Assembly (NCBI GenBank): GCA_021208645.1
Contig: JAJOJL010000060.1
Location: 1 to 64,000, forward strand
Source of the DNA: Bacillus sp. (in: firmicutes)
Lineage (GTDB): Bacteria > Bacillota > Bacilli > Bacillales > Salisediminibacteriaceae
DNA: 64,000 nucleotides
Reading direction: 5' to 3'
Shown here: positions 1 through 64,000 of the stretch, piece by piece
Layout: every line of letters starts with the position of its first letter
Numbering within the stretch: the first letter of the stretch is position 1
Notes under the pieces: generated by a model
What the model was told of the DNA's origin: nothing
Seen by the model: the letters and a program-made list of their open reading frames with translations, nothing else
The model's database searches: none
Position numbers and translations under genes: made by a program

Positions 1-566
1 GTTGCTTGGATTTTTATGATGGTAAATATGAGCAGTTTAAAGTTCCAGAACAAATAATTCATGAAAAAGAAAAGTTTTTTAAGAGGATTGATAATAGGGA
101 GCATTTAGTAGAGGGAATTGGAGATAAAGGTGTTAAAGCTGAAGTTTCAAAGGAATGGCTAGATATTGAGGAAAAGTATTTTCCGAGGCGGCCAATCATT
201 GCTTCAAGGAGAATAAATATAGAGCCCCTTTTCATTCCAAAAATAAATTTAACAGATACGGACTCCATTGCCGTTTTCATTAAGATGAGGAGGGTATTGG
301 AAATTCTAACGGAAGCTCACCTTGATAAATTAGGTCACACCTATGCAACAAGAAATGTACTGGCCGATCGTATGAATCTATTAAGGAACGAATTCCCTTC
401 ACATATTCGTGAAGCTATGTATGACATAAAAAATACAGCCAATGGACACGCACATAAAAGGCTAAGAAATTTAAAGTTCTCAAGAAACGTTACTTACACA
501 CCAGAACAAATGCTAGAAAAGTTCGAAAAAGTAATGCATTATTATATAACTAAAATAGGAATTTAA
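1..566 (+). CDS. hypothetical protein, 5'-truncated by window edge
   Basis: The reading frame is open back to the window edge, so the TTG at base 6 in the ORF track is probably not the true start. About 188 residues are visible. The protein is charged and soluble, with no signal peptide or membrane segment. The C-terminal third is helical, with an ALxKLGHTYATRNVLADRM-like stretch followed by NGHAHKR. This faintly recalls DUF4145-type or abortive-infection C-terminal helical domains, but I cannot assign a family. The next small ORF starts 3 nt after its stop, so the two are probably co-transcribed. Function unknown. Confidence 0.6.
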   Translation, partial: CLDFYDGKYEQFKVPEQIIHEKEKFFKRIDNREHLVEGIGDKGVKAEVSKEWLDIEEKYFPRRPIIASRRINIEPLFIPKINLTDTDSIAVFIKMRRVLEILTEAHLDKLGHTYATRNVLADRMNLLRNEFPSHIREAMYDIKNTANGHAHKRLRNLKFSRNVTYTPEQMLEKFEKVMHYYITKIGI

Positions 567-568
567 GA

Positions 569-739
569 GTGAATGCAGAGAAATTAATATTAACGGAGCG
601 GATGGATGAATTGGAAGCTGGTAATACGAAGTTACTGACTAGCGAGGAAGTAATGAAGAGGTTCGGAATCACCGATACGAGAACAGTTGAAGAAAAAGAC
701 TTCGGTATAGGAGATAGAGAGGATTTTGTTGAGCAATGA
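569..739 (+). CDS. small antitoxin-like protein (56 aa)
   Basis: A GTG-initiated 56-codon ORF, absent from the supplied track because of its length, starts 3 nt after the upstream stop. It reads MNAEKLILTERMDELEAG, then ...LLTSEEVMKRFGI. The pattern 'ELEAG...k.lt.EEV..rf' resembles the C-terminal part of short addiction-module antitoxins (PF09720-like or prevent-host-death-like). No recognisable RelE/ParE toxin follows, so a toxin-antitoxin role is speculative. Tight spacing to the upstream gene supports a real coding region. No own ribosome binding site is obvious; translation is probably coupled. Confidence 0.45.
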   Translation: MNAEKLILTERMDELEAGNTKLLTSEEVMKRFGITDTRTVEEKDFGIGDREDFVEQ

Positions 740-864
740 GAAGGTTTATAGGAGGTTGCTGGGGGAAGAAAGAAAGAATGAGTATGGGATATCAGGCAAA
801 CCCGGATGCTAATTCTTAAGGGGATTATATATTGTCTTTTTAGAATTTAGTGAAATTCCTAGGC

Positions 865-908
865 AAAAATGAAGAAGGGGGGGCAGTGTCAACCCTTCTT
901 CTTCATTT
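865..908 (-). terminator. intrinsic terminator of the XRE gene
   Basis: On the minus strand the last codons and stop of the XRE gene form the left arm of a hairpin (AAATGAAGAAGAAGGG with CCCTTCTTCATTT) that ends in a run of T residues. The stem overlaps the coding sequence and has one 3-nt bulge. Confidence 0.6.
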
Positions 909-1188
909 CTATTTCCTTTATTAGATGAGGCTCGATGATTTCATCAATTTCATTAAATATAGTTTCAGGTGACTCATAACCTAGCCCATGGATAATCCTA
1001 TAAAAGGTAAGAATCTCAAGATCTACTTTACCTTGTTCTATTTGGTTAATCTGTTCTGTAGTGAGGCGACTACTTTTAGCAAGCTCTTCCGGGGTCATTC
1101 CTTGTTTGATTCGATATTTTCTGATGACTTTTCCTACCAAATCTGCAAAAACCTCATCAAAGTTTGGCTGCTGATCGTTGTTTTCCAT
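889..1188 (-). CDS. XRE-family helix-turn-helix regulator (99 aa)
   Basis: A small DNA-binding protein. Residues ~18-72 form a Cro/C1-type HTH: VIRKYRIKQGMTPEELAKSS, then a recognition helix (TTEQINQIEQG). The C-terminus is a short acidic and basic helix. AAAGGGAG lies 10 nt upstream of the ATG. It is monocistronic and divergent from nothing obvious. A PAL-B copy (1226-1271) lies between it and the GTPase cassette. Target unknown; it could be an orphan regulator of the neighbouring cassette. Confidence 0.8.
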   Translation of the reverse strand: MENNDQQPNFDEVFADLVGKVIRKYRIKQGMTPEELAKSSRLTTEQINQIEQGKVDLEILTFYRIIHGLGYESPETIFNEIDEIIEPHLIKEIEMKKKG

Positions 1189-1225
1189 CTAAATTCAACT
1201 CCCTTTTAACATCATTATACAATAG

Positions 1226-1271
1226 GAAGCGAGGGGACTTTTTCACTGGTCCCGAACCGTCCCCATGCTTC
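1226..1271 (+). repeat. PAL-B derivative (MITE deletion form)
   Basis: GAAGCGAGGGGAC...GTCCCCATGCTTC palindrome. Its centre contains TTTTTCACTGGTCCCGAACC, which matches the right-hand terminal repeat of the full ~195-bp MITE at 16695. It is therefore an internally deleted copy that keeps more of the right end than of the left. Confidence 0.7.
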
Positions 1272-1274
1272 TCT

Positions 1275-2342
1275 TTACCCTTCAGATTTCAACGAAGAAT
1301 CTCTCATTTGAGTTAATACCCTTTTTATTTCGTCTCTTTTATACCGTTGCTCCAAAATCAATTTCGCTCTATATTTACTGAGTAACTTTTCCATCTCTGT
1401 TTTTATCGTAGTTCCCCCTTTTCCTGTTAAAGCTTCTTTTAATGCCTGAAAGAAATCTCCATCTTCAGTGTAAGGGTCAACAACAAAGTCATCCACTTTA
1501 AATTTAAATTCATCTTTCTTTAATTCAAGTTCTCTTGCGAAAATTTCATAATTCTCTAACGTATTAGCCATTTCTTGAATAAAGTCAATCGTTTGTTTGT
1601 TAAGTATCTTACTTATGAACAATTTACAGTCTTTATAAATAGATTGATAAACCTCTTCCTTATTAATTCCTATCCAAGACAAATTAGCTAAATGGACTGT
1701 TTTAACGGAGGTCACAAATTCATTTATTTCTTTTTCCATAATTGTTTCATAGCGTGCAGGAAGTCTTAAAATTAATGAATCCCAAAAACCTTTGAGTGTA
1801 TGGTATTCAATTTCCTCTTTACCAAACGTTTTCGTAACGGATCCGTCCATCCTTTTTTTCGCTTCAGAACACACAAATATTTTATCGAGATTAACAAATT
1901 CTTCTAGGGCCCACGTTAAATGTTGTCCTTCTTCTTCAGAGAGTGTATCAGATTTAGTAAAGATAATAGTAACATTGTACTTTTCTTTTACAAACTTCCT
2001 TATTATTTCTCTGTCAGTATCTTGGACTCGTGCCCCACTTGCAGAAATACAGTAGAAAACAGAATGAAACCATTCGTTTGCAGGTTTATCCAGTCCTCGT
2101 TTCGCTAGTTCCTCGTTTAAATCTTCCATCCATTCTTTATCCTTCCCAACCTCTAAACCCCATGAGTCATATATGGTAACTGGAAGATTATTAATGTAAA
2201 GCTCTGTTGGATGAAATCCTCGAGTACTAACTGGTTTTCCTACTCCCGATTCACGAATTTTCTCCCCATATAAATAATTAATTAGGGCACTCTTCCCTAC
2301 ACCTGTAATCCCCACCACTACAATATTATATCTCATGCTCAA
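1275..2342 (-). CDS. Era/dynamin-like GTPase (355 aa)
   Basis: A TRAFAC-class GTPase. G1 is GITGVGKSALIN near residue 12, a switch region has STRG, G3 is DSWGLEVG and G4 is FTKSD. The remainder (from ~residue 190) is a charged helical region without membrane segments. The TTG at 2342 overlaps the stop of the upstream GTPase-DUF697 gene by 4 nt and sits 10 nt after GGAGGGG; an internal ATG at 2336 is the alternative start. Together with the upstream gene and yaaW it forms a minus-strand cassette. G3 has the unusual DSWG form, which its neighbour lacks. Cellular role unknown; possibly membrane or stress related. Confidence 0.75.
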   Translation of the reverse strand: MSMRYNIVVVGITGVGKSALINYLYGEKIRESGVGKPVSTRGFHPTELYINNLPVTIYDSWGLEVGKDKEWMEDLNEELAKRGLDKPANEWFHSVFYCISASGARVQDTDREIIRKFVKEKYNVTIIFTKSDTLSEEEGQHLTWALEEFVNLDKIFVCSEAKKRMDGSVTKTFGKEEIEYHTLKGFWDSLILRLPARYETIMEKEINEFVTSVKTVHLANLSWIGINKEEVYQSIYKDCKLFISKILNKQTIDFIQEMANTLENYEIFARELELKKDEFKFKVDDFVVDPYTEDGDFFQALKEALTGKGGTTIKTEMEKLLSKYRAKLILEQRYKRDEIKRVLTQMRDSSLKSEG

Positions 2343-3484
2343 TTTATCTCTTCCCCTCCTCTTTCTTTAAATTTAAGTGATTCCCTTTCAAAGCCTTTCT
2401 TTACATTTTCCACAAATTCTTCATCTATATTTTCAAAGAACGATTCTATGTCTTTTATTTCTCCTTTAATTGCTTTTTCATTGATTCGAAAACAAGTCTC
2501 TGAAATACCAAATCCAATTCCAGCAGTGATGGAGGCAGCAACAGATCCTGAAATAACACCACCAACAACTGTTCCTACGCCAGGGAATAATTTCATTAAC
2601 TGGGCTGCAGTCCATACCCCCCCTTTAGATATGAGCGCTGGTAAGCCGAGAGTTACAATAAAGTCTTTTATTCTTTTATATAAAAAATTCATATCATAAA
2701 TATAAATAACTCTGGCAAATAATCCTGCTTGGTTTGCTAGTAATATAGGAGCATCTTTAAATGGAATTGGGACAAAACCTATAAACCCAGCTCCTGATGT
2801 ATGTTGAATAATTACATTACGTGCTTCCTTTTTCTTCAGCTCAAGACTAATTTTTTGTGCTGAAATAAATGCTAATTCTAGAGCCTCTGGTAGTTGTGAT
2901 GTAGACCATTCTATTAATTTTTGTAAATCTAAGTATTCTAGCTGCTTGTTATCGGTTAGTTCAAATATAGGAATACCGGGAATATATTTTTCCAATGTTT
3001 GTGTCAATGTATCTAAATCATCCCTCGAAGCTAAATCACATTTTGTTATTCCGACTGCTACTGGGATACCGCTCTCATGGAGTTTGTTGATTACATACTC
3101 ATCGAAATCCAAGAAACGTGAACTAGACGCCTGAATACAATACCAAACAAGATGGATGCTTTTACTCGGGTCTGCCTTATGTTCAATGGCGTAATCTACT
3201 ATCTCTTTTAGATATTCCTCTTGCTCCTTACTTCCGATCTCATATCCTTTCGTATCATATAAAACGACTGGAACATCAGGATCTTCATAAGCTTCCGTGT
3301 TTGGAGTGACTGGCTTCCCAATCCCTACTTCGGCAAAATCCGTGCCGAATGTAATATTTACGAGTGTGCTCTTTCCCACACCTGTCCCACCCGTTATTAA
3401 GATGTTGGGCTTTTTAATGCTTTTCTTTATCTTTTCATATTCCTTTTCGATTTTTTCCGTTAATTCATCAAACTTGACTTCCAT
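2339..3484 (-). CDS. GTPase with C-terminal DUF697/YcjF-like membrane domain (381 aa)
   Basis: The N-terminal GTPase has G1 GGTGVGKSTLVN (~residue 33), G3 DTKGYEIG and G4 TKCD. The C-terminal part (~220-345) matches the DUF697 pattern: TSGAGFIGFVPIPFKDAPIL, then hydrophobic glycine-rich helices (GVGTVVGGVISGSVAASITAG). That suggests membrane association. It resembles the partner GTPase before it in the G1/G3 region, so the two may form a heterodimeric pair. It lies 31 nt downstream of the repaired yaaW frame and overlaps the next gene by 4 nt, which indicates an operon. Confidence 0.8.
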   Translation of the reverse strand: MEVKFDELTEKIEKEYEKIKKSIKKPNILITGGTGVGKSTLVNITFGTDFAEVGIGKPVTPNTEAYEDPDVPVVLYDTKGYEIGSKEQEEYLKEIVDYAIEHKADPSKSIHLVWYCIQASSSRFLDFDEYVINKLHESGIPVAVGITKCDLASRDDLDTLTQTLEKYIPGIPIFELTDNKQLEYLDLQKLIEWSTSQLPEALELAFISAQKISLELKKKEARNVIIQHTSGAGFIGFVPIPFKDAPILLANQAGLFARVIYIYDMNFLYKRIKDFIVTLGLPALISKGGVWTAAQLMKLFPGVGTVVGGVISGSVAASITAGIGFGISETCFRINEKAIKGEIKDIESFFENIDEEFVENVKKGFERESLKFKERGGEEIN

Positions 3485-3515
3485 TCCCTCAATCCTCTCC
3501 TATGAAAAAATTCTA

Positions 3516-4248
3516 TCATTCATCCTCATTAAAAATGGCTCTCATATAAGCTACTTGTACGACAGATGGAATTGTAACACGGTAAGCGGGTCCTGCAAGG
3601 TCAACTACCGTCCATAATCCAATAACAATCATCCCAATTGGGCCCGTAAAAACCCCTAATACTCTAGCGAGAGCTGCATTTCCTGCTACGGCAATCCCAC
3701 GCCCAAGTAATTGTCTGGCAATGGCATTAGCGACAATTGCCGCTATTTGAAAAGGCTTTATACCTCCTTTTTTTAATAGTTTTTTGTAACTCTGCTAAAA
3801 CAGCTTGATTAGTTAAAAGATCTGGTGTTAATTTAAATTCTTCCACCACTTTGTTTAATTCTTCTTGATTCATCTCATTTATGGAATCCTTTAAAATTTT
3901 TATAAGTAAGTTTTGTTCCATAGTTTCCACACTACTATCTTTATTGAACTTTACTTTCATTTTTTTGCATACATCAATCAAAATTTCCCTATAAGGAACA
4001 CCTTTTCTTCTAATTGCGTTTGCGAAGCTATTTCCACCATAGGTCTGAAGTTCTGCTGCAATTAAGTCCCAATATTTTTGGTGATCTGGATGAAATTCTT
4101 TATATTTGTCTTCTTTTACTAACTGAGCATTTAACCTGTTTTCTCCCTTTTTATTTTGAGTTAAATATTCCACAAGTACATCTAAATCTTCATTATCGCA
4201 ATACTTTAAAAATATTAAATCTGGGTCTTGCCTGAACTTTAACCCCAT
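3516..4248 (-). pseudogene. yaaW: YaaW family (DUF3944/UPF0174) protein, frameshifted
   Basis: The ORF track shows only residues 1-173. Reading past a 7-nt A run (T run at 3768-3774 on the plus strand) with one base removed continues as QIAAIVANAIARQLLGRG, then ...GPIGMIVIGLWTVVDLAGPA and AYRVTIPSVVQVAYMR, ending at 3516. The repaired protein is about 243 aa, close to E. coli YaaW. The N-terminal DPDLIFLKYCDNEDLDVLVE stretch is the DUF3944 motif and YWDLIAAELQTYGGNSFANA the core. A strong GGAGG precedes the ATG. It is the first gene of the GTPase cassette. The frameshift may be a sequencing error. Confidence 0.8.
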
Positions 4249-4514
4249 AGAATCTCCTCCTGTTATTTTTGAACTTATTTATATAAGTAGAGTTAAGATA
4301 GATCAGGGTGATTATTTTAAATTTATAATTACAATGTTTCTACAAATTATCCCCAACTTCCTTTTATTTCTTTAATTTCTTAGGAGCACGGGGACAGAAG
4401 CACGGGGACGGTTCCCGTGCTTCATTTGTCGAGATTGTCACTATATTATGTTAAAATTCGAACTACGAATGACTTGAATGGGGGAACTAGAAAGAAACGA
4501 AGGGAGTTCCAATT
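4249..4514. other. intergenic region with PAL-B at 4397-4432
   Basis: AT-rich gap between divergent genes. The only structure seen is a perfect-looking PAL-B hairpin (GAAGCACGGGGAC / GTTCCCGTGCTTC) at 4397-4423. It is followed directly by ATTTGTCGA, the same foot that follows the PAL-A hairpin elsewhere. Confidence 0.6.
4397..4432 (+). repeat. PAL-B with PAL-A-like foot
   Basis: Compact 27-bp palindrome GAAGCACGGGGAC...CCCGTGCTTC plus ATTTGTCGA. A half copy (AGCACGGGGACA) sits immediately upstream. This is the only copy seen where the TTTGTCGA foot follows PAL-B instead of PAL-A. Confidence 0.65.
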
Positions 4515-5416
4515 TTGTTTAAAAATTTTAGTGAAGCGGCAAAAGAGCTGCTATTATTAGCGAATGAATATTTTGTAGATCAAACACTCTTCCTTACTCG
4601 CACAACAAGCACAACTATGACTGTTCTTGAGTTACAACAAAGTGACGGGGAAATTGAGTTAAATAAGGGAGATATTTTAAACTACCACGATTCTTATTGA
4701 CACCAAGTTTTATGTGGTCGGGAACCACTAATTATTAATAATTCACATGAGAACCCCATAACATCGAAATTACAGATTACCTATACTGCTAATATTCATG
4801 CTTACTTAGGTGTTCCTATTTTTTGGCAAAGTGGAGAAATATATGGGACTATTTGTGCAGTATCTTCAACACCGGCTAACTTTTCTCAAAATGATGTTAA
4901 AACATTACAGAGATTATCAACATTTTTTCGTACGTTATTGGAATGGAAAAACAAGCATATGAAGATTCTTTAACAGGATTATACAATCGCCATTACTTAC
5001 AATCTCATTTTAATGAGTTAAAAAATGGAGCTCTGTTTTATCTGGACTTAGACGGTTTTAAAAAAGTGAACGATACTCTTGGTCATGAGATGGGTGACCT
5101 TGTTTTGAAAGAAGTTGCCATCCGTATAAATACTACTCTTCGTTCTACTGATATAGGGGTTCGTTTAGGTGGAGATGAGTTTATTCTCGTATTTCCTAGT
5201 TTAATGGAGTCTGATATTATTTTTAAGAAAGCAAAAGAGATTTTAAGAAAGATGGAGAATTGGGATATATTCACAGGGGATGTGCATCTTTCTACCAGTA
5301 TCGGAATTACTACATTTACTGAAAAAGACTCAGAGTTAGCTGCCGTGTTGAAGCGAGCTGATGCCGCTCTATATGAAGCGAAACACAAAGGCAAAAATAA
5401 CTATCAGCTTCAATGA
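4515..5416 (+). pseudogene. GAF-GGDEF diguanylate cyclase, interrupted
   Basis: One gene is split by an in-frame TGA at 4698-4700 and a 1-nt frameshift near 4940. Reading through restores ~300 aa: a GAF sensor (residues ~15-145, ...GREPLIINN..., AYLGVPIFWQSGEIYGTICA) followed by a GGDEF domain (DSLTGLYNRHYL, FYLDLDGFKKVNDTLGH, RLGGDEFILVF). The GGDEF signature is intact, so the ancestral protein would make c-di-GMP in response to a GAF ligand. The TTG start at 4515 has AAGGGAG upstream. Two independent lesions make real decay somewhat more likely here than in singly frameshifted neighbours. Confidence 0.8.
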
Positions 5417-5503
5417 AGCGGGGGGACGGTTCCGGTGCTTCCAAATATGGGGTGTAACAGGTGCCGGATAACAGGTGCCTTTCACCACCCGGAATTTGTC
5501 GAA
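5415..5503 (+). repeat. PAL-B + degenerate PAL-A compound
   Basis: PAL-B 5415-5441 overlaps the last base pair of the GGDEF stop codon. PAL-A (GGTGCCTTTCACCACCCGG + AATTTGTCGAA, 5474-5503) follows after ATGGGGTGTAACAGGTG-type spacer. The same TTC..AAATGGGGTGT flank follows the MITE copy ending at 6692. Confidence 0.75.
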
Positions 5504-5564
5504 TAGGGAAAGGAATGTATGTAGATTTGTTACTTGATTGCAAGACCAAAGGTTCAAAGAATGA

Positions 5565-5606
5565 TAGCCGCCAACTCCAAGAAAAAGCGCTTGGAGTTGG
5601 CGGCTA
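5565..5606 (-). terminator. perfect 17-bp hairpin, possible terminator
   Basis: TAGCCGCCAACTCCAAG and its exact complement are separated by 8 nt. The minus-strand 3' flank is TCATTCTTT, so it could terminate the zinc-ribbon gene transcript about 150 nt beyond its stop. It is not part of the PAL families. Confidence 0.45.
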
Positions 5607-5756
5607 GGAAAAACGACCTTGTCACGTGATCAGTAAGTAATGATAATGCCCATAAAGGCACCAATGTAAAGGAAAGCCTTTTGAGAGGAGAAATTTCCTC
5701 ACAGACTATATCTCCGTCAATACGATTCTGTCTATTGTTTTTAACAGGGTGAAATG

Positions 5757-6409
5757 TTAACCAAGATGGCCATAATGATACAAATAGACGATAAAATAGA
5801 CTCCACTTAAGATTAACCCCGTTATACCCATCCACTTATTTTTCTCTTTCGCACTATTAAATTTACTAAGGCCGATTATATTTAAAACAATGCCGGCGAT
5901 AGGAATTAAACCAATTTCAAATAAGAATGTTGAAGCGATACCTACAATAAATCCCCACAAGAGTAGCGGGTTATTTCCTTTATAAGTATTATCCACTTTT
6001 TTTTGCTGGAATAACATTTTTTAGAAGATTCATTTTCGGTTAAGGAGAAAAACTCATGTGGGCTCATATCTATTATTTTTGAGTGAGTTACAGAAAGGGT
6101 GCCGCCCATATACATTTTATGTACTTGATTGTTTTCAGTTAAGATAATATAAGTTCCTGGATCATTTGTTCTTTTAATCTCTTTGTAAGTTGTATTGTGT
6201 CGAAAACGTAAGTAATCTTCTATTTCACTTAAATCCTCCGTCGGTATGGGTGCAGATGTCTTTTTGGCATCATTCGCTTCTTCTTTTATTCGACTCTGAC
6301 CTTCGTTTTCAGACTTAATTGTTATGGTTCGAAAGTCAAATGAGCAATTAGAGCAAAAGTTTGCATTATTATACCTTTCCGTACCACAATCAGGACAAAA
6401 CTTCATCAT
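5757..6409 (-). pseudogene. zinc-ribbon + DUF4190-like membrane protein, frameshifted
   Basis: The true start is probably the double ATG at 6409/6406 (MKFCPDCGTERYNNANFCSN) with GGGGTGG upstream, not the track start 60 codons earlier. The N-terminus is a CxxC...CxxC zinc ribbon. A middle segment (DLSEIEDYLRFRHNTTYKEI, ...YMGGTLSVTHSKIIDMSPHE) is followed, after a 1-nt shift in an A6 or A8 run near 6000-6020, by two membrane segments (PLLLWGFIVGIASTFLFEIG..., KWMGITGLILSGVYFIVYLY) typical of DUF4190. The repaired length is ~217 aa. Probably a small membrane sensor or scaffold; function unknown. Confidence 0.7.
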
Positions 6410-6497
6410 TACCACCCCAACAACTAGTTTTTTGCCACCTAACAGGAGGCAAATATCCTTTAATGGAATTAACAGTAGTTTTAACATAATTCCGGAA

Positions 6498-6692
6498 GCG
6501 GGGGGGACGGTTCGAAACCTGTGAAATAGTATAAATAAGTATTTGCAATACTGTGCTCGTCTCGCGCCTGATATTAGAAAACCACTCATATCAGGCTTTC
6601 AAAACATGCAACGGCTTCGTCAATGCATTTCGAGACTTGTGAAAAAGGGAAAAGCCCCCCTTTTCACAAGTCTCGGAAGGTTCCGGTGTTTC
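6498..6692 (+). mobile_element. ~195-bp MITE-like element (full copy 1)
   Basis: Begins GAAGCGGGGGGGACGGTTCG and ends GGAAGGTTCCGGTGTTTC. The ends are imperfect inverted repeats (GAAGC.. / ..GTTTC plus CCTGTGAAA / TTTTCACAAG). Inside are three successive hairpins: GCCTGATAT/ATATCAGGC, ATGCAACGGC.../...AATGCAT, and CGAGACTTGTGAAAA with its complement. No ORF. It matches the copy at 16695-16891 almost end to end. The short PAL-B palindromes elsewhere are what remains when the interior is deleted. Confidence 0.75.
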
Positions 6693-7293
6693 TAAAAATG
6701 GGGTGTGTTTGAAAAAACTGTGTGGTGTTAGTAACGGTACTTCTGGTCATTGTCAGTCGGTAATTAAAAGTGATCAGTTGCAGTCGTATATAATATAAAA
6801 TTAGTGAATTATTGAGCAAGTTGGGGTATGATAGGTTTATTGAATGGCATTTTCATTTTGACTCTTCATTGTACTAATTTTGCTGCGACTTCTGTTATAC
6901 CCTAACCTCATTGTCGACTCTCTTTTCTGTTTTGGGGGCGGAACCCCATATCATGACTATGTTTCAAAAAATTAATTATCTCATGTCCTTCTCTTTTTAT
7001 GTAAAGGCCCCTCGTTCTATAGAGACTTCACGAATTATCACTGAATCCACATTAATTTAAATTCCTAAAAGAAAACCTAAAATACGGAGGAAGGTAAGTT
7101 ATATTTACAAAATATTATGTATTGGTTTTTGACTTCCTAAGGGGGGATGTTCAGGCGCGCGCTAAGATGGATTAGTCTGTCAGTTTCTCATGTACTCCCC
7201 TTCGTTTCGGTGAGTAGATTTTATTGTGTTGGTATAGTTGGTTGTAAAGCTAATTATCGTGTCCATTTGTTTCAGTTTTCGTATAAAAATACG
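6693..7293. other. 600-bp non-coding spacer
   Basis: AT-rich sequence upstream of RAYT1 without a credible ORF on either strand and without a recognised RNA. It could hold the RAYT1 promoter, or be remnant sequence left by repeat-mediated rearrangement. Confidence 0.4.
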
Positions 7294-7320
7294 GAAGCAG
7301 GGGAACCGTCCCCATGCTTC
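7294..7320 (+). repeat. PAL-B 22 nt upstream of the RAYT1 start
   Basis: GAAGCAGGGGAACCGTCCCC + ATGCTTC, a near-perfect 27-bp hairpin ending 21 nt before the RAYT1 ATG. It sits in the 5' leader of the transposase, where it could modulate translation or be a site bound by the protein. Confidence 0.75.
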
Positions 7321-7341
7321 CACCTGAAAGGGATGGTGGCT

Positions 7342-8118
7342 ATGCCTAGGAGGGCGCGGGTGAAAAGTAGAAGCGGGATTTACCATATTATGTGGAGAGG
7401 TGCTAATGGGCAAGAGATTTTTCATGATGATCGGGATCGGATCAAGTTTCTGGATATTTTTCAAAAGTATAAACAGGAGAATGAATTGGAAGTATATGCT
7501 TGGTGTTTAATGAGTAACCATGTTCATTTGCTATTGCGAGAGGGAAATGAGTCTGTTTCTGAGACCATGAAACGGTTGGCGGTGTGCTATGTTTTTTACT
7601 ATAACTGGAAGTATAAAACAAGGGGACATTTGTTTCAGGATCGATTTCACAGTGAGGTTGTGGAAAAGAGGCAGTATTTTAAAACGGTGGTTAGGTATAT
7701 TCACCAAAATCCGGTGAAGGCAGGGATGGTTTCCCAGGTGGATGCTTGGATTTGGAGCAGTTGCCTTGGGTATTATGGTTATGATGTTTATCCTAGTGAA
7801 TTGTTGGACACTTCCTTTCTGTTTAGTATGTTTTCGGGGGATTTAACTATTGCGCAGGAGAGTTTTCGGGAGTTTAATGAGCAAGGGAATAGTGATCAAT
7901 GCCTGGAAATTGATTTTTATCCCATGAGGTTATCAGATGAAGAGGCCCGTTTAGAGATTAAAAAGGTGCTAGGTTCCGTAGAGATTGCTCAAGTAAAAAG
8001 TTTGCCTAAAGTTCCGAGAACGGAATTGTTGAAAATTGTGAAGGCCATTGAAGGCATATCCCAGCGACAAGCTGTAAGAATCTTAGGCGTATCACCGAAT
8101 TTGATATTTAAAGCGTGA
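7342..8118 (+). CDS. REP-associated tyrosine transposase RAYT1 (Y1/HUH, 258 aa)
   Basis: An HUH single-strand transposase of the IS200/IS605-like Y1 superfamily. From the ATG at 7342 the protein begins MPRRARVKSRSGIYHIMWRG. AAAGGGA lies 8 nt upstream, so the longer ORF-track start is rejected. The HUH motif is NHVHLLL (His60 and His62). The likely nucleophile is Tyr119 in RYIHQNPVKAG. The WCLMSNH and RGHLFQDRFHSE blocks are family hallmarks. The C-terminus adds a helix-turn-helix-like segment (SQRQAVRILGVSPN). No IS ends surround it, as expected for domesticated RAYTs. PAL-B lies just upstream and PAL-A begins 1 nt after its stop. Confidence 0.9.
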   Translation: MPRRARVKSRSGIYHIMWRGANGQEIFHDDRDRIKFLDIFQKYKQENELEVYAWCLMSNHVHLLLREGNESVSETMKRLAVCYVFYYNWKYKTRGHLFQDRFHSEVVEKRQYFKTVVRYIHQNPVKAGMVSQVDAWIWSSCLGYYGYDVYPSELLDTSFLFSMFSGDLTIAQESFREFNEQGNSDQCLEIDFYPMRLSDEEARLEIKKVLGSVEIAQVKSLPKVPRTELLKIVKAIEGISQRQAVRILGVSPNLIFKA

Positions 8119-8119
8119 G

Positions 8120-8152
8120 GGTGCCAAGTGTCACCACCCGGAATTTGTCGAA
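8120..8152 (+). repeat. PAL-A, 1 nt after RAYT1 stop
   Basis: GGTGCCAAGTGTCACCACCC + GGAATTTGTCGAA, with a 3-nt expansion in the loop. It is the left part of an A+D composite that recurs at 9533. Confidence 0.8.
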
Positions 8153-8292
8153 TAGGAAGCGCAAGCACCATGGAAACAAATTGATAGATTTTTTTATAGG
8201 TTTTGTTACCGTTCCCTTGCACCTGTCATAATTCACATAACTCTCAATTTCAGCAAAGGAGTTCTGGTGTAACCAAGAGAATTAATAATTTA
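8153..8292 (+). repeat. Element D copy 1 (~140 bp)
   Basis: Non-coding segment from the PAL-A foot through ...AGCAAAGGAGTTCTGG...AATTAATAATTTA. It is collinear with 9563-9695, with scattered substitutions. Both copies directly follow a PAL-A and lie in the same orientation, flanking the MFS remnant. Confidence 0.75.
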
Positions 8293-8298
8293 GGTAAG

Positions 8299-8358
8299 GG
8301 TGCCTGTCACCACCCGATATATGTCGAATAGGAAGCATGGGAACCGTCCCCCTGCTTC
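8299..8358 (+). repeat. PAL-A + PAL-B compound
   Basis: PAL-A 8299-8328 (foot altered to ATATATGTCGAA), the TAG spacer, and PAL-B 8332-8358 (GAAGCATGGGAACCGTCCCC + CTGCTTC). It ends 20 nt before the MFS remnant. Confidence 0.8.
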
Positions 8359-8378
8359 GGAGGGGAGGGGGATGACGC

Positions 8379-9565
8379 TTGCGAGTTGTGATTGGTGGGG
8401 TTTTTGCATTAATAATTGTTATGGGAATTGGCCGGTTTGGGTACACTCCTATTTTGCCAATGATGCAAGAGGCAACGGATTTTAGTGACATTTTTGCTGG
8501 GTATCTGGCCTCCAGTAACTTTTTAGGTTATTTGTTAGGGGCATTGCTAGCGGGGCTGATTAAATGGAGAGACAGAAGGAAAAGTGTTGCCTTAAAAATT
8601 GTTTTGATAATAAATATCGCTACTACGGTTGGTATGGGACTAACATCTGCTCCGGTGTTATGGCTGTTTTTAAGGTTTATATCGGGATTAACTAGTGGTG
8701 TAGTTTTTGTACTGGCTTCTAGTATTGTTATGGATGCCATTGCTAAGGTAAACCGCCTGTCTTGGTCGGGAATTTTCTATTCAGGTGTGGGTATTGGCAT
8801 TTTTTTTCACAGGTTTGTTTGTACCACTATTTCATGGCCAAGCCAATTGGCAAGGAGCTTGGATTGGATTAGGGGTTCTTGCGTTATTATTAAGTATTGT
8901 TTGTATTTTGTGGCTCAAAGAACAAGGTAGTGGAGGCGGTGAAGAAGTTTTCCAAGGGAGGGGAGAAGCAAACGTGACCCACGGTTGAAATGGTTGATCT
9001 TATCCTATGGCTGCGAAGGGGTAGGGTATATTGTCATGGGCACGTTCATTGTCGCCATGCTGTCTGATTTCCCTGGCTTTACCAACAACCCTTCCCTCAG
9101 TTGGGTGGTTGTAGGTGCAGCGGCCATTCCTTCGTGCATTTTCTGGGCAAAAATAGCTAAGGCGCTCGGGAATATAGTAACTTTACAAATCCTTTTTGCG
9201 TTACAAATAGTAGGAGTCCTTTTGCTCGTTTTTGTTTCCAATGTGATTAGCGGGTTGTTAGCATCGATTTTATTTGGAGCAACGTTTATGGGGATTACAA
9301 CGCTGTTTGTGTCAGAGGTTCGGGCGATAGCGCCTGCTAATAGTAATAGAGTGATTGGGTATTTAACGTTTGTGTATGGTATAGGACAATGATAGGTCCT
9401 TCCGTAGCGGGGTTTCTAATAGAAGTGTCCGGTAATTATGACTTCGCCCTGTATTTCTCTGCAGCCATCTTAGTGTTAGGGATGGTGTTACTGAGCGTGG
9501 GGGGAAGTAGAGGGACGGTTCGGGACCTAACAGGTGCCTGTCACCACCCGGAATTTGTCGAATAA
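8379..9565 (+). pseudogene. YbfB/YjiJ-type MFS transporter remnant, three frameshifts
   Basis: Translations from three frames join into one 12-helix major facilitator of about 395 aa: RVVIGGVFALIIVMGIGRFG, ...FTGLFVPLFHGQANWQGAWI..., LILSYGCEGVGYIVMGTFIV, then MIGPSVAGFLIEVSGNYDFA. The first part and GRFGYTPILPMM motif suggest the YbfB/YjiJ family. Shifts lie near 8790, 8985 and 9389. The last frame runs into PAL-A and would end GACHHPEFVE, a repeat-encoded tail. Three lesions plus the repeat-derived terminus indicate genuine decay more than sequencing noise. Confidence 0.75.
9533..9562 (+). repeat. PAL-A (consensus 30-nt form)
   Basis: GGTGCCTGTCACCACCCGG followed by AATTTGTCGAA without mismatch. 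It is preceded by a PAL-B/MITE scrap (GAAGTAGAGGGACGGTTCGG + GACCT). It supplies the last codons and nearly the stop of the MFS remnant. Confidence 0.85.
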
Positions 9566-9695
9566 GTAGCACCATGGGAACAAATTGATAGACTTTTTTA
9601 CAGGTTTTGTACCGTACCCTTGCATCTGTCATAATTCACATAATTTCCAATTTCAGCAAAGGAGTTCTGGGGGAACTAGGAGAATTAATAATTTA
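9563..9695 (+). repeat. Element D copy 2
   Basis: Direct repeat of 8153-8292 sharing AGCACCATGG..AACAAATTGA, GTCATAATTCACATAA and CAATTTCAGCAAAGGAGTTC. Its position after PAL-A is the same as in copy 1, so the repeated unit is PAL-A+D, about 165 bp. Confidence 0.75.
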
Positions 9696-9778
9696 TAAGA
9701 GCTTGTTCTAGTTGATTAAGGGCTGTTGACATGCTCTATTATGTTATGAAAATTATTTTCATTGAGGGGGACACTAGG

Positions 9779-9985
9779 ATGAATGGTTTTTATATTTTAT
9801 TAATTGTTATCTCTCCGTTTTTAACAGCAATTGTTATTACTTTAGGGGTCTTGTGGCATAAACGACGGGTGATGGAGTTGAAAGGTGACACAGACATAGA
9901 TGTCATAGAATTAAACAAGAAAATAGATGACCTGATTGTAAAGATTGACCAGTTAGAAAAGAGTTTAGAGAGAGTGGACCGGTAA
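9779..9985 (+). CDS. small membrane protein with C-terminal coiled coil (68 aa)
   Basis: The start is taken at ATG 9779, 8 nt after GAGGGGG, not at the longer track start. One N-terminal membrane helix (FYILLIVISPFLTAIVITLG) is followed by a basic stop-transfer segment (WHKRR) and a heptad-like helix (IELNKKIDDLIVKIDQLEKS). The architecture resembles PspB-like or holin-like small membrane proteins; no family is recognised. PAL-A begins at the base after its TAA, so no native 3' UTR is left. Confidence 0.65.
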   Translation: MNGFYILLIVISPFLTAIVITLGVLWHKRRVMELKGDTDIDVIELNKKIDDLIVKIDQLEKSLERVDR

Positions 9986-10045
9986 GGTGCCTGTCACCAC
10001 CCGGAATTTGTCGAAAAGGAAGCAGGGGAGCCGCCCCGGTGCTTC
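9986..10045 (+). repeat. PAL-A + PAL-B compound
   Basis: Consensus PAL-A directly at the stop codon of the small membrane protein (9986-10015), AAG spacer, PAL-B 10019-10045 (GAAGCAGGGGAGCCGCCCCG + GTGCTTC). It ends 17 nt before the UbiB-like ATG, so the leader of that gene is repeat-derived. Confidence 0.85.
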
Positions 10046-10062
10046 GGAAAAGAGTGAATTCC

Positions 10063-11683
10063 ATGAAATCAAATAGTAAGTTTCGCCGCATGTGGAAAGT
10101 ATTATCCATAGCATTCGTTATTATCATTCAAATTTACTGGTATAAATACACGAGGAAATCCCCAGAGGCGTGGGAAGGTCTGTGGGAGAGCATTGGAAAA
10201 AGAATACGGAAAACGTTGTTTGAGCTTGAAGGGCTGCTTATTAAAATTGGGCAATTACTCAGTATACGGAGCGACTTGCTCCCAGAGTCATTCATTGGAC
10301 AGATACGGGATATGACCGATAATGTTCCGGCTTCGGAATGGGAAGAAATTGAAACCATTTTGGAAAATGAATGGGGTAGCTCTATTGAAGAACATTTCAG
10401 CTATATCGAAAAAGAAGCTGTGGCCTCTGCCTCTATTGGTGAGGTGTATAAAGGGGTTCTGAAAGATGGCACAGAGGTAGCAGTGAAGGTGCAGCGTCCA
10501 AACATTGACTCGGTCGTTGAAACGGACTTTCGCACGTTAAAGATTATCATTTGGTTCGTCGGCCACCTCGTACCAATGCCGAAAGGGTTCGTCGATTTAA
10601 AGGTATTTTTCAATGAATCAAAGTATGTTATTGAAAGGGAGTTAGATTTTACGAAAGAAAAGAATGCCCTTTTATTTTTCAAAAAGCGATTCAAAGACTT
10701 GGAATATGTGAAGATCCGGCGTTTCGAAAACTGTGTACCGAAAAAGTGTTGGTGATGGAGTGGGTAAAGGGAATTAATCTGACGGATCAGGAGGCTGTGG
10801 ACAATCTCAAAGTGAGCCGAAGGGAATTGGCGCGACGCCTCGTCCACTTGTTTTTACCCCAATGGTTGGAGGCAGGGGTGTTCCATGCGGATCCCCATTC
10901 AGGTAATGTGCTTGTGTCGCCAGAAGGGGAAATTATTTTGCTCGATTTCGGCATGGTGGGGGAAATTTCCAATAAGGACGCAACAGATTTTCAAGGTTTA
11001 GTAGAGAGTTTTTTAGCAAAAAACTATAGTAAAACGATTGAACGGTTAAAAAAACTAGGGTTCCTTTTGCCTGAAGCGGACCCGCGAACAATCGAACGGG
11101 TCCTTGTGGAATGGACTTCTTACAAGCCAGCAGATTTTCTGGAAATGGATATGTCAGCATTGAAAATGGAACTAGCAGACATGATTCACCAGTGCCCATT
11201 CAAGTCCCCATACGATTTATGTTTTTGGGACGCTCCATGGCAACGTTGGAAGGGATGATGAGGAATCTTGTCCCGGAAGCCAATAAAGAGTTGCTGGAAT
11301 TTGTGAAACCGATGGTGATGGAGTGGCTGGACAACCAAGGGAGAAACAAGTGGTTGTTTCTGTGGAATTGGATGCAATCCCAACCTGTGTTTAAGGTGTT
11401 GCATTCGGCAACGGAGTTTTTGACACTACCAGAGAAGCTAGGGGAGTTGAAGGAACAGGAACAGCGGAGGTTGTTTCATTTCACTATCTATGAAAATTGG
11501 AAAAAGTTGTTGTTTGTCTTGGGGATAGTAGGATGGGTAGGTGTTTGGTTTGGGTTGTACGCTGGTGAAGAACTTCTGTGGCAAATGGCTGCCGGAACCG
11601 CTGGAATTGGGTTGGTGGGAAGTTTCTGGTGTAGCTACAAACAAAAGAAATGGTTGAAATATATGAATGAAAAACGGAGGTAG
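10063..11683 (+). pseudogene. ABC1/AarF/UbiB-family kinase-like protein, two frameshifts
   Basis: Three track ORFs join into one atypical kinase of ~539 aa. It contains LIKIGQLLSIRSDLLP (KxGQ motif), ASIGEVYKG, AVKVQRP (lysine), HADPHSGNVLV (catalytic loop) and LLDFGMVGEI (DFG). An N-terminal and a C-terminal membrane helix (LLFVLGIVGWVGVWFGLYAG) fit a membrane-bound UbiB/ADCK-like protein. UbiB family members act in isoprenoid quinone or lipid metabolism; the substrate here is unknown. Frames shift near 10730 (before KVLVMEWVKG) and near 11195 (before PIQVPIRFMFLGRS). Start ATG 10063, with only GGAAAAGAG as a weak Shine-Dalgarno. Confidence 0.8.
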
Positions 11684-11692
11684 TGGTTGTGG

Positions 11693-11748
11693 GGTGCCTG
11701 TCACCACTCGGAATTTGTCGAAAAGGAAGCAGGGGGAACCCCCGCTTC
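11693..11748 (+). repeat. PAL-A + PAL-B filling a convergent gap
   Basis: PAL-A 11693-11722 (one change in the right arm, CACTCGG) and PAL-B 11726-11748. PAL-B ends on the base next to the stop codon of the minus-strand symporter gene, so the gap between the two convergent genes is almost only repeat. Confidence 0.85.
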
Positions 11749-13173
11749 TTATTTTCTGCCGAAATGGAACAGTCCGACGGAGGCCCAGATGAGCATGAGG
11801 ACGGAACAAAGGATGAGAATGGGTACTGGTCCAAATTGATAGATTAGGGGGACTGATGCGGCAGTAAATAGTCCGCCACCTACGACCGGTTCAAACATGA
11901 GTTGTTTGTATCCAAACCCTTCTAATGCGGTGGTCCGTTGCTTCGGGTCGGAAATTCGTACGAGCAACAAACCGGCTGCAGTCATCCCCATGGACTGACC
12001 AAAGTTAGGAATCCCTCTCTCGAACCAATCCTCAGGTATCATGCGAGGAGCTAGGAAAATAAAGGCCAGTAAATTCCAACCAATCCCAACGACTGCTAAT
12101 AGGAGAAACGGCATGAAGTTTTCACCAAGTACTTGAAGGGACAAGGTGGCTACGGCAGCAACGATTAGGAAATCCAATGCCAGCCCTTGTACCCGCTGGA
12201 TAAGGTTTCGATTGATGAGATTTTTAGTATCGTATTTTTGTAAAAAGATTTGCACGACCACTCCGCCAATCATGGCTAGTGGAAATAGGGGGACATACGT
12301 CATAATTTCCGTATCTGCCCATGCTCCCCAAGTCACTTCCTCCAGTGCAATCAGCCCTTCTAAAATCCCCTGACCGATGAGAACAGCAATACCAACGATG
12401 GCAATATGGAAGGCCAGAGGCTCAATGGATTCTGGCGAAGTGGTGATTTTCCCAGCAGGTTCACGCTCTTTTTCTTCAACGATCCCACTTAGTTTTTCTT
12501 CAGGAATGTCCGTGGGGTTTTCTAACACGGATGTTTCGGACCTTCGCACGGCAAAGTTAATCAAAACAATACCGATAATGACCCCAGTTACGACACCGAT
12601 TGTGGCAAGTCCAACGGCAAGGTCGGCACCTTCTGCAAAGCCAAGTTCTTCGAACGTATCTGCAAGTCCGGCAGCAGTACCATGACCACCTTCAAAACCG
12701 ATCTCAATTAGGGCTCCAGCCATGGGACTGATGCCAAAGATAGGGGTGAGGATGGTGATGGCGAGCAGGAGGCCGAAAACATATTGGCCCCATGCGACCG
12801 TTTGGCCGTATGAGATTTGCGGCCCGGCAATGTTCCAAATCTTTTTTATGTTAGGGATTTTCTTGCCAATAAATAAAGTAGCAAAGATGACACTTATTAG
12901 TAGGCCTGGAAATTCACTCCAGACATTAATGATATTTTCCGTAAAAATCCCGTGACTAAGGAAGTCAGGTTGCATTCCCAGTTCCCCTAGTATTCGCCCC
13001 AATGCTTCTGGCCCCAGTAATAGGGCGATGAATCCGGCAATGACGGAGCTAGGCAAGAAAATTTTTTGCAGAATTTTAGATTTTACTCGGATCCACTTTC
13101 CAATAAGAAGTAGGAATCCAATAATGATAATACTTAACCCAATTACTTCTCCACTCACAACGAAATAACACAT
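11749..13173 (-). CDS. gltS: GltS-family sodium/glutamate symporter (~474 aa)
   Basis: A polytopic membrane carrier of the ESS family importing glutamate with Na+. Family signatures are the two reentrant-loop regions: FEGGHGTAAGLADTF in the N-terminal half and FGQSMGMTAAGLLLV in the C-terminal half, plus QYVFGLLLA. About ten to twelve hydrophobic helices are present. The track start lies inside PAL-A; I take ATG 13173 (MCYFVVSGEVIGLSII). The AAGAAAGG that abuts it is too close to be ideal, so a GTG 15 nt further in is possible. Na+ coupling would suit an alkaline or saline niche. Confidence 0.85.
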   Translation of the reverse strand: MCYFVVSGEVIGLSIIIIGFLLLIGKWIRVKSKILQKIFLPSSVIAGFIALLLGPEALGRILGELGMQPDFLSHGIFTENIINVWSEFPGLLISVIFATLFIGKKIPNIKKIWNIAGPQISYGQTVAWGQYVFGLLLAITILTPIFGISPMAGALIEIGFEGGHGTAAGLADTFEELGFAEGADLAVGLATIGVVTGVIIGIVLINFAVRRSETSVLENPTDIPEEKLSGIVEEKEREPAGKITTSPESIEPLAFHIAIVGIAVLIGQGILEGLIALEEVTWGAWADTEIMTYVPLFPLAMIGGVVVQIFLQKYDTKNLINRNLIQRVQGLALDFLIVAAVATLSLQVLGENFMPFLLLAVVGIGWNLLAFIFLAPRMIPEDWFERGIPNFGQSMGMTAAGLLLVRISDPKQRTTALEGFGYKQLMFEPVVGGGLFTAASVPLIYQFGPVPILILCSVLMLIWASVGLFHFGRK

Positions 13174-13185
13174 CCTTTCTTGGGG

Positions 13186-13250
13186 GGGGCCTGTCACCAC
13201 CCGGAATTTGTCGATAGGAAGCGTGGGAACCTTTTCGAGAAGTCTCGCTC
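13186..13250 (+). repeat. PAL-A + degenerate PAL-B upstream of gltS
   Basis: GGCCTGTCACCACCCGG + AATTTGTCGAT (13186-13214) with the left arm replaced by a G tract, then GAAGCGTGGGAACC...GAGAAGTCTCGC (13218-13250), a scrambled PAL-B/MITE end. It sits 13 nt upstream of the gltS start, on the opposite strand. Confidence 0.7.
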
Positions 13251-13301
13251 CTTTCGCAAAATCAACGCATATCCAAAATCAACATTATCCACTAACAGAA
13301 C

Positions 13302-13668
13302 CTAGTTATTTGTAAAATCCTGTTGTCGTTCAATGGTTCCGTCTTGTCTATGAATCACCAATACGCTCTCTTGGTTACTAGCTATGGACTGGGCTTTCCT
13401 CAGTGCATCTGCTTTTCGATCAAAAACATAGCTAGCTCTTTCTGTATGTTCTCGTCGGATTGCCCATCCGTCATGATGTGGTACGACGTGATGAGGTGGT
13501 GTGTCCTCCCCAACCCACTTTTTTGCTTGAGCAATACCAATGGCAATGGCTCTACCTTCTTCATACCCCTCTTCTACAAGTCTATTTGCAATATCGATCG
13601 CTTTTTTTCTTTATTGGTCCTACTAAGTTTTTCATAGAGTCGGGGTGATTCTCCATACTCCAAGGCAT
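13302..13668 (-). pseudogene. YdaT-like DUF2188 protein, frameshifted
   Basis: Missed by the ORF track. ATG 13668 follows GGAGGTTATATT and reads MPWSMENHPDSMKNLVGP. Removing one base from the A7 run at 13602-13608 continues IDIANRLVEEGYEEGRAIAI, then a second block (DGWAIRREHTERASYVFDRK, SVLVIHRQDGTIERQ) ending at TAG 13302. The repaired length is 121 aa. The start and EEGYEEGRAI block match B. subtilis YdaT; the C-terminal half is the DUF2188 fold. Cytoplasmic, function unknown, often general-stress related in Bacillus. The single shift may be a sequencing artefact. Confidence 0.75.
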
Positions 13669-13734
13669 AATATAACCTCCTTCATCTACGTTATAAGTGA
13701 TGTTTCCCCGGATAAAAGAGAATGAAACTTTTCA

Positions 13735-13798
13735 CGGGTGGTGCCTGTCACCACCCGGAATTTGTCGAAAAGGAAGCGGGGGAACCGTCCCCATGAGT
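13735..13798 (+). repeat. full-arm PAL-A + PAL-B
   Basis: CGGGTGGTG + CCTGT + CACCACCCGG (10-bp stem) with AATTTGTCGAA foot (13735-13769), then GAAGCGGGGGAACCGTCCCC + ATGAGTC (13773-13798), whose last arm is mutated. Confidence 0.8.
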
Positions 13799-14008
13799 CT
13801 AAATTTTTTTTTTTTCTACAGCACAATATGACTAAATTTTCAGAATGTTTAATCTATAATAAAATTTGGAACTTAATCTATTAAAAAGTTCTAGCAAATT
13901 TACTATGAAAGGGGATAGCGGGTGTAAGTTTAATTGGAATTTCTCTTGTTTAGTAGTTTTTGAATTTAGCTTGCCCACAATCTAGAAAAAGGCATCAAAA
14001 AAGCAGTT

Positions 14009-16639
14009 ATGAAAAATTGTTTTTATTTAGAGGATGGAAGACTACCAATGGGTTTGAAAAAGGGAAACTATTTCAAGATGGTCATTCTTTTACTTATTTT
14101 GGCTATTGCTTTACCCGTACAGGTTTTTAGTAGTTTACAAGGGGATGTTCAACAGCTCGAACCGTTAACTCCTGCCCCTATTATGGTAAATGATGATGTT
14201 ATGATTGATGAAACACCAAACTTATGGTTTGTTGAGCTGTCTGGTCGTCCGGCTGCAGAGGGGTCTTCCATCAGTGCGGTGAACCGAGAGCAAGCACAAT
14301 TTCGATCTAACGCTAAAAAGGCAGGCATCAATTATAAAGAGAGATTTTCTTACAATACGCTGTTTAATGGTTTTTCCGTTGAGTTGGACAAAGGCCAACT
14401 TTCTGCCCTGACTCGTGTGAACGGTGTAAAGGCGATTTGGCCAGTCGTAGAAATGGAACGACCAGCTACCTTTGAGATGAGTGAGCCAGAACTCATATCA
14501 GCCCTTGCCATGACAGGTGCAGATAATGTCCAGTCTGAGCTTGGGTTTACTGGAGAAGGCATTAAAGTAGCGGTTATGGATACTGGTATTGACTACAATC
14601 ACCCGGACTTAGGGGGAGGTTTCGGACCAGGATATAGGGTAATTACTGGTTGGGACTTTGTAGGGGATGATTTTAATGCACAAATACCTGGTAGTGTACC
14701 ACAACCTAACCCAGATCCTATGGATATTAATGGGCACGGTACTCACGTTGCAGGGATTATAGGTGCTAATGGTGTCCTAACTGGTGTGGCACCGGACGTA
14801 ACATTCGGAGCATACAAAGTTTTTGGGACGGAGGGGTCAACGACAGCAGACATCATGATGGCTGCGATGGAAATGGCTTTTGCCGATGGGATGGATGTCC
14901 TAAACATGTCGATTGGTGCTGCGTTCCAATGGCCCCAATATCCAACGGCGGTTGCTAGCTCTCGCTTAGTGAATCGAGGAATGGTCGTTGTTGCTTCCAT
15001 TGGAAACAGCGGTGCAAGTGGCCTTTATTCGGCTGGAGCCCCTGGCCTTGGGGAAAAAGTAATTGGCGTCGCTTCTTTCGATAACTCCCATACGACCATC
15101 CGCAGTTTTACTGTTTCGCCTGGGGATGAATCGATTGGCTATGGACCTGCCACAGGTGCACCAACGCCTCCAACTGAGGGTTCCGCTGATATTGCACGGA
15201 CAGGTACGCTTACTTCGACTGGTGATGCATGTTCACCGCTCGATATGGACTTAAGTGGGAAAATTGCCCTTATAAAAAGAGGAGATTGTACATTCCACCA
15301 AAAGTCGTTAAATGCCCAAATTGCAGGGGCTATTGGAGTGATCATTTATAACAATGCCCCAGGCAGATTCAGCCCTACCGTTTCAGGTACACCTGAAATT
15401 ACGATTCCTGTTGTTGCCATTAGTGACACGGAAGGGGTTTTGATCAATAATAAATTGGATGAAGGTCCTGTAACTTTAACATGGACAGACGAAGTGATGA
15501 ACGCTGTGAATCCAACAGGGGGGTTAATCTCGTCCTTTAGCTCCTACGGTTTAGCACCAGATCTTACTTTGAAACCAGATATTGGAGCACCTGGCGGGAT
15601 GATTTATGCACCGTATCCACTTGCAAAAGGGGGATATGCAACATTAAGTGGCACGTCCATGTCCGCACCACATGTGGCTGGTGCTGTCGCTCTATTACTT
15701 GAGGCACATCCAAGGACTTCGCCTCAAGCAGTACGTTCGATTTTGCAAAATTCTGCTGATCCAAAACCTTGGTGGGGTAATCCTGGTCTAGGCTTCCTTG
15801 ACCAAGTACACCGTCAAGGTGCAGGGATGGTACAGATTGATAAGGCAATTGAAGCTACCACTCGTGTGGAACCTGGAAAACTGTCCCTTGGAGATAGTAA
15901 AAATGGACCTGTTACAAATAGAATTACTATAAGCAACAATGGATCCAGTGCAGTAACGTATGAGTTAAGTCACACACCGGCTCTTTCTACGGGACCAAAT
16001 ACATTTAGTGTAGGTGCCACTACAGGATTCGCGGAAGTTTCATTTAGTCGTTCATCTGTGACTATACCTGCAGGCCGAAGAGCTACCGTCGATGTAACGG
16101 TGACAGCGAATCCTTCGTTGGCTGATGGTTCTCAATATGGTGGATACATTAAGATAACTGGCGGGGACCAAACATATAGAGTGCCATATGCAGGGTTTAA
16201 GGGAGATTATCAATCTATTACAGCCATGAATCCTACAGAACATAGATTCCCATGGTTAGCTAGTTTATCAGGGGATTCGTATGTGAGGGCCGAAGATGGT
16301 CCTACATTCACGTTGACTGATGATGATATTCCGTATGTACTTCTTCACTTAAGTCATCAGGCGAGCAAAGTTCGTATTGAGGTCCGTGATGCAAACACAG
16401 GAAGAAACTGGCACCGAGTTCTAGATACGAGGTACATGGGACGTAATAGTACTTCAACTGGATTCTTTGCTTTCCCATTTGACGGAACTACGTTTGCAGG
16501 AAATGGAAATAGGACACTTGAAGTGCCGAACGGCAATTATGTTTTGGAAGTTTCAGTGCTTAAAGCATTGGGTGACGAAAGGAATCCAGACCATTGGGAG
16601 ACTTGGACATCGCCGAGCTTTATCATTGATAGGCAGTAA
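14009..16639 (+). CDS. Vpr-like secreted subtilisin-family serine protease (876 aa)
   Basis: An S8 endopeptidase for extracellular protein degradation. In order: signal peptide (MVILLLILAIALPVQVFS), I9-like propeptide (~60-150), catalytic Asp in VAVMDTGIDYNHPDL, His in NGHGTHVAGI, a PA domain inserted before the Ser (GKIALIKRGDCTF...GAIGVIIYNN), Ser in SGTSMSAPHVAGA, and a C-terminal beta-rich Fn3-like region. The order matches B. subtilis Vpr. The ORF starts at 14009; ATG 14048 (MGLKKGNYFK) would give a more typical signal peptide, and neither has a strong Shine-Dalgarno. No cell-wall anchor is seen, so it is probably released. Confidence 0.9.
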   Translation: MKNCFYLEDGRLPMGLKKGNYFKMVILLLILAIALPVQVFSSLQGDVQQLEPLTPAPIMVNDDVMIDETPNLWFVELSGRPAAEGSSISAVNREQAQFRSNAKKAGINYKERFSYNTLFNGFSVELDKGQLSALTRVNGVKAIWPVVEMERPATFEMSEPELISALAMTGADNVQSELGFTGEGIKVAVMDTGIDYNHPDLGGGFGPGYRVITGWDFVGDDFNAQIPGSVPQPNPDPMDINGHGTHVAGIIGANGVLTGVAPDVTFGAYKVFGTEGSTTADIMMAAMEMAFADGMDVLNMSIGAAFQWPQYPTAVASSRLVNRGMVVVASIGNSGASGLYSAGAPGLGEKVIGVASFDNSHTTIRSFTVSPGDESIGYGPATGAPTPPTEGSADIARTGTLTSTGDACSPLDMDLSGKIALIKRGDCTFHQKSLNAQIAGAIGVIIYNNAPGRFSPTVSGTPEITIPVVAISDTEGVLINNKLDEGPVTLTWTDEVMNAVNPTGGLISSFSSYGLAPDLTLKPDIGAPGGMIYAPYPLAKGGYATLSGTSMSAPHVAGAVALLLEAHPRTSPQAVRSILQNSADPKPWWGNPGLGFLDQVHRQGAGMVQIDKAIEATTRVEPGKLSLGDSKNGPVTNRITISNNGSSAVTYELSHTPALSTGPNTFSVGATTGFAEVSFSRSSVTIPAGRRATVDVTVTANPSLADGSQYGGYIKITGGDQTYRVPYAGFKGDYQSITAMNPTEHRFPWLASLSGDSYVRAEDGPTFTLTDDDIPYVLLHLSHQASKVRIEVRDANTGRNWHRVLDTRYMGRNSTSTGFFAFPFDGTTFAGNGNRTLEVPNGNYVLEVSVLKALGDERNPDHWETWTSPSFIIDRQ

Positions 16640-16653
16640 CCAATAGAAAAGCA

Positions 16654-16891
16654 ACCGGGTGGTGCCTGTCACCACCCGGTTTTTGTCGGAAAGGAAGCAA
16701 GGGAACCGTCCGGGACCTGTGAAATAGTATAAAAAGTAATTGCAATGACTACGCTCGTTGCGCGCTTGATATGAGAAACCCACTCATATCAGGCTTTTAA
16801 AAACATGCAACGGCTTCGTTCATTGCATATCGAGACATGTGAAAAAGGAAAAGCGCCCTTTTTCACATGTCTCGAACCGTCCCCTTGCTTC
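16654..16891 (+). mobile_element. PAL-A + MITE-like element (full copy 2)
   Basis: PAL-A 16654-16690 is the longest form: ACCGGGTGGTG/CACCACCCGGT with TTTTTGTCGGA, terminator-like, 14 nt after the protease stop. The 197-bp element 16695-16891 begins GAAGCAAGGGAACCGTCCGG and ends CGAACCGTCCCCTTGCTTC; the ends are ~34-nt imperfect inverted repeats. The interior has hairpins TGATATGAG.../CTCATATCA, ATGCAA.../TTGCAT and CGAGACATGTGAAAAAGG with its complement. Its final base overlaps the stop of the next minus-strand gene. Confidence 0.8.
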
Positions 16892-18312
16892 TATGATTTT
16901 CTTCGTTTCCCCCACAAAACTGTACCGGCAATTCCGCCAATGGTAACGAAGAGGAGGGTGGCTCCAACGAGATATGGTACATAGTAACCGTATCTATTGT
17001 TTAAGCTACCACCAAAGCGATCTAAGACTGTCACAGTTCTATCCCCATAAAGGGAAAAGGATAAATCCTTTTCAGGCAGCTTCGGAAAAAATCCATAATA
17101 CTCCTGGTTGCCCACTTCCTCTAATTCAAAATTACTTTCCACAATAAAAGGTGCTTCGTCTGGTGTCTTTATCGTAATATGTAAATCTTCAAAACTACTC
17201 CAGTTATTGGCCGGGTTTAAAATATATTCAATGGTATAAAGGGGCATTGCTGTTTGTGTCTGATCCATCGTCCCTGCCGCTTCATACTGAACACTCACTT
17301 CCTGCATTGTCTCCGGCGGAAACTCGACTGTATAAACGACCGAGAATATCCGTTCATAATATTGTTTTTCCAAAAGCTCGAAGTCTGAGCTAAAGCCTCC
17401 CATGTATTCAAAGGACTCATCAAGGGCTCTGGCAAAAATGTTGTACAGCTGATTAGGCGCCATGACATTACTGTATCGGCCTTCGCTGTTTTCTTCCATA
17501 AAAAGCTGGAGATACTCCTTCACCATAATTTCCTCTTTTGAGATGGTGTACCCATCGGATTCTGTTTGCTGGTCTGGTCCATCCTCAGAAAAAGCAAGCA
17601 CCGTATAGTCTATATCCTCCCCTAAAGCAAATAGGTGCAGCGTGCACTGGTCATCAAAGCACCAGGTGGACACGTCAATTTTTCCGTTATCATAGCCATA
17701 ACCGTTAAAGCCTTTGGAAAAAACCTTTGTTTTCTCCTCATCAATGGCAAAATCAATTGCTACTTTTATCTGTTCTCCAGGTTTAGATTCTATTTGAATT
17801 TCATGAAGGATGCCCATTTCCTCAGGGGAAAAATGCTTCGCTTCATACGGTAACGTTGTAATGGTACTGAGGATTGTTGCAAAATCATAGTTTACTTCTT
17901 GATCCATGCCGCCGTAGTTGTTAACAACACCGCCAAGGAATAATTCGAAGTCAATTTCCGAGCCATCGACCAATATAGAGATAGTGTCTGCTGAAAAGGC
18001 ATTAAGGTGACTGACAAACGGGAAAACCATTTGCACCGACTGAGTTGTGTCGGTCGGATTGTACATGGCATACGTGGCGGAAATGTTCCCGTTTATGGTG
18101 TGGGCAAAATTCTCGCTGTTGGAAAAATCAAATAGCAGATCTTCTCGGTGGACCTCAATAGGTGAATTCTCATCAATCACCAACACGTCTGAAGAAGGGT
18201 GATGATACCAATAGGTAGGACCAGAGTTTGCAAGACTAGTAAAAGGGATATTGAGAGAAGCGAACACAATAAATATTAATAGCAACAGAGGCATAGATTT
18301 GAATATTTTCAT
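16891..18312 (-). CDS. exported, membrane-anchored protein of unknown function (473 aa)
   Basis: N-terminal signal peptide (SMPLLLLIFIVFASLNIPFT) and one C-terminal membrane helix (VPYLVGATLLFVTIGGIAG) followed by WGKRRKS give an extracytoplasmic ~400-residue domain. That domain is acidic and aromatic-rich, with SVQMVFPFVSHLNAFSADTI, reminiscent of bacterial exported proteins that follow a vault-IT/DUF4424-like beta pattern, but I cannot place it. AAAAGGAG precedes the ATG. It is monocistronic; repeats lie on both sides. Lipid, wall or stress-related roles are all possible. Confidence 0.7.
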   Translation of the reverse strand: MKIFKSMPLLLLIFIVFASLNIPFTSLANSGPTYWYHHPSSDVLVIDENSPIEVHREDLLFDFSNSENFAHTINGNISATYAMYNPTDTTQSVQMVFPFVSHLNAFSADTISILVDGSEIDFELFLGGVVNNYGGMDQEVNYDFATILSTITTLPYEAKHFSPEEMGILHEIQIESKPGEQIKVAIDFAIDEEKTKVFSKGFNGYGYDNGKIDVSTWCFDDQCTLHLFALGEDIDYTVLAFSEDGPDQQTESDGYTISKEEIMVKEYLQLFMEENSEGRYSNVMAPNQLYNIFARALDESFEYMGGFSSDFELLEKQYYERIFSVVYTVEFPPETMQEVSVQYEAAGTMDQTQTAMPLYTIEYILNPANNWSSFEDLHITIKTPDEAPFIVESNFELEEVGNQEYYGFFPKLPEKDLSFSLYGDRTVTVLDRFGGSLNNRYGYYVPYLVGATLLFVTIGGIAGTVLWGKRRKS

Positions 18313-18335
18313 CCTAATTTCTCCTTTTGGTTGTA

Positions 18336-18370
18336 CGGGTGGTGCCTGTCACCACCCGGAAATTGTCGAA
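18336..18370 (+). repeat. full-arm PAL-A
   Basis: CGGGTGGTG/CACCACCCG stem with GAAATTGTCGAA foot, 23 nt upstream of the minus-strand exported-protein ATG. The native AAAAGGAG site lies between repeat and start. Confidence 0.8.
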
Positions 18371-18406
18371 TTAGCAACGAACGAAACATTGAAAAATGGC
18401 AAAATG

Positions 18407-18964
18407 CTACTCTAATTCTTCTTCCTCTTCATAATACCCGCGAAGGGTAAAATACGATTCTGCTAGAGTGTCACCATAGCCCCAACCAATACCACTTGCC
18501 ATTTCTGCAATGTGATCGAGTCGTTCTCTAAATAGTTCGTAATAGTTCGCATTTTTAATGCAAGCTTCCACGACTTTGTTATACATTGTCAGCATGCTGT
18601 TATAAATGGTGCGTCAATGTCGCCATATGCGCTGGTAAACTCTGTTCCTAATTCCACATAATAAAGCATGAGATCTGTCGTTTTTACTTCGTTGCTCGTC
18701 ATCTTCTGGAACTCAGTAATCGCTTTTTTAGCTTCTGAAAGTCGTAATTTTGCGTCGCCTCGATTCGGGAAAAACTCCTCGTTTATTCTTTGTTTTGTTT
18801 TCTCAAAGAAAGCGTCGATTGCCTCTTCTCCCATAAACTTATTGGATAAAAATTGTTGTATATCGTTATTGACCTTGTACATGTCACCGATCAATTGGAT
18901 TAATTCTTTCTGGTCTAATGTTTTAAGTTGTTTTTTTTAATTCCGTTAATTTAATTTTTGTCAT
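18407..18964 (-). pseudogene. DUF6155-like protein, two frameshifts
   Basis: The real start is ATG 18964 (MTKIKLTELKK) with GAGGTG 6 nt upstream, which the track misses because an A8 run (T8 at 18931-18938) shifts the frame. Removing one base gives QLKTLDQKELIQLIGDMYKV, continuing through 18894. A second shift near 18600 (one T lost in ...DIDAPFYNS) joins MLTMYNKVVEACIKNANYYE to TAG-proximal ...EEEEELE. The repaired length is ~185 aa, and the 'K.teLKK.LK.L...EL' start is typical of DUF6155. Soluble helical protein, function unknown. Confidence 0.65.
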
Positions 18965-19017
18965 TGCTTGCACCTCATTCGTATAAATTCTACTAATGTT
19001 TAACCTTATTATAAATT

Positions 19018-19031
19018 TCCGGGTGGTGCCT
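19018..19031 (+). repeat. PAL-A left-arm fragment
   Basis: CCGGGTGGTGCCT only; the right arm and foot are absent. The break coincides with the start of a segment that looks foreign (19040-19208). Confidence 0.5.
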
Positions 19032-19039
19032 AGTTTAGT

Positions 19040-19208
19040 AAATAGATCAAGATAATAAAAAAGGTCACCGTTTTCTAGTATAGAAGCACCTATCACAGAA
19101 CTTCTAACATACTATCCCACCAAAGGAGAGAAAACGATGACTCAATTTATATTCAAACATATTCCAAGGAAAAATGGAAGTAGATACGCAATATTTATAG
19201 AATAGTTC
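19040..19208 (+). other. possible insertion-sequence left-end remnant
   Basis: A GGAGAG site precedes a 22-codon ORF at 19137 (MTQFIFKHIPRKNGSRYAIF). This resembles the first residues of some IS transposases that begin with a basic 'KNG..Y' block. The ORF stops just before a PAL-A. No terminal repeats or catalytic residues are visible, so this is only a suggestion. Confidence 0.2.
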
Positions 19209-19209
19209 C

Positions 19210-19331
19210 CCGGGTGGTGCCTGTCACCACCCGGTTTTTGTCGAAGAGGAAGCAGCGTAGAACCGTCTGAGACATGTGGAAAAGGGAAAAGCCCCCTTCT
19301 TTCACATGTCTCGAACCTTCCCCCGTGTTTT
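19210..19331 (+). repeat. full-arm PAL-A (T5) + partially deleted MITE
   Basis: CCGGGTGGTGCCTGTCACC + ACCCGGTTTTTGTCGAA (19210-19245), then GAAGCAGCGTAGAACCGTC joined straight to the last MITE hairpin (GAGACATGTGGAAAAGGG... / ...TTTCACATGTCTC) and CCGTGTTTT. It is an intermediate between the full MITE and minimal PAL-B. Confidence 0.75.
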
Positions 19332-19439
19332 TTATACTTTCGGATAATATGTATTTGCGGTTCTTCAGTATATAATTTAATCAATATTTTTTTGCTTTTT
19401 AAAGCTTGTAAAATTTCTACAATAAGGGAGTTGGTTTTA

Positions 19440-19856
19440 TTGAAAATAAAGTTGTTTTTACTCGTCTTCGTTGTTGCACTGATGTTGGCTGGTTGCGGCG
19501 GTTCAGGGGCATCAGAAACTGCAGCGAACCATGATTTAGAATTCGAAGGTGGCGTTGAAGATGTTGTACCGATGCCTGCAGATGCGACTATTCAGATGGT
19601 GATTGATAATGATGACAGCCACGCGATTATGTTTAGGCCTAACCTCACTTATACTGAATTTGTTGAATTTTATTCGGAAAGATTGTCATCCAATGGTTGG
19701 ACCATTACTGAAGAGAGACTTCCTGAAAGTGCAGAAGGAGAGCGGGAGGGAGATTGGACTGCGGAAGGCCACGGTACGACGATTATGGTGTCTTTCACAG
19801 CCTTTGGCGGCCCAGACTCAACCATGATAAACGGCTTTTTGTTTGTTGAGAAATAG
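19440..19856 (+). CDS. small secreted lipoprotein (138 aa)
   Basis: The start is taken at TTG 19440, 9 nt after AAGGGAG, giving a compact signal KIKLFLLVFVVALMLAGC with a lipobox (LAGC) for diacylglyceryl modification at Cys. The mature part has a short acidic linker and one ~95-residue domain with VDNDDSHAIMFRPNLTYTEF and ...YSERLSSNGWTI. That pattern ('f..fY...L...GW....') is seen in many small Gram-positive surface lipoproteins. Monocistronic, with PAL-A 11 nt after the stop. Ligand unknown. Confidence 0.75.
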   Translation: MKIKLFLLVFVVALMLAGCGGSGASETAANHDLEFEGGVEDVVPMPADATIQMVIDNDDSHAIMFRPNLTYTEFVEFYSERLSSNGWTITEERLPESAEGEREGDWTAEGHGTTIMVSFTAFGGPDSTMINGFLFVEK

Positions 19857-19867
19857 GTAGTGTGCAA

Positions 19868-19920
19868 CCCGGGTGGTGCCTGTCACCACCCGGGTTTTGT
19901 CGGATAGGAAGTGAGGAACC
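19868..19920 (+). repeat. full-arm PAL-A with T4 tail + PAL-B scrap
   Basis: CCCGGGTGGTG/CACCACCCGGG 11-bp stem, then TTTTGTCGGA and GAAGTGAGGAACCGCC. Hairpin plus T run just after a plus-strand gene would serve as an intrinsic terminator. Confidence 0.75.
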
Positions 19921-20060
19921 GCCTTTGTATAAAAATTTTGAATTTTGCAAAATAAAAAGCTTTATTTTTACTATAGTTATGGTAGAATTTATTTGACTAG
20001 GAGAAGGATTTATCTAGTTAAAGTTTTTTCAAAATTCAAACAATAGGGAGGTTATGGTTG

Positions 20061-21401
20061 ATGTTACAGCAAAAAGATTCGGGGTCAGGTTTGTCTAATC
20101 GTGAACAATGGGTATCGAGAAATGGTTTTATCCTTGCGGCTGTCGGTTCGGCAGTAGGATTAGGGAACATCTGGGGTTTTTCTTTCGCCCTTGGTACACA
20201 AGGGGGAGCGGCATTTTTACTTATTTATCTTATTTGTATTGTTTTTGTTGGTTACCCATTAATGATGGCAGAATTCACTATCGGACGTAAGGCGCAAAGT
20301 GACACGGTTGGATCATTCCAAAAGCTTGCACCAGGAAAACCATGGTTTTTTGCAGGTATATTTGGTGTAATAGCATCATTTCTAATCATGGCGTTTTATC
20401 CTGTTATCGGAGCTTGGGTTTTAAAGTATATTCAAGTTTATCTTTTCGGTGGTATTGGGGCTACTGCTTCCGGGGATTTCTTCGGGGCTTTTACAACTTC
20501 CAATGAAGTATTCATATGGCACTTGTTATTTATGGGATTCACTCTAGGAATTGTTATTTTAGGCGTGAAATCAGGTATCGAGAAAGCCAATAAGATTTTA
20601 CTTCCTGCCTTAGCTATTATGATTTTAGGCTTAGCAGTTTTTGCCTTAACGCAAAATGGGGCATCTGAAGGATTGGCATTTATGTTTTCACCAACATGGG
20701 CATCTTTTACTAATAGTGGTGTTTGGTTGGCGGCTATGGGGCAAGCATTTTTCTCCCTTAGCTTAGGGATGGGCGCATTGATTACGTATGCAAGTTATTT
20801 AAAGAAAGAAGACCAACTTCCAAAAGCAGCGGGAACTGTTGTTACGTTAGATACGTTAATCGCTGTTATGGCAGGGGTAATGATTTTTCCAGCCGTATTT
20901 GCATTTGGGTTAGACCCGGCAGGCGGTGGAGGACTTGTTTTCGTAACGATGCCGAATGTTTTTGAATCCATGACTGGCGGAATTATTTTCGGATTAGTCT
21001 TCTATGTACTTTTAGCATTTGCAGCCATTTCTTCAGCTGTGTCCCTGTTAGAGGTACCGGTAGCTTATTTCATGAATAAGTTTCAGATTACTCGTAAACT
21101 ATCTACGTTGATAGTTGGTGGAATCATGTTCGTTACAGGATTACCGATTGCTTTCAACCTTTTCGGTTGGTACAACGTAGATAATGTGTATGGCCTTGCT
21201 GCTTCTTTCTTCCTGCCACTTGGGGGACTTATTATTAGCTTGTTTGTTGGCTGGGGATGGAGCAAAAACGAAGTGCTTAAGGATTCAGACTTTGGTCAAA
21301 GCACGATTGGGCAAGTTTGGATTTTCCTGCTGAAATTCGTAATTCCAGTCCTTATCACCGTTCTATTCATTCAAAAAGCAATGGAGTATCTAGGGTTCTA
21401 G
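20061..21401 (+). CDS. sodium:neurotransmitter symporter (NSS/SNF) family protein (446 aa)
   Basis: A LeuT-fold Na+-coupled amino-acid transporter. TM1 carries the diagnostic GSAVGLGNIWGFSF with unwound substrate/Na+ site. TM6 region: FFSLSLGMGALITYASYL. About 11-12 helices are visible, and the N-terminus NREQWVSRNGFILAAV is typical. The preferred start is ATG 20061, 9 nt after AGGGAGG. The substrate could be a hydrophobic or aromatic amino acid. Downstream, PAL-A with T5 and PAL-B separate it from convergent truA. Confidence 0.88.
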   Translation: MLQQKDSGSGLSNREQWVSRNGFILAAVGSAVGLGNIWGFSFALGTQGGAAFLLIYLICIVFVGYPLMMAEFTIGRKAQSDTVGSFQKLAPGKPWFFAGIFGVIASFLIMAFYPVIGAWVLKYIQVYLFGGIGATASGDFFGAFTTSNEVFIWHLLFMGFTLGIVILGVKSGIEKANKILLPALAIMILGLAVFALTQNGASEGLAFMFSPTWASFTNSGVWLAAMGQAFFSLSLGMGALITYASYLKKEDQLPKAAGTVVTLDTLIAVMAGVMIFPAVFAFGLDPAGGGGLVFVTMPNVFESMTGGIIFGLVFYVLLAFAAISSAVSLLEVPVAYFMNKFQITRKLSTLIVGGIMFVTGLPIAFNLFGWYNVDNVYGLAASFFLPLGGLIISLFVGWGWSKNEVLKDSDFGQSTIGQVWIFLLKFVIPVLITVLFIQKAMEYLGF

Positions 21402-21408
21402 CGTGGAA

Positions 21409-21473
21409 CCGGGTGGTGCCTGTCACCACCCGGTTTTTGTCGAAATGGAAGCGGGGGAACAGTCCCCTGCTTC
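21409..21473 (+). repeat. full-arm PAL-A (T5) + PAL-B filling a convergent gap
   Basis: PAL-A 21409-21444 (10-bp stem, TTTTTGTCGAA), then PAL-B 21448-21473 (GAAGCGGGGGAAC/AGTCCCCTGCTTC). It starts 7 nt after the symporter stop and ends on the base adjacent to the truA stop codon, so the whole convergent gap is repeat. Confidence 0.85.
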
Positions 21474-22211
21474 CTAGAATTCAACCTTTTCTAAGTACAA
21501 CCCGTAAGGCTCAGCGATTCGGTCTCCTGTTTGATTTCGTTGTTTCGAAGCAAGGATGTCAGGAATTGAAGCTTGCGTTATGTCCCCTAAGCCAACACCA
21601 ATCAGCGTCCCTACCATTTTTCGCACCATATTATAAAGAAACCCGTTTCCGTTCACTCGTATTTCAATAAGCCCTTCGTTTTCTTCTATGTCTATGGAAT
21701 AGATTATTCGAACATTGGACTTCTTCTTCGATTTGGCATTAGTAAAAGCCGTAAAGTCATGCTCACCGATAAAATGAGAGCTTGCCTTACGCATTTCCGT
21801 AATATTTAAGGGTTTATTAACGTGCATGGTGTGTTTTCGTAAAAAGGGATTTAAGTAATCCTTATTCCATATCTTGTAAAGGTACGTTTTTGCCTTCGTA
21901 TTATACCTAGCATGAAACCGTTCTGGTGCTTCCGAAACGTGAGCAATGCTAATGTCCTGGGGCAAATAGTGGTTTAAATAAGATTTTATTTTTGCCTCGC
22001 TGAGCCGTGCTTTTGTATGGAAGTTCGCTACTTGCTCAAGGGCGTGTACCCCCGCATCGGTTCGGCTACTGCCAATGATCTCTATTTTTTCCCCAATCAT
22101 TTCAGATAACACATGTTCAATTTTTCCTTGAATCGTATTTTCCGTATTACCAAGGCGCTGCCACCCCTTATACCGACTACCATCATACTGAATGTTTAAC
22201 TTATAATTCAT
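21474..22211 (-). CDS. truA: tRNA pseudouridine synthase TruA (245 aa)
   Basis: Isomerises uridines 38-40 in the tRNA anticodon stem. The N-terminus NYKLNIQYDGSRYKGWQ, the catalytic Asp in SSRTDAGVHA and the C-terminal FLYNMVRKMVGTLIGVG are all canonical, and the length is right. True start ATG 22211. The track's GTG start lies within PAL-A. There is no native Shine-Dalgarno: the sequence upstream of the ATG is the reverse complement of PAL-A, and its GGTGGTGA, 8 nt before ATG, differs from GGAGGTGA at one base. It is not next to ribosomal-protein genes, so it is probably a second, stand-alone truA copy. Confidence 0.9.
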   Translation of the reverse strand: MNYKLNIQYDGSRYKGWQRLGNTENTIQGKIEHVLSEMIGEKIEIIGSSRTDAGVHALEQVANFHTKARLSEAKIKSYLNHYLPQDISIAHVSEAPERFHARYNTKAKTYLYKIWNKDYLNPFLRKHTMHVNKPLNITEMRKASSHFIGEHDFTAFTNAKSKKKSNVRIIYSIDIEENEGLIEIRVNGNGFLYNMVRKMVGTLIGVGLGDITQASIPDILASKQRNQTGDRIAEPYGLYLEKVEF

Positions 22212-22212
22212 C

Positions 22213-22241
22213 GTGCCTGTCACCACCCGGAATTTGTCGAA
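22213..22241 (+). repeat. PAL-A forming the truA leader
   Basis: GTGCCTGTCACCACCCGG + AATTTGTCGAA. Only one base separates it from the truA ATG on the other strand, so it replaces the usual ribosome-binding region. Confidence 0.85.
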
Positions 22242-22458
22242 TACTACTTGTATTGGTTATTGTTTCCTTTGTCTTTAGGTTTAATAACTACAACTGAAAG
22301 GAAACCTATGATCCAACTTAGGTTAATTTTATCATAAGCGGAGAGGGCTTGCTTTATGTTGAGGTGGTTGGTTGCTCGGAGTGTTTTTGGATAGAAGGAT
22401 GGAGCTTTTTCTGACGAGCATGTTCGGGTGTGCACATGGATGGTGACATCGGGGGCTT
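22242..22458. other. non-coding spacer between truA and the GDSL gene
   Basis: The minus-strand track ORF here (80 aa, proline/serine/histidine-rich) has no ribosome binding site and ends inside repeat sequence; I do not call it. No RNA structure recognised. Confidence 0.4.
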
Positions 22459-22495
22459 GACCACTGTCACCACCCGATGGCACCACCCGGTTTGT
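22459..22495 (+). repeat. degenerate PAL-A with duplicated right arm
   Basis: ACCACTGTCACCACCCGATG + GCACCACCCGGTTTG: two right-arm copies in tandem and no TCGA. It lies 6 nt from the GDSL gene stop. Confidence 0.55.
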
Positions 22496-22501
22496 TAGGT
22501 T

Positions 22502-23284
22502 TTACCTCTGCCTCCAACCTTTTGTTCTCGTCAAGGACTTCCAGAATTCCTTTGCGACGCCTTCATATCCTGCTTGGGTAAGGTGGATGTCGAAGTCAGT
22601 AAGGTAAGTATCTGCATTTTTTTCTACTAAACTTGCGGTTGCCACAAAATGAACGTTGTCCATTTCTGTTGCCATCTGCTCTAGTGAATTGTTAAATTGA
22701 GTAGCAACTCGATCAAAACGATTTTTAAAAGAGTCGGGCTGGTCATATAAAAGAACGGGGTTATAGTAACCCATGACATAAATTTGTACGTCATTATCGT
22801 TAACGGATTGGATTGTATTAAGGATTGTTCGAGTATTAGCTAATGCTGTATTAATGACTGGTTGAATCCAAGAATCGGGTAAGCCAAGGAAAAGCAAAGG
22901 TAGGGCATCGTTGGCACCAATGTTTAGTGTAAGGATGTCGGCTTGCTGAACTTCCGCAACTATTGTAGCATTATTTAACTGACTCAAAACACTCCATGTT
23001 GTATAGCCTGGTACTGCAAAATTAGTCAATTCTGTAGTGTAGTTGGATTGCTCAAGACGGGCTTGTAAGTACTCAGGGTAACCATCCAAAAGTTGAAAAC
23101 TTCCGCCAGGCACAGGTGTGTAACCGGCTGCTAGTGAATCTCCCAGCGCCACAAACTGTAACGTATCATGTTTAACATTTTTTGCTGCAACCGCTGAAGG
23201 AGCAACTAACGAAAACAATAACAAAAGGGATACCATTACCAACAATGCTTGTCTACTTCGTTTTTGCTTTACCAAATAAAACAC
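22502..23284 (-). CDS. secreted GDSL/SGNH esterase-lipase (260 aa)
   Basis: A SGNH hydrolase acting outside the cell on esters. Signal peptide VMVSLLLLFSLVAPSAVAA. Block I FVALGDSLAAGYTP (nucleophile Ser), block III LNIGANDAL (Asn), block V DFDIHLTQAGY (Asp...His), with Gly in block II (AVPGYTT). A basic N-terminus (KQKRSRQ) is typical of Sec export. The nearest known class is the YpmR-like/lysophospholipase-like SGNH family. Monocistronic, reading away from sqhC. Confidence 0.85.
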   Translation of the reverse strand: MFYLVKQKRSRQALLVMVSLLLLFSLVAPSAVAAKNVKHDTLQFVALGDSLAAGYTPVPGGSFQLLDGYPEYLQARLEQSNYTTELTNFAVPGYTTWSVLSQLNNATIVAEVQQADILTLNIGANDALPLLFLGLPDSWIQPVINTALANTRTILNTIQSVNDNDVQIYVMGYYNPVLLYDQPDSFKNRFDRVATQFNNSLEQMATEMDNVHFVATASLVEKNADTYLTDFDIHLTQAGYEGVAKEFWKSLTRTKGWRQR

Positions 23285-23544
23285 CTCTTTTTCTGAAAAG
23301 TTTAAATTTTAAAACTTTGAGTCTATGGATAAATTGTATTTCTCTTAATCTATCTTTTCAATTAAATCTGTACGACAAATTCAACTGATTTTTGCTATAG
23401 GAAATCCAAACTATAGGGAAAGATGGAACTATTTGGTCTTTTTTGCATCCAACTTAAGGTTTCGGCCCATGCCCTTCCATGTATACCCGAGAATTACTGT
23501 GAATATAGTAGATTGACAGCAATTATGGGGGGCGGGATGTGTAA

Positions 23545-25428
23545 ATGAAAGAGGCTGTTGAGGCTGAAATCAGTAGACTTGTTTCACAAATAAAAGAGGA
23601 CCAGAATCCAGATGGATCATGGTCCCATTGCTTTGAAACTTCAGTGGCCATAGATGCTTACATGATTATTTTGCTAAAATCACTCCGGTGGGATGATAAT
23701 GATCTAATTAGGAAGTTGGTGAGGAGGATTGAAGACAAGCAGTCCAATCATGGTTCGTGGAAGGCGTATCCTGATGAACAAGGGGGAAACCTTTCCTTAA
23801 CAATTGAAGCTTATTATGCCCTCCTTGCTTCTGGCGTTCGGAAAAAAACGGATGAGAATATGAAAAAAGCGGAAGTTTTCATTACGGGGAAAGGTGGCCT
23901 TAAGGAGGCTACTACCCTCACAAAGGTCATTTTAGCAGTTACAGGTCAATTACCATGGCCGAAGTTTATTCCAATACCAATAGAATTTTTGCTGCTGCCT
24001 CCTACTGCACCCATCAGCTTTTATGATTTCTCAGGATATGCTAGGGTTCATATCACTCCAATGCTAGTTGTTGCTGACAGGAAATTTGTTTTGAAAATGC
24101 CAGAATCAGCGGATCTTTCCCATTTAAACCTGCAAAGAGATGGGGGAGAGGATTGGTTTTTTCAAAAAAGAAGCCATGAATCTCGATCGTGTGTGGAATA
24201 TATTGAGCATACGGTAAAAAAATTGATCGGTTTGCCAAAGGAGCTACATGAAAAGGGTTTAAAGCGGGCCGAAAAATTCATGCTGAAAAGAATTGAAAAG
24301 GACGGAACCCTTTATAGTTACTTTATACCAACATTTCTAATGATATATGCCTTAATTGCCCTTGGCTATTCGAAAGAGGATAGGGTGGTAAAAAATGGGA
24401 TTAAAGGGTTAAAATCATTAGCTTGCGAAAGCCACGATCAAACGATGCTCCAACTAACTACCGCAGGTGTATGGAATACGGCTCTCCTGTCACATGCTCT
24501 GCAATCGGCAGGGGTTTCCTATAATGATCCTACAGTCAGCAAATCCCTTGAATATTTAGTGGAACGACAACATGAAAAGTACGGGGACTGGAAGATTCGC
24601 AATCCAAATGTATTACCAGGAGGATGGGGTTTTTCAAACATTAATACCATAAATCCAGATGTTGATGATACAACGGCCGCCTTACGGGCAATTCGCCGAT
24701 CTGCTGCAAAACAGGCAGACTACAAAGGAAGTTGGTATAAAGGAGTAAACTGGGTTTTGTCCATGCAAAATGATGATGGGGGCTGGCCTGCTTTTGAGAA
24801 AAATACGGACAATGAAATCTTAACTTGGCTTCCCATTGAAGGGTCAGAGCACGTGAGTATTGATCCGTCCAGTGCCGATTTGACGGGACGTACGTTAGAG
24901 TTTTTAGGTCGTGATATTGGGTTGACGGTGGAGCATCATCAAGTGAAAGACGCCGTAGCTTGGTTAAAGGAAAATCAAGAGAAGGACGGCTCTTGGTACG
25001 GACGGTGGGGAATTACGTATATTTATGGAACATGGGCCGCCGTTACGGGGATGAAGGCGGTGGGGGTCAGGAGTGACGATCCTTCAATTGGAAAAGGGGC
25101 TAACTGGCTGTTGAAGATTCAAAATAAAGACGGAGGCTGGGGGGAATCTTGTGGGAGTGATGTGGAGAAACGTTACGTTTCCCTTCGAGAGAGTACTCCT
25201 GTTCAGACGGCCTGGGCGTTAGATGCGTTGATAGCAGTATTTGATCAACCGACGGACGCCATCAATCGCGGGGTGGCTTGTTTACTCGATCTGCTACAAA
25301 AACGAAATTGGACCTATTCTTACCCGAACGGTGGAGGCCTGCCAGGCAGCTTTTATTTTTATTACCACAGCTATAATTTTATTTGGCCTCTCGTAACCCT
25401 AAGTCATTATATGAAGAAATACCAGTAG
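23545..25428 (+). CDS. sqhC: squalene-hopene/sporulenol cyclase family terpene cyclase (627 aa)
   Basis: A class II triterpene/sesquarterpene cyclase, monotopic on the membrane. The protonating DxDD motif is NPDVDDTTAAL. Several QW motifs are visible (QNDDGGWPAFE, QEKDGSWYGRWG, QNKDGGWGESC). The N-terminus (QIKEDQNPDGSWSHCFE), the PPTAPISFYDFSGYARVH block and the short length fit Bacillus SqhC (sporulenol synthase, acting on tetraprenyl-beta-curcumene) better than hopanoid-producing enzymes. Start ATG 23545, after a G-rich GGGGGGCGGGATGTGTAA leader. No isoprenoid partner genes lie beside it. Product assignment is inference; sporulation-linked expression is likely. Confidence 0.85.
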   Translation: MKEAVEAEISRLVSQIKEDQNPDGSWSHCFETSVAIDAYMIILLKSLRWDDNDLIRKLVRRIEDKQSNHGSWKAYPDEQGGNLSLTIEAYYALLASGVRKKTDENMKKAEVFITGKGGLKEATTLTKVILAVTGQLPWPKFIPIPIEFLLLPPTAPISFYDFSGYARVHITPMLVVADRKFVLKMPESADLSHLNLQRDGGEDWFFQKRSHESRSCVEYIEHTVKKLIGLPKELHEKGLKRAEKFMLKRIEKDGTLYSYFIPTFLMIYALIALGYSKEDRVVKNGIKGLKSLACESHDQTMLQLTTAGVWNTALLSHALQSAGVSYNDPTVSKSLEYLVERQHEKYGDWKIRNPNVLPGGWGFSNINTINPDVDDTTAALRAIRRSAAKQADYKGSWYKGVNWVLSMQNDDGGWPAFEKNTDNEILTWLPIEGSEHVSIDPSSADLTGRTLEFLGRDIGLTVEHHQVKDAVAWLKENQEKDGSWYGRWGITYIYGTWAAVTGMKAVGVRSDDPSIGKGANWLLKIQNKDGGWGESCGSDVEKRYVSLRESTPVQTAWALDALIAVFDQPTDAINRGVACLLDLLQKRNWTYSYPNGGGLPGSFYFYYHSYNFIWPLVTLSHYMKKYQ

Positions 25429-25440
25429 CGGTGCCGGTAG

Positions 25441-25471
25441 CGGTGCCTGTCACCACCCGGTTTTTGTCGAA
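25441..25471 (+). repeat. PAL-A (T5 foot) after sqhC
   Basis: CGGTGCCTGTCACCACCCGG + TTTTTGTCGAA, preceded by an extra CGGTGCCGGTAG half-unit. It begins 12 nt after the sqhC stop. Confidence 0.8.
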
Positions 25472-25514
25472 AGGCGTCCCCTCTCTCAGAGGAATGAGAA
25501 TATCTTTTCAATGA

Positions 25515-25553
25515 AAAATCCTCACAGTCTCTTATTGCCTCTGTGAGGATTTT
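25515..25553. terminator. bidirectional intrinsic terminator
   Basis: AAAATCCTCACAG and CTGTGAGGATTTT (13 bp) around a 13-nt loop, A-rich on one side and T-rich on the other. It lies between convergent sqhC and the cytochrome gene. It is unrelated to the PAL families. Confidence 0.85.
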
Positions 25554-25567
25554 CCTACTCTATTATT

Positions 25568-25897
25568 TTATTCCTGCTCAGCTTCTACTTTAAAAATCCA
25601 ATCCGTAATGAGTTCGGCAACTTCTTCAGAGACGAGACCTCCAGGCATGCTACCGATCCCTTCGTGTGTAGCATCAATAAATTCTTGTCTTGATAACCCT
25701 GTGTTAAGGAGTCCAGGGCCAGATGCTCCCTGCAAATCCCCGCCATGACATGCGATGCAAGCGCGTTGGTACATGTTTTCGGCAACTGCATATGGGTCAT
25801 CAGGATCTGGAGAAGATCCCCCATCTGAGCAGGCAGCCAAGAAAATGACTCCAAAGATTACCATGAATAATACTAAGAATTTTCGTGTGTTCATCAT
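25568..25897 (-). CDS. cccB: cytochrome c551-type lipoprotein, CccB-like (109 aa)
   Basis: A membrane-anchored mono-haem electron carrier between the quinol oxidising complex and a terminal oxidase. Signal with lipobox FLAAC, an acidic/serine linker, haem motif CIACHGGDLQG, and the distal Met in GSMPGGLVS; layout and length match Bacillus CccB. The start is taken at ATG 25897 (MMNTRKFLVLF), 8 nt after GGAAG; the track start is longer. Monocistronic, with a good terminator on its 3' side. Confidence 0.85.
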   Translation of the reverse strand: MMNTRKFLVLFMVIFGVIFLAACSDGGSSPDPDDPYAVAENMYQRACIACHGGDLQGASGPGLLNTGLSRQEFIDATHEGIGSMPGGLVSEEVAELITDWIFKVEAEQE

Positions 25898-26058
25898 AGC
25901 TAGCACTTCCTTTTTAAACATATTGACATAATATATTTTAATAGATTAGTTGCTAGCATTGTTAAAGTAAGCATGTATATTTTATGACATTTTCATGCTC
26001 ATCCCATGACCAAGGTTTCCTCCTAATGTTTTAGCCGGCAAACCCCTTCCTGCTCCTT

Positions 26059-26709
26059 CTACCCATCCCACTCATTAGTCATAAACTTGAGTTCGTCTAT
26101 GTCATTAACAATGATAGTTGTAGAAGCGCAGTATGGTGATAAATCCTCTAACTGAGTAAGCCTTCCTCCTACTAAAATCGTCGCTTTATGAGGAATTTGT
26201 TCCATTACTTTTATGTGTTGAATCAGCTGCGGCAGGTGAATGGTCATGCTGGCAGAGAGGCCAATCACATTGGGTTTCCACTCCACCACTAGCTTTTCAG
26301 CATATTCTAGAGGGGTATTAGCTCCTAATAGCTTCGTCTCCCAACCCTTTTCTCGAAATATATTGGAGACCATGGTCACTCCTAAATCATGCTGCTCCTT
26401 TTCCACACAAAGAAATATGCCCTTTAACCTGTTTTTTCCTGAAAAAAGAGGTTGGTGCTGTTGTATGTATTCATGACAATACGTGTTGATTAAATATCTA
26501 CAAACATTGGAAGCCACATGCTCATCTGCAACAGTTATTTCTTGTTTCTCCCAGAGTAATCCAATGTATCGCATGGTTTCTGTAAGGAATTGGTAGACTT
26601 CGAACCGTTCTCTACCCTTTCCAATGTACTCCTTGAGTAATTTCATTGATTCATAGAAATCTCCTGATAAAAATACATCTGCTGTTGTATGAATTTGGTT
26701 TTTGGTCAT
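26059..26709 (-). CDS. cobalamin-binding domain protein (216 aa)
   Basis: Residues ~1-85 form a helical B12-binding_2-like cap (ETMRYIGLLWEKQEITVADE), and ~95-210 a Rossmann-like B12-binding domain. It contains EKEQHDLGVTMVSNIFREKG (ExHxxG version of DxHxxG), GLSASMT and ILVGG, all positioned as in methionine-synthase/CarH-like modules. The His that replaces the lower axial ligand is present. No methyltransferase or MerR domain is fused, so it may be a light/B12 sensor partner or a corrinoid carrier. RBS-like AAAGGGGGG upstream. Neighbours give no pathway clue. Confidence 0.8.
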   Translation of the reverse strand: MTKNQIHTTADVFLSGDFYESMKLLKEYIGKGRERFEVYQFLTETMRYIGLLWEKQEITVADEHVASNVCRYLINTYCHEYIQQHQPLFSGKNRLKGIFLCVEKEQHDLGVTMVSNIFREKGWETKLLGANTPLEYAEKLVVEWKPNVIGLSASMTIHLPQLIQHIKVMEQIPHKATILVGGRLTQLEDLSPYCASTTIIVNDIDELKFMTNEWDG

Positions 26710-26770
26710 TATTGCCCCCCTTTAAGGGATTTAGGTAAAGAATAGGTACCTTTTATTATAACATACCCCT

Positions 26771-26822
26771 GCTGTCACCACCCGGTTTTTGTCGAACATA
26801 ACATCGTGACAGGCACCACCCG
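26771..26822. repeat. inverted pair of truncated PAL-A elements
   Basis: A plus-oriented right half (CTGTCACCACCCGG + TTTTTGTCGAA, 26771-26796) faces a minus-oriented left half (GTGACAGGCACCACCCGA, 26806-26822) over a 9-nt spacer, a REPIN-like head-to-head arrangement. Confidence 0.7.
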
Positions 26823-27067
26823 ATTACGTAATGGGCAAATAATGTCAGAGCGAAATAACCCCACCAACAACTGGATTATTTACGGATATCCCCAAATTCT
26901 TATTTAGAAAAAAGTAGTCTCTGAATTTTCATGAAAGTTTTCATAAAAAGTTTAAATTCGACAAAAATCCTTCTAATTCGATTATGATACGATGGTAAAA
27001 AGGAATTATAGTATTAACTTTATCCTATTGTTATAATAAATATATTGATGAAGGGATTTGTTTTTTT
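26823..27067. other. intergenic region, presumed divergent promoters
   Basis: About 245 bp, AT-rich, between the B12-binding gene and the acyltransferase gene. TTCGACAAAAATCCTTCTAATTCG-type sequence and several TATAAT-like hexamers are present, but no promoter can be fixed by eye. Confidence 0.3.
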
Positions 27068-27637
27068 ATGTACAATCAAGTCGAAACCGTTGCAGATATG
27101 AATATTTTTAATCAAATTTGGATGGAATGTTGGTTGGAGAAAGGGTATATGTTGGATTTGTCTGATGACAATGTGGATCGCTTTATCATTCAGGATCTGG
27201 AAAAACGGAATATTGGTACCGTTGAATTTAAACCATACTTCGCTACACCAAAAAATAATATTAATCAAGTGTTCCCCTTTCATAAAATTGAACATATTGC
27301 CCATAACCCAGAAAAAGCAATTGAAGTGGATAAGGTTGCTATTTTAAGGCAGCATAGAGGAAAGAACCTGGAAAGGTTATTGTCTCTATGTGTCTACTAT
27401 TCTGAATTCTATCAGAAGGAGTATTGCGTTGTTTTATTAGAGAGACTTTTTTATAAGGCCCTAAAAAACTTTTATAAGGTCCCCCTAGAAACAATGTCTG
27501 ATCCCATTTATTATAAAGGGGATCATGTTATTCCAGTCATCATTTATGTTAATCATCTTTATTCTTACAAAGAACGTTATTCTTGGCTGGTAAACACGAA
27601 ACCAAAGTTTAAGAGAGTAACTTTACATCAGAAATAA
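27068..27637 (+). CDS. GNAT-like N-acyltransferase (189 aa)
   Basis: The fold pattern resembles GNAT/autoinducer-synthase-like acyltransferases: an N-terminal strand-helix with IWMECWLEKGYML, a central IEVDKVAILRQHRGKNLERL (the R/Q-x-x-G-x-G/N-like acyl-CoA loop: QHRGKN), and a following helix. Usually such domains transfer acyl groups to amines; the substrate is unknown. It starts just after a short AT leader and its stop is 13 nt upstream of the GGDEF-EAL gene, with AAGGGAG between them, so the pair is probably one operon linking an acyltransferase with c-di-GMP turnover. Confidence 0.6.
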   Translation: MYNQVETVADMNIFNQIWMECWLEKGYMLDLSDDNVDRFIIQDLEKRNIGTVEFKPYFATPKNNINQVFPFHKIEHIAHNPEKAIEVDKVAILRQHRGKNLERLLSLCVYYSEFYQKEYCVVLLERLFYKALKNFYKVPLETMSDPIYYKGDHVIPVIIYVNHLYSYKERYSWLVNTKPKFKRVTLHQK

Positions 27638-27650
27638 AGGGAGCAAAAGT

Positions 27651-30007
27651 ATGTTCAACAAGAGGTACCGACAGTTTGCTTACATTTTTATAACCAGTTT
27701 TATCGCATTGTTCTTAGGATGGATTCTTCTCTTTCAATCCAATCAAGCATATTTGGATTGGGGTGGGACGATCCTCCAAATCATTGCCTGCACCACAGCA
27801 ATCATTTGGCTAGGACTTACATATAGGAAAGATACAACAAAGACAAAGAATATTTGGCTGTTTCTCGGACTGGGGATTTTATCCTATTTGGTGGGCGGCC
27901 TTATTTGGATTTTCTACCAATTCATTTTGGGTGTAGATGCTGATTCAATAATTCTGCCGAAAGTGTTTTTTATACTCCAAAATGGTTTTTATATTGTTGC
28001 CTTGTTGCTAATGATGAATGTGATGAAAAAAAATAATCTCCTAACGTTCCGGTTTTTGTTTGATATATTAATTGTCATGTCCGTTGCAACGACATTTATT
28101 TGGTTTCTTATTTTAAATCCACTTTTAGAAAATATGGACAATCCTTTTTACATAATAAATTTCCTTTATCCTATTTTAGATTTAGGGGTGTTTGCGGGCG
28201 CGCTCAGTCTATTAATTGTTAGTGAATCGATTTTTAGTCGTAAAACATCTTACTTGCTTATTAGTGGGTTTTCCGTGCAAATAATCGCTGATTTAAATTT
28301 TTCTTATGTAAATGTGACTGAAATGTATGCTATGGGAAGTTTATCTGATCCTTTGTGGATCCTCTCAATATTACTAATTGGACTAGCAGGAGTATTTCAT
28401 GAGCCTAACTTAAAGAAGGAAAAGAAGCGAGTCTTAACTATAAACAAAAAAAGAACAAGTTTATTCAAACACAGTTTGCCATATATTGGGATAGTGTTAT
28501 TGTCTATCTTTGTAATTTCTCAGATAGTTCATATTGCGCCAATCGTTTTGGGCCTGTTCGTTTGTATTCTGCTAGTAATTCTAAGGCAATTATTTACTTT
28601 GCTGGATAATGATAGACTTGTTGCTGATTTAAATAATTTGAATGAAGAATTGGAAAATAAGGTCAAGGAGCGGACCAATCGTCTTGTAGAGATGGTAAAT
28701 AAGATGGAGCACCTTGCCTTCCATGATGTGATTACGGGACATTCCTAACCGCCGATATATGGAAAAAAAGGCTTGCGCAAGCCATAAAAAATGGAAGTAC
28801 TGGCCGGGGGAAGAAACTGGCTTTCCTATTACTTGACTTAGATCGCTTTAAACAAATTAATGATAGTCTTGGGCATTCCTCAGGTGACCTTCTTCTAAAG
28901 GAAGTGGGGAAAAGGTTAACTGAAGTAATGGAGCCAAATGAATTAGTTTGCCGAATTGGCGGAGATGAATTTGCTATCCTGATGGAGAATGCTCCAATGG
29001 ATAGAATTGCGGCAAAGGCAGAAAAGATTCTCCAGGTACTAGGTGAAGTTTATCATGTTACAAAGGTTGACCTTCATGTAACCCCTAGTATTGGTGTTGC
29101 TATTTATCCTGACCATGGGGAAAACTTTGAAGCGCTTCTTATGAAAGCAGATACGGCTATGTACAAAGTGAAAGACAACGGTAAAAATCATTTCCAGGTA
29201 TATAACGAATCAATGGATATGGAGCCAATGTTGACTTTGGAAAACTCGTTAAGAAAAGGTTTGGAAAAAGGAGAGTTCATTTTATATTATCAGCCACAAA
29301 TATCGTTGGAAGATGGTCATGTAACTGGGGCAGAAGCACTGATCCGTTGGAACTCACCTTCTCATGGAGTGGTTTCCCCAGGAGAGTTTATTCCTATGGC
29401 AGAAGAAACAGGGCTGATCATTCCGTTAGGGAATTGGGTTTTTAAGGAAGTTTGCAAGCAGTCTGTTGAATGGGAAAGGCTAGGATTAAAGGGGATAAGA
29501 GTATCTGTTAATATCTCTTCCATCCAATTTCAACAACTTGATTTCGTGGAAACACTGGCAGCCATTCTTGAGGAAACAAATGCGAATCCTAACTTAATTG
29601 AATTAGAAATTACTGAAAGTATTTCTATGGGAAGTATGGAGACGACTCTATTTCAATTGAATAAATTAAAGCAACTAGGTTTTCACATTGCTATGGATGA
29701 TTTTGGAACAGGGTATTCTTCTTTGCAATACATGAGTAATTTTCCAATTGACCGCTTAAAAATTGATCGTTCCTTTATTGATAAATTAAATTCGAACGAT
29801 AAAAATGACGCAGTTGTAAAGATGATTGTCTTGATGGCAAAAGCATTAAGCTTTAAGGTTATTGCTGAAGGGGTCGAACTGGAGAGACAGAAAGAAATCC
29901 TGAAGGAAATGGACTGTGATGAAATACAAGGCTACTACCTCAGCCACCCTTTACCGAAACTTGAATTTGAAGAATGGCTTCGTTTACACGAAAAAACAAT
30001 TAATTGA
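27651..30007 (+). pseudogene. membrane GGDEF-EAL c-di-GMP enzyme, two frameshifts
   Basis: Two track ORFs plus the gap between them form one ~784-aa protein. Residues 1-330 contain about 8-9 membrane helices (sensor), then a coiled segment (LNNLNEELENKVKERTNRLV), a GGDEF domain (VITG.PNRRYMEKRLAQAI, LLLDLDRFKQINDSLGH, RIGGDEFAILM) and an EAL domain (GAEALIRWNSP, ...ELEITESI, AMDDFGTGYSSL, IAEGVEL, QGYYLSHPLP). Both signatures are intact, so a bifunctional or phosphodiesterase protein is expected. Shifts: an extra base in GGACATTCC (~28740) and an extra A in the A7 run ~28760. The gap between the two ORFs is fully coding once corrected. Confidence 0.85.
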
Positions 30008-30008
30008 A

Positions 30009-30044
30009 CCGGGTGGTGCCTGTCACCACCCGGTTTTTGTCGAA
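30009..30044 (+). repeat. full-arm PAL-A (T5), 1 nt after stop
   Basis: CCGGGTGGTG/CACCACCCGG with TTTTTGTCGAA; the strongest terminator-like copy, directly after the GGDEF-EAL stop codon. Confidence 0.85.
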
Positions 30045-30392
30045 CGTAGAGTCGTATTAGGTACCACTAGTTTGAACCAAACCTACCATGAGCGTACGCT
30101 TTCATTATTTATTGACAGCATTATTTGAGAGGCAAACTCCAAGCAGTTGAGAAGCTATAGCCCCGATAGTTAGTTTTTGGAAGAACATATCAGTTTTTCC
30201 TATACCATTTCCATCGGTTGGATCCAATTCTACTGCCCTTGAGGGGACTCTAGAACGCTGATATAATAAATACAAATCAATGTCGGTAGATTTTGGAAGT
30301 TTAAAAGTTTCACAGACGTTAATAAATCAGTATACATTATTACATGTTCCATCATCATACGCATACTATTTTACAGAAAGGAGTGGTTACAG
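30045..30392. other. non-coding spacer
   Basis: About 350 bp without an ORF of note. AGAAAGGAG just before 30393 is the ribosome binding site of the SPFH gene. Nothing else recognised. Confidence 0.35.
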
Positions 30393-31741
30393 GTGGCAAT
30401 TGTCGATGTTGTAAAATACGATGGGAAAGATGACATATACGCGTGGAAATATCCTTCATCGGAGTTGGGTAACTGGACACAATTGATTGTTAATGAGTCG
30501 CAGGAGGCAGTCTTATTTCGTGGAGGGCAAGCGCTTGATTTATTTACGGCGGGCCGTCATACACTGAGTACGGAAAATATCCCTATTTTAAATAATCTGA
30601 TTAATCTGCCTTTTGGGGGTCAATCTCCCTTTGCAGCGGAAGTTTGGTACGTTAATAAAAAACATTCACTCAATATTAAATGGGGAACCCGTCAGCCCAT
30701 TCAGCTCAAAGATCCGAAATATAAAATTTTCGTTCCAGTGCGGTCCTATGGCCAATTTGGAATTCAGATCAAGGACTCACGGAAATTCTTGATAAAACTT
30801 GTAGGAACGTTAAGTACCTTAGATCAAAAAACATTAACGGAGTACTTTCGCGGGTTAATGATGACAAAAATTAAAGATCTTATCTCTTCGTACTTAGTCC
30901 ATAAGGGTATTAGTATTCTTGAGATAAATGCTTATATTTCAGAGATTTCCAAGCATTTAAAAGAAAAACTTAAGCCAATCTTTGACACCTATGGAATTGA
31001 AGTTCTTAATTTTACGTGAACTCCGTCAATGTTCCCGATGAAGACGAAGCGGTAAAGCGGTTGAAGGATGCGTTAGCAAGACGGGCTGAAATGGATATTG
31101 TCGGATTTAATTATCAACAGGAACGATCCTTTGATACCTTGGAGGCGGCGGCCAAAAATGAAGGGGCTGGCCAGTCGGATATGATGGGGGCTGGTATTGG
31201 TCTTGGTATGGGTGTTCGCGTTGGTGGAGCATTCGGGAACAGTATGTCTGGAATTACGGGAAGTATTCAGACAGGGAATGAGACTCAGTGTCCAAAATGT
31301 CAGAGCCGCAGTTCTGAGAATGCTAGATTCTGTAGCTCTTGTGGTCTTGATTTTTACGAGGCGAAAAAGCAGGAAGGTACTTCTTCTACAAAGCCAGATT
31401 TACAAACTGAGCAGAAGGGAAATGCCATTGAAGCTAGTTGTGTTAAGTGTGCCAGTGAAATACAAGAAGGGTATAAATTTTGTCCTTCGTGCGGAGATCA
31501 ATACAATCCATGTGGAAGTTGCGGTGAAGATAATGAAGTTGGTGCAAGTAACTGCCGCCGTTGTGGTAACGCATTTCCTGAGGCGTGTTCCAACTGCGGA
31601 CATCAAGTGGCTGCGGGGATGAAGTTTTGTCCTGAATGCGGTACATCCATGGTGTTGGAATGTACGTCTTGTCAGCACACCCTTATGCCAAGTCAGAAGT
31701 TTTGTCCCGAGTGTGGTTCTGCTCAAATAAGGGGGAAATAA
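30393..31741 (+). pseudogene. YdjI-like SPFH-domain protein with zinc ribbons, frameshifted
   Basis: The two track ORFs overlap by 4 nt out of frame; restoring one T in AATTTTACG gives ...EVLNFYVNSVNVPDED and a 449-aa protein. Residues ~1-300 are an SPFH/COG4260 domain (RGGQALDLFTAGRHTLSTEN, MDIVGFNYQQERSFDTLE). After a Gly-rich linker come four CxxC-CxxC zinc ribbons (CPKCQS...CSSCG, FCPSCGDQ, CSNCG..FCPECG, twice). B. subtilis YdjI, encoded with PspA and YdjGH, organises membrane-stress foci; a similar scaffold role is inferred. The next two genes are membrane proteins, one with a zinc ribbon. Confidence 0.8.
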
Positions 31742-31742
31742 T

Positions 31743-32474
31743 ATGGGTCAATTTCGTATTTTTACAGCGGCGACCTTTGCAGTCTTACACATTGTTGCGC
31801 TTATAACATTGGTTGTCATGTTTACTGTCGTAGGGGTTGCTTTAGGCTTTGTCTATATGATCACTTCCATTTTGGCGATTGTTTTTGCGTTCCTAGTGAC
31901 AGTTGGAATTATTGTTCTTCAGGTGAAAGAGGTAAGAATGGGAGAAGAGGGGAGCTTTCCGTTTTTATTACCCGTTACAACGACAGTCCTCGTTTATGAT
32001 GTTGGTGTTTTAGGTCTTATTTTATTGGGCTTATTGTTCTCCTCGGGAGTCTACGTTTCTTTGCATTTTCTCCTTGCAGTAGCGTTTGTTGCTACACTGG
32101 CCGTCGTTGGTGGATTTGCCCAGTTTGTGAAAAAACGAGATGATGAAGTGAAAGAACGGGTGGGGCGGATCAAGGAATTACAGCGGGAGGTGCAGTATAT
32201 AAAAATGCTAATTCGGTCGTTCGAGAGAGAACCAGGAAGGAAGGAGCTCCTTGCTAACCTTGATTCCCTCGAAGAGGCAATTCGATTCAGCAATCCTGTA
32301 AGCAGGGAAGAGATGTCGGAAGTGGACAATTCCATTGAAGTAATGCTAGGAGACTTAAAAGTCATTGTGGAAAAATTAGTAGCTGAAGGGGAGATGTCAT
32401 CGGAGTCAGAGGAGGAAATGGCCAAATTATCAAAGACAGTAGATCAGATCCGGTACACCATCGACTACCGATAA
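31743..32474 (+). CDS. membrane protein with cytoplasmic coiled coil (243 aa)
   Basis: Starts 1 nt after the SPFH gene stop. Four hydrophobic helices (LHIVALITLVVMFTVVGVAL, ITSILAIVFAFLVTVGIIVL, ...) occupy residues ~8-130. A long charged helical tail follows (KERVGRIKELQREVQYIKML, ...EEEMAKLSKTVDQIRYTI) suited to coiled-coil contact with the SPFH partner. No enzymatic motif. Operon position suggests a membrane-stress complex with its neighbours. Family not recognised. Confidence 0.7.
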   Translation: MGQFRIFTAATFAVLHIVALITLVVMFTVVGVALGFVYMITSILAIVFAFLVTVGIIVLQVKEVRMGEEGSFPFLLPVTTTVLVYDVGVLGLILLGLLFSSGVYVSLHFLLAVAFVATLAVVGGFAQFVKKRDDEVKERVGRIKELQREVQYIKMLIRSFEREPGRKELLANLDSLEEAIRFSNPVSREEMSEVDNSIEVMLGDLKVIVEKLVAEGEMSSESEEEMAKLSKTVDQIRYTIDYR

Positions 32475-32480
32475 TAGCTT

Positions 32481-32559
32481 GGTGCCTGTCACCACCCGGA
32501 ATTTGTCGAATGAGCTTTCGCGGTTTCGCGGTGCCTGTCACCACCCGTAAATTGTCGAA
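32481..32559 (+). repeat. two PAL-A copies in direct tandem
   Basis: Consensus PAL-A at 32481-32510 and a second copy at 32530-32559 with foot TAAATTGTCGAA, 19 nt apart and same orientation. Both lie inside what would otherwise be one operon. Confidence 0.85.
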
Positions 32560-32647
32560 TATGTTGGCAGTATTATGGTGATTGGATCAATATAAACATT
32601 AAAAGTCTTCATTTCTTTCTTTAATACAATGGTGAGGAGTTGGGGGT

Positions 32648-33331
32648 ATGAAGGTTCCTTTTTACTTGCAATGGTGGGCAATTATTCTTGGTTTTATTGT
32701 GTTTTGGCCAATTGGAATATTATTATTAATTTTGAGAATTACCCGTTCGAGGAGACTGATGCTAAAAGCAGGCAACGGTATTCGGATTGTGGGGATTTTA
32801 ATTTTGGCTTTTTTTGGTTTGCTTACGATAGGGGTAATTGTGGATCCTGAGGTAGGCCTGGAAGTGTTTTTTGTCTTTTGTTTGTTCTTTTTGCTGCCAG
32901 GGTTGTTTTTGTATCGGTACGGACGCAAACTAAGGCTCGAAAGCAGCAAAACGAAAAAGTACATACAATTAGTTGTAAATGAGCATTTACGTTCTGTCGA
33001 TGATATTGCCCGAAGCCTTCAAGCAAATCCAACAAAAGTAAGGGAAGATTTAAGGAAACTCATTGATCAGGATTTCTTGCCAAATGCAACATTAAACCAT
33101 ACAACAGACCGTCTAGAAATTATGATTGCCGACGAAACAATTGCCGGACAGGATGGGGAGGGGACTGAGAAAGACAATAGGGGGAAGACAACAACGTCAG
33201 CTAATGTAGCCTCAAAAACAGGTGGTCCCCATAGACCAGTTTCCGTAACTTGTCCTGGCTGTGGGGCAAATAATATTATCATGGGAAGTACCGGCGAATG
33301 TGAATACTGTGGCAGCACCCTCACCACCTAG
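32648..33331 (+). CDS. membrane protein with HTH/PCI-like segment and zinc ribbon (227 aa)
   Basis: ATG 32648 follows GAGGAGTTGGGGGT. Three membrane helices at residues ~5-100 (WWAIILGFIVFWPIGILLLI, IRIVGILILAFFGLLTIGVI, LEVFFVFCLFFLLPGLFLY). Then a helix-turn-helix-like block (NEHLRSVDDIARSLQANPTK VREDLRKL), and a C-terminal CPGCGANN...CEYCGS ribbon. The same combination occurs in B. subtilis YdjH-like proteins, consistent with the SPFH gene upstream. Its TAG stop shares its final G with the first base of a PAL-A. Confidence 0.7.
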   Translation: MKVPFYLQWWAIILGFIVFWPIGILLLILRITRSRRLMLKAGNGIRIVGILILAFFGLLTIGVIVDPEVGLEVFFVFCLFFLLPGLFLYRYGRKLRLESSKTKKYIQLVVNEHLRSVDDIARSLQANPTKVREDLRKLIDQDFLPNATLNHTTDRLEIMIADETIAGQDGEGTEKDNRGKTTTSANVASKTGGPHRPVSVTCPGCGANNIIMGSTGECEYCGSTLTT

Positions 33332-33360
33332 GTGCCTGTCACCACCCGGAATTTGTCGAT
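33331..33360 (+). repeat. PAL-A overlapping two stop codons
   Basis: Consensus form ending TCGAT. Its first G completes the TAG of the plus-strand gene. Read on the minus strand it supplies the last codons (STNSGW) and the TGA of the CWC gene. Confidence 0.85.
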
Positions 33361-33554
33361 TCTTTGTATTGCTGAAGGCACTTTTTACAAATGCATGCTT
33401 TATTTTTCAATTCTTCAGGAACAAGATCAAGAAGACCTTCAGGAAAACTCTCTTTACTGCACCAGCATGCATTTAGAACGTCACAGCGGTTATCACCACC
33501 ACAAAGGGGGCATTGTCTAGTTTCATGATTTAACTTATAGTCACTCACTCGCAC
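33339..33554 (-). CDS. Cys-rich CWC family protein (71 aa)
   Basis: Small metal-binding protein with CPLCGGDNRCDV...ACWCSKESFP...CICKKCLQ, the arrangement of the Cys_rich_CWC family. The WC motif is intact. Residues 66-71 (STNSGW) and the stop are read from the reverse strand of a PAL-A, so the native terminus has been replaced. Function of the family unknown; zinc binding presumed. Confidence 0.75.
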   Translation of the reverse strand: MRVSDYKLNHETRQCPLCGGDNRCDVLNACWCSKESFPEGLLDLVPEELKNKACICKKCLQQYKESTNSGW

Positions 33555-34286
33555 TCACCTCTATCAAATGGCTTCTTAAAAACATGTAAAAAAGTATAAT
33601 AAGTAGAACTGCAAAAGGAGAACAGGTGATTAATGGAAAGAAACGATACGGAAAACCATTATAACCACTAAGCTTAAGTGTTTTTCGATGTTTTCACAAA
33701 TCATGAACTGTGTACTCCTTCCTTATCCCCATATTTTATCATTTTCTATAACTAGTTAAGTAGATAAAATTCATCTAGTTGTAGTGCCATCATCCTTTAG
33801 ATTCCTGTTCGTTTACTATGCCACCCCTATCTACCGATAACTTATTATTATGCTAAATAAACCAGCCACTCTACCTTAAATTTCCAACTACCTCCCATTT
33901 GAACGATGGATTTCCTTCGACATTTTAAAAATATACTTCGACAGCGACTTGCGATCGTAAATACTTTTCCAGTCCCTAAACTTCCAGTAGTTCAGGTATT
34001 CCACTGAGTCCATAGACCCACAAAACATATTCCTTAGAATAAACAAAATGAATTATATCAAACTTTTTCCCTAACTTAAGCCTAAATATGGTAGAGGAGG
34101 TAAAGTGTATAGGTCTAATGACTACTTTTAACCTTATGGTTTCTATCAGATGCAACAGCCCTCGACAGGCAACAATAGACGTATGAATCATTTTAGTCTG
34201 AATAGTAATAATATTCATAAAACAAGCAGGAAATAAGTCTAATTCTATTTAACTATTTACCCATCACAGTAAAGGAGGTGGCTTAT
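33555..34286. other. 700-bp spacer before the giant protease gene
   Basis: AT-rich, with no PAL copy. The minus-strand 80-aa track ORF at 33976-34218 has no ribosome binding site or recognisable motif and is not called. A promoter for the giant gene presumably lies here; none fixed. Confidence 0.4.
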
Positions 34287-37200
34287 TTGCGTAGGAGACA
34301 TAAACGAGTTTTGCGAAAGGGATTCATCTACATCATGATCTTTCTACTAACTTTTTCATCCTTTCTTCCTGGTGTAGTCGGTGCTGAAAACAATGGCATC
34401 GTAGATTTACAGGTGAAGGATGAAGAACTAGAGAAAGAAAGGGAACAACAATTTTTTCAGGCAGAAGCAGACGCAGGAAGTGGTTATGAAGATGAAGGAG
34501 ATTTAGTTTCTATCTTAACTGGCTTAGGCTGGGAAGAACCTGATTTTGACACGAATAAATCAGGATCTGAAAACGCTTCTCAGGAAAAGGTAGAGTCGGA
34601 GATTTACGAAGCCCTCAAAAAATCGGAGGAAGTAGACGTAATTATTCGTGTGAGAGATACGTCCAGAAGCCTCTCTAACGAAGAGGTGTTTCAACGTGCG
34701 AGGGGGCAACAGAACCGCACGGAACGACTTCGGTTTGTCCAAGAGCAACTGCAAACAAGAGCAGAAGCATCGCAAAAAGGGTTAATAACTGCCCTTGAAG
34801 CTTTAGAATCGAAGGGACAAGGGAAGCAAAACGAAGCATTCTGGATTATTAACGGGGTTTCGGCAACCGTAACGGAAGCAGGGTTAAAGGAACTTGCCGA
34901 GCGGGACGATATTGAACGAATTACACTTGATAGACTGCTAGAATTACCAGAAATCACCGAAGATGACTCGAAACCTCGTCTCCCGGAATGGGGACTGGAA
35001 AAGATTTTTGCGCCACAAGTGTGGGGGGAATATGGTCTTAAAGGTGAAGGCATTGTAGTCGGAATTATGGATACAGGTGTAGACGCCAATCACGAAGCAT
35101 TACGACATAATTATCGTGGAAAAGATGGGGACCACACGTATTCATGGATTGATGTGTCTGGACAAGGTTACGGCACGCCTGCCGATGGCCACGGACATGG
35201 TACCCATGTAGCTGGTTCTGCCGTTGGAGGTGGACAAGGGGAACCGATTGGGGTTGCTCCTGAGGCAGAGTGGATTGCAGCGAAAATCTTTACCGATGGA
35301 GGGTCTGCAACTACGTCAGGGATTCACCAAGCATTTGAGTGGTTCATGGCCCCTGGTGGAGATCCAGAAAAAGCACCACACGTTGTCAATAACTCGTGGG
35401 GAAATGCAAACACGTACAATGAAGAATTTTATGATGGAGTACAAGCATGGGTGTCCGCAGGGATATTCCCGTTGTTTGCGGCAGGTAATAGTGGGCCAGG
35501 AGCACAAACGATTGGTTCACCAGCTAGTTTCCCAGATTCCTTTGCTGTTGGGGCAACGGATGTGAACGACTATATTGCTAGCTTTTCCAGCCGTGGTCCG
35601 GTTTATTGGCCAAATGAAGCGGGCGAGCAGGTTCGTTACCTCAAGCCGGAAGTTTCGGCTCCAGGGCATCAAATTTATTCTGCCTGGCCAGAAGCGTTAG
35701 GTCGTGGAAAATATCATACGATCAGTGGTACATCGATGGCAACACCACATGTGGCAGGTGCCATTGCGTTAATTTTGCAGGCAAATCCTAATTTGAATTT
35801 AGATGATGTAGCTGATTTATTGGAAAGCACTGCCAGAGTGGAGCCTCATATGGGCTCTGTACCGAACGATCTGTATGGGTACGGTATCATTAATGTTTTC
35901 CAAGCAGTCACAGAGGCAGCTTATGCAGGGGAATTGGCTGGATCAGTCGTTAATAGTGACGGGGAAGCCATTTCCGCAGCAACAATTGATATTCCTGCCC
36001 TGTCGATCGAGCATAAAGTTGGTGAGGATGGGGAATTTACCTTCCGTGTTCGTGAGGGTACGTATGATGTGGTCGTTTCGGCATTCGGCTATGTGCCAGT
36101 GACGAAAACAGTAGAAGTGAGTCAAGGGCAAACGACTTTGGAAACGTTCGTATTATCTTCTGCAGCACGTCATTCCTTGACAGGGTCCGTAGTGAACGAG
36201 AATGGTAATGCCGTGCCATTTGCCTTTATTCGCGTAAAAGATACGCCACTTCCAACAGTTCGTACCAATCCACAAGGAAGTTTTGAAATTGCTGATCTCC
36301 CTGAAGGATCTTACTCCTTGTATGTAAGCGGGGAAGGGATTGCTGGAAAAGAGCTAGATGTGATGGTAGATGGTAATAAACAAGTTACCATCCAGGTGCA
36401 AACGGCGACAGCAACAGCAAATGCCGATTGGCGAACGGCCAATAACAACATGAGCAGAAACGCTATTTCCGCCAATGCCATTGATGGGGAAAAATTAGCG
36501 GAGGCTTGGCGCTATACAAATGGCAATAAGGGGCATATCCTTTTCTCCACGCCAGCCATAGATGATGGGAAGGTCGTTTTTGTTACAGACAGGGGCTGGG
36601 TGACGGCATTACACAGTAGCAGCGGGGAAGAAGTGTGGAGCATCCGGCTAGGGAATTCGAATCGTACCTCGCCAACGATAGAATCAGGTGTGGTGTATTT
36701 GTCAGGCGGTGATGACCGTCATGTTTACGCCTTAGATTTAGGGACAGGGCGGATGCTGTGGAGTGTGGACGTTGGTTCACCTGCTATTTATGAATCCCCA
36801 CTCTATGAGAACGGCACCGTTTATGTGAGTTCCGGGTTGACGGAAAATGCCAAAGTAACTGCCATTGAAGCAGCAACTGGCTCGGTCAAGTGGACGAAGG
36901 AGCTAGGAGGCCCATCCTTCTTCGGAGGTAGTATCGGTGATGGCATGATGTTTATCGGTACGTATGACAACCGTACGTTTAGGGCCCTTGATTTATGGAA
37001 TAATGGCGCGGTCGTTTGGGAGAGGACATTAGAAGACGAAGGGTTTGCCTCAAGGCCAGTTTATGTGGATGGCGTCGTGTATGCGGCCAGTACGAATTTT
37101 TCCACAGAACGGGGAACGCTGTTTGCCTTTGATGCGCAGAGGGGGGGACATCCTATGGCAAAATAACGGTATTGGTGACACACAAGCAGGATCACCTGTT

Positions 37201-40200
37201 GTGTACGAAAACATTGTTGCGATGGGGTCTGCATCGCAGCCAGTTGTCCGCGCTTTCGATCGAGAAACGGGCAGTCTGGTTTGGGAAAACAGTACGATTG
37301 GCTTCACCCTTCATAACGGAACGGTGACGGCCGATGGGACGTTGTATGTGAGTAACACGAACGGTGTCCTGTACGGTTTAGATATTTTAACGGGAGAAAT
37401 CCGTTATGAATTTACGTTAAACGACTATAGTACGGGAGGTCTTCCTGTTACTTCAGGCAAGATCATTGTACCAACACGGACGACGGTCCATGTTTTTGAA
37501 TCGCCAGGTGTGTTATCAGGGACTATGACAACTTCGGCTGGAGAGCCAGTGGAAGGCTATGCAGTCGTGTTGGAGACGGGGGAAAAAGTGTATGCTGAAG
37601 CAGACGGCAGCTTCCGTCTGACACATGATCCAGGTGACTATACGGTGCAGGTTGGAAAGTATGGTTTGAAACAACAAGCGGTTAACGTTACGTTTGTGTC
37701 TGGTTATGAGCAAGAAGAGACCTTTGCATTAGAAGCGGCAGAGGAAGGTAGCTTAGAGATTACAGTCTTGGATAATCGGTCAGGCAGTGCTCTTGGAAAT
37801 GCGGAAGTATCCCTTGCAGATACGCCGCTGGAAGGCGTGACCAATGAGGACGGTGTTTTCTTCGTCGATGCTGTTTATGAAGGGGAATATGAACTGACTG
37901 TTTCTCATACGGGCTATGTGTCGAAAACAACGGTCGTTACGGTGGAAGCAGGGGAACTAGCTAACATGACAGTTGCTCTTCAACCAATTGATATTGCCGT
38001 TTTAAATGATTATCAGTCGGAAATGACAACGATTTTAAACGTCAATGGCTATACGGCAGAGGAACGGGATTGGGATGTAATCGATGATTTAGGGCAATAT
38101 GAGATTTTACTCCTGAATGGTGCCTATGGCTCTGGGGGCTGGCGGCCAGATGAAACGTTGTTTAAAAATATGGTTGCGGCTGCGAACGATCACGATGTGG
38201 ATATTGTATTCGTAGACGCATGGGGGTCAAACTACGGATCTGTTCGTCATCTGACGCAGTTCATGCACGACCCAGCCTTAATTGCCCATCATTATGGTAC
38301 GGGACAAGTCCGCTTGCAAGTAGACGAAGAGCATCCAATTTTGGATGGCTTTAGTAAAGGTGATCGCGTCACTTTATATACAAGAAATGGTGACTTCGCC
38401 TGGTTTAACAACTATTCTGGTCGTCATTTGGCGACGGTGGGAAGTACGACACAAGGATTTGTTGGGACTGGTGTGGCGTATAAAGCCGTTTCAGAAAACA
38501 GTGCCCATTTACTCTTGGCAAGTCATGCGGCGGCACCATGGATTTCGCCATTGCAAGGCTGGCTGCCGGCACATCAAACGGTTTTCTTTAATGGTATCGA
38601 CTTTTTACTGGACAGTCAGTTTGGTAAGTTAACAGGTACGGTTGTAAATGAAGCGGGCGCTGCGGTGGAAGCAAGCTTCGAGATTTTAGAAACGGGAGTT
38701 ACGTTTGATTCGGAAGTGGATGGTGATGATTCTTCGTTCCAAGTTTTCCATGACGAAGGGACTTACACATTAGAAGTTCGTGCCTCTGGTTATGATGTGG
38801 AAACGTACGAAGTGACGTTTACCCATGGGTCACCAACGGAGTTGGATGTGGTCATTTCAGGAAGTTCTGCAGGTGCCATCTCTGGTGTGGTTGTCAACGG
38901 TTTAACGAACCAACAGATGCCTGATGTGAATGTAACCCTCTATGATGAAGAGGGAGAAGTGGTAGACGAAGCCGTGACTGGATCCAATGGGCGGTTTACG
39001 TTTGCTGATTTAACGGGTGAAGTGTATACGTTGTCGTTTGAAAAAGACGGCTTTATCGCTGAAACGAGAGAAGTAGATTTAACTCGCCACAATGGAGAAT
39101 TAACGGTAGCGATGAATCCTGTTCCGCGGATGGCGGTCGTTGGGGATTACTCTATATCTGGTAGAAATTTCCGAGCGGTTTTTGCAGAGTTGGGAGTAGA
39201 TGTAGACGGGCTTAACATTTCTCAAGCTATTGATAATATGACGGAATACGATGTTATTTTTATCAATGAAGTTAGTTTGACTGCAGATCGCAACCGGATT
39301 GGCGAGATGATAGAGGTTGCTGATGGGCATGGGACGAGTCTTGTGTTTGGGGATTCATACGGAATCTCTGCAGGTCTTAACCAGTTGATATTGCAACGGG
39401 GAGACCCTGCTTCAAGAACGACCGTCTTAGATACTACCTCTGCTGCCGGTTACATTGTACTAGAGGAGCATCCGATTTTTGGCGGAAGAGATGTTGGAGA
39501 GTTCATTGAGTTACTTGTCCCTTCCAATAGTAGAGTTGCTCACTTTGCTGGTTACAGCGGTTATTCATTGGCGGAAATTACTCACGAGGCTCGAGATGAA
39601 GCCCATGGAATTGGGGTTGCCTTTAAACCGCGGACAGGCAGTAGTGTGGAAGTGTTGTTAGGGGGACACGGCTTCTCCTTTAACCATCACAAAGACCATT
39701 ACACAGACGAAGCATTGGAGATGCTCGTTCAAACGATGGTTTGGGCGGCAAATGCGAGATTCAACACGATTGAAGGAACGGTGACAGATGAAGATGGTAA
39801 TCCACTGTTAGCGGATATTGAAGTAGTGGGTGAACCGTTCAGTGCTGTAACTGACCTGGAGACAGGTGCTTTCTCCATCGCCATTAAAGATGGGGACTAT
39901 GAAATTGAGGTCAGTGCATACGGTTACGATACAGTAACGGCTGCCGTAACTGTTGATAGCGATGTGGAACCAATAGCCATCCCGATGCCAGTAGATGCTA
40001 CGGTTGGTTCCATTTCAGGAATCATTGTAAGTGAGTTGGATGGGTCGGCAATTGAAGGCGCCCATGTGGATCTGATTGGTGTTCCTCGTGAGGCTTTTAC
40101 TGAACAGGGACGCTTTGAACTGACCCGAATCATGCCGGGGACGTATGAGTTGCTGATCAATGCAGATGGGTATGTGCAAAAACGTCTAAGTGTAGAGGTA

Positions 40201-43200
40201 GGGGAAAACGAGGAGCTGAACTTGCCACTAGAAATGAAACCGTCGCCGACGATTGGTGTTATTGTTGATGCCACATCTTCTAGTGCAGTGACGCTCGATG
40301 AATATTTAACGGAAAGAGGTTACATCGTAGAGCATTTCTTCTATGATGAAACGGACAGATTAAATGAAATCGATGTAGTGATTGCCAACTCTGATTTTAA
40401 CAATAGTTTAATTCCAGAAAAAGAAGTATTTGCGAAGTTCTTAAAGGAATTAGATGTTTCGAGAACACCGGTAATTTGGACAGGGCAGCATGGAGGCAGA
40501 GGGAGTATCCGATTCCTTCAAGAGTATGAGGGAGATCCAGCGATTGCCTTTGGTGGAAGCGGTCAAGGGATGCAAGGAAAAGTGCTGACCGATCATCCAT
40601 TAGTGGAAGGTTTAGACGTTGGTGAGCAATTTGCTATACCAGCGGCGTCTAATTTCTATTATGTCTTTGATGACTATTCTGGTGAAACGATTGCAGATGT
40701 TTTGGATGCTAATGATGAACGAATTGGAAGCATGGTTGCCTATAAAGGGCGAACGATTGATTCTGTGGAAATTCTCTTGTCAAACATGACATTCAGTCAT
40801 TCGTGGCATCCTGGGAACGAAGCTGTCTTCGATGAACAGCGGGAACGAATTTTTAACAATGCGATCCTTTGGGCATTAGAGGTGGAAGAAGCCCTCGTTG
40901 GTGAGTTGCACGGGGCGCTTGTGAATGACCAAGATTTAGCAGTACAAGGGGAAATTTACATCCATGAAACGGGCCGGACGATTGAAACGAACGAGCAAGG
41001 TGAATTCTACTTAGGCTTAGCCACAGGTGAGTATGAATTAACCATAACTGCTTTCGGTCATGAGGAAAAAACCGTGTCGTTCACGATGGAAAACGGGGTA
41101 AGACTCGATGAAACGATCGTGTTAACATCGGAAGCTGCTGGTATTGTAAACGGTACAGTTGTGAATACGTCGGGAGAAGCTATATCAGGTGCGGCAGTCC
41201 AGTTTATTGGCACACCAGTTACGGCAACGTCCGATGAGGCAGGGGAATTTAGAGTGTCCTTACCTGCTGACAGTTATGATGTAAGGGTAACAGCATCTGG
41301 TTTTTCACCTGAAGTTGTGTCGGTGGAGGTTATAGCTGGTGCGGAGACCGATGTGACGATCGCCATGTCCGAGTCGGAGGCCGTCGCTGTGTTAGCAACG
41401 TCGTTGCAAGGGAACCGAATTGTGAATTTGCTGGCGGAAGACGGCTATGAAGCGACGTTATATGTGAATTCCAACTTTGAAGAGTTGCAAGAAAATCTCG
41501 GAGATTACGCGTTGGTGATTTTCAACGATCGACATACGAGTATGAACCAAGATTTATTTAAGGAGTTTGTGGATAGGGCAGATGAAACAAATACGAGTAT
41601 CATCTTCCCAAGCCAATTTGCTAGTGGTACGATTCGCGACTTGGCAAGCTTTTATGGGGATCCAGAGTCTGTGACCCAAGGATTCGTTCCAAGTGCTGTG
41701 CAAGTAACGGTAAATGAAGAACATCCGATATTCCGTGGTTTCCAAGTCGGGGAAGAGATTGAAATCCTCAACAACGGAACGAGCAACCAACAGTACGCGT
41801 TTTACACGGGCTACAGTGGTGAGACAATTGGTCAGCTGGCTCATGTGGATCAAGGCATTTTAGGTGATGGCGTGGGCTATGCATTCCGTACGGCCACTAG
41901 CGTCCATGTATTGTTAGGGGGCTTTGCTGCTAGCACGTATGGTCATCCTGAAGCTCGCTGGACCGAGGATGGCAAGCAACTTTACCTTAACGCCGTCGAT
42001 TGGGCCATTTCCGCAAGTCTTGGAGAAATTACCGGTACTGTGACGGATGAGGCAGGAGAAACTGTAAGTGGTGCTAGAGTGAAGATTCTCGAAAATGGGA
42101 TGGAAACCTCGACAAATGCCAATGGACAGTTCAGGTTTGGTATTGGGGAAGGAACGTACACACTTGAAGTTTCGGCGAGGGGATACGAAACACAGGAGCA
42201 AGAAGTGACGTTGGAAAATGTAGGAGATACTGTTGAGGTGCTGTTTGAATTAGTTGCCTTGGAAGGTTCCACGTTATCCGGTGAAATCACCAATGCCGAT
42301 GGGGATAAGCTCGCTGGGGCAAAGGTTACCCTTGTTTTTCTAGAAGATAATCGGGTAATCGAGGAAGTTGTTACAGAAGAAGATGGTCGCTATGAATTCA
42401 CCGACCTTTGGGATGGTTCCTATGCGTTGACAGTAGAGCGAAGCGGCTATGTAAGTGAGACGTTGGATGTACTGATTGAAGGAGAAGATGTGGTAGTTGA
42501 TGTTCAGTTGCACGCGTATGACCTTGCAGTTATCGGTGATGTGAACGGTGCCCTTGCTGAATTCCTAGTTGCAAACGAATTGTTTGCAGAGGAGCGAGGT
42601 TGGGATGTGGCAGATGATTTATCTGGCTATCGTATGATTATCGTTAACACGAACCGAGGGTCAGAGGGAGAATTGACGGCATTGGTTGATGCGGCCGACG
42701 AAGCAGAAATAAGCTTAGTGTTCCTTGGCACGTATGGAGTCACAGGGGGATCAATTCCGTTGTATGGTAAGGCGTTCGGGTCCCCTGTGTTAAAGGATCA
42801 TGGTTATAATGAAGGGTCTGTTTATGTGAAGGCTAATGGTGAACACCCAATCTTTGACGCCTTTGATGAGGAGATGATCCGCGTTCACAGCTCCATGAGT
42901 CCATTTGCAGCTTTTGAAGGGATGCCAGGCACGGTAATAGGAGAGATAGCTGTCGATGATCGTGTTAGAGGAGAAGGTATCGCTTATGCGTTTAAGGGCG
43001 TGGGCCATGTTCACCTCTTCTTATCTAGTTTTGCCGTAACAAATATGATTGGACCTGACTACGGCTGGACGGCCGATGGGAAAAAATTATTTGTGGAAGC
43101 ATTACGATGGGCCATGGAAGCAGAGCAAGCAGTACCTTCCACACCTGTCTGGGATGAAGAGCAAATTAGAACGTCAGATAAGCCTGTCTCGGTTACTGGA

Positions 43201-43434
43201 ACTGCTGAATTACAAACGACTGTGCATATTTACAGGGTACAGGGCAGAAACCGCACCTTGCTAGAAACAGTAACTACTAAAGCAGACGGAACCTTTGAAG
43301 CTAGTATCGATTTAGATAATGGTAACTATTTCTTAGTAGCAGAGGCGGAGAACTTTGCTGGCGTATCAGAGGAATCTGATCGACTGCGGGTAATTGTAAC
43401 AACCGAAAGACCAGTTCCGCCAGGAAGACGATAA
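34287..43434 (+). pseudogene. giant secreted subtilisin-family multidomain protein (~3050 aa), one frameshift
   Basis: Two track ORFs join if one G is removed from the G7 run at ~37140 (...FDAQRGDILWQNNG...). TTG 34287 is the likely start, 9 nt after AAAGGAGG; the track GTG at 34278 abuts the site. Order: signal peptide (IYIMIFLLTFSSFLPGVVGA), I9-like prodomain, S8 catalytic domain (MDTGVDANHEAL, HGHGTHVAGSA, SGTSMATPHVAGA), two CarboxypepD_reg domains, a PQQ-type beta-propeller, then five repeats of a ~377-aa unit. Each unit is a ThuA/glutaminase-like alpha/beta module with an EHPI..G motif plus two carboxypeptidase-regulatory beta domains. C-terminal beta domain, no LPXTG or SLH anchor. Confidence 0.85.
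37992..43120 (+). repeat. five-fold ~1.13-kb coding super-repeat inside the giant gene
   Basis: Module starts (aligned on the first beta strand, IAVLNDYQ, MAVVGDYS, IGVIVDAT, VAVLATSL, LAVIGDVN) fall near 37992, 39129, 40252, 41381 and 42522, a spacing of 1123-1141 bp. Conserved within each: an (E/D)HP(I/L)..G motif, a YSG motif and a C-terminal (L/V)..A..WA. Nucleotide identity between units is low, so duplication is old and selection keeps protein structure. Confidence 0.7.
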
Positions 43435-43443
43435 AAAAGCAAC

Positions 43444-43500
43444 CTGGTGGTGCCTCGGGTGGTGCCCGGGTGGTGCCTGTCACCACCCGGAATTTGTCGA
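43444..43500 (+). repeat. PAL-A with stacked left arms
   Basis: Three left arms in a row (CTGGTGGTGCCT, CGGGTGGTGCC, CCGGGTGGTGCC) precede one right arm and AATTTGTCGAT. Suggests slippage or nested insertion at the palindrome. Confidence 0.75.
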
Positions 43501-43507
43501 TAAGTGT

Positions 43508-43550
43508 GGGTGTCCTAGAAGTGGAATTATTCCCAATAGGACACCCTTTT
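43508..43550 (+). terminator. intrinsic terminator of the giant gene
   Basis: GGGTGTCCTA and TAGGACACCC (10-bp stem, loop 19-20 nt) followed by TTTT. It lies between two PAL-A copies and is independent of them. Confidence 0.7.
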
Positions 43551-43552
43551 CT

Positions 43553-43582
43553 GGTGCCTGTCACGACCCGAGATTTGTCGAA
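43553..43582 (+). repeat. PAL-A variant
   Basis: GGTGCCTGTCACGACCCGAG + ATTTGTCGAA; right arm mutated (CACGACCCG), foot preserved. Confidence 0.75.
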
Positions 43583-43946
43583 TGAAGGGAGTTGACTTTG
43601 TGTATTGTTGAGCATATGATGTATTCAATAAGGAAGGAATGTATTCGCTTGATAAATAATTGCTCCAGCTCCGATAGTCCCTTGAGTGGTTTCTTCCGAT
43701 TCTACTGCGTGTAGTTGCTTCAAATCTCTTAAATAAAGTCTTCTTTCAATTCTCCTTTTATCCTTTTCCAGTAAATTTCATGAGTTTTCTTATAGATGCT
43801 GTTTATTCAGAACTTCCTATCGATGTCCTCTGCAAAATTGTTTTATCCTGGCTAGATACGATTGAAAGAATAGCCCTCTTAAAATTACTCTTTTTTATAG
43901 GTCAGTATGAATTTATCAAATTAAAAATTAATAAGGAGAGAAAGCT
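43583..43946. other. spacer upstream of RAYT2
   Basis: About 360 bp, AT-rich. The 60-aa plus-strand track ORF at 43780 overlaps the RAYT2 ribosome binding site and has no features, so I do not call it. No palindrome. Confidence 0.35.
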
Positions 43947-44534
43947 ATGGGAAGAAATGTAAGACTATGGATTCCAACCAGTTATTATCATATTACCTGC
44001 AGGGGGAACCGGCGTGATGCTCTGTTTCTAGATAGAAAGGATTATATAACATTTTTTTATATCCTACGAAAACTTCACGAAAAATACCCCATCGAACTTG
44101 CCGCTTATTGCTTAATGACAAATCACTATCATTTACTTCTTCGATCCAATCAAAATGCCATGTCAAAAATTATGGGCTTGTTAAATAAGCGATATGCCAC
44201 TTACTTTAATATTAAATATCGTTTAACAGGCCATCTTTTTGAGAAACGCTTTTATGATAAGCATATTGGGACAGAATATGGAATGTTAGAGGTTAGTAAG
44301 TATATTCATATGAACCCTTTGGAAGCGAGTATTGTTTCCCAACTGGAGGACTATCGTTGGAGCAGTTTTTGTTCCTATATGGGGCTAGGTGCCATGTCAG
44401 ACCAACACCAGCTAGAAGTTCAACCCTATTTTAACTACCGGTTGCTAGATTACTTTCAAGGTACATTAGAAGAAAAACGAATGCAACTCCGGGAGTGGTG
44501 CCTGTCACCACCCGAAAATTGTCGGAAGGTCTAG
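43947..44534 (+). CDS. REP-associated tyrosine transposase RAYT2 (Y1/HUH, 195 aa)
   Basis: Second Y1 single-strand transposase. AAGGAGAG precedes ATG 43947. MGRNVRLWIPTSYYHITCRG opens the family pattern; HUH is NHYHLLL (His60, His62), and Tyr119 in KYIHMNPLEA is the probable nucleophile, the same numbering as RAYT1. It lacks the C-terminal HTH extension of RAYT1 and is clearly a different subgroup. The last ~15 codons (EWCLSPPENCRKV) are read through a PAL-A copy, and the stop lies just beyond it. Whether that tail is ancestral or the gene was truncated by the element is open. Confidence 0.88.
   Translation: MGRNVRLWIPTSYYHITCRGNRRDALFLDRKDYITFFYILRKLHEKYPIELAAYCLMTNHYHLLLRSNQNAMSKIMGLLNKRYATYFNIKYRLTGHLFEKRFYDKHIGTEYGMLEVSKYIHMNPLEASIVSQLEDYRWSSFCSYMGLGAMSDQHQLEVQPYFNYRLLDYFQGTLEEKRMQLREWCLSPPENCRKV
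44489..44526 (+). repeat. PAL-A inside the 3' end of RAYT2
   Basis: CCGGGAGTGGTGCCTGTCAC + CACCCGAAAATTGTCGGA. The repeat is translated as part of the transposase C-terminus. Confidence 0.85.
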
Positions 44535-44672
44535 ATGATATACTTGAGTGGGATTAATTAACACTAATTAATATAAGGATTTAATAATTACTTTTAGGAG
44601 CGCGTTTGACCTCTTTAATGGTAGTCTATAATAAATAATAGATTTAAAGTCAGAAGTAAAAGAGGTTAGCGT

Positions 44673-45870
44673 ATGCTCATACAATGTACGAAGAAAATGT
44701 TAGATGAACTGAAAAGGAAACCGGAAGAGCAGGTAGAGGAAGAAGCTCCACTTACCTCTTGGCATGCCAATATCATCACCTTGCAACGAAGAAAAACACT
44801 TGTCCTTGTCAATGATCAAAACCGCTATACGGTTGTTTTGCATGGTTTAAAGGCAAAAGATATTAAAAAAGCTAGATGATTTAATTGTCAGCGCCATTAA
44901 GGAAACGTTCAAAGCAGAAGGAATTAAAGACGAAGTAATAGAACAGTATATCCAGACAGCCGGAAAACTAACGTATACGAAAACAAAAGATAGGAAATTG
45001 GTCGCTCGGATGAATAAGGGAGCAGAGAATGCCCTATATTTCGAGGAGATGCTCGATTCATCGACCACCCATCAGCCAAACTTAAGTGTCTGGATCAGCA
45101 GTTTATTGGCAGGGGACGGTAAGAACAGTTATTTTAACCCGAACGAAGCTTTATATAAGGATTTAGAGGAAATGGCAGGGGAACCAGTCATTAGCACGAG
45201 AGCTTTCGACCTGCTCGTAACATTGCAACTGAACAAGTATCGAGTGTTTCGCAGAGTTATTGTGCCTGCGAGAATGACATTTGAACAGCTTCATGAAACA
45301 TTACAAATTGTGTTTGACTGGAAAGACTATCATCTTCATGAATTTTATATTTTTGGTGATGGTGATGGTGATGGTGATGTGGAAAAATCGAAGAACCCTG
45401 CAATGAAAAATCACCCTGCTTTTGATGAGGAGGGTCGTCAAGCAATCATGAATTTGGTAGGTGGGGATGAGGATTTCTTCGATTGGGAAGAAGATTGGAA
45501 TGTTGACAGTAAAGAAGTTAGTGGGGTTATGGGAGATATTCCTAAGAAACCTGATTATCACGTCAAGTTGTCCAATCTTCTACCTGCAAAGGTGAAGTAC
45601 ATTTATGACTTCGGTGACAATTGGGTACACAAAATCGAAGTGTTGAGAGAGGTGGAAGACTTCCCGCAAAATTATCCCCTGTGTGTGGATGGAGAAGGTG
45701 AGTCACCGCCCGAAGATGTGGGTGGGGAACGAGGGTATGAAGAATTTATGAAAGTCATAAGCGACACTAATCACCCAGATTATTTAAAGATGGCAACATG
45801 GAGCATGAGCCAAGGAAAATACGGCTTCGATCTAAGTCAGATAAATAAAAAGCTAAAGCTCAGATATTGA
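44673..45870 (+). pseudogene. DUF6933 / plasmid pRiA4b ORF3-like protein, frameshifted
   Basis: One 398-aa protein when one A is removed from the A6 run near 44865 (...KDIKKLDDLIVSAIKETF...). Residues ~1-130: DUF6933-like start (LIQCTKKMLDELKRKPEEQV, ITLQRRKTLVLVNDQNRYTV). Residues ~185-395: PRiA4_ORF3 fold (RVIVPARMTFEQLHETLQIV, DWKDYHLHEFYIF, YIYDFGDNWVHKIEV). Found in many phyla next to mobile elements; function unknown. Lies directly after RAYT2. It also carries an in-frame GGTGAT x4 microsatellite. Confidence 0.75.
45355..45378 (+). repeat. (GGTGAT)4 hexanucleotide repeat, in coding sequence
   Basis: Encodes GDGDGDGD in a surface loop between IFGDG and VEKSK. The period is a multiple of three, so copy-number change would not break the frame. 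Confidence 0.85.
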
Positions 45871-45876
45871 TTTCAT

Positions 45877-45959
45877 GGTGCCTGTCACGCCCCGAATTTT
45901 GTCACCTATCTACCCCAAAACCACCGAAATGTTTCGACATAAACCGGGTGGTGACAGGC
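45877..45959. repeat. inverted PAL-A pair that removes the next gene's N-terminus
   Basis: Plus copy 45877-45904 (GGTGCCTGTCACGCCCCG + AATTTTGTCA), 28-nt spacer, minus copy 45933-45959 (TTCGACATAAACCGGGTGG + TGACAGGC). The minus copy runs directly into ADP-ribosylglycohydrolase coding sequence. Confidence 0.75.
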
Positions 45960-46784
45960 GGGGGACCGTTCGGCTTGAATCCTGGGGAATGGACAGACGA
46001 TACATCAATGGCATTGTGTCTTGCTGAAAGCATTCTAGAGAACAAAGGATTCAACGCAAAGGACCAAATGGAGCGTTATGTAAAGTGGTACAAGGAAGGT
46101 TATTTGAGTAGCCGTGGTCACTGCTTTGATATAGGCATGACCGTTCGAGAGGCATTGGAACGCTTTTTGGCAACAGGGGAGGCCTTTAGCGGTTCTATGG
46201 ATCCTTGGAGTGCCGGGAATGGTTCCATAATGAGACTTGCGCCAGTGCCGTTGTTTTGGTCCCATGACATGGAGGCGGCCATTCATTTTTCTGGAGAGAG
46301 CTCGAGGACAACCCACCAAGCGGAGGAGGCTGTGGATGCTTGCCACTACTTTGGTGCCTTAATAGCAGGGGCAGTCAACGGAATGACTAAAGACAATTTG
46401 TTGTCCGGGAATTTTGCCCAGTTTGTGGTGGAAAAACTACTTGGCAGAGAGTTAAAAGGGAAAATAAAAGAAGTGGCAGAAGGCTCCTTTAAGTTTCGAA
46501 CCCCTCCTGAAATTAATGGGAAAGGCTATGTTGTATCTTCGTTAGAAGCGGCCCTTTGGGGATTTTATCATACGGAGAATTTCCAGGACGGCTTATTGAT
46601 GGTGGTCAATCTTGGGGAGGATGCGGATACGACAGGTGCCATCTACGGCCAATTGGCAGGTGTATATTACGGATTGGATGCAATCCCTTTTAAGTGGCGG
46701 GAAAAACTCGTTCAGAAAGAGTTAATCATGTCCTTAGGGGAGCAACTCTATCACCTGCAGGAAAATTTGTTTAACGGAGACTAG
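45960..46784 (+). pseudogene. ADP-ribosylglycohydrolase (DraG family), N-terminus replaced by repeat
   Basis: Removes ADP-ribose from proteins or nucleic acids in the intact family. Visible: GGGPFGLNPGEWTDDTSMAL (first metal-binding TDD), WSAGNGSIMRLAPV, RTTHQAEEAVDACHYF and the second metal site GEDADTTGAIYGQLAG. The normal ~50-residue start, including its metal-binding Glu and GDALG-like block, is missing; the frame instead enters from an inverted PAL-A. Only GTG codons inside the repeat could start it, and no Shine-Dalgarno precedes them. Most likely a dead gene cut by the repeat pair. Confidence 0.8.
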
Positions 46785-46936
46785 TTTATATAAAAAAGTT
46801 CAAAGGTTGAGTGATCATCTAGATTTAACTTCAAAAATAAAGTTTTAGAATAAATCAAAAGTGTTCTCTTTTTCAAAAATGTCATGATCTGTAATGATTT
46901 ATAATTGCCTGCAACAGCAATATAAGAACCAAATAA

Positions 46937-46975
46937 GGTACGAAAAAGGAGCTTTCCACTTTTTTCGTACCTTTT
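46937..46975 (+). terminator. intrinsic terminator
   Basis: GGTACGAAAAA and TTTTTCGTACC (11 bp) with a 13-nt loop, then TTTT. Downstream of the ADP-ribosylglycohydrolase remnant. Confidence 0.75.
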
Positions 46976-47044
46976 AATCTGTTTTAGGGACTCTTCCTAG
47001 TAGGAGGAAGAGTATGCTACGGAAGAATGGCAAATGACCCTCCC

Positions 47045-47269
47045 TCATCCTCCTGACAATGGGAGGAGAAGGTGAACCGAATCCCCGTCCTTAAGCTCCA
47101 ACTCCCGATCCGTAACAATATTTTCGTTGACAACGACGAGGGCATCGTCGTCCCAACGGATGCCCAGTGTTAGGACGAACTCCTCGATCGTTACAGGCGT
47201 CGATAACTTATATTCCCTTTGCACATTCTCTAAATATGGAATAAAGGACACAACACTTATGGTAATCAT
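47045..47269 (-). CDS. MoaD/ThiS-family sulfur-carrier protein (74 aa)
   Basis: Beta-grasp ubiquitin-like fold ending in the diagnostic Gly-Gly (LLPLSGG), which would be adenylated and thiocarboxylated. IRWDDDALVVVNENIVTDRE is typical. It is directly downstream of an aldehyde:ferredoxin oxidoreductase gene, so a role in tungsto/molybdopterin assembly for that enzyme is likely. Only a PAL-A copy lies between the two genes. The normal Shine-Dalgarno is absent; GGTGGTGA from the reverse strand of PAL-A, 9 nt before the ATG, is the only candidate. Confidence 0.85.
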   Translation of the reverse strand: MITISVVSFIPYLENVQREYKLSTPVTIEEFVLTLGIRWDDDALVVVNENIVTDRELELKDGDSVHLLLPLSGG

Positions 47270-47270
47270 T

Positions 47271-47299
47271 GGTGCCTGTCACCACCCGGAATTTGTCGA
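47271..47299 (+). repeat. PAL-A as the whole intergenic region and RBS
   Basis: GGTGCCTGTCACCACCCGG + AATTTGTCGA, bounded on one side by the AOR stop and on the other by one base before the MoaD-like ATG. Nothing else lies between the two genes. Confidence 0.9.
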
Positions 47300-49007
47300 T
47301 TACAGGTCATCCCGTTCAATCCCAACAGCGGCCAACTCGTCTGCTTCCACATCAAACACCGTACCGCTGCCTTCATTCACTTCATCATAAAAGTAATCAG
47401 CCAGTTTGTCATCTGCTTTCGTAAAGCCAGCCTGGCGGTTAAAGGTATGTTCCACCTTTAAGGTTTCATTCGCTGCACGTACAATATCTTCTCCTGTGTA
47501 TTCATCACCGATATAGGCCGATACCATGTCTGCAAGGAGGTCCCAACGTTCCTTGACTGCTCCAGAGCTAAACATACACATCCCTAAATAATCCCAAATC
47601 GTATTCACCGTCTGTGCATGTCGGGATACTTCCACTTGCCCTTCCTTAGAATGGTGATCCACCTGAGCTCGCACTGTCTGTCCTGCCGTATGGTCGGCAC
47701 CCATTGGGGAAGTGGCAAAGGTGACACCGAGCCCTTTGACCGCCCTTGGATCATAGGCCGGCATTGTTTGCCCTTTTGCCGTTGGCGTATGGACTTCACC
47801 GTAAATCTTACCAATTACTTCAGCGCCACTACCGATGATGCGGCCGAGAGGTGTGCCCGCCTTTACTTCCTTCAGCGTTTCAATCGCTTTTTTTTCCATC
47901 ACCAAACGGTATAATGTTTTGCGCCATCAAAACGCCAAGGGCGCCGCCCGTTTCAATTGTATCGATCCCGTATTCATTACACAGATCGTTCAGTTTCACC
48001 ACGTCATCGAGATCGCTAATGTCTAAGTTGGAACCTAGTAAACCAATATTCTCGTATTCTATCGGGCCCGTGATGCGGTTTCCGTCCTCGTCGGCAAAAA
48101 CATTGGAGCAGCGGATAATACAGCCTGGCATGCAGGCATGGGTGGTTGTTCCTTCACCACCTCGCTCCTTTATCGTGTCCCGGAGAGCTTCCCCGGAAAT
48201 GGATTCATACCCTTCCATTTTTCCCGTTGAAAAATTTCGCGTCGGCAGTGCCCCGAGGGCGTTCGTTGTTTTCACAAGTCCAGCAGTTCCTAGCTCTGGC
48301 AACACCTTGGCCGTGGCCGGCGTTTCCATCAGCCAGTTGTGATATTGTTTCAACGCTTTTTTAAATCTGTCTTTCTCTTTCGGGCGATTTTTTTCCACAC
48401 CGCTTGCGTCAAGAACGATGGCTTTCACACCTTTGGACCCAGCAACAGCCCCGAGGCCGCCGCGGCCATTAAATCGGGTTGGATAGCCGTCTTTGTCCTG
48501 TCCTGCCACGGCAGCCAAGTTCATCTTCTGCTCCCCTGCCACACCGATGAGCCAAAGGACCACGTGTTTTCCGTACTGGTCACGGAGCCATTGGGCCGCC
48601 TCACTCAAGTCCTTGCCCATGATTGGCGAGGCGTCAGCAAAGGTAACTCCGTCCTTAGATAGGTGAATGATTTGAAAATCTTCTCTTGTGTTTTCGAAAA
48701 CAAGGGCTCGAATCCCTAATTTGCCAAGGGTGAGGCCGGAAATGCCACCAGCGTTACTTTCCTTGATTCCACCAGTTAAGGGGCTTTTTGCACCGACAGA
48801 GTACCGGTCAGCACTGGAGGCACCAGAACCAGTTAATAATCCCGGAGCAAAAATCAGTTTGTTTTTTGGTCCTAATGGATGGCAGGTGGCAGGTACTTCA
48901 TCAAGAAGAATTCTCGACGTTAACGCCCTGCCTCCTAGCCTGTTGTACTTCGATACCTCCTCGTCTTTTGTCGTTAAACTTTCCATATCAACCCTTACAA
49001 TCTTCAT
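47300..49007 (-). pseudogene. aldehyde:ferredoxin oxidoreductase (AOR family), one frameshift
   Basis: Tungsto/molybdopterin enzyme oxidising aldehydes to acids with ferredoxin. Two track ORFs join when one A is removed from the A8 run at 47888-47895 (FGDGKKAIETLKEVKA...). The product is ~568 aa. N-terminal domain LGGRALTSRILLDEVPATCH, FAPGLLTGSGASSADRYSVG, SNAGGISG; Fe-S Cys cluster CMPGCIIRC, then a fourth Cys in LGMCMF; QDKDGYPTRFNGRGGLGAV loops bind the dinucleotide cofactor. GGAGGAGGG precedes ATG 49007. Members of this type occur in many Gram-positive anaerobes and some Bacillaceae. Confidence 0.88.
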
Positions 49008-49021
49008 ACGTATCCCTCCTC

Positions 49022-49054
49022 CGTGGTGCCTGTCACCACCCGGTTTTTGTCGAA
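49022..49054 (+). repeat. PAL-A (T5) in a divergent promoter region
   Basis: CGTGGTGCCTGTCACCACCC + GGTTTTTGTCGAA, 15 nt upstream of the AOR start on the opposite strand. Here it cannot be a terminator for a plus-strand gene. Confidence 0.85.
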
Positions 49055-49295
49055 TTTAGCCGCAATGTTGATCCTGTTACGATACTTACTCACGTTTTCT
49101 CCTGTCTCTAGTTTTATTCTACAACTGGATGGGTTATGTGTCACGGGTTGTGTGCTGTGATAGAAGGCCAGCTAGCGTGGACAGCAAGCAATGCAAAGAA
49201 AATCAAGCTCCTAGCTAATTAATTGTTGTTCTCCCCACGAACATTGTATGATAAGGGCATCTAAGTTTTCGAAAAAAAGAAAGGGGTTGTTGTTC

Positions 49296-50103
49296 ATGGA
49301 AGATGTGATTGTGAGGCTTAGGAAACAGGTGCAGGAGAATTCACCGCTGGTACATAATATCACCAATGTAGTGGTCACTAACTTTACGGCAAATGGTCTT
49401 TACGCTGTAGGAGCTTCACCGGTGATGGCTTATGCCCACGAAGAAGTGGCTGACATGGCTAGGATTTCTCAGGCGGTTATGCTGAATATTGGCACCCTGA
49501 CTGCAACGGAGGTGGAGGCCATGTTCATTGCCGGCCGCTCTGCCAACGAGCATGGGGTCCCTGTTGTGTTGGATCCTGTTGGGGTTGGTGCCACCAGTTA
49601 CCGTACGGAAACGGCAAAGGCGCTCCTTTCCTCGTTGTCCGTGGCGGTGGTACGGGGCAATGCAGGTGAAATTTCCAATTTAGTGGATGAGCAGGTGGAG
49701 ATGAAGGGCGTCGATTCCAGCGCACAGTTTGCTGACTTGGCAGCTTTGGCGAAAAAAAGCAGCCCAGACGCTGAACACGGTGGTTGTCATGACCGGTGCT
49801 ACCGATATGATTACAGATGGAGATGTTCTGTATGAATGTAGGAATGGAGATCCCATGCTTGCCAAAGTGACTGGAACAGGTTGCCTGCTGAGCTCAGTGG
49901 TGGCTGCCTTTAGTTCCCAGGGGAGGTCTAATTTAGTTGAGGCCTGTGCTGCCGCTGTTGGATTTTATGGAATTGCTGCGGAAGTGGCAGCGGAGCTTGG
50001 CGCATCACAAGGCCCAGGCCATTTCCAAATCCACTTCCTCGATCAGTTATTCAAGCTGAGGGATGAAGACATTCGAAGCTTGGCGAAGGTGAAACAGGTG
50101 TAG
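49296..50103 (+). pseudogene. thiM: hydroxyethylthiazole kinase, frameshifted
   Basis: Phosphorylates 4-methyl-5-hydroxyethylthiazole in thiamine salvage. Repaired length ~268 aa after removing one A from the A7 run at 49752-49758 (ALAKKAAQTLNTVVVMTGAT). Signatures: SPLVHNITNVVVTNFTANGL at the start, ASPVMAYAHEE, VLDPVGVGATSYR, RGNAGEI and the catalytic GTGC (VTGTGCLLSSVVAAF). ATG 49296 with AAAGGGG 9 nt upstream; the track start is too far out. No thiE/thiD neighbour and no TPP riboswitch seen. Confidence 0.88.
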
Positions 50104-50180
50104 CAGAAGCTTTTGGGTTGGCCTGATTTTAATTGGGAGTTGTGCTGAAGATTTGTTAATGATCTATATAGAGGGGAGAG

Positions 50181-50219
50181 CTCTGCAGTTGGGGTAAGGT
50201 CTGACTGCAGAGTTTTTTT
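50181..50219 (+). terminator. intrinsic terminator after thiM
   Basis: CTCTGCAGT / ACTGCAGAG with a 14-nt loop and TTTTTTT. A textbook rho-independent terminator, unlike the PAL elements. Confidence 0.9.
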
Positions 50220-50248
50220 GTTGGTTGGGGTGGTGGGGACAGACAGTT

Positions 50249-50471
50249 ACCCGAAAACATTTGGTGATAATCTTGCCCTAAAACATGGTGGAAGCTGAAA
50301 TAAGGGAAGGAAAAGGGGAGAATCGTGCCCTAAAATGATGAGCGAGAGGAATTAAGGGAAGGAAAAGAGAAGAATTCTGCCCTTAAACGATGAGCAAGTA
50401 GATTTAAGGGAAGGAAAAGGAGAGAAACCTCCCCTAAAACGTCAGGCAAGCAGAATTAAGGGGAGGAAAGC
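50249..50471 (+). repeat. 52-bp tandem repeat array (~4 units)
   Basis: Exact period of 52 bp: TAAGGGAAGGAAAAGG begins at 50301, 50353, 50405 and (shortened) 50457, with a degenerate unit before them. Each unit holds TAAGGGAAGGAAAA...GCCCTAAAA and ...GATGAGC..G. It is non-coding and sits between thiM and the next gene. Confidence 0.85.
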
Positions 50472-50724
50472 TCTAATACCAATGTGTACATATGGCGACC
50501 CAAAGATTTAAACAGTAAACGTAAGAATACAGAAGCATTACAAATAAAAACAAACCACTATGAATTCAGTCAGCTAGTCTATAGATTGAGGCCGCATTAC
50601 AGACCCACATTTTTTAAAGCTACTAACCTCTAAAAATAGGCCAATGGATCTATTACATTTTTCCGATTTGGGATTATAATTATCTAGTCGCGACACATTT
50701 TAGTAGTTTAGAGGAGAAAAGAAG

Positions 50725-51185
50725 ATGAACAAAAAATTAGCAAGTGGAATCTTATCTGCAGTTATCTTTATTGTTGCCGGCTATTATTTTTTTCAGGATG
50801 TATCAGGTAATACAGACTTAATGCTGAACTACATCGAAGAAACAAACTACTTAACAGACGATTATAATCTTATCTTGGCAGAAGAGGAAATGATCACTTC
50901 GGAAGATGAATTAGTGGCTTTTACGGAAGAAGTGTCTATTCCTGCTTTGGAAAAAATATACGAGGATACCAAGGCCTATGGACAAACGATTACTAACCCA
51001 AAATTAAAGGAAGTTCATGATTTGCATGTTCAAGCAATGGAACTTCGATTAAAAGCGGATCTTAAATGGCTTGATGGAGAGGATTCGGGAGAGCTTTACG
51101 AGCAATCGGACCTACTATTGAAGAATATGAAACAGAATTAAACAAACTCGCCAAAAAATGGGGCGTAAACATCGAGTGGGAATAG
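50725..51185 (+). CDS. exported/membrane-anchored helical protein (138 aa as read, ~153 aa if a frameshift is corrected)
   Basis: GAGGAG site, then one N-terminal membrane helix (ASGILSAVIFIVAGYYFF) and an acidic helical region with repeats of E/D-rich segments (DDYNLILAEEEMITSEDELV, VHDLHVQAMELRLKADLKWL). The annotated stop is at 51141. Adding one base near 51113 continues IEEYETELNKLAKKWGVNIE up to TAG 51185, which lies at the first base of PAL-A, exactly as in other genes; the longer reading is therefore likely. Function unknown. Confidence 0.6.
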
Positions 51186-51214
51186 GTGCCTGTCACCACC
51201 CGATATATGTCGAA
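51185..51214 (+). repeat. PAL-A overlapping a stop codon
   Basis: GGTGCCTGTCACCACCCGA + TATATGTCGAA. Its first G is the last base of the TAG of the corrected upstream frame. Confidence 0.8.
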
Positions 51215-51228
51215 CAACACAAACACAA

Positions 51229-51265
51229 AAACAAGCAGAGGTCATAACGACTTCTGCTTGTTTCT
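51229..51265. terminator. bidirectional terminator
   Basis: AAACAAGCAGA / TCTGCTTGTTT around 13 nt, between the convergent exported protein and the CotH-like gene. Confidence 0.8.
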
Positions 51266-51309
51266 TCGTTGTTAAGCCTACCAAACCAAACAAACTCATC
51301 CAAACCTAC

Positions 51310-53990
51310 TTATTCCACTTTATTAAAGATAGGACGTATCTTCAAATCTCCTTCTAAATTCACTTCAACAACAGCTGAATTCCCAAGTATCTCGGTACCA
51401 ACTCCCCAACCAGCAAACTCATAGCCCTCGTCAGGAAAAGCTTCAATTCTCACTGGAACCCCTTTGAAATAAATACCTGTCCACTCACCTGCGGCGCCAA
51501 GGTTACCTGCTACGCCATCGTTTCCAACCATTTCACCTATACTAATATCCCCTTCATCATAAGAACGATCTAATCCACCGTCAGACCATGTATGACTTCC
51601 CATGTTTATGCCCAAAGAAGAGCCGAACCAAGCAAATCCTTCCCGAACATCCACTGAATTAATCAACACCGTCCCACCAATGTCAATACTATTCCCATCT
51701 CCGTCACTGTCAATATCTTCACTGTCTCTGTCAATACCGTCACTGTCGGCGTTACCATCAACATCAGCAAGGGAAACCCTCACCTTCGCAACGCCTGGCA
51801 GGCCAAAATACTCCGCAACATGCTTACGAACTTCCTCCGGCCGCTTCTCAGCAAACTCCCGCATATGGCTCACACGAGTCCGCCACTGCCCAACGGTACG
51901 GGGATGCTGCCAGCGTGACACATGGCGGTGAATTTCCGACTCAATCTGACCTTGCATCTCAGCAATCCTCGCTAACACCCGCTCCGCCACAAATGTCGTA
52001 TTCAATGATCAGCCATACCGTTAATAAAGGCCAGCCGAAACTCCTCATTGTCTAATAATCCAAGGAACAACTGAGAAGACCAATGATCCTCCCGAACGGC
52101 GTGTTCCATTGTGTTATGCAAGTAAGCATCGTCCCCGTGATAGGAATAGCCCTGATCCGTGTCATACAAAAGCCAACGCCAACGGCCGTCATATGGTGGG
52201 GTTGCATCTGGAGCCAACTCCCCCTTCACGCGCCAAAATCGAATATTGTTTTGCGGCCAGTCCGTGTTGCGAAAATAAATTTGCGACAGCTGATAGGTAA
52301 TGTAATTTTCCACATCCATCCATTCCGTTACTAACTGATAATTGTCATCATCACTCATGTCCTCTTCCATAATAAAATCGAGCATCTCCGTGTACAACAC
52401 TTCGTCTCCAGGTTCACCACGAGCAAGGATCGTGTTCCTTTCCAATACCACTAAGTCACTCGGATGGACCCCATATTTTATTGCGAAATAATGTTGGTCG
52501 TACCGTTCACGTATATTATGGATCCCCCAATATTCACCGTTTAAAAACACAACAGCAGGGCGGAAATTTTGCGTTTCCACATCCGTATGGGCAATCAAAG
52601 ATTGCATGAAACCATCTGCGAACATGGTCCTGCCCCAGTCGTTCCCTGATTGGCGCAGTAAAACCGGCGAAATTCATCCCCGCCACCTTCACCGAACAAC
52701 GGGTAGTTAACTCGATTATTACCATAATCATTCCGTGCATAAATTCGCAACGTTTTTTGCGGGAATCTCCTCGTAAACGCCCCGTGAATTCTTGCCCCTG
52801 CTCCTTGGGAAAACCCTAACGTGCCGTCTACCTCAAAAAATTCCATATGGATCGGCCGCTCCCAGTCCCGGCCCCGTTCATAGAAGTTCCCGGTCGTACC
52901 AGGGTTCTCCTCTTCCACTTCAGGATCGTAGTGGGCTCCCGGAACGTAAATCCCCTCTACTCCAAAAAAATGAACGGGATCCGTTGCAATGGAGATGACC
53001 GGCAGCTGATGATTTTTTCCCACAAAATAAGTGTGGGTGGCAACGGCACTGCGAAATTGTTGACTGTCATCAAATAAGGCGGCACGAATCACAGCGGCCT
53101 TAGGAATCTCCCCCTGCGGTTCCCGCCAAGCGCGGTGGTTGTCGAGAAAATTTGTCCGAATCATAGAGATATCATTGGGATCTCCCATTCGATCTGTCAC
53201 AGGAATGGGCCTCTCGTAAAGAAAGGTGTGTTCCTGATTTTGTATCGGATCAGGCTCAGAGCCGTTCAACGTATAATAAATGGTTTTCCCCTCAAAGGCC
53301 GAGAACAAGGCCACCTCAAATTCCTCGTCGTAAAAACCACTTTCATGGGAAAAATCCAGTTCATACGTTAAAAAAATCAGCCTCCACGTCCACATCGTGG
53401 TCGTCAATATCCAGTAGAATAGGAAGGATCGGCGAATAATCCTCAATAGGGTTACCTTCCAAATACAAGCGTTGCCGCAAGCTTTCCAGTTCACCTAGTA
53501 CTTCAATATTCTCAATCCGGTTATAACGGAGGTTTATATCTTCTAGCAAATAAAGCCCCCTGAGAGGCGAAATATCGTCAATTTGGTTTTCCCGCAAATT
53601 AAGGTCCCTTAATGATGTGAGCCCTGCCAATGCTTCAATATTGCTAATTTGGTTTCCCCTTAGGTTCAATTCTTGTAATCTCGTTAGATCAGCTAAAAGG
53701 GAAATATCTGTAATCTCGTTGTCCCGTAAATCGAGGGAGACGAGGGAGGTCATGTATTGGATTCCGTCGAGGCTTTCAATGCCAGCACCACGGATGCGGA
53801 GGGACTGAATGTCCACTAATTGATCTGGACGAATCTCCCCTTTTTCATAATTTATTTCAAGACGAATGGCAGCTTCAAGTCCTTCGTCCGTAATGATTGG
53901 TCCGGAAGCGAGGGAGTAGGCAACAATCCAGCTTGCCATAACGAGGGGAATAATTAGGATTAGTATGAGTTTTGATTTTCTCTGGTTCAA
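51310..53990 (-). pseudogene. secreted LRR + CotH-like protein, three frameshifts
   Basis: Four track ORFs join into one ~893-aa protein. N-terminal signal (LILILIIPLVMASWIVAYSL), ~100 aa, then five leucine-rich repeats with LxxLxLRxNxI spacing (internalin-like). Next a chitobiase/Fn3-like segment (YYTLNGSEPDP), then a CotH-type protein-kinase-like domain (RIHGAFTRRFPQKTLRIYAR, FLNGEYWGIHNIRERYDQHY, WLLYDTDQGY). C-terminal Asp-rich linker and an InlB-type B-repeat (FPDEGYEFAGWGV). Shifts: T7 run ~53375, T4 ~52640, near 52003. In spores CotH phosphorylates coat proteins; here an extracellular substrate is likely. Confidence 0.8.
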
Positions 53991-54183
53991 CGGTGAATCC
54001 TCCCAATCTACTTAGCTGTGAAAACTCTTTTCTGACTCTGTTCAAATAGGGGAAAGATTGGCTATTTCAACAGATTCTATGTCTACGTACATCATACAGT
54101 TTTTACAAGTAAATGACAATTGATGGACGATGGGGAAGGGGGCAATTAAGCTGTCCATAAGGGGGTTAGTCCCAGTGGTAAAA

Positions 54184-54242
54184 GGGTGTAAAAAGAACCA
54201 AAGTCTGGGGGACCTTGGCTCTTAAAGTACATTTTTACACCC
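54184..54242 (-). terminator. long imperfect hairpin, likely comK terminator
   Basis: GGGTGTAAAAA / TTTTTACACCC outer stem with an inner AGAACCAAAGTC / GGACCTTGGCTCT stem. It lies ~20 nt beyond the comK stop on the minus strand. A- and T-rich ends allow either direction. Confidence 0.6.
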
Positions 54243-54264
54243 ATTCTTAAGGGGGGAGGGGCTT

Positions 54265-54777
54265 TTAACTAATAAACACATCACTATCTGTGTGTCCTGC
54301 TTTAATCCAGTTGGAATAGCGGTGAATGCAACGGGGCATACGATTCAACTGTTGAATTAAAATTACCGCTGGTACATCTACGAACAAGGATAATTGATTT
54401 TTAAAAAAGATGATGGATTGTTTATGGTTGTTTTTGTTCGGTTTGATTTTGCTTATATGTTCCGGAAAAACCCAACAACATTCGTAATGATAGGGCATAT
54501 GGGTAGGGAAAGCGTAAATATTGTGTCGTGGAAGTATGGGCGTTGGCACTCGCCCGTCAATACCAGTTAAGTACGTGATGGCCATTTGTCTTTCCTCCAT
54601 CGTTGACCCACCTGTATTGCATGCCCGTTGAATTATTTCAAGAGGACAGTCTTGAAGACGAATTTCTTTGTTCGTTTCAATTACGGTGGAATTGTAATCC
54701 CAACTGCGAGAAGGCATTATGAGCATTGTCCGCTTGTTGATTTTATATGGAAGCTTAAAAACTGAAAAGAATTTCAT
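54265..54777 (-). CDS. comK: ComK-family competence transcription factor (170 aa)
   Basis: DNA-binding activator of the K-state in Bacillus; binds AT-box pairs. Pattern: TMLIMPSRSWDYNSTVIETN, ...IIQRACNTGGSTMEERQMAI, TYLTGIDGRVPTPILPRHNI, YAFPTHMPYHYECCWVFPEH, the shared ComK core order. It is about 20 residues shorter at the C-terminus than B. subtilis ComK, a common form in other Bacillaceae. GGGGG lies upstream of ATG 54777. No MecA or ComS neighbour. Competence cannot be inferred from this gene alone. Confidence 0.85.
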   Translation of the reverse strand: MKFFSVFKLPYKINKRTMLIMPSRSWDYNSTVIETNKEIRLQDCPLEIIQRACNTGGSTMEERQMAITYLTGIDGRVPTPILPRHNIYAFPTHMPYHYECCWVFPEHISKIKPNKNNHKQSIIFFKNQLSLFVDVPAVILIQQLNRMPRCIHRYSNWIKAGHTDSDVFIS

Positions 54778-54792
54778 AGGCAAAACCCCCAT

Positions 54793-55412
54793 GCTTATTA
54801 TTTTCCTAGGGAAAGCTTAGATTATTTCATTTCATGTACTTGCTGGAAGTTGCTTTGTTGTTGGGAAAACTTGATTCCCGCCGTTGGTCTGGTTGCTAGT
54901 TTACTTGGTTGGTAGTGGTGTTCAGGTGTTATGTCTGGCTCTTATTACAGGTAGTTTGCTGGGATCATGGTGGTTGTAATATGTGGAAGTTCGTCTAGTG
55001 GTTGTGAAGTGGTGAGCATATCGGTTCCTATGGTTATTATACTATAATGAGGGATACGTTTGCGTAGTATATAGATTGAAATTTTACAAATTTGTGAAAG
55101 GTTAATTGCCAGGTCGCTAGTTGTGGGTTTAATTTGCCCGGAAGGCGTGAAAACCGGGTGTGTCGGTCAAATTGGCAGATTCAATTTCCCGCAAGACGCG
55201 CCAAGCGAGTACAACGGTAAATTGGTATCATTTGAAACAATTTTCTCCACTAATACGTCTATTTAAATATACATGCCAGTAATTCGAAGAATGTCAGAAA
55301 AAAAGCATTTTGAAGTGTTAGATTATGGTAAATTATAGTTACTAGATTAGGGGAGTTTCTCGGTTCTCATTACAGACATGTTTTCTATTAAAAAAGAGAG
55401 AAGGGCAAAAGG
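54793..55412. other. 600-bp spacer between comK and the ABC operon
   Basis: T/G-rich on one side and AT-rich on the other, without ORF or PAL repeat. Promoters of the divergent comK and ABC operon must lie here. AAAAGAGAGAAGGGC before 55413 is the ribosome binding site of the large exported protein. Confidence 0.4.
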
Positions 55413-57800
55413 ATGACGAAAAAGCTATTTTATTTATTTTTCTTATTTATCATTATATCTAGTTTCACCATGCCAGCCTATTCACCAATGGCCGACCCAG
55501 CAGACGGGAACTCGCGGCTAAGTATCTCTACAGATATTGGTTTTGACGGAAGAATTAAGCGGCATGCAGGGTTTCCCATGACAGTAACTATTACGAATCA
55601 GGGGTCGGATATTTCCGGTGAACTGGTGATTACTGCTTCTCCTGGCTGGAATGCGACTGTTGGGGCGATTATTACGGCAGTGGATCTCCCGGCCAACAGC
55701 GAGCGGACGATTCAGCTCAGTATACCAGGCTACAGTGATATGTACTCTCCTTCAGGACAAAACGTAGAGCAAATCCGTTTTTATGAGGGCGGTTGGCAGA
55801 GCGGAACGGCCGTAGAACTTGATGGTGATACGAGCCTTTCACCGAGAATGCATAATGACGAGGACCGGCTTGTGGGCCTGTTTGTGAACCAGCCTGACAG
55901 CTATGCTTTTTTAAGGTCTGTGCAACTTCAGCACGGTAATGGTTTCACCCCCGTAAGCCTTGATCCAAATAAAATTCCGGCGGATGCTATCGGTTTAGGC
56001 ATGCTTGACTTAATAATCATTGATCAATTTTCCTTGTCTGGACTGACTTCAGACCAGCAGTTGGCAATTCAATCGTGGGTTGGCTATGGGGGCAAGTTGG
56101 TTGTTGGCGGTGACTTAGGTCTTGAGGAAAAACTGGGCGATTTAGCGCCCCTTCTTCCTATGGGAAAAAACACAACGGCCGAGAATGCACCGGCTGATTT
56201 TTTCAACAAAAGAGACGAACGGGAATACCCGCGAGAGTCGGTGGAACTTATCACTGGTGATATTGCAGAAAATGCGCGGGTGGTGCAGACAGCAGCAGGT
56301 GGAGTGCCTGTTGTTGTGACCCGGTCGTTTGGGCAGGGGGAAGTGGTTCAGCTTTCCTTCTCACCAGGGGCAAGAACGTTTGCAGATTGGGACGGGGCGG
56401 CTAGTTACTGGAACGATGCTGTTCAACCAGCGCTCCAGTATTCGAACTTCTATTATGAATCCATTTACGATCGGCTACGTTGGGAAATTGCCAGTGCAAC
56501 CAACTATTTCGCTTCTACGTTCCTGCCGTTTTCCGTGCTTGTATTAGTGTTCGTTGGCTATGTCATTGTTGTATTTCCCCTCATTTATTTCGTATTAAAG
56601 AGATTTGATAAACGGGAACATTCGTGGTGGATATTGCCTGCATTGTCCCTCGTCATCTGTCTTGCCATCTTTGGTGTTGGTGGGAAAGACCGGATTGCCC
56701 AGTCGCAAATGAACGAAGTGGTGCTCCTTACGCTCGATGGGAAGGGGTATGGTCAAGGCTATGGGAGCATTGCATTACTAAGTAACCGGAGTGGCAATTA
56801 TACCATTCATGTTGGTGAGGAAAAATTCGCACCGTTTCCGATGGACGGAGGATCTTCCATGGATCGGACCACATCTAACTCGGGGATTCGCCACCAAGGG
56901 GATCAGTTAGATGTTTTATTCAAGAATGTAGATTATTGGTCGATTCGTAATGTTTCGGGGCCAATCTTACCAATCGAAGTAGGGATGTTGGACACGACTA
57001 TTCATTTGGCCGATAAAAAAGTGACGGGGACATTGACGAATAATACGGATCTGGATTTCACTGAGTTACTATTCCTGTCTGGCCGTCAAGAAGTTTCCCT
57101 CGGGGCAGTGGCTGCTGGGGAGACAATTGATTTAGATTTTGAGTTGGCAGGGAATCTGTTGACTGCTCCTTCTTGGCAAGGAAGATCATTTCGTCAAACG
57201 AATGATGTGGAAGAGCGGCGGAAGGAAGAGTTGTTCCAATCGGTGCATAATCTAAATATGTTTTCTAGAGGGCAAGCCGCTATTGTCGGGTTTACGGAAG
57301 GAGAGTTGCTTCAAGCGTCTTTAGCTGGGAATGGGAACGAGATTATCAACCGGGTCGGTTTGCTCATTCAACCTGTTAGTACATCGGAGATGGGTGGGGG
57401 GCCGTTTATGGTAACGACCGATGATCTCACCCTTTATGTGTATCCATCGGAAGGGAAAGGCCATGTGGACACGTATGAACTGGAGCGGGGCGGTCGGAAC
57501 GTGTTTGCCTCTGCTGGAACGTTTGAATTTGGTTATACATTGCCTGAGGAATTGACGGGAGAGTCTGTGACCTTTACGGAGCTGGAAATTAGCTTGCGGG
57601 ATATTGGGCAAATAGAATATGAGATTTATAACCATGGGACTGAGTCGTATGAACCGCTGGAGGAGGCGTCATCAAGTTTTTCAAATCCAAAGAACTATAT
57701 TGGTGATTTTGGCAACATTGCCATCAGGATGGAAAAAGGCGATCGGCCAGAGATGGTTCATGTACCGGAGATTGTGGTGAAAGGGGAGATCGGGGAATGA
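55413..57800 (+). CDS. large exported membrane protein of an ABC operon (795 aa)
   Basis: Signal peptide (YLFFLFIIISSFTMPAYSPM). Extracytoplasmic part of ~360 aa starting with an Ig-like fold (GFPMTVTITNQGSDISGELV), a ThuA/GldG-like Rossmann segment (ADAIGLGMLDLIIIDQFSLS, SWVGYGGKLVVGGDLG), two membrane helices at ~residues 371-430 (PFSVLVLVFVGYVIVVFPLI, WWILPALSLVICLAIFGVGG), then another beta-rich extracytoplasmic half. The ABC ATPase ATG overlaps its stop by 4 nt. This is a substrate-handling or accessory subunit of the transporter; substrate unknown. Confidence 0.75.
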   Translation: MTKKLFYLFFLFIIISSFTMPAYSPMADPADGNSRLSISTDIGFDGRIKRHAGFPMTVTITNQGSDISGELVITASPGWNATVGAIITAVDLPANSERTIQLSIPGYSDMYSPSGQNVEQIRFYEGGWQSGTAVELDGDTSLSPRMHNDEDRLVGLFVNQPDSYAFLRSVQLQHGNGFTPVSLDPNKIPADAIGLGMLDLIIIDQFSLSGLTSDQQLAIQSWVGYGGKLVVGGDLGLEEKLGDLAPLLPMGKNTTAENAPADFFNKRDEREYPRESVELITGDIAENARVVQTAAGGVPVVVTRSFGQGEVVQLSFSPGARTFADWDGAASYWNDAVQPALQYSNFYYESIYDRLRWEIASATNYFASTFLPFSVLVLVFVGYVIVVFPLIYFVLKRFDKREHSWWILPALSLVICLAIFGVGGKDRIAQSQMNEVVLLTLDGKGYGQGYGSIALLSNRSGNYTIHVGEEKFAPFPMDGGSSMDRTTSNSGIRHQGDQLDVLFKNVDYWSIRNVSGPILPIEVGMLDTTIHLADKKVTGTLTNNTDLDFTELLFLSGRQEVSLGAVAAGETIDLDFELAGNLLTAPSWQGRSFRQTNDVEERRKEELFQSVHNLNMFSRGQAAIVGFTEGELLQASLAGNGNEIINRVGLLIQPVSTSEMGGGPFMVTTDDLTLYVYPSEGKGHVDTYELERGGRNVFASAGTFEFGYTLPEELTGESVTFTELEISLRDIGQIEYEIYNHGTESYEPLEEASSSFSNPKNYIGDFGNIAIRMEKGDRPEMVHVPEIVVKGEIGE

Positions 57801-58744
57801 TCGAAACAGTGAATCTTACGAAAAAATACGGCTCTTTCACGGCATTGGATGATTTGAATTTATCGGTGTCAGACGGTACAGTCTACGGGTTTGTGGGGCA
57901 AAATGGTGCAGGGAAGACGACCACTTTTCAAATCTTGGCTACATTGTTGTCGCCAACCTATGGAACTGCTTATATTGACGGGATTGATGTGACGAAGGAA
58001 CCGGCGAAGGTGCGCCGGGTGATTGGTTATATGCCGGACTTCTTCGGGGTGTATGACCATTTCAGAGCAGAAGAATACTTGGATTTTTACGGAGCTAGTT
58101 ACGGGCTGTCTGTAAGGGATCGGGAGGAAGTGATCCCCCAGCTTCTTGAGTTAGTAAACTTGACTCATAAACGGGATTCCTATGTGGACCTGTTATCGCG
58201 GGGGATGAAGCAGCGGTTGTGTCTTGCCAGGTCGCTGATTCATGATCCGAAGGTGTTGATTTTAGATGAACCGGCGTCAGGGTTGGACCCACGGGCACGG
58301 GTGGAGATGCGGGAAATTTTGAAAGAATTGAAGACGATGGGAAAAACCATTATCATTTCCTCTCACATCTTGCCGGAGCTTGCGGAAATGTGTGATGAGA
58401 TTGGCGTCATAGACAATGGAAAGCTAGTGGCCACAGGGACAGTCAATGATATTCAACTGAAGCTTCAGGCGCAAAAAGTGATGATAGTTGCTGTGAATGG
58501 GGGCGCAGATCAATTGGCCCGTGCGGTTCGATTTTTTGAAGACGAGCCGGAAGTCATGAATGTGACGGTCGTGGAAAATGGTGCAAGTACGGTGCAATTT
58601 AGCTACCGGGGGACCGATGAAAACCAGCAGGCCCTCATTAAGAAAGCGCTGTTGGCTGACTTGCCGCTGTTGAGCTTTCAGACGGTGGAGAAAAACTTGG
58701 AAGATGTGTTCATGGAAATTACAAAGGGGGTGGAGGAAGCATGA
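57797..58744 (+). CDS. ABC transporter ATP-binding protein (315 aa)
   Basis: Walker A GQNGAGKTTTFQ, Q-loop MPDFFGVYDHF, signature LSRGMKQRLCLA, Walker B VLILDEPASGLDP, and H-loop SSHIL. The C-terminal ~80 residues carry the domain usual in CcmA/NatA-type exporters with ABC-2 permeases. It overlaps both neighbours by 4 nt, in a translationally coupled operon. Drives export or membrane remodelling; substrate not deducible. Confidence 0.92.
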   Translation: MIETVNLTKKYGSFTALDDLNLSVSDGTVYGFVGQNGAGKTTTFQILATLLSPTYGTAYIDGIDVTKEPAKVRRVIGYMPDFFGVYDHFRAEEYLDFYGASYGLSVRDREEVIPQLLELVNLTHKRDSYVDLLSRGMKQRLCLARSLIHDPKVLILDEPASGLDPRARVEMREILKELKTMGKTIIISSHILPELAEMCDEIGVIDNGKLVATGTVNDIQLKLQAQKVMIVAVNGGADQLARAVRFFEDEPEVMNVTVVENGASTVQFSYRGTDENQQALIKKALLADLPLLSFQTVEKNLEDVFMEITKGVEEA

Positions 58745-59565
58745 AATCGGCCTTGATGAATCCAGTGTTAAACAAAGAAATTCGTTTGCGGTTCCGATCG
58801 GTGAAGAGTTTTATAGGGATTGCTTCCTACCTCGCCATTTTAGGGTTAATTTCCCTTGGGTTTATAGGGTTGACGTTGAATTTTGACGCCATGGGAACGT
58901 TTCAGCCGGAGCAGAGCAGAGGGATGTTTTTACTGATTAGTATGTTGCAACTGGCGTTGGTAATTTTTATTGCTCCAGGTTTGACTGGCGGAGTTATTAG
59001 CAGCGAGCGGGAAAGGCAGACACTGCCAATTTTGCTCACGACTGCCCAGTCGTCCAGTGCGATTATTTTGAGTAAGCTGTTTTCGTCGTTGGCGTATTTA
59101 GTGTTACTCGTGTTTGCGTCAGCTCCGTTGTATATGATTGTGTTTTTGTATGGTGGAATTTCGCCAGGAAATGTACTGGCAAGCTTTGGCTTGTATGTGT
59201 TTGCGATGCTCGTCATTGGCAGCATCGGTGTGTTGTTGTCCACGTTAATTCGCCGGACAATTATTGCCATGGTGACGACGTATAGTATTGCCTTTTTTAT
59301 GACAGGTGGCTTGGCTGTAATTACGCTTATGCTCACGAGCTTTAGCTGGACGTTTCAAAATCAGGGGCAGGATTATATTTGGCCGTTTTTGTTTGCTGCT
59401 GTGAACATTCCAATTATGTTTTTCAGCGTGTTTGAGCCTGGATTCCTTGAAGAGTTTCAAAGCTTGGCAGGGTTGAGTGTATCCCCATGGTTGATCTTTT
59501 TTACAGTTTACGGTTTGGTGATTGTTGGGGCGTTGACGCTGGCGATCCGAAAGCTTCGACCATAA
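58741..59565 (+). CDS. ABC-2-type permease (274 aa)
   Basis: Six predicted membrane helices (SYLAILGLISLGFIGLTLNF, LLISMLQLALVIFIAPGLTG, ISSERERQTLPILLTTAQS loop with conserved E..R, VLASFGLYVFAMLVIGSIGV, ...). The 'SSERERQTLPIL' motif after TM2 is typical of ABC2_membrane permeases. It overlaps the ATPase gene by 4 nt; PAL-A starts 2 nt after its stop. Confidence 0.9.
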   Translation: MKSALMNPVLNKEIRLRFRSVKSFIGIASYLAILGLISLGFIGLTLNFDAMGTFQPEQSRGMFLLISMLQLALVIFIAPGLTGGVISSERERQTLPILLTTAQSSSAIILSKLFSSLAYLVLLVFASAPLYMIVFLYGGISPGNVLASFGLYVFAMLVIGSIGVLLSTLIRRTIIAMVTTYSIAFFMTGGLAVITLMLTSFSWTFQNQGQDYIWPFLFAAVNIPIMFFSVFEPGFLEEFQSLAGLSVSPWLIFFTVYGLVIVGALTLAIRKLRP

Positions 59566-59567
59566 GC

Positions 59568-59673
59568 GGTGCCTGTCACCACCCGGAAATTGTCGAAAGA
59601 ATGAATGGGGCGTATCGATCGGGTGGTGTCTGGGTGGTGAGACACTACCGGGGTACCACCCGGATCTTGTCGT
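59568..59673 (+). repeat. PAL-A + expanded degenerate PAL-A
   Basis: First copy 59568-59597 (foot GAAATTGTCGAA). Second, 59620-59673, has the CGGGTGGT...ACCACCCGG arms kept 24 nt apart with an internal GTGTC/GACAC hairpin, foot ATCTTGTCG. Confidence 0.7.
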
Positions 59674-59779
59674 AAAAGGGTTGTGGTTTTTTGGGGAAGG
59701 ATACATATCGTATTATTTTGGTTTGGGTCAACACCAAACGGTTTCGTACAATAACATGAATGGGAATGATCCTTAATCG

Positions 59780-60256
59780 TCACTTGTTCATCTCACTAGT
59801 AATATAATCCGTTTCGTTCTGGAAAAATTGCAAGATGGCTTTTGTATTATGAGTGAGGCTCTCTGGGATGGATTCAACGGGGAAAAATTTTGCGTCCCTC
59901 ACTTCGTTGTTGTCAGGAGTGATATTCCCATTGTAATTATGGGAAGTGTAGATGGTAATGATGCTGTATACTTCATCTCCATTCGGATATTGATGATAAA
60001 ATTCCTTCCCCGAAAAGGTTTTGAAATAATGAAACCCAGTTAAGGTAATGGCCAGTTCTTCTTTTAACTCTCGTACCACCGTCTCCTCGAAAGTTTCCCC
60101 AAGTTCCATGTAGCCTCCTGGAAGTCCCCAATTGTTCGTGTCGTTGCGGTTCACTAATAGAATACGGTTGTCCCTGTCGGTGAGGATCACACCAGCGGAG
60201 TTAAGGATGATGGGGGTACTTCCAACAAGCTTGCGAATGTCTTGGACATAACCCAA
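59780..60256 (-). CDS. Nudix hydrolase (158 aa)
   Basis: Hydrolyses a nucleoside diphosphate-X. Nudix box GGYMELGETFEETVVRELKEE (Gx5Ex7REUxEE) is intact. N-terminus IRKLVGSTPIILNSAGVILT and WGLPGG are typical of the ADP-ribose/NTP pyrophosphohydrolase-like group. The TTG start has only a distant AAAGG site; a frame-shifted ATG lies nearby, so the start is uncertain. Monocistronic. Confidence 0.85.
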   Translation of the reverse strand: MGYVQDIRKLVGSTPIILNSAGVILTDRDNRILLVNRNDTNNWGLPGGYMELGETFEETVVRELKEELAITLTGFHYFKTFSGKEFYHQYPNGDEVYSIITIYTSHNYNGNITPDNNEVRDAKFFPVESIPESLTHNTKAILQFFQNETDYITSEMNK

Positions 60257-60336
60257 CGCATATTACCTGCCTTTCTTTTGTGAAGTTATTGAGTAGTATG
60301 CGCTGGTGAAAAGGAAGTAATTCAACGGGTGGACAT

Positions 60337-60370
60337 CGGGTGGTGACAGGCACCACCCGAAATATGTCGA
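60337..60370. repeat. PAL-A with inverted hairpin on a normal foot
   Basis: CGGGTGGTGACAGGCACCAC + CCGAAATATGTCGA. The loop reads ACAGG (minus orientation) while the TGTCGA foot is in plus orientation: the stem-loop has flipped in place. It abuts the stop of the FtsW-like gene. Confidence 0.75.
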
Positions 60371-61705
60371 TTATGAGGTCTCTACCATTGTTGGCTCTAC
60401 TATGTCTTTTCTGCGGTAGACACTGAGGACAAGTCCCAGTACTGCCCCGTAGTGGAATACCATGCTCCCTCCATAGCTAATGAAGGGAAGGGAGACACCC
60501 ATGATTGGCAACACGCCAAGTCCCATAAGAATGTTCCAGAAAATTGGTACAGTAAAAATAGCAGCGCCGCCCATTACGATGAGCCTGCCAAATAGATCTT
60601 TTGTTTTAAGTCCATTCATCGTGATCCGTAAAACAAACACGAACAGCAGTAAGCAAAGGAAGATACCAAATGTCCAGCCGAGGGAATAAACGAGATATGG
60701 AAAAACAAAATCCGTGTGGGCCTCTGGCAGTACTTCCATGTTGATTCCGTTCATCAGCCCGTGACCGAACCAGCCTGCTTCGGCGAGAACATCCCTAATT
60801 ACCAAGATAATATAGCCAGCCCCGTGGGGATCTGCTTCTGGAGTGATAAAGGCCGATAGCCGATCTATAATATGCTGCCTGCCGCTGGCATAGACGTAAA
60901 TGACCATCAGCCAGAACATACCAATACCCCGCTAGCCAGCAGAATCCTCACGGCTAACTGCTTTCGAATTTGAGAAAAGGCAAACATGGTAACGACGGTA
61001 AAAAAAGTAAATAATGCTAAGCATAAAGTTCGGCAGTAACAAGTAGAGGAAAAGCGGCAGCCAAAACATGCCCTGCAGCAGTCCTTGTTTTTTCCAACCA
61101 TCCCATTCATTGATTTTGCTAAAAATGGCAGCCCAGGCAATGAAAAAGAAAAATAAGCTAATGGCTACATGAATATGGATCCCCAATGTAGGAAAGGATA
61201 GCCACCATTTTGCCCCGTTAACCATTGTACCGGTCATAAGTATCATGACTACCATTAGCAAACCGGCCCCGTAAAATCCCATCCAATACCGTCCAAGCTT
61301 TCGGTAATCAAAAAACAGGAAGCAGACCATAACAAGGATAGCAAGGCTGTACCAAATTGCCTGTCGTGTTACGAAAAAGGATCCAGGTATTTCAAAACGG
61401 GGGATTCCTCCGACCAGAGGGAGAAAGCCTATGGTAACGATGGCGGCAAATATGGCCACGAGGATCCAATCCATTTTTGGCCGATGAATCTTGTTAAGGC
61501 CTTCCCCAATGGTAAATGGATTACCCATTTCCTTGATGGCTTTTTCCTCTGCTTCTTCTTTCGAACTTGCACTCCCAGATTTCATGAAGGATTGACTCAG
61601 TTCGTTCAAGTGGTGGGTAAGCTCCTTCTTGATCATGCTATGGGCGCTTTTAGCCTTAACTTTTGAGGTCACTTTTGTTAAAAATTCATTAAACTGGTTG
61701 CTCAT
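60371..61705 (-). pseudogene. FtsW/RodA/SpoVE-like protein with N-terminal HAAS-type domain, two frameshifts
   Basis: SEDS-family lipid II polymerase/flippase fold. N-terminal ~75 residues form a DUF1700/HAAS-like cytoplasmic segment (MIKKELTHHLNELSQSFMKS, EMGNPFTIGEGLNKIHR), then ~10 membrane helices ending in the SEDS signature PFISYGGSMV. Repairs: one base from the A/T7 run at ~61000 (...IIYFFTVVTMFAFSQIRKQL) and near 60915 (...GVLVMFWLMVIYVYASG). Repaired ~444 aa. The ATG overlaps the PadR gene stop by 4 nt. Likely acts in envelope stress rather than septation. Confidence 0.82.
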
Positions 61706-62160
61706 GTTGATACCTCCTTCAGCAAGCGTCTTAAGCTACTAGTTTGTTTTGCTGAGGATCTTTCTTTTGTTGCGCTGGCTAACTGCTTTTTTCCCTTAAC
61801 TGTTAAAGAATAGAATTTTTGTTCCTCCCCCTTAACTTCCTTCCACATGGACTGAATAATTCCTCTATTTTCCAATTCGTGAAGTAAGCTATAAAGCTGT
61901 CCTTCCTTTTTCGAAAAACTGTACTCGTTTTTTTGGAAAAGGTGAGTGGAAATGGCGAAGCCCGTTTGCCATTCAGCTTGTTTGATGGATTCTAAAACAG
62001 CGTAAATCGTTTCTTCTTTCCAAAAGTGAAGGGGAGATTTCGTTAAATTACCGCCTCGCATCCCTTCCCTAACTGCATCTTTTCGCTCCTCAGAAAATGA
62101 AAGGTCCTTAAACATAGCGTTTTTCATGGCCCCTTTAAGTTTATTAAGTGGATCACTCAT
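61702..62160 (-). CDS. PadR-family regulator (152 aa)
   Basis: Winged-helix repressor. KEETIYAVLESIKQAEWQTG, then EGQLYSLLHELENRGIIQSM (recognition helix and wing) and a basic C-terminal helix. An N-terminal extension of ~45 residues (KLKGAMKNAMFKDLSFSEER) precedes the wHTH. Overlaps sigma and FtsW-like genes by 4 nt on both sides, so it is translationally coupled. It probably controls the operon it sits in. Confidence 0.8.
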   Translation of the reverse strand: MSDPLNKLKGAMKNAMFKDLSFSEERKDAVREGMRGGNLTKSPLHFWKEETIYAVLESIKQAEWQTGFAISTHLFQKNEYSFSKKEGQLYSLLHELENRGIIQSMWKEVKGEEQKFYSLTVKGKKQLASATKERSSAKQTSSLRRLLKEVST

Positions 62161-62726
62161 CGGTTAAACTCCTCCTTTAATAAATCTTTTAACAGTTCTT
62201 TTGCCCGTTTCAAGCGAGTTTTTAACGTATTGGGATTGATGCCTGTGATGTTGCTCATTTCCGTGTAGGTGAGCTCCTCATAGAAGTGAAGAAACACGAC
62301 CTCCCGATACTTCAAGGGGAGGCTTATTACCGCATCAGCTAACCGTTTCTCATCGCTTTTCGTTATTACTTCATCCTCCACTTCCTTTTCTTTAGTTGGC
62401 AAAAAATCAGCCACCTTATTGTTTAAGGAAATTTTTCGATAGTGCCAACTACGCAAATAGTCTTTACAATGATTGCTCGCAATCCGATACAGCCATGTTT
62501 TCATGGAAGATTCCCCTTTGAACAGGGGCAGTTTCTCGTAGCATTTCAGGAAGATTTCCTGTGTCAAATCCTCTGCTGTTGCCTGATTCCTTACGTATGT
62601 ATATACGAAATGAAGGATGTCATCGCCATAATCCTCCATGAGCTGATCAATAATCGCCTCGCGACTGTCCGTGACCTCATCATTAACTGCCGCCGTTACC
62701 GCAGCAGCCTGCTCCCAATCTTCCAT
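62157..62726 (-). CDS. ECF-type RNA polymerase sigma factor (189 aa)
   Basis: Region 2: HFVYTYVRNQATAEDLTQEIFLKCYEKL and MKTWLYRIASNHCKDYLR. Region 4: LADAVISLPLKYREVVFLHF, YEELTYTEMSNITG, NPNTLKTRLKRAKELLK. Resembles SigV/SigX-like ECF factors. ATG 62726 with AAAGGAGGG. No anti-sigma gene is linked; the HAAS-FtsW protein two genes down and the PadR regulator may replace it. First gene of a coupled three-gene operon. Confidence 0.9.
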   Translation of the reverse strand: MEDWEQAAAVTAAVNDEVTDSREAIIDQLMEDYGDDILHFVYTYVRNQATAEDLTQEIFLKCYEKLPLFKGESSMKTWLYRIASNHCKDYLRSWHYRKISLNNKVADFLPTKEKEVEDEVITKSDEKRLADAVISLPLKYREVVFLHFYEELTYTEMSNITGINPNTLKTRLKRAKELLKDLLKEEFNR

Positions 62727-62742
62727 CCATTACCCTCCTTTG

Positions 62743-62815
62743 CGTGGTGCCTGTCACCACCCGGTTTATGTCGAATCTCTGTAGTAGTATTCGGGTGGTG
62801 ACAGGCACCGCCCGG
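62743..62815. repeat. REPIN-like inverted PAL-A pair
   Basis: Plus copy 62743-62775 (CGTGGTGCCTGTCACCACCC + GGTTTATGTCGAA), 16-nt spacer, hairpin in minus orientation 62792-62815 (CGGGTGGTGACAGGCACC + GCCCGG). It lies in the promoter region of the sigma operon. Confidence 0.8.
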
Positions 62816-63019
62816 TTGCTTTCCTATATTGTAGACGATGGTGGGGGTTAAATGGTTTGAAAATGGGTTAGAAAAATTAATAAATTGCTAATTTCATAAA
62901 AAATGGTGGGAAAACCACCTAATCCAGTCGCAAAGTATTTGGTATAATTTCTTTAAGACAAATGACTTCATGGTGCAGTAAACGTCCAAGCTAATTAATT
63001 CAGAAAAGTAGGTGTTGGT

Positions 63020-64000
63020 ATGAGACTTCTTACGGAAGAAAAGGTTTCTCACTACATGTCACTTTTGAATCAGTCACAACGGGATTTTTTGCAGGAATAC
63101 ATAAAACAAAGCAAAAAAAGTAAATGGCTCCAGGTCTTGGCAGAGAAAAAAGGAATTTCCATAGAAGGGGAACTGGACTTTAAAAATCTAGAGGCAAAAA
63201 TAGCTGACTGGGTGCTGGTGGACGTTCGTGACGGTGGATTGGGAAAGCGTCCCTATCGCTGTGCTTGCGGTCAAAAATTACGGTTTCAGTATATTGTTTT
63301 TCACAGGGGAAAAAATGAGCGCCTCGAGCTTGGCAGTACTTGCTTTGAAAATTACACGGAACTATCTCCAGAAATCGTCAAAGACATATACGCCGGTTTT
63401 CATTCTATTGATCTTGAGCGGGATGAGATCCTACTTAAGTTTAAGAACGGGGTGCGAAGCGATTTTGCCATTTACGGGGAGATGGAAATCCCTGAACTAC
63501 TTCAACAGCAAGTAAAGCTTGGCCTACCGTTATCTGATCGACAGACGGAACAGCTCCATAAGCTGTGGGAACGTTTTCTGCAAGAAAAACGAAACTTGGC
63601 AGAGTCCCAAAGGAAGAAGGCTATTTACCAAGGATTGCCCCCTGTGCAACGGGAAATTGTCAATGGCCTCCCTGACAAGGAGAAGGATGAAATACTTAGA
63701 AAAATGCTCGAGGGTAATCCCAACGATCGCTTCAATTACGAACCTTTCACGATTCCGGAAAAAATTAGCAACCATCTTAAAGCAGGCCTCCCCCTACTAG
63801 ACAGGCAGCGGGAACAACTGGACAAGCTAAGACGGGAATACTCAGAAAGAAAGGAGCGAGAGCTAGAGGAGAGAAGAAGAGAACGGGAGTACCGACGGCA
63901 ACAAATGATTGCAAAAGAGCGGAAAGAAGTTTTTCGTACATTGACAGGGGAACAAAAAAGTTTTATTACAATGCTGGACGAGTCAGAGCAGGGAGAGGTG
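63020..64000 (+). CDS. DUF3895-like protein, 3'-truncated by window edge
   Basis: Missed by the ORF track because no stop lies in the window. ATG 63020 after AGTAGGTGTTGGT gives MRLLTEEKVSHYMSLLNQ; 327 codons are visible. The N-terminal ~130 residues have RPYRCACGQKLRFQYIVFHR, ...ERLELGSTCFENYTELSPEI: the pattern of Bacillus DUF3895 proteins, with Cys pairs CACG...C suggesting metal binding. Then helical, Glu/Arg-rich sequence with two QxxGLPL(S/L)DRQ repeats (residues ~160 and ~260), ending in a charged coiled coil. Function unknown. Confidence 0.65.
   Translation, partial: MRLLTEEKVSHYMSLLNQSQRDFLQEYIKQSKKSKWLQVLAEKKGISIEGELDFKNLEAKIADWVLVDVRDGGLGKRPYRCACGQKLRFQYIVFHRGKNERLELGSTCFENYTELSPEIVKDIYAGFHSIDLERDEILLKFKNGVRSDFAIYGEMEIPELLQQQVKLGLPLSDRQTEQLHKLWERFLQEKRNLAESQRKKAIYQGLPPVQREIVNGLPDKEKDEILRKMLEGNPNDRFNYEPFTIPEKISNHLKAGLPLLDRQREQLDKLRREYSERKERELEERRREREYRRQQMIAKERKEVFRTLTGEQKSFITMLDESEQGEV

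Follow-up and report, generated by a model that had tools for sequence, protein, structure and literature searches.

The window, the whole analysed stretch of 64,000 nucleotides, contains the genes of two Y1/HUH proteins, RAYT1 and RAYT2, which lie among two kinds of palindromic repeats, PAL-A and PAL-B (Table 1). The sequence-only reading had assigned both proteins to the RAYT type, and rightly so: both match PF01797 and the NCBIfam model NF047646 (REP_Tyr_transpos), for which RAYT2 scores 80.4 bits and RAYT1 78.9 bits, just under the cut-off of 80. RAYT2 comprises 195 residues including the catalytic residues H60 and H62 (HUH) and Tyr119; HUH, Tyr and the Y---NP signature are invariant in 30 relatives, and members of its clade usually occur once per genome. 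The model of RAYT2 (pLDDT 90) predicts with high confidence a fold like that of E. coli TnpA-REP; the best PDB match (E 6e-9) is 4er8, a structure of TnpA-REP in complex with a REP, and this predicted fold is counted among the established points. RAYT1 is a longer protein, whose C-terminal HTH-like region weakly matches HTH_23 and HTH_28, below cut-off. Its reading frame is open from position 7147; the likely start is 7342, and orthologues begin at the corresponding Met.

Table 1. Coordinates of RAYT genes and repeats in the window.
Feature	Position	Strand	Remark
RAYT1	7342..8118	+	long Y1/HUH protein
RAYT2	43947..44534	+	Y1/HUH protein, partner of PAL-A
PAL-B core	1254..1264	-	
PAL-B core	4404..4414	+	
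PAL-B core	5422..5432	+	
PAL-B core	6503..6513	+	
PAL-B core	7303..7313	-	immediately upstream of RAYT1
PAL-B core	8341..8351	-	
PAL-B core	9511..9521	+	1 mismatch
PAL-B core	13782..13792	-	
PAL-B core	16703..16713	-	2 mismatches
PAL-B core	16874..16884	-	
PAL-B core	19313..19323	-	1 mismatch
PAL-B core	21457..21467	-	1 mismatch
PAL-B-like core	45961..45971	+	1 mismatch
PAL-A unit	5478..5502	+	hairpin to foot
PAL-A unit	8127..8151	+	9 bp 3' of RAYT1
PAL-A unit	8303..8327	+	then PAL-B
PAL-A unit	9537..9561	+	
PAL-A unit	9990..10014	+	then PAL-B-like hairpin
PAL-A unit	11697..11721	+	
PAL-A unit	13190..13214	+	
PAL-A unit	13744..13768	+	then PAL-B
PAL-A unit	16665..16689	+	full 10-bp stem
PAL-A unit	18345..18369	+	
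PAL-A unit	19220..19244	+	full stem
PAL-A unit	19879..19903	+	full stem
PAL-A unit	21419..21443	+	full stem, then PAL-B
PAL-A unit	22216..22240	+	
PAL-A unit	25446..25470	+	left-edge microduplication
PAL-A unit	26771..26795	+	adjoins partial inverted copy
PAL-A unit	30019..30043	+	full stem
PAL-A unit	32485..32509	+	direct pair with 32534..32558
PAL-A unit	32534..32558	+	direct pair with 32485..32509
PAL-A unit	33335..33359	+	
PAL-A unit	43476..43500	+	upstream of RAYT2; left edge triplicated
PAL-A unit	43557..43581	+	upstream of RAYT2
PAL-A unit	44501..44525	+	within RAYT2 3' end
PAL-A unit, degenerate	45881..45905	+	inverted pair with 45934..45958
PAL-A unit, inverted	45934..45958	-	
PAL-A unit	47275..47299	+	
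PAL-A unit	49029..49053	+	
PAL-A unit	51189..51213	+	
PAL-A unit	59572..59596	+	
PAL-A unit	60346..60370	+	loop inverted
PAL-A unit	62750..62774	+	REPIN-like inverted pair with 62782..62805
PAL-A hairpin, foot not intact	62782..62805	-	

Architecture and setting of the repeats

PAL-A is a REP-type element whose tag is neither GTAG nor CGTC; its consensus, written foot first, is TTCGACA-n5-CGGGnnGTGACAGGCACC. The constant part reads GGTG-CCTGT-CACC, then CACCCG, then the foot, which, as proposed from the sequence alone, is conserved on only one side of the hairpin. A full 10-bp stem is found in about one third of the copies, and the majority are without the long palindrome. Since the long left arm is usually missing, a generic hairpin-plus-GTCGA search overlooked the greater part of them. 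In 121 units picked beforehand by a TCGACA foot plus CGGG, a selection that leaves the spacer but not the foot as a tested feature, the spacer measures 5 nt in 120. The 19-mer GGTGCCTGTCACCACCCGG has 36 matches at up to three mismatches, where 0.01 are expected. The repeats are real; the earlier count of about 36 takes in six palindromes on both strands, and a scan for a hairpin with a foot finds 32 units. Hairpin to foot, 30 units run on the plus and 2 on the minus strand. At least 26 of the 32 are intergenic, several of the rest lie within doubtful short ORFs, and the PAL-A sequence forms the last ~10 codons of RAYT2. A mainly intergenic position thus stands, whereas the claim that palindromes occupy most gaps does not (32 units, 67 called ORFs). 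Only two close inverted pairs occur in the window, all other units being single or direct, unlike REPINs, which are mostly inverted pairs; inverted PAL-A pairs are present in genome G024. For PAL-B (core GGGGACGGTTC), the 13 core sites found agree with the approximate number first given, and inverted pairs are present in G015.

A selected transcription terminator or RNA-processing element, near a RAYT by chance, would account for the TTTTT that follows the hairpin in some PAL-A copies and for the frequent start of PAL-A 5-60 bp past a stop codon. It is nevertheless very improbable. Many copies lack a T run or a long stem, PAL-A presence tracks RAYT2, and the strand of PAL-A is independent of gene direction: units in the window do not follow the strand of the upstream gene as intrinsic terminators do, and in intergenic spacers right of minus-strand genes (-+ and --) 7 of 8 units are still on the plus strand.

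Pairing of each repeat with one RAYT clade

Copy number was expected to follow the presence of each RAYT, and it does. A survey of 220 genomes of the order showed three or more PAL-A copies in 35 of the 41 that have a RAYT2-clade gene and in 20 of the 179 that do not (Fisher p=2e-20); PAL-A is higher in the RAYT2-positive members in 13 genera against one. Likewise, at least 10 PAL-B copies are present in 7 of 10 genomes with RAYT1 vs 2 of 26 without (p=4e-4). In the supported clade, 28 of 71 RAYTs have a PAL-A foot+CGGG site no more than 1.5 kb away, vs 2 of 45 RAYTs outside this clade; reversed decoy patterns gave near zero. Within 400 bp of RAYT2-related genes, the foot points toward the gene in 12/12 upstream and 11/15 downstream cases. 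The gene thus sits between its own REPs in inverted orientation at related loci, unlike in the window, where the flanks of RAYT2 have one orientation only. When changes of the REP label on the RAYT tree were counted by parsimony, the result was noisy, as the strict pattern misses variant REPs. The assignment as REP-type repeats with RAYT-type proteins is supported by the way repeats and genes occur together, by the neighbourhood of the genes, and by the family and the predicted fold of the proteins.

The sequence-only reading had described one system with two RAYTs. That both enzymes act on both repeats is suggested by the window, where both genes lie among both repeats and PAL-A and PAL-B frequently adjoin. 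In other genomes, however, PAL-A is found at 1 of 10 RAYT1-clade loci, and PAL-B at 7 of 10 RAYT1-clade loci vs none of 7 RAYT2-clade loci and 1 of 22 other short RAYTs; the genome counts of the two repeats track different genes. A single system is thus already largely refuted and has little probability left: PAL-A pairs with the RAYT2 clade and PAL-B with the RAYT1 clade.

The co-occurrence of scattered intergenic PAL-A with RAYT2 has exceptions on both sides. Five RAYT2-positive genomes have no or almost no PAL-A, and 20-45 copies without a RAYT2-clade gene occur in several genomes (G113, G072, G242, G182). G113 contains 39 copies and Y1 genes only of the IS200 type; G182 contains 20 copies and gave no Y1_Tnp match in the search made. 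Genomes with PAL but no RAYT, the kind of observation that the sequence-only reading had named as refuting, do therefore occur, and the expectation in its strict form, no PAL without a RAYT, is contradicted by these two; relics are nevertheless the best reading. In G113, 8 of 39 copies are perfect vs 54 of 97 in its two congeners G074 and G219 (p=2e-4, or p=0.02 once the CGAG variant is scored as perfect), and both congeners have RAYT2. PAL-A in G113 is therefore better read as relics left after loss of the enzyme.

Clustering and orientation along the replicating arm

The dense system first described is not genome-wide; the density is regional, as 31 of the 54 PAL-A matches in the 3.95-Mb assembly lie on one 72-kb contig (C145), the source of the window. 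It is less likely than not that the high density arose spuriously from a mixed bin, with the contig coming from another Bacillaceae genome. The MAG is 76.6% complete and 5.2% contaminated, the contig has a GC content of 0.43 vs 0.35-0.42 in the other pieces read, and the closest relative (67%) of one of its symporters belongs to a genome of another family, so that its membership in the bin is uncertain. On the other hand, the same PAL-A occurs on several further contigs of the bin, and clustering is equally strong in good assemblies (G104, G155, G113). The REP/RAYT reading is unaffected even if the contig is misbinned.

PAL-A clusters in other genomes too, often near RAYT2; in one 5.2-Mb genome, all 8 copies lie inside 24 kb. 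Read from hairpin to foot, it runs along the G-rich leading strand in other genomes: the coding strand of RAYT2 is G-rich at 48 of 49 loci, and far-upstream PAL-A at these loci has an orientation of 49:3. In G113, 32 of 39 copies are on the leading strand and none is in the terminus-proximal half; the orientation in G104 and G053 likewise agrees. The 30:2 strand ratio in the window goes along with a GC skew of +0.08. An empty site that would document recent movement did not emerge when close pairs of RAYT2 loci (L099/L105, L101/L111 and others) were aligned; none differed cleanly by presence and absence at a single site.

The strong skew along the arm, the empty terminus half of G113 and the persistence of PAL-A there without a RAYT would also fit a host chromosome-organising motif, i.e. 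a protein-binding site skewed along the arm, with RAYT2 as a mere hitch-hiker. Such a motif would hardly be missing from most relatives (135 of 220 genomes of the order have no PAL-A match), form tight clusters round the RAYT gene or be degenerate where RAYT2 is absent; this explanation is very improbable. As to a vehicle, RAYT2 was not recovered at >40% identity from plasmid or phage records. The full consensus has no exact counterpart in viral contigs, and a 35-nt query no match in plasmids, which leaves a plasmid or phage vehicle unsupported.

Probably, then, two REP-type systems coexist, PAL-A stemming from RAYT2 and PAL-B belonging to RAYT1, with RAYT2 copying locally at the fork. PAL-A would be non-autonomous REPs made by RAYT2, a putatively domesticated IS200/IS605-like HuH protein; PAL-B would be the hairpin or terminal-inverted-repeat elements of RAYT1. 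We infer that RAYT2 most likely binds the PAL-A hairpin in single-stranded form and that Tyr119 cuts at the TTCGACA foot. The copied REP would be joined to a nearby single-stranded stretch of the same replicating arm, which would result in local clusters with a single orientation relative to fork movement. After loss of RAYT2, the copies would merely decay.

Relation to known systems and implications

IS200/IS605 elements share the Y1 HuH chemistry, and according to the literature their insertion is tied to the lagging-strand template. RAYT2 differs in that most genomes have a single copy of it, and it does not travel as a repeated IS. REPtrons, i.e. TnpA-REP/RAYT proteins with GTAG-tagged REPs, are known from enterobacteria and pseudomonads (PMC2817692, PMC3116915, PMC8266576). 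They share with RAYT2 and PAL-A a low-copy HuH-Y1 gene of the RAYT/TnpA-REP type between its own hairpin repeats, inverted flanks, repeats otherwise scattered intergenically, and the fold predicted from the match to 4er8. PAL-A has neither a GT[AG]G nor a CGTC tag at the hairpin foot; TTCGACA is separated by the 5-nt spacer, whereas GT[AG]G of REPtrons is at the hairpin. PAL-A copies are moreover mainly single, co-oriented and regionally clustered, and the host belongs to the Bacillaceae. Guide residues of the W94/Q95 type are not conserved in RAYT2: where TnpA-REP of E. coli reads GTAG with residues of the stretch WQPRFWEH, the corresponding region of RAYT2 is FEKRFYD. This divergence is compatible with a different foot, a fit rather than a proof.

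CGTC-tagged palindromic repeats (PMC3733652) resemble PAL-A as short hairpins with a one-sided tag but differ in tag and stem; according to that paper they have no flanking transposase gene, which PAL-A has. The paper names five phyla for CGTC repeats, and the word Firmicutes is absent from it. TIRYT, or TnpAY1 subclass 2.1 (PMC3733652, PMC6006769), may resemble RAYT1 in the C-terminal HTH-like region, for which the matches of RAYT1 are below cut-off; it resembles both RAYTs in the Y---NP signature, and PAL-B in that its GGGGAC core is near the TIR consensus GGGGWSAS. PAL-B GGGGACGG is, however, one base off this consensus and forms a hairpin with species-specific stems. For subclass 2.1, no REP-like sequences are reported (PMC6006769), whereas PAL-A, which adjoins RAYT2, is such a sequence.

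Copy-and-scatter repeats are known in other bacterial groups; such repeats from Bacillaceae, or with the TTCGACA tag, are absent from the open-access literature searched, which offered nothing relevant for RAYT in Firmicutes or Bacillus, and novelty is meant relative to that literature. Tentatively, and with slightly less than even confidence, TCGACA-tagged REPs may form a third REP superfamily across many genera of the order, with an enzyme that acts at the replication fork and places copies near its own gene, on one arm and hairpin-to-foot on the leading strand. In annotation, PAL-A and PAL-B should be taken as mobile repeats rather than regulatory sites. The system bears on how RAYTs spread REPs and on why they persist in single copy. 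Besides its new foot, it has a matched enzyme that dozens of cultured Bacillaceae encode, natural losses of this enzyme and a strand-and-position signature; this allows direct tests of the substrate strand, of the part played by replication and of how copies decay once the enzyme is gone. If the proposal is true, the position and orientation of REPs would preserve a trace of earlier RAYT activity and of the direction of the fork.

Repeat copies in the window and the assembly

The 19-mer of PAL-A (a repeat consisting of a hairpin and a TTCGACA foot) matches the window 36 times with at most three mismatches, compared to 0.01 matches expected. Six minus-strand rows among these matches are the same palindromes seen on the other strand, and a scan for hairpin plus foot yielded 32 units, 30 of which run from hairpin to foot on the plus strand and two on the minus strand. 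The repeat of the sequence-only reading is therefore present far above chance, but its count of about 36 includes six palindromes twice. Its estimate of about 13 copies of PAL-B, a hairpin repeat with an 11-mer core, agrees with the 13 core sites counted, and RAYT1 and RAYT2 are both Y1/HUH proteins, as proposed.

The assembly (167 contigs, 3.95 Mb in total) is 76.6% complete and 5.2% contaminated. A 22-base PAL-A pattern, allowing at most three mismatches, gave 54 matches in it; the reversed pattern, used as a control, gave none. Because 31 of the 54 matches are located on the 72,122-base contig that contains the window, PAL-A density is regional: the dense system described earlier holds for this contig, but not for the rest of the assembly. 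The contig may be misbinned, since its GC content lies at the upper end of the values for the pieces compared and one of its proteins is closest to a genome of another family. Several other contigs also hold PAL-A copies, which argues that the repeat is not restricted to one stray contig. Several genes of the window are apparently broken by frameshift or stop, which may be due to assembly error or decay.

Features and their positions (window unless a locus or contig is named)
Feature	Position
Left-edge microduplications, window	5452-5475, 25425-25443, 43446-43473
Left-edge microduplications, other loci	L020:5261; L089:9540 and 12764; L121:3618; L265:14069
PAL-A within RAYT2 3' end	44491-44534
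~130-bp repeat (84-93% identity), each copy directly 3' of a PAL-A; PAL-A at other end in first copy only	8164-8292, 9568-9695
52-nt tandem direct repeats	50269-50469
Apparently broken genes	8379-9632 and others
Transporter in pieces	8379-8930, 8985-9392
~200-bp element with inverted PAL-B-type ends, repeated (~78% identity between copies)	6490-6690, 16693-16890
Pieces related to the ~200-bp element	1222-1264, 19267-19323
Close inverted pairs of PAL-B cores	G015 contig C2, 357000-419000

Pairing of PAL-A with RAYT2

Relatives of RAYT2 were collected from 79 loci of named genomes (Bacillaceae and some Clostridium). Foot and hairpin of PAL-A adjoin this clade, in foot-first notation as TTCGACA-n5-CGGGnnGTGACAGGCACC. 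In a tree of 116 RAYTs, the supported clade has 71 members, 28 of which have PAL-A at most 1.5 kb away. The same holds for two of the 45 others, namely RAYT1 of the window, which is located within the PAL-A field, and one of its relatives. The spacer between foot and hairpin is 5 nt in 120 of 121 units chosen by foot and CGGG. In some genomes the hairpin is swapped and a stem kept (GTCACTGTGAC); a stem is present in 7 of 25 hairpin variants, compared to 6.5% in shuffles.

Both HUH histidines, the tyrosine, and the Y---NP motif are kept in 30/30 aligned RAYT2 relatives. Of all solved structures, the best match to the RAYT2 model (pLDDT 90) is 4er8, the complex of TnpA-REP with its REP (TM 0.77, normalised to target length), which ranks above the IS608 and ISDra2 transposases. 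Where E. coli TnpA-REP has its guide-reading residues W94, Q95, E100, and H101 (numbering of PMC6006769), RAYT2 contains FEKRFYDK, a sequence difference in keeping with a different foot.

Within the 3' end of RAYT2, a PAL-A codes for the final residues WCLSPPENCRKV, which relatives lack. At the left edge of 8 of 214 distinct PAL-A units, compared to one at the foot side, the flank and the first PAL-A bases (GGTGCC) are tandemly repeated with a break in the hairpin loop, a pattern that resembles slippage at the hairpin, either by a polymerase or during strand transfer.

A survey of 220 genomes, sampled evenly across the order, compared the number of PAL-A pattern matches in each with profile matches to the RAYT2 clade (cut at about 219 bits, where scores drop). 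At least three copies occur in 35 of 41 genomes with the clade and in 20 of 179 without (Fisher 2e-20). As the surveyed genomes are related, the contrast within genera is the safer figure: in 16 genera holding both kinds, RAYT2-positive members are richer in PAL-A in 13 and poorer in one. Copy number thus follows the RAYT2 clade in these counts, but there are exceptions without a RAYT2-clade gene: G113 (39 copies), G182 (20), G072 (45), and G242 (39). The expectation that no PAL-rich genome lacks a RAYT homologue fails, since the search found no Y1-type gene in G182, and the only Y1 genes of G113 are two identical IS200-type copies. We read the copies in these four genomes as relics after enzyme loss. 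PAL-A decays without the enzyme: the congeners G074 and G219 of G113 possess RAYT2 and 50 and 47 copies, and perfect matches make up 54 of these 97 copies compared to 8 of the 39 copies of G113 (p=2e-4, or p=0.02 once the common CGAG variant is allowed). In G072 and G242, PAL-A may alternatively be served by another RAYT.

Clustering, strand bias and a possible mechanism

PAL-A copies are clustered. All eight copies of G104 (one contig, 5.2 Mb) lie within 24 kb, RAYT2 included. On the 3.65-Mb main contig of G113 the median spacing is 6.9 kb vs 64 kb under uniform scatter, and no copy occurs from 1.06 to 2.90 Mb, around the terminus where GC skew flips sign; origin proximity is shown for this one genome and is not to be generalised. 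One arm of G113 has 5 foot-first units on the plus strand and 15 on the minus strand, the other arm 17 and 2 (p=7e-5); 32 of the 39 copies therefore run from hairpin to foot on the G-rich strand. G104 and G053 follow the same trend, and the window has a GC skew of +0.08 and a strand ratio of 30:2; L020, a smaller piece of a contig from this bin, is contrary to it. The RAYT2 coding strand is the G-rich strand at 48 of 49 loci, where far-upstream PAL-A is in matching orientation at 49:3. Gene direction does not explain the PAL-A strand.

By analogy with IS200/IS605 enzymes, RAYT2 would take PAL-A as folded single-stranded DNA, cut it at the foot, and join it to a single-stranded stretch close by on the template of the lagging strand. 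The G-rich strand has the sequence of that template, and on it the PAL-A foot lies 3' of the hairpin. If this strand is the substrate, PAL-A differs from E. coli REPs, whose GTAG is 5'.

PAL-B, RAYT1 and known repeat systems

PAL-B is paired with RAYT1, whose relatives share 54-69% identity. The 11-mer GGGGACGGTTC lies at most 1.5 kb from the gene at 7/10 RAYT1-relative loci, 0/7 RAYT2-clade loci, and 1/22 loci of other short RAYTs, and at least 10 copies per genome occur in 7/10 RAYT1-clade genomes vs 2/26 others (p=4e-4). In G015, dozens of PAL-B cores within 60 kb form REPIN-like inverted pairs about 40-130 bp apart. The ~200-bp repeat of the window is possibly a composite PAL-B element.

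GTAG REPs have been reported in Proteobacteria, Cyanobacteria, Chloroflexi, and the PVC group, and CGTC repeats without a dedicated transposase in five phyla (PMC3733652). PMC6006769, in which the words Firmicutes and Bacillus are absent, catalogues subclass-specific REPs (none for TnpAY1 subclass 2.1) and mentions TIRYTs, whose GGGGWSAS repeats are similar to PAL-B. Because of these taxa, tags, and repeats, we consider PAL-A/RAYT2 a new form of REP/RAYT relative to the literature searched, and PAL-B/RAYT1 is probably a TIRYT-like system. By eye, the flanks of other short RAYTs contain GTTACCTGGTAAC (beside L067) and GTCATAGTGACAGTTG (beside L084). Further RAYT clades of these genomes thus have their own repeats, and Bacillaceae probably contain several more REP families that are as yet unnamed.

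Follow-up and report, generated by a model that had tools for sequence, protein, structure and literature searches.

The window, i.e., the whole stretch of 64,000 nucleotides analysed here, carries a truA gene on the minus strand at 21474-22211, with its ATG at 22209-22211. The 245-aa product was identified from its translation, from its match to TIGR00071 (hisT_truA; 201 bits, cut-off 143) and from 40 related loci, and the reading frame is intact over its 245 codons. Judged by its sequence, 21474-22211 is a true truA, encoding a tRNA pseudouridine(38-40) synthase of the second type. Where relatives possess this second type, it comes in addition to a more distant truA. A promoter and terminator scan of 21390-22520 returned nothing.

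Directly upstream, a half copy of a repeat, PAL-A, occupies 22213-22241 on the minus strand and reads TTCGACAAATTCCGGGTGGTGACAGGCAC in the truA sense. The single base 22212 separates it from the ATG, and the minus strand across the truA start reads TTCGACAAATTCCGGGTGGTGACAGGCAC-G-ATGAATTATAAG. The repeat includes a Shine-Dalgarno-like part, GGTGGTGA (22220-22227, minus strand), which lies 8 nt before the ATG and agrees with GGAGGTGA at seven of eight bases, i.e., with one mismatch. An earlier note on this DNA had described the single separating base, the mismatch and the distance in just these terms.

The truA start and its leader

The stretch in which a Shine-Dalgarno (SD) sequence is expected consists entirely of PAL-A. 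No native SD is found near the truA ATG, and the first SD-like stretch beyond the repeat, AAAGGA, lies upstream of that codon by more than 50 nt. The sequence AAAGGAAACAATAACC, upstream of PAL-A, was considered as a displaced native leader given its likeness by eye to the orthologs, but it was rejected because it is too distant and no start codon is reachable.

Related leaders were collected by scanning one genome per species, which yielded 40 related truA loci, with 36 leaders inspected and 34 scored for pairing. In the 36 inspected leaders, the ATG is preceded at a distance of a few bases by an SD-like stretch, AAGGAG or AGGAGG in most cases. The position of this stretch is exactly the place now occupied by PAL-A in the window, which bears out the claim of the earlier note that no native SD is left at truA. 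When paired with a Bacillus anti-SD, assumed for the host, the PAL-A site yields a duplex of -11.6 kcal/mol, a value reached by 1.1% of random 17-mers from the window, while the native SDs of the 34 scored orthologs have a median of -8.75 kcal/mol (range -6.0 to -11.5). The spacing from GGTGG to the ATG is 11 nt, against 3-9 nt in truA orthologs and 1-13 nt in genes of the window. The earlier note had also proposed a comparison with the truA leaders of close relatives that lack the repeat. The orthologs showed the native SD at the same place, but the closest of the 40 loci is 73% identical, so that no close repeat-free relative is among them and the empty site was not seen.

Two GTG codons, at 22226 and 22223, lie within PAL-A in frame with truA, and translation could in principle start at either of them, or proceed without an SD on a leaderless transcript whose 5' end lies close to the ATG. 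We consider such a start very improbable, since neither GTG has an SD of its own upstream, with the stretch 5' of the repeat scoring -0.9 kcal/mol, and since orthologs begin at the position of the window ATG or one codon before it. After the ATG, the orthologs have one codon more (M-x-NYK) than the window truA (M-NYK).

According to the earlier note, a PAL-A hairpin might also mask the ribosome-binding site; on this reading the hairpin would regulate truA. A 10-bp stem is possible in full copies at other places, but the truA copy is missing the second, complementary arm. Pairing there is restricted to GUG/CAC, and the leader is less folded than its shuffled versions (z +1.74). Hence, a masking hairpin is not expected at truA and is given almost no credence here; the weak folding suggests instead that the SD-like site is open.

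A REP-like repeat family and Y1 transposases

The PAL-A consensus is TTCGACAAAttCCGGGTGGTGACAGGCACC, and the truA copy is close to it. Allowing at most one mismatch, GGTGNCAGGCAC has 32 matches in the window against 0.4 expected. About 30 PAL-A copies are present in the window, and 96 of the 104 copies surveyed lie outside called genes, these being simple open-frame calls and not those of a trained gene finder. Of 397 genomes of the order, 17 contain an exact 29-nt pattern of PAL-A, mostly in clusters that are often confined locally to one strand. Concentration is also seen in the 3.95-Mb bin, where 24 of the 38 exact copies of GGTGGTGACAGGCAC fall in the 64-kb window, almost all in the same orientation. 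That the window is a foreign contig was considered and rejected: other genomes likewise show local one-strand clusters, and truA and the moaD gene described below have relatives within the genus. For these reasons, local dispersal is preferred.

About ten full copies in the window have a hairpin with a 7-20 bp stem and a 2-5 nt loop, which the other half copies, including the one at truA, do not have. Full copies are flanked by TTCGACAAAtt on one side and by variable sequence on the other. Next to the TTCGAC end of PAL-A there is often another repeat, GGAAGC..GGGAACCGTCCCC..GCTTCC (e.g., at 21440-21474). Full palindromes followed by TTTTT, such as 21409-21439, resemble intrinsic terminators of the upstream plus-strand gene; a simple scan did not list 21409-21439.

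All eight repeat-bearing genomes that were searched contain Y1 transposase genes. PAL-A lies within 1.5 kb of 7 of 20 Y1 loci, and 18 of the 19 copies concerned run in the direction of the gene. The window itself has a REP-associated Y1 (HUH) transposase gene on the plus strand at 7147-8118 (PF01797, 59.1 bits; NF047646, 78.9 bits against a cut-off of 80), with PAL-A copies just downstream, and a second one, also on the plus strand, at 43947-44534 (PF01797, 57.4 bits; NF047646, 80.4 bits against the same cut-off of 80), with PAL-A copies on both sides. Given this clustering at Y1 genes whose scores against the REP-associated tyrosine transposase model are close to the cut-off, a REP/RAYT-like system is indicated, and PAL-A is a REP-like repeat, probably dispersed locally by a RAYT-type (Y1/HUH) transposase. 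The GT[AG]G tetranucleotide that marks canonical REPs at the 5' hairpin foot (PMC6006769) was not found at that position in PAL-A, which is why the repeat is called only "REP-like". One PAL-A copy, at 44498-44515, is inside the 3' end of the second transposase frame and encodes part of its C-terminus. No known RNA family was found in the window, and a literature search with the letters of the repeat returned only unrelated human papers.

Copies next to genes and the probable replacement of native leaders

For 94 intergenic copies, genes were called to either side, and in 74 of them it is the GGCAC end that has the shorter distance to a gene (p = 2e-8). In 33 of the 94, no more than 10 nt separate this end from a gene, against 7 expected under random placement in the same gaps, whereas the opposite end shows no excess (6, with 7 expected). 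Most gene-adjoining copies come after stop codons and some come before starts. In 28 surveyed copies the GGCAC end is within 12 nt of a stop codon, sometimes immediately after it; such copies possibly affect termination or mRNA ends.

Copies before starts form two classes, located either 18-44 nt or 1-5 nt from the start. All seven copies of the former class, including one 44 nt away (L213) whose gene start is uncertain, have an SD-like stretch between repeat and gene, which is clear and well spaced in five. The minus-strand copies that contrast with truA in the window have likewise kept native sequence before the gene: GGAGGAGGG between the repeat at 49008-49043 and the ATG of an aldehyde ferredoxin oxidoreductase gene, AAAGGAGGG with the copy before a sigma-70-family gene (62727-62764), and AAAAGGAG with the copy at 18313-18359 before the gene at 16891-18312. 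The 1-5 nt class has no SD between repeat and start. An ORF 5 nt from PAL-A (L198) was left out of this class because its true start is doubtful.

A second case in the window precedes a moaD/ThiS-family gene on the minus strand at 47045-47269 (74 aa; PF02597, 28.3 bits, cut-off 22.5; 67% identical to a congener homolog). Here PAL-A (47270-47299, minus strand) makes up the entire 30-nt spacer from the upstream stop codon to the moaD ATG, with GGTGGTGA at 47279-47286. At this place the congener G008 instead has a native spacer, which differs from PAL-A and contains AGGGG. Given that moaD fell below the length filter of the survey, it was added to the 1-5 nt class separately. Upstream of moaD, the gene for aldehyde ferredoxin oxidoreductase (47300-49007, minus strand) falls into two frames that overlap, 47880-49007 and 47300-47899, and is thus either frameshifted or affected by an assembly error. 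In other genomes, the 1-5 nt class comprises genes for IcmF (fused isobutyryl-CoA mutase), an alcohol dehydrogenase, an ABC-F protein, methylmalonate-semialdehyde dehydrogenase and argininosuccinate lyase.

The alcohol dehydrogenase leader could be followed within one genus. Five species are without PAL-A and have an ordinary leader. In one species, G396, PAL-A in its GGTGG form is followed by TTCTACTGAATGGAGGAAATAAATTA and then the ATG; with TTCTACTGAATGGAGGAAATAAATTA in between, the native SD is intact, its GGAGG being present. In seven species, the 26-nt stretch with the native SD is absent, PAL-A stands directly before the start, and a change of T to A has turned GGTGG into GGAGG, giving a perfect GGAGGTGA. 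Across these seven species a 17-base core shows no variation, compared with 17 variable positions among the 60 bases upstream (P = 0.008). As read from these leaders, the alcohol dehydrogenase shows a path in which the repeat would first have stood beside the native SD, the native SD would then have been deleted, and the repeat would have been tuned by one base. The same end state is seen at the methylmalonate-semialdehyde dehydrogenase gene of G370, where, in comparison with an 88% identical relative, replacement has taken in the native SD, the start and the first codons, and the frame now begins at a new ATG.

The GGA variant is present in two of six start-abutting copies and in none of the 98 other surveyed copies (p = 0.003). 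GGA copies distant from starts do occur in other genomes; hence this test supports selection without proving it, and the variant taken alone was rejected as proof. At truA the copy keeps T, not A, in GGTGG, with no sign of tuning.

The stages at the alcohol dehydrogenase, the recurrence at other genes, and the native SD that orthologs carry at the position of PAL-A together suggest that PAL-A is quite probably the working SD of truA. In the sense ending in GGTGGTGACAGGCAC, the repeat carries a near-match to the Bacillus SD. A copy would have arrived upstream of truA, presumably moved by the transposase, after which the native SD between copy and gene would have been lost, perhaps through deletion, and GGTGGTGA of the repeat would now serve ribosomes as the binding site for the ATG. 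The earlier note had put forward such a takeover, and this part of its proposal appears well supported by the orthologs, the recurrence and the G396 intermediate, while its hairpin part is not supported for this copy.

Alternatively, PAL-A may have destroyed the native SD and left the second truA poorly translated or silent, in which case the likeness of GGTGGTGA to an SD would be incidental and decay would not be visible yet. The long SD spacing is in line with this reading, as are the fact that in relatives the second-type truA is additional to the distant truA and the closeness of the PAL-A copy to the consensus, by which it may be young. Still, we regard this outcome as unlikely: the frame remains intact, the pairing energy is better than that of the native SDs of orthologs, and at the alcohol dehydrogenase the same arrangement has been kept over seven species with an invariant core. 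The reading of PAL-A as the SD of truA is retained as the best explanation.

Relation to known repeats

REP/RAYT elements are already known, and it is established that genes can acquire promoters and terminators from mobile elements. The substitution of a native SD by one carried in a repeat would be another route for selfish DNA to rewire expression. Given that the states before, during and after are found in living species of the alcohol dehydrogenase lineage, both the exchange of one ribosome-binding site for another and the improvement through a single base change are directly testable. A broader reading, which we hold to be quite unlikely, is that PAL-A is a portable translation-initiation module, seeded by the transposase at gene starts in many Bacillales as a common leader for unrelated genes, in which case transcripts with the opposite arm, CACCACCCGG, could repress all of them in trans through pairing with GGTGGTG.

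REPs and REPtrons are short palindromic intergenic repeats with RAYT / TnpA-REP transposases (PMC3733652, PMC6006769, PMC8266576). PAL-A resembles them in being short, palindromic, intergenic, multi-copy and grouped at a Y1 transposase gene, with some long hairpins. It differs from them in lacking the GT[AG]G tag, in its many half palindromes, in its occurrence in Bacillales, and in having some copies as putative SDs. No earlier report of a RAYT-associated repeat acting as an SD was found in the literature searched, which omits most subscription journals.

Work cited in PMC12306157 describes ribosome stalling at E. coli REPs located up to 15 nt from stop codons. PAL-A is similar in being concentrated within about 10 nt of stop codons and in touching translation. 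However, the E. coli effect described there is exerted at termination and lowers expression, whereas PAL-A at starts is placed where it would start translation. The TAACTGA repeats of Beggiatoaceae precede start codons and have little SD character (PMC4679880). Like PAL-A, they are intergenic repeats that end about 1 nt before starts where canonical SDs are mostly missing; unlike them, PAL-A carries GGTGGTGA, which became GGAGGTGA in two lineages.
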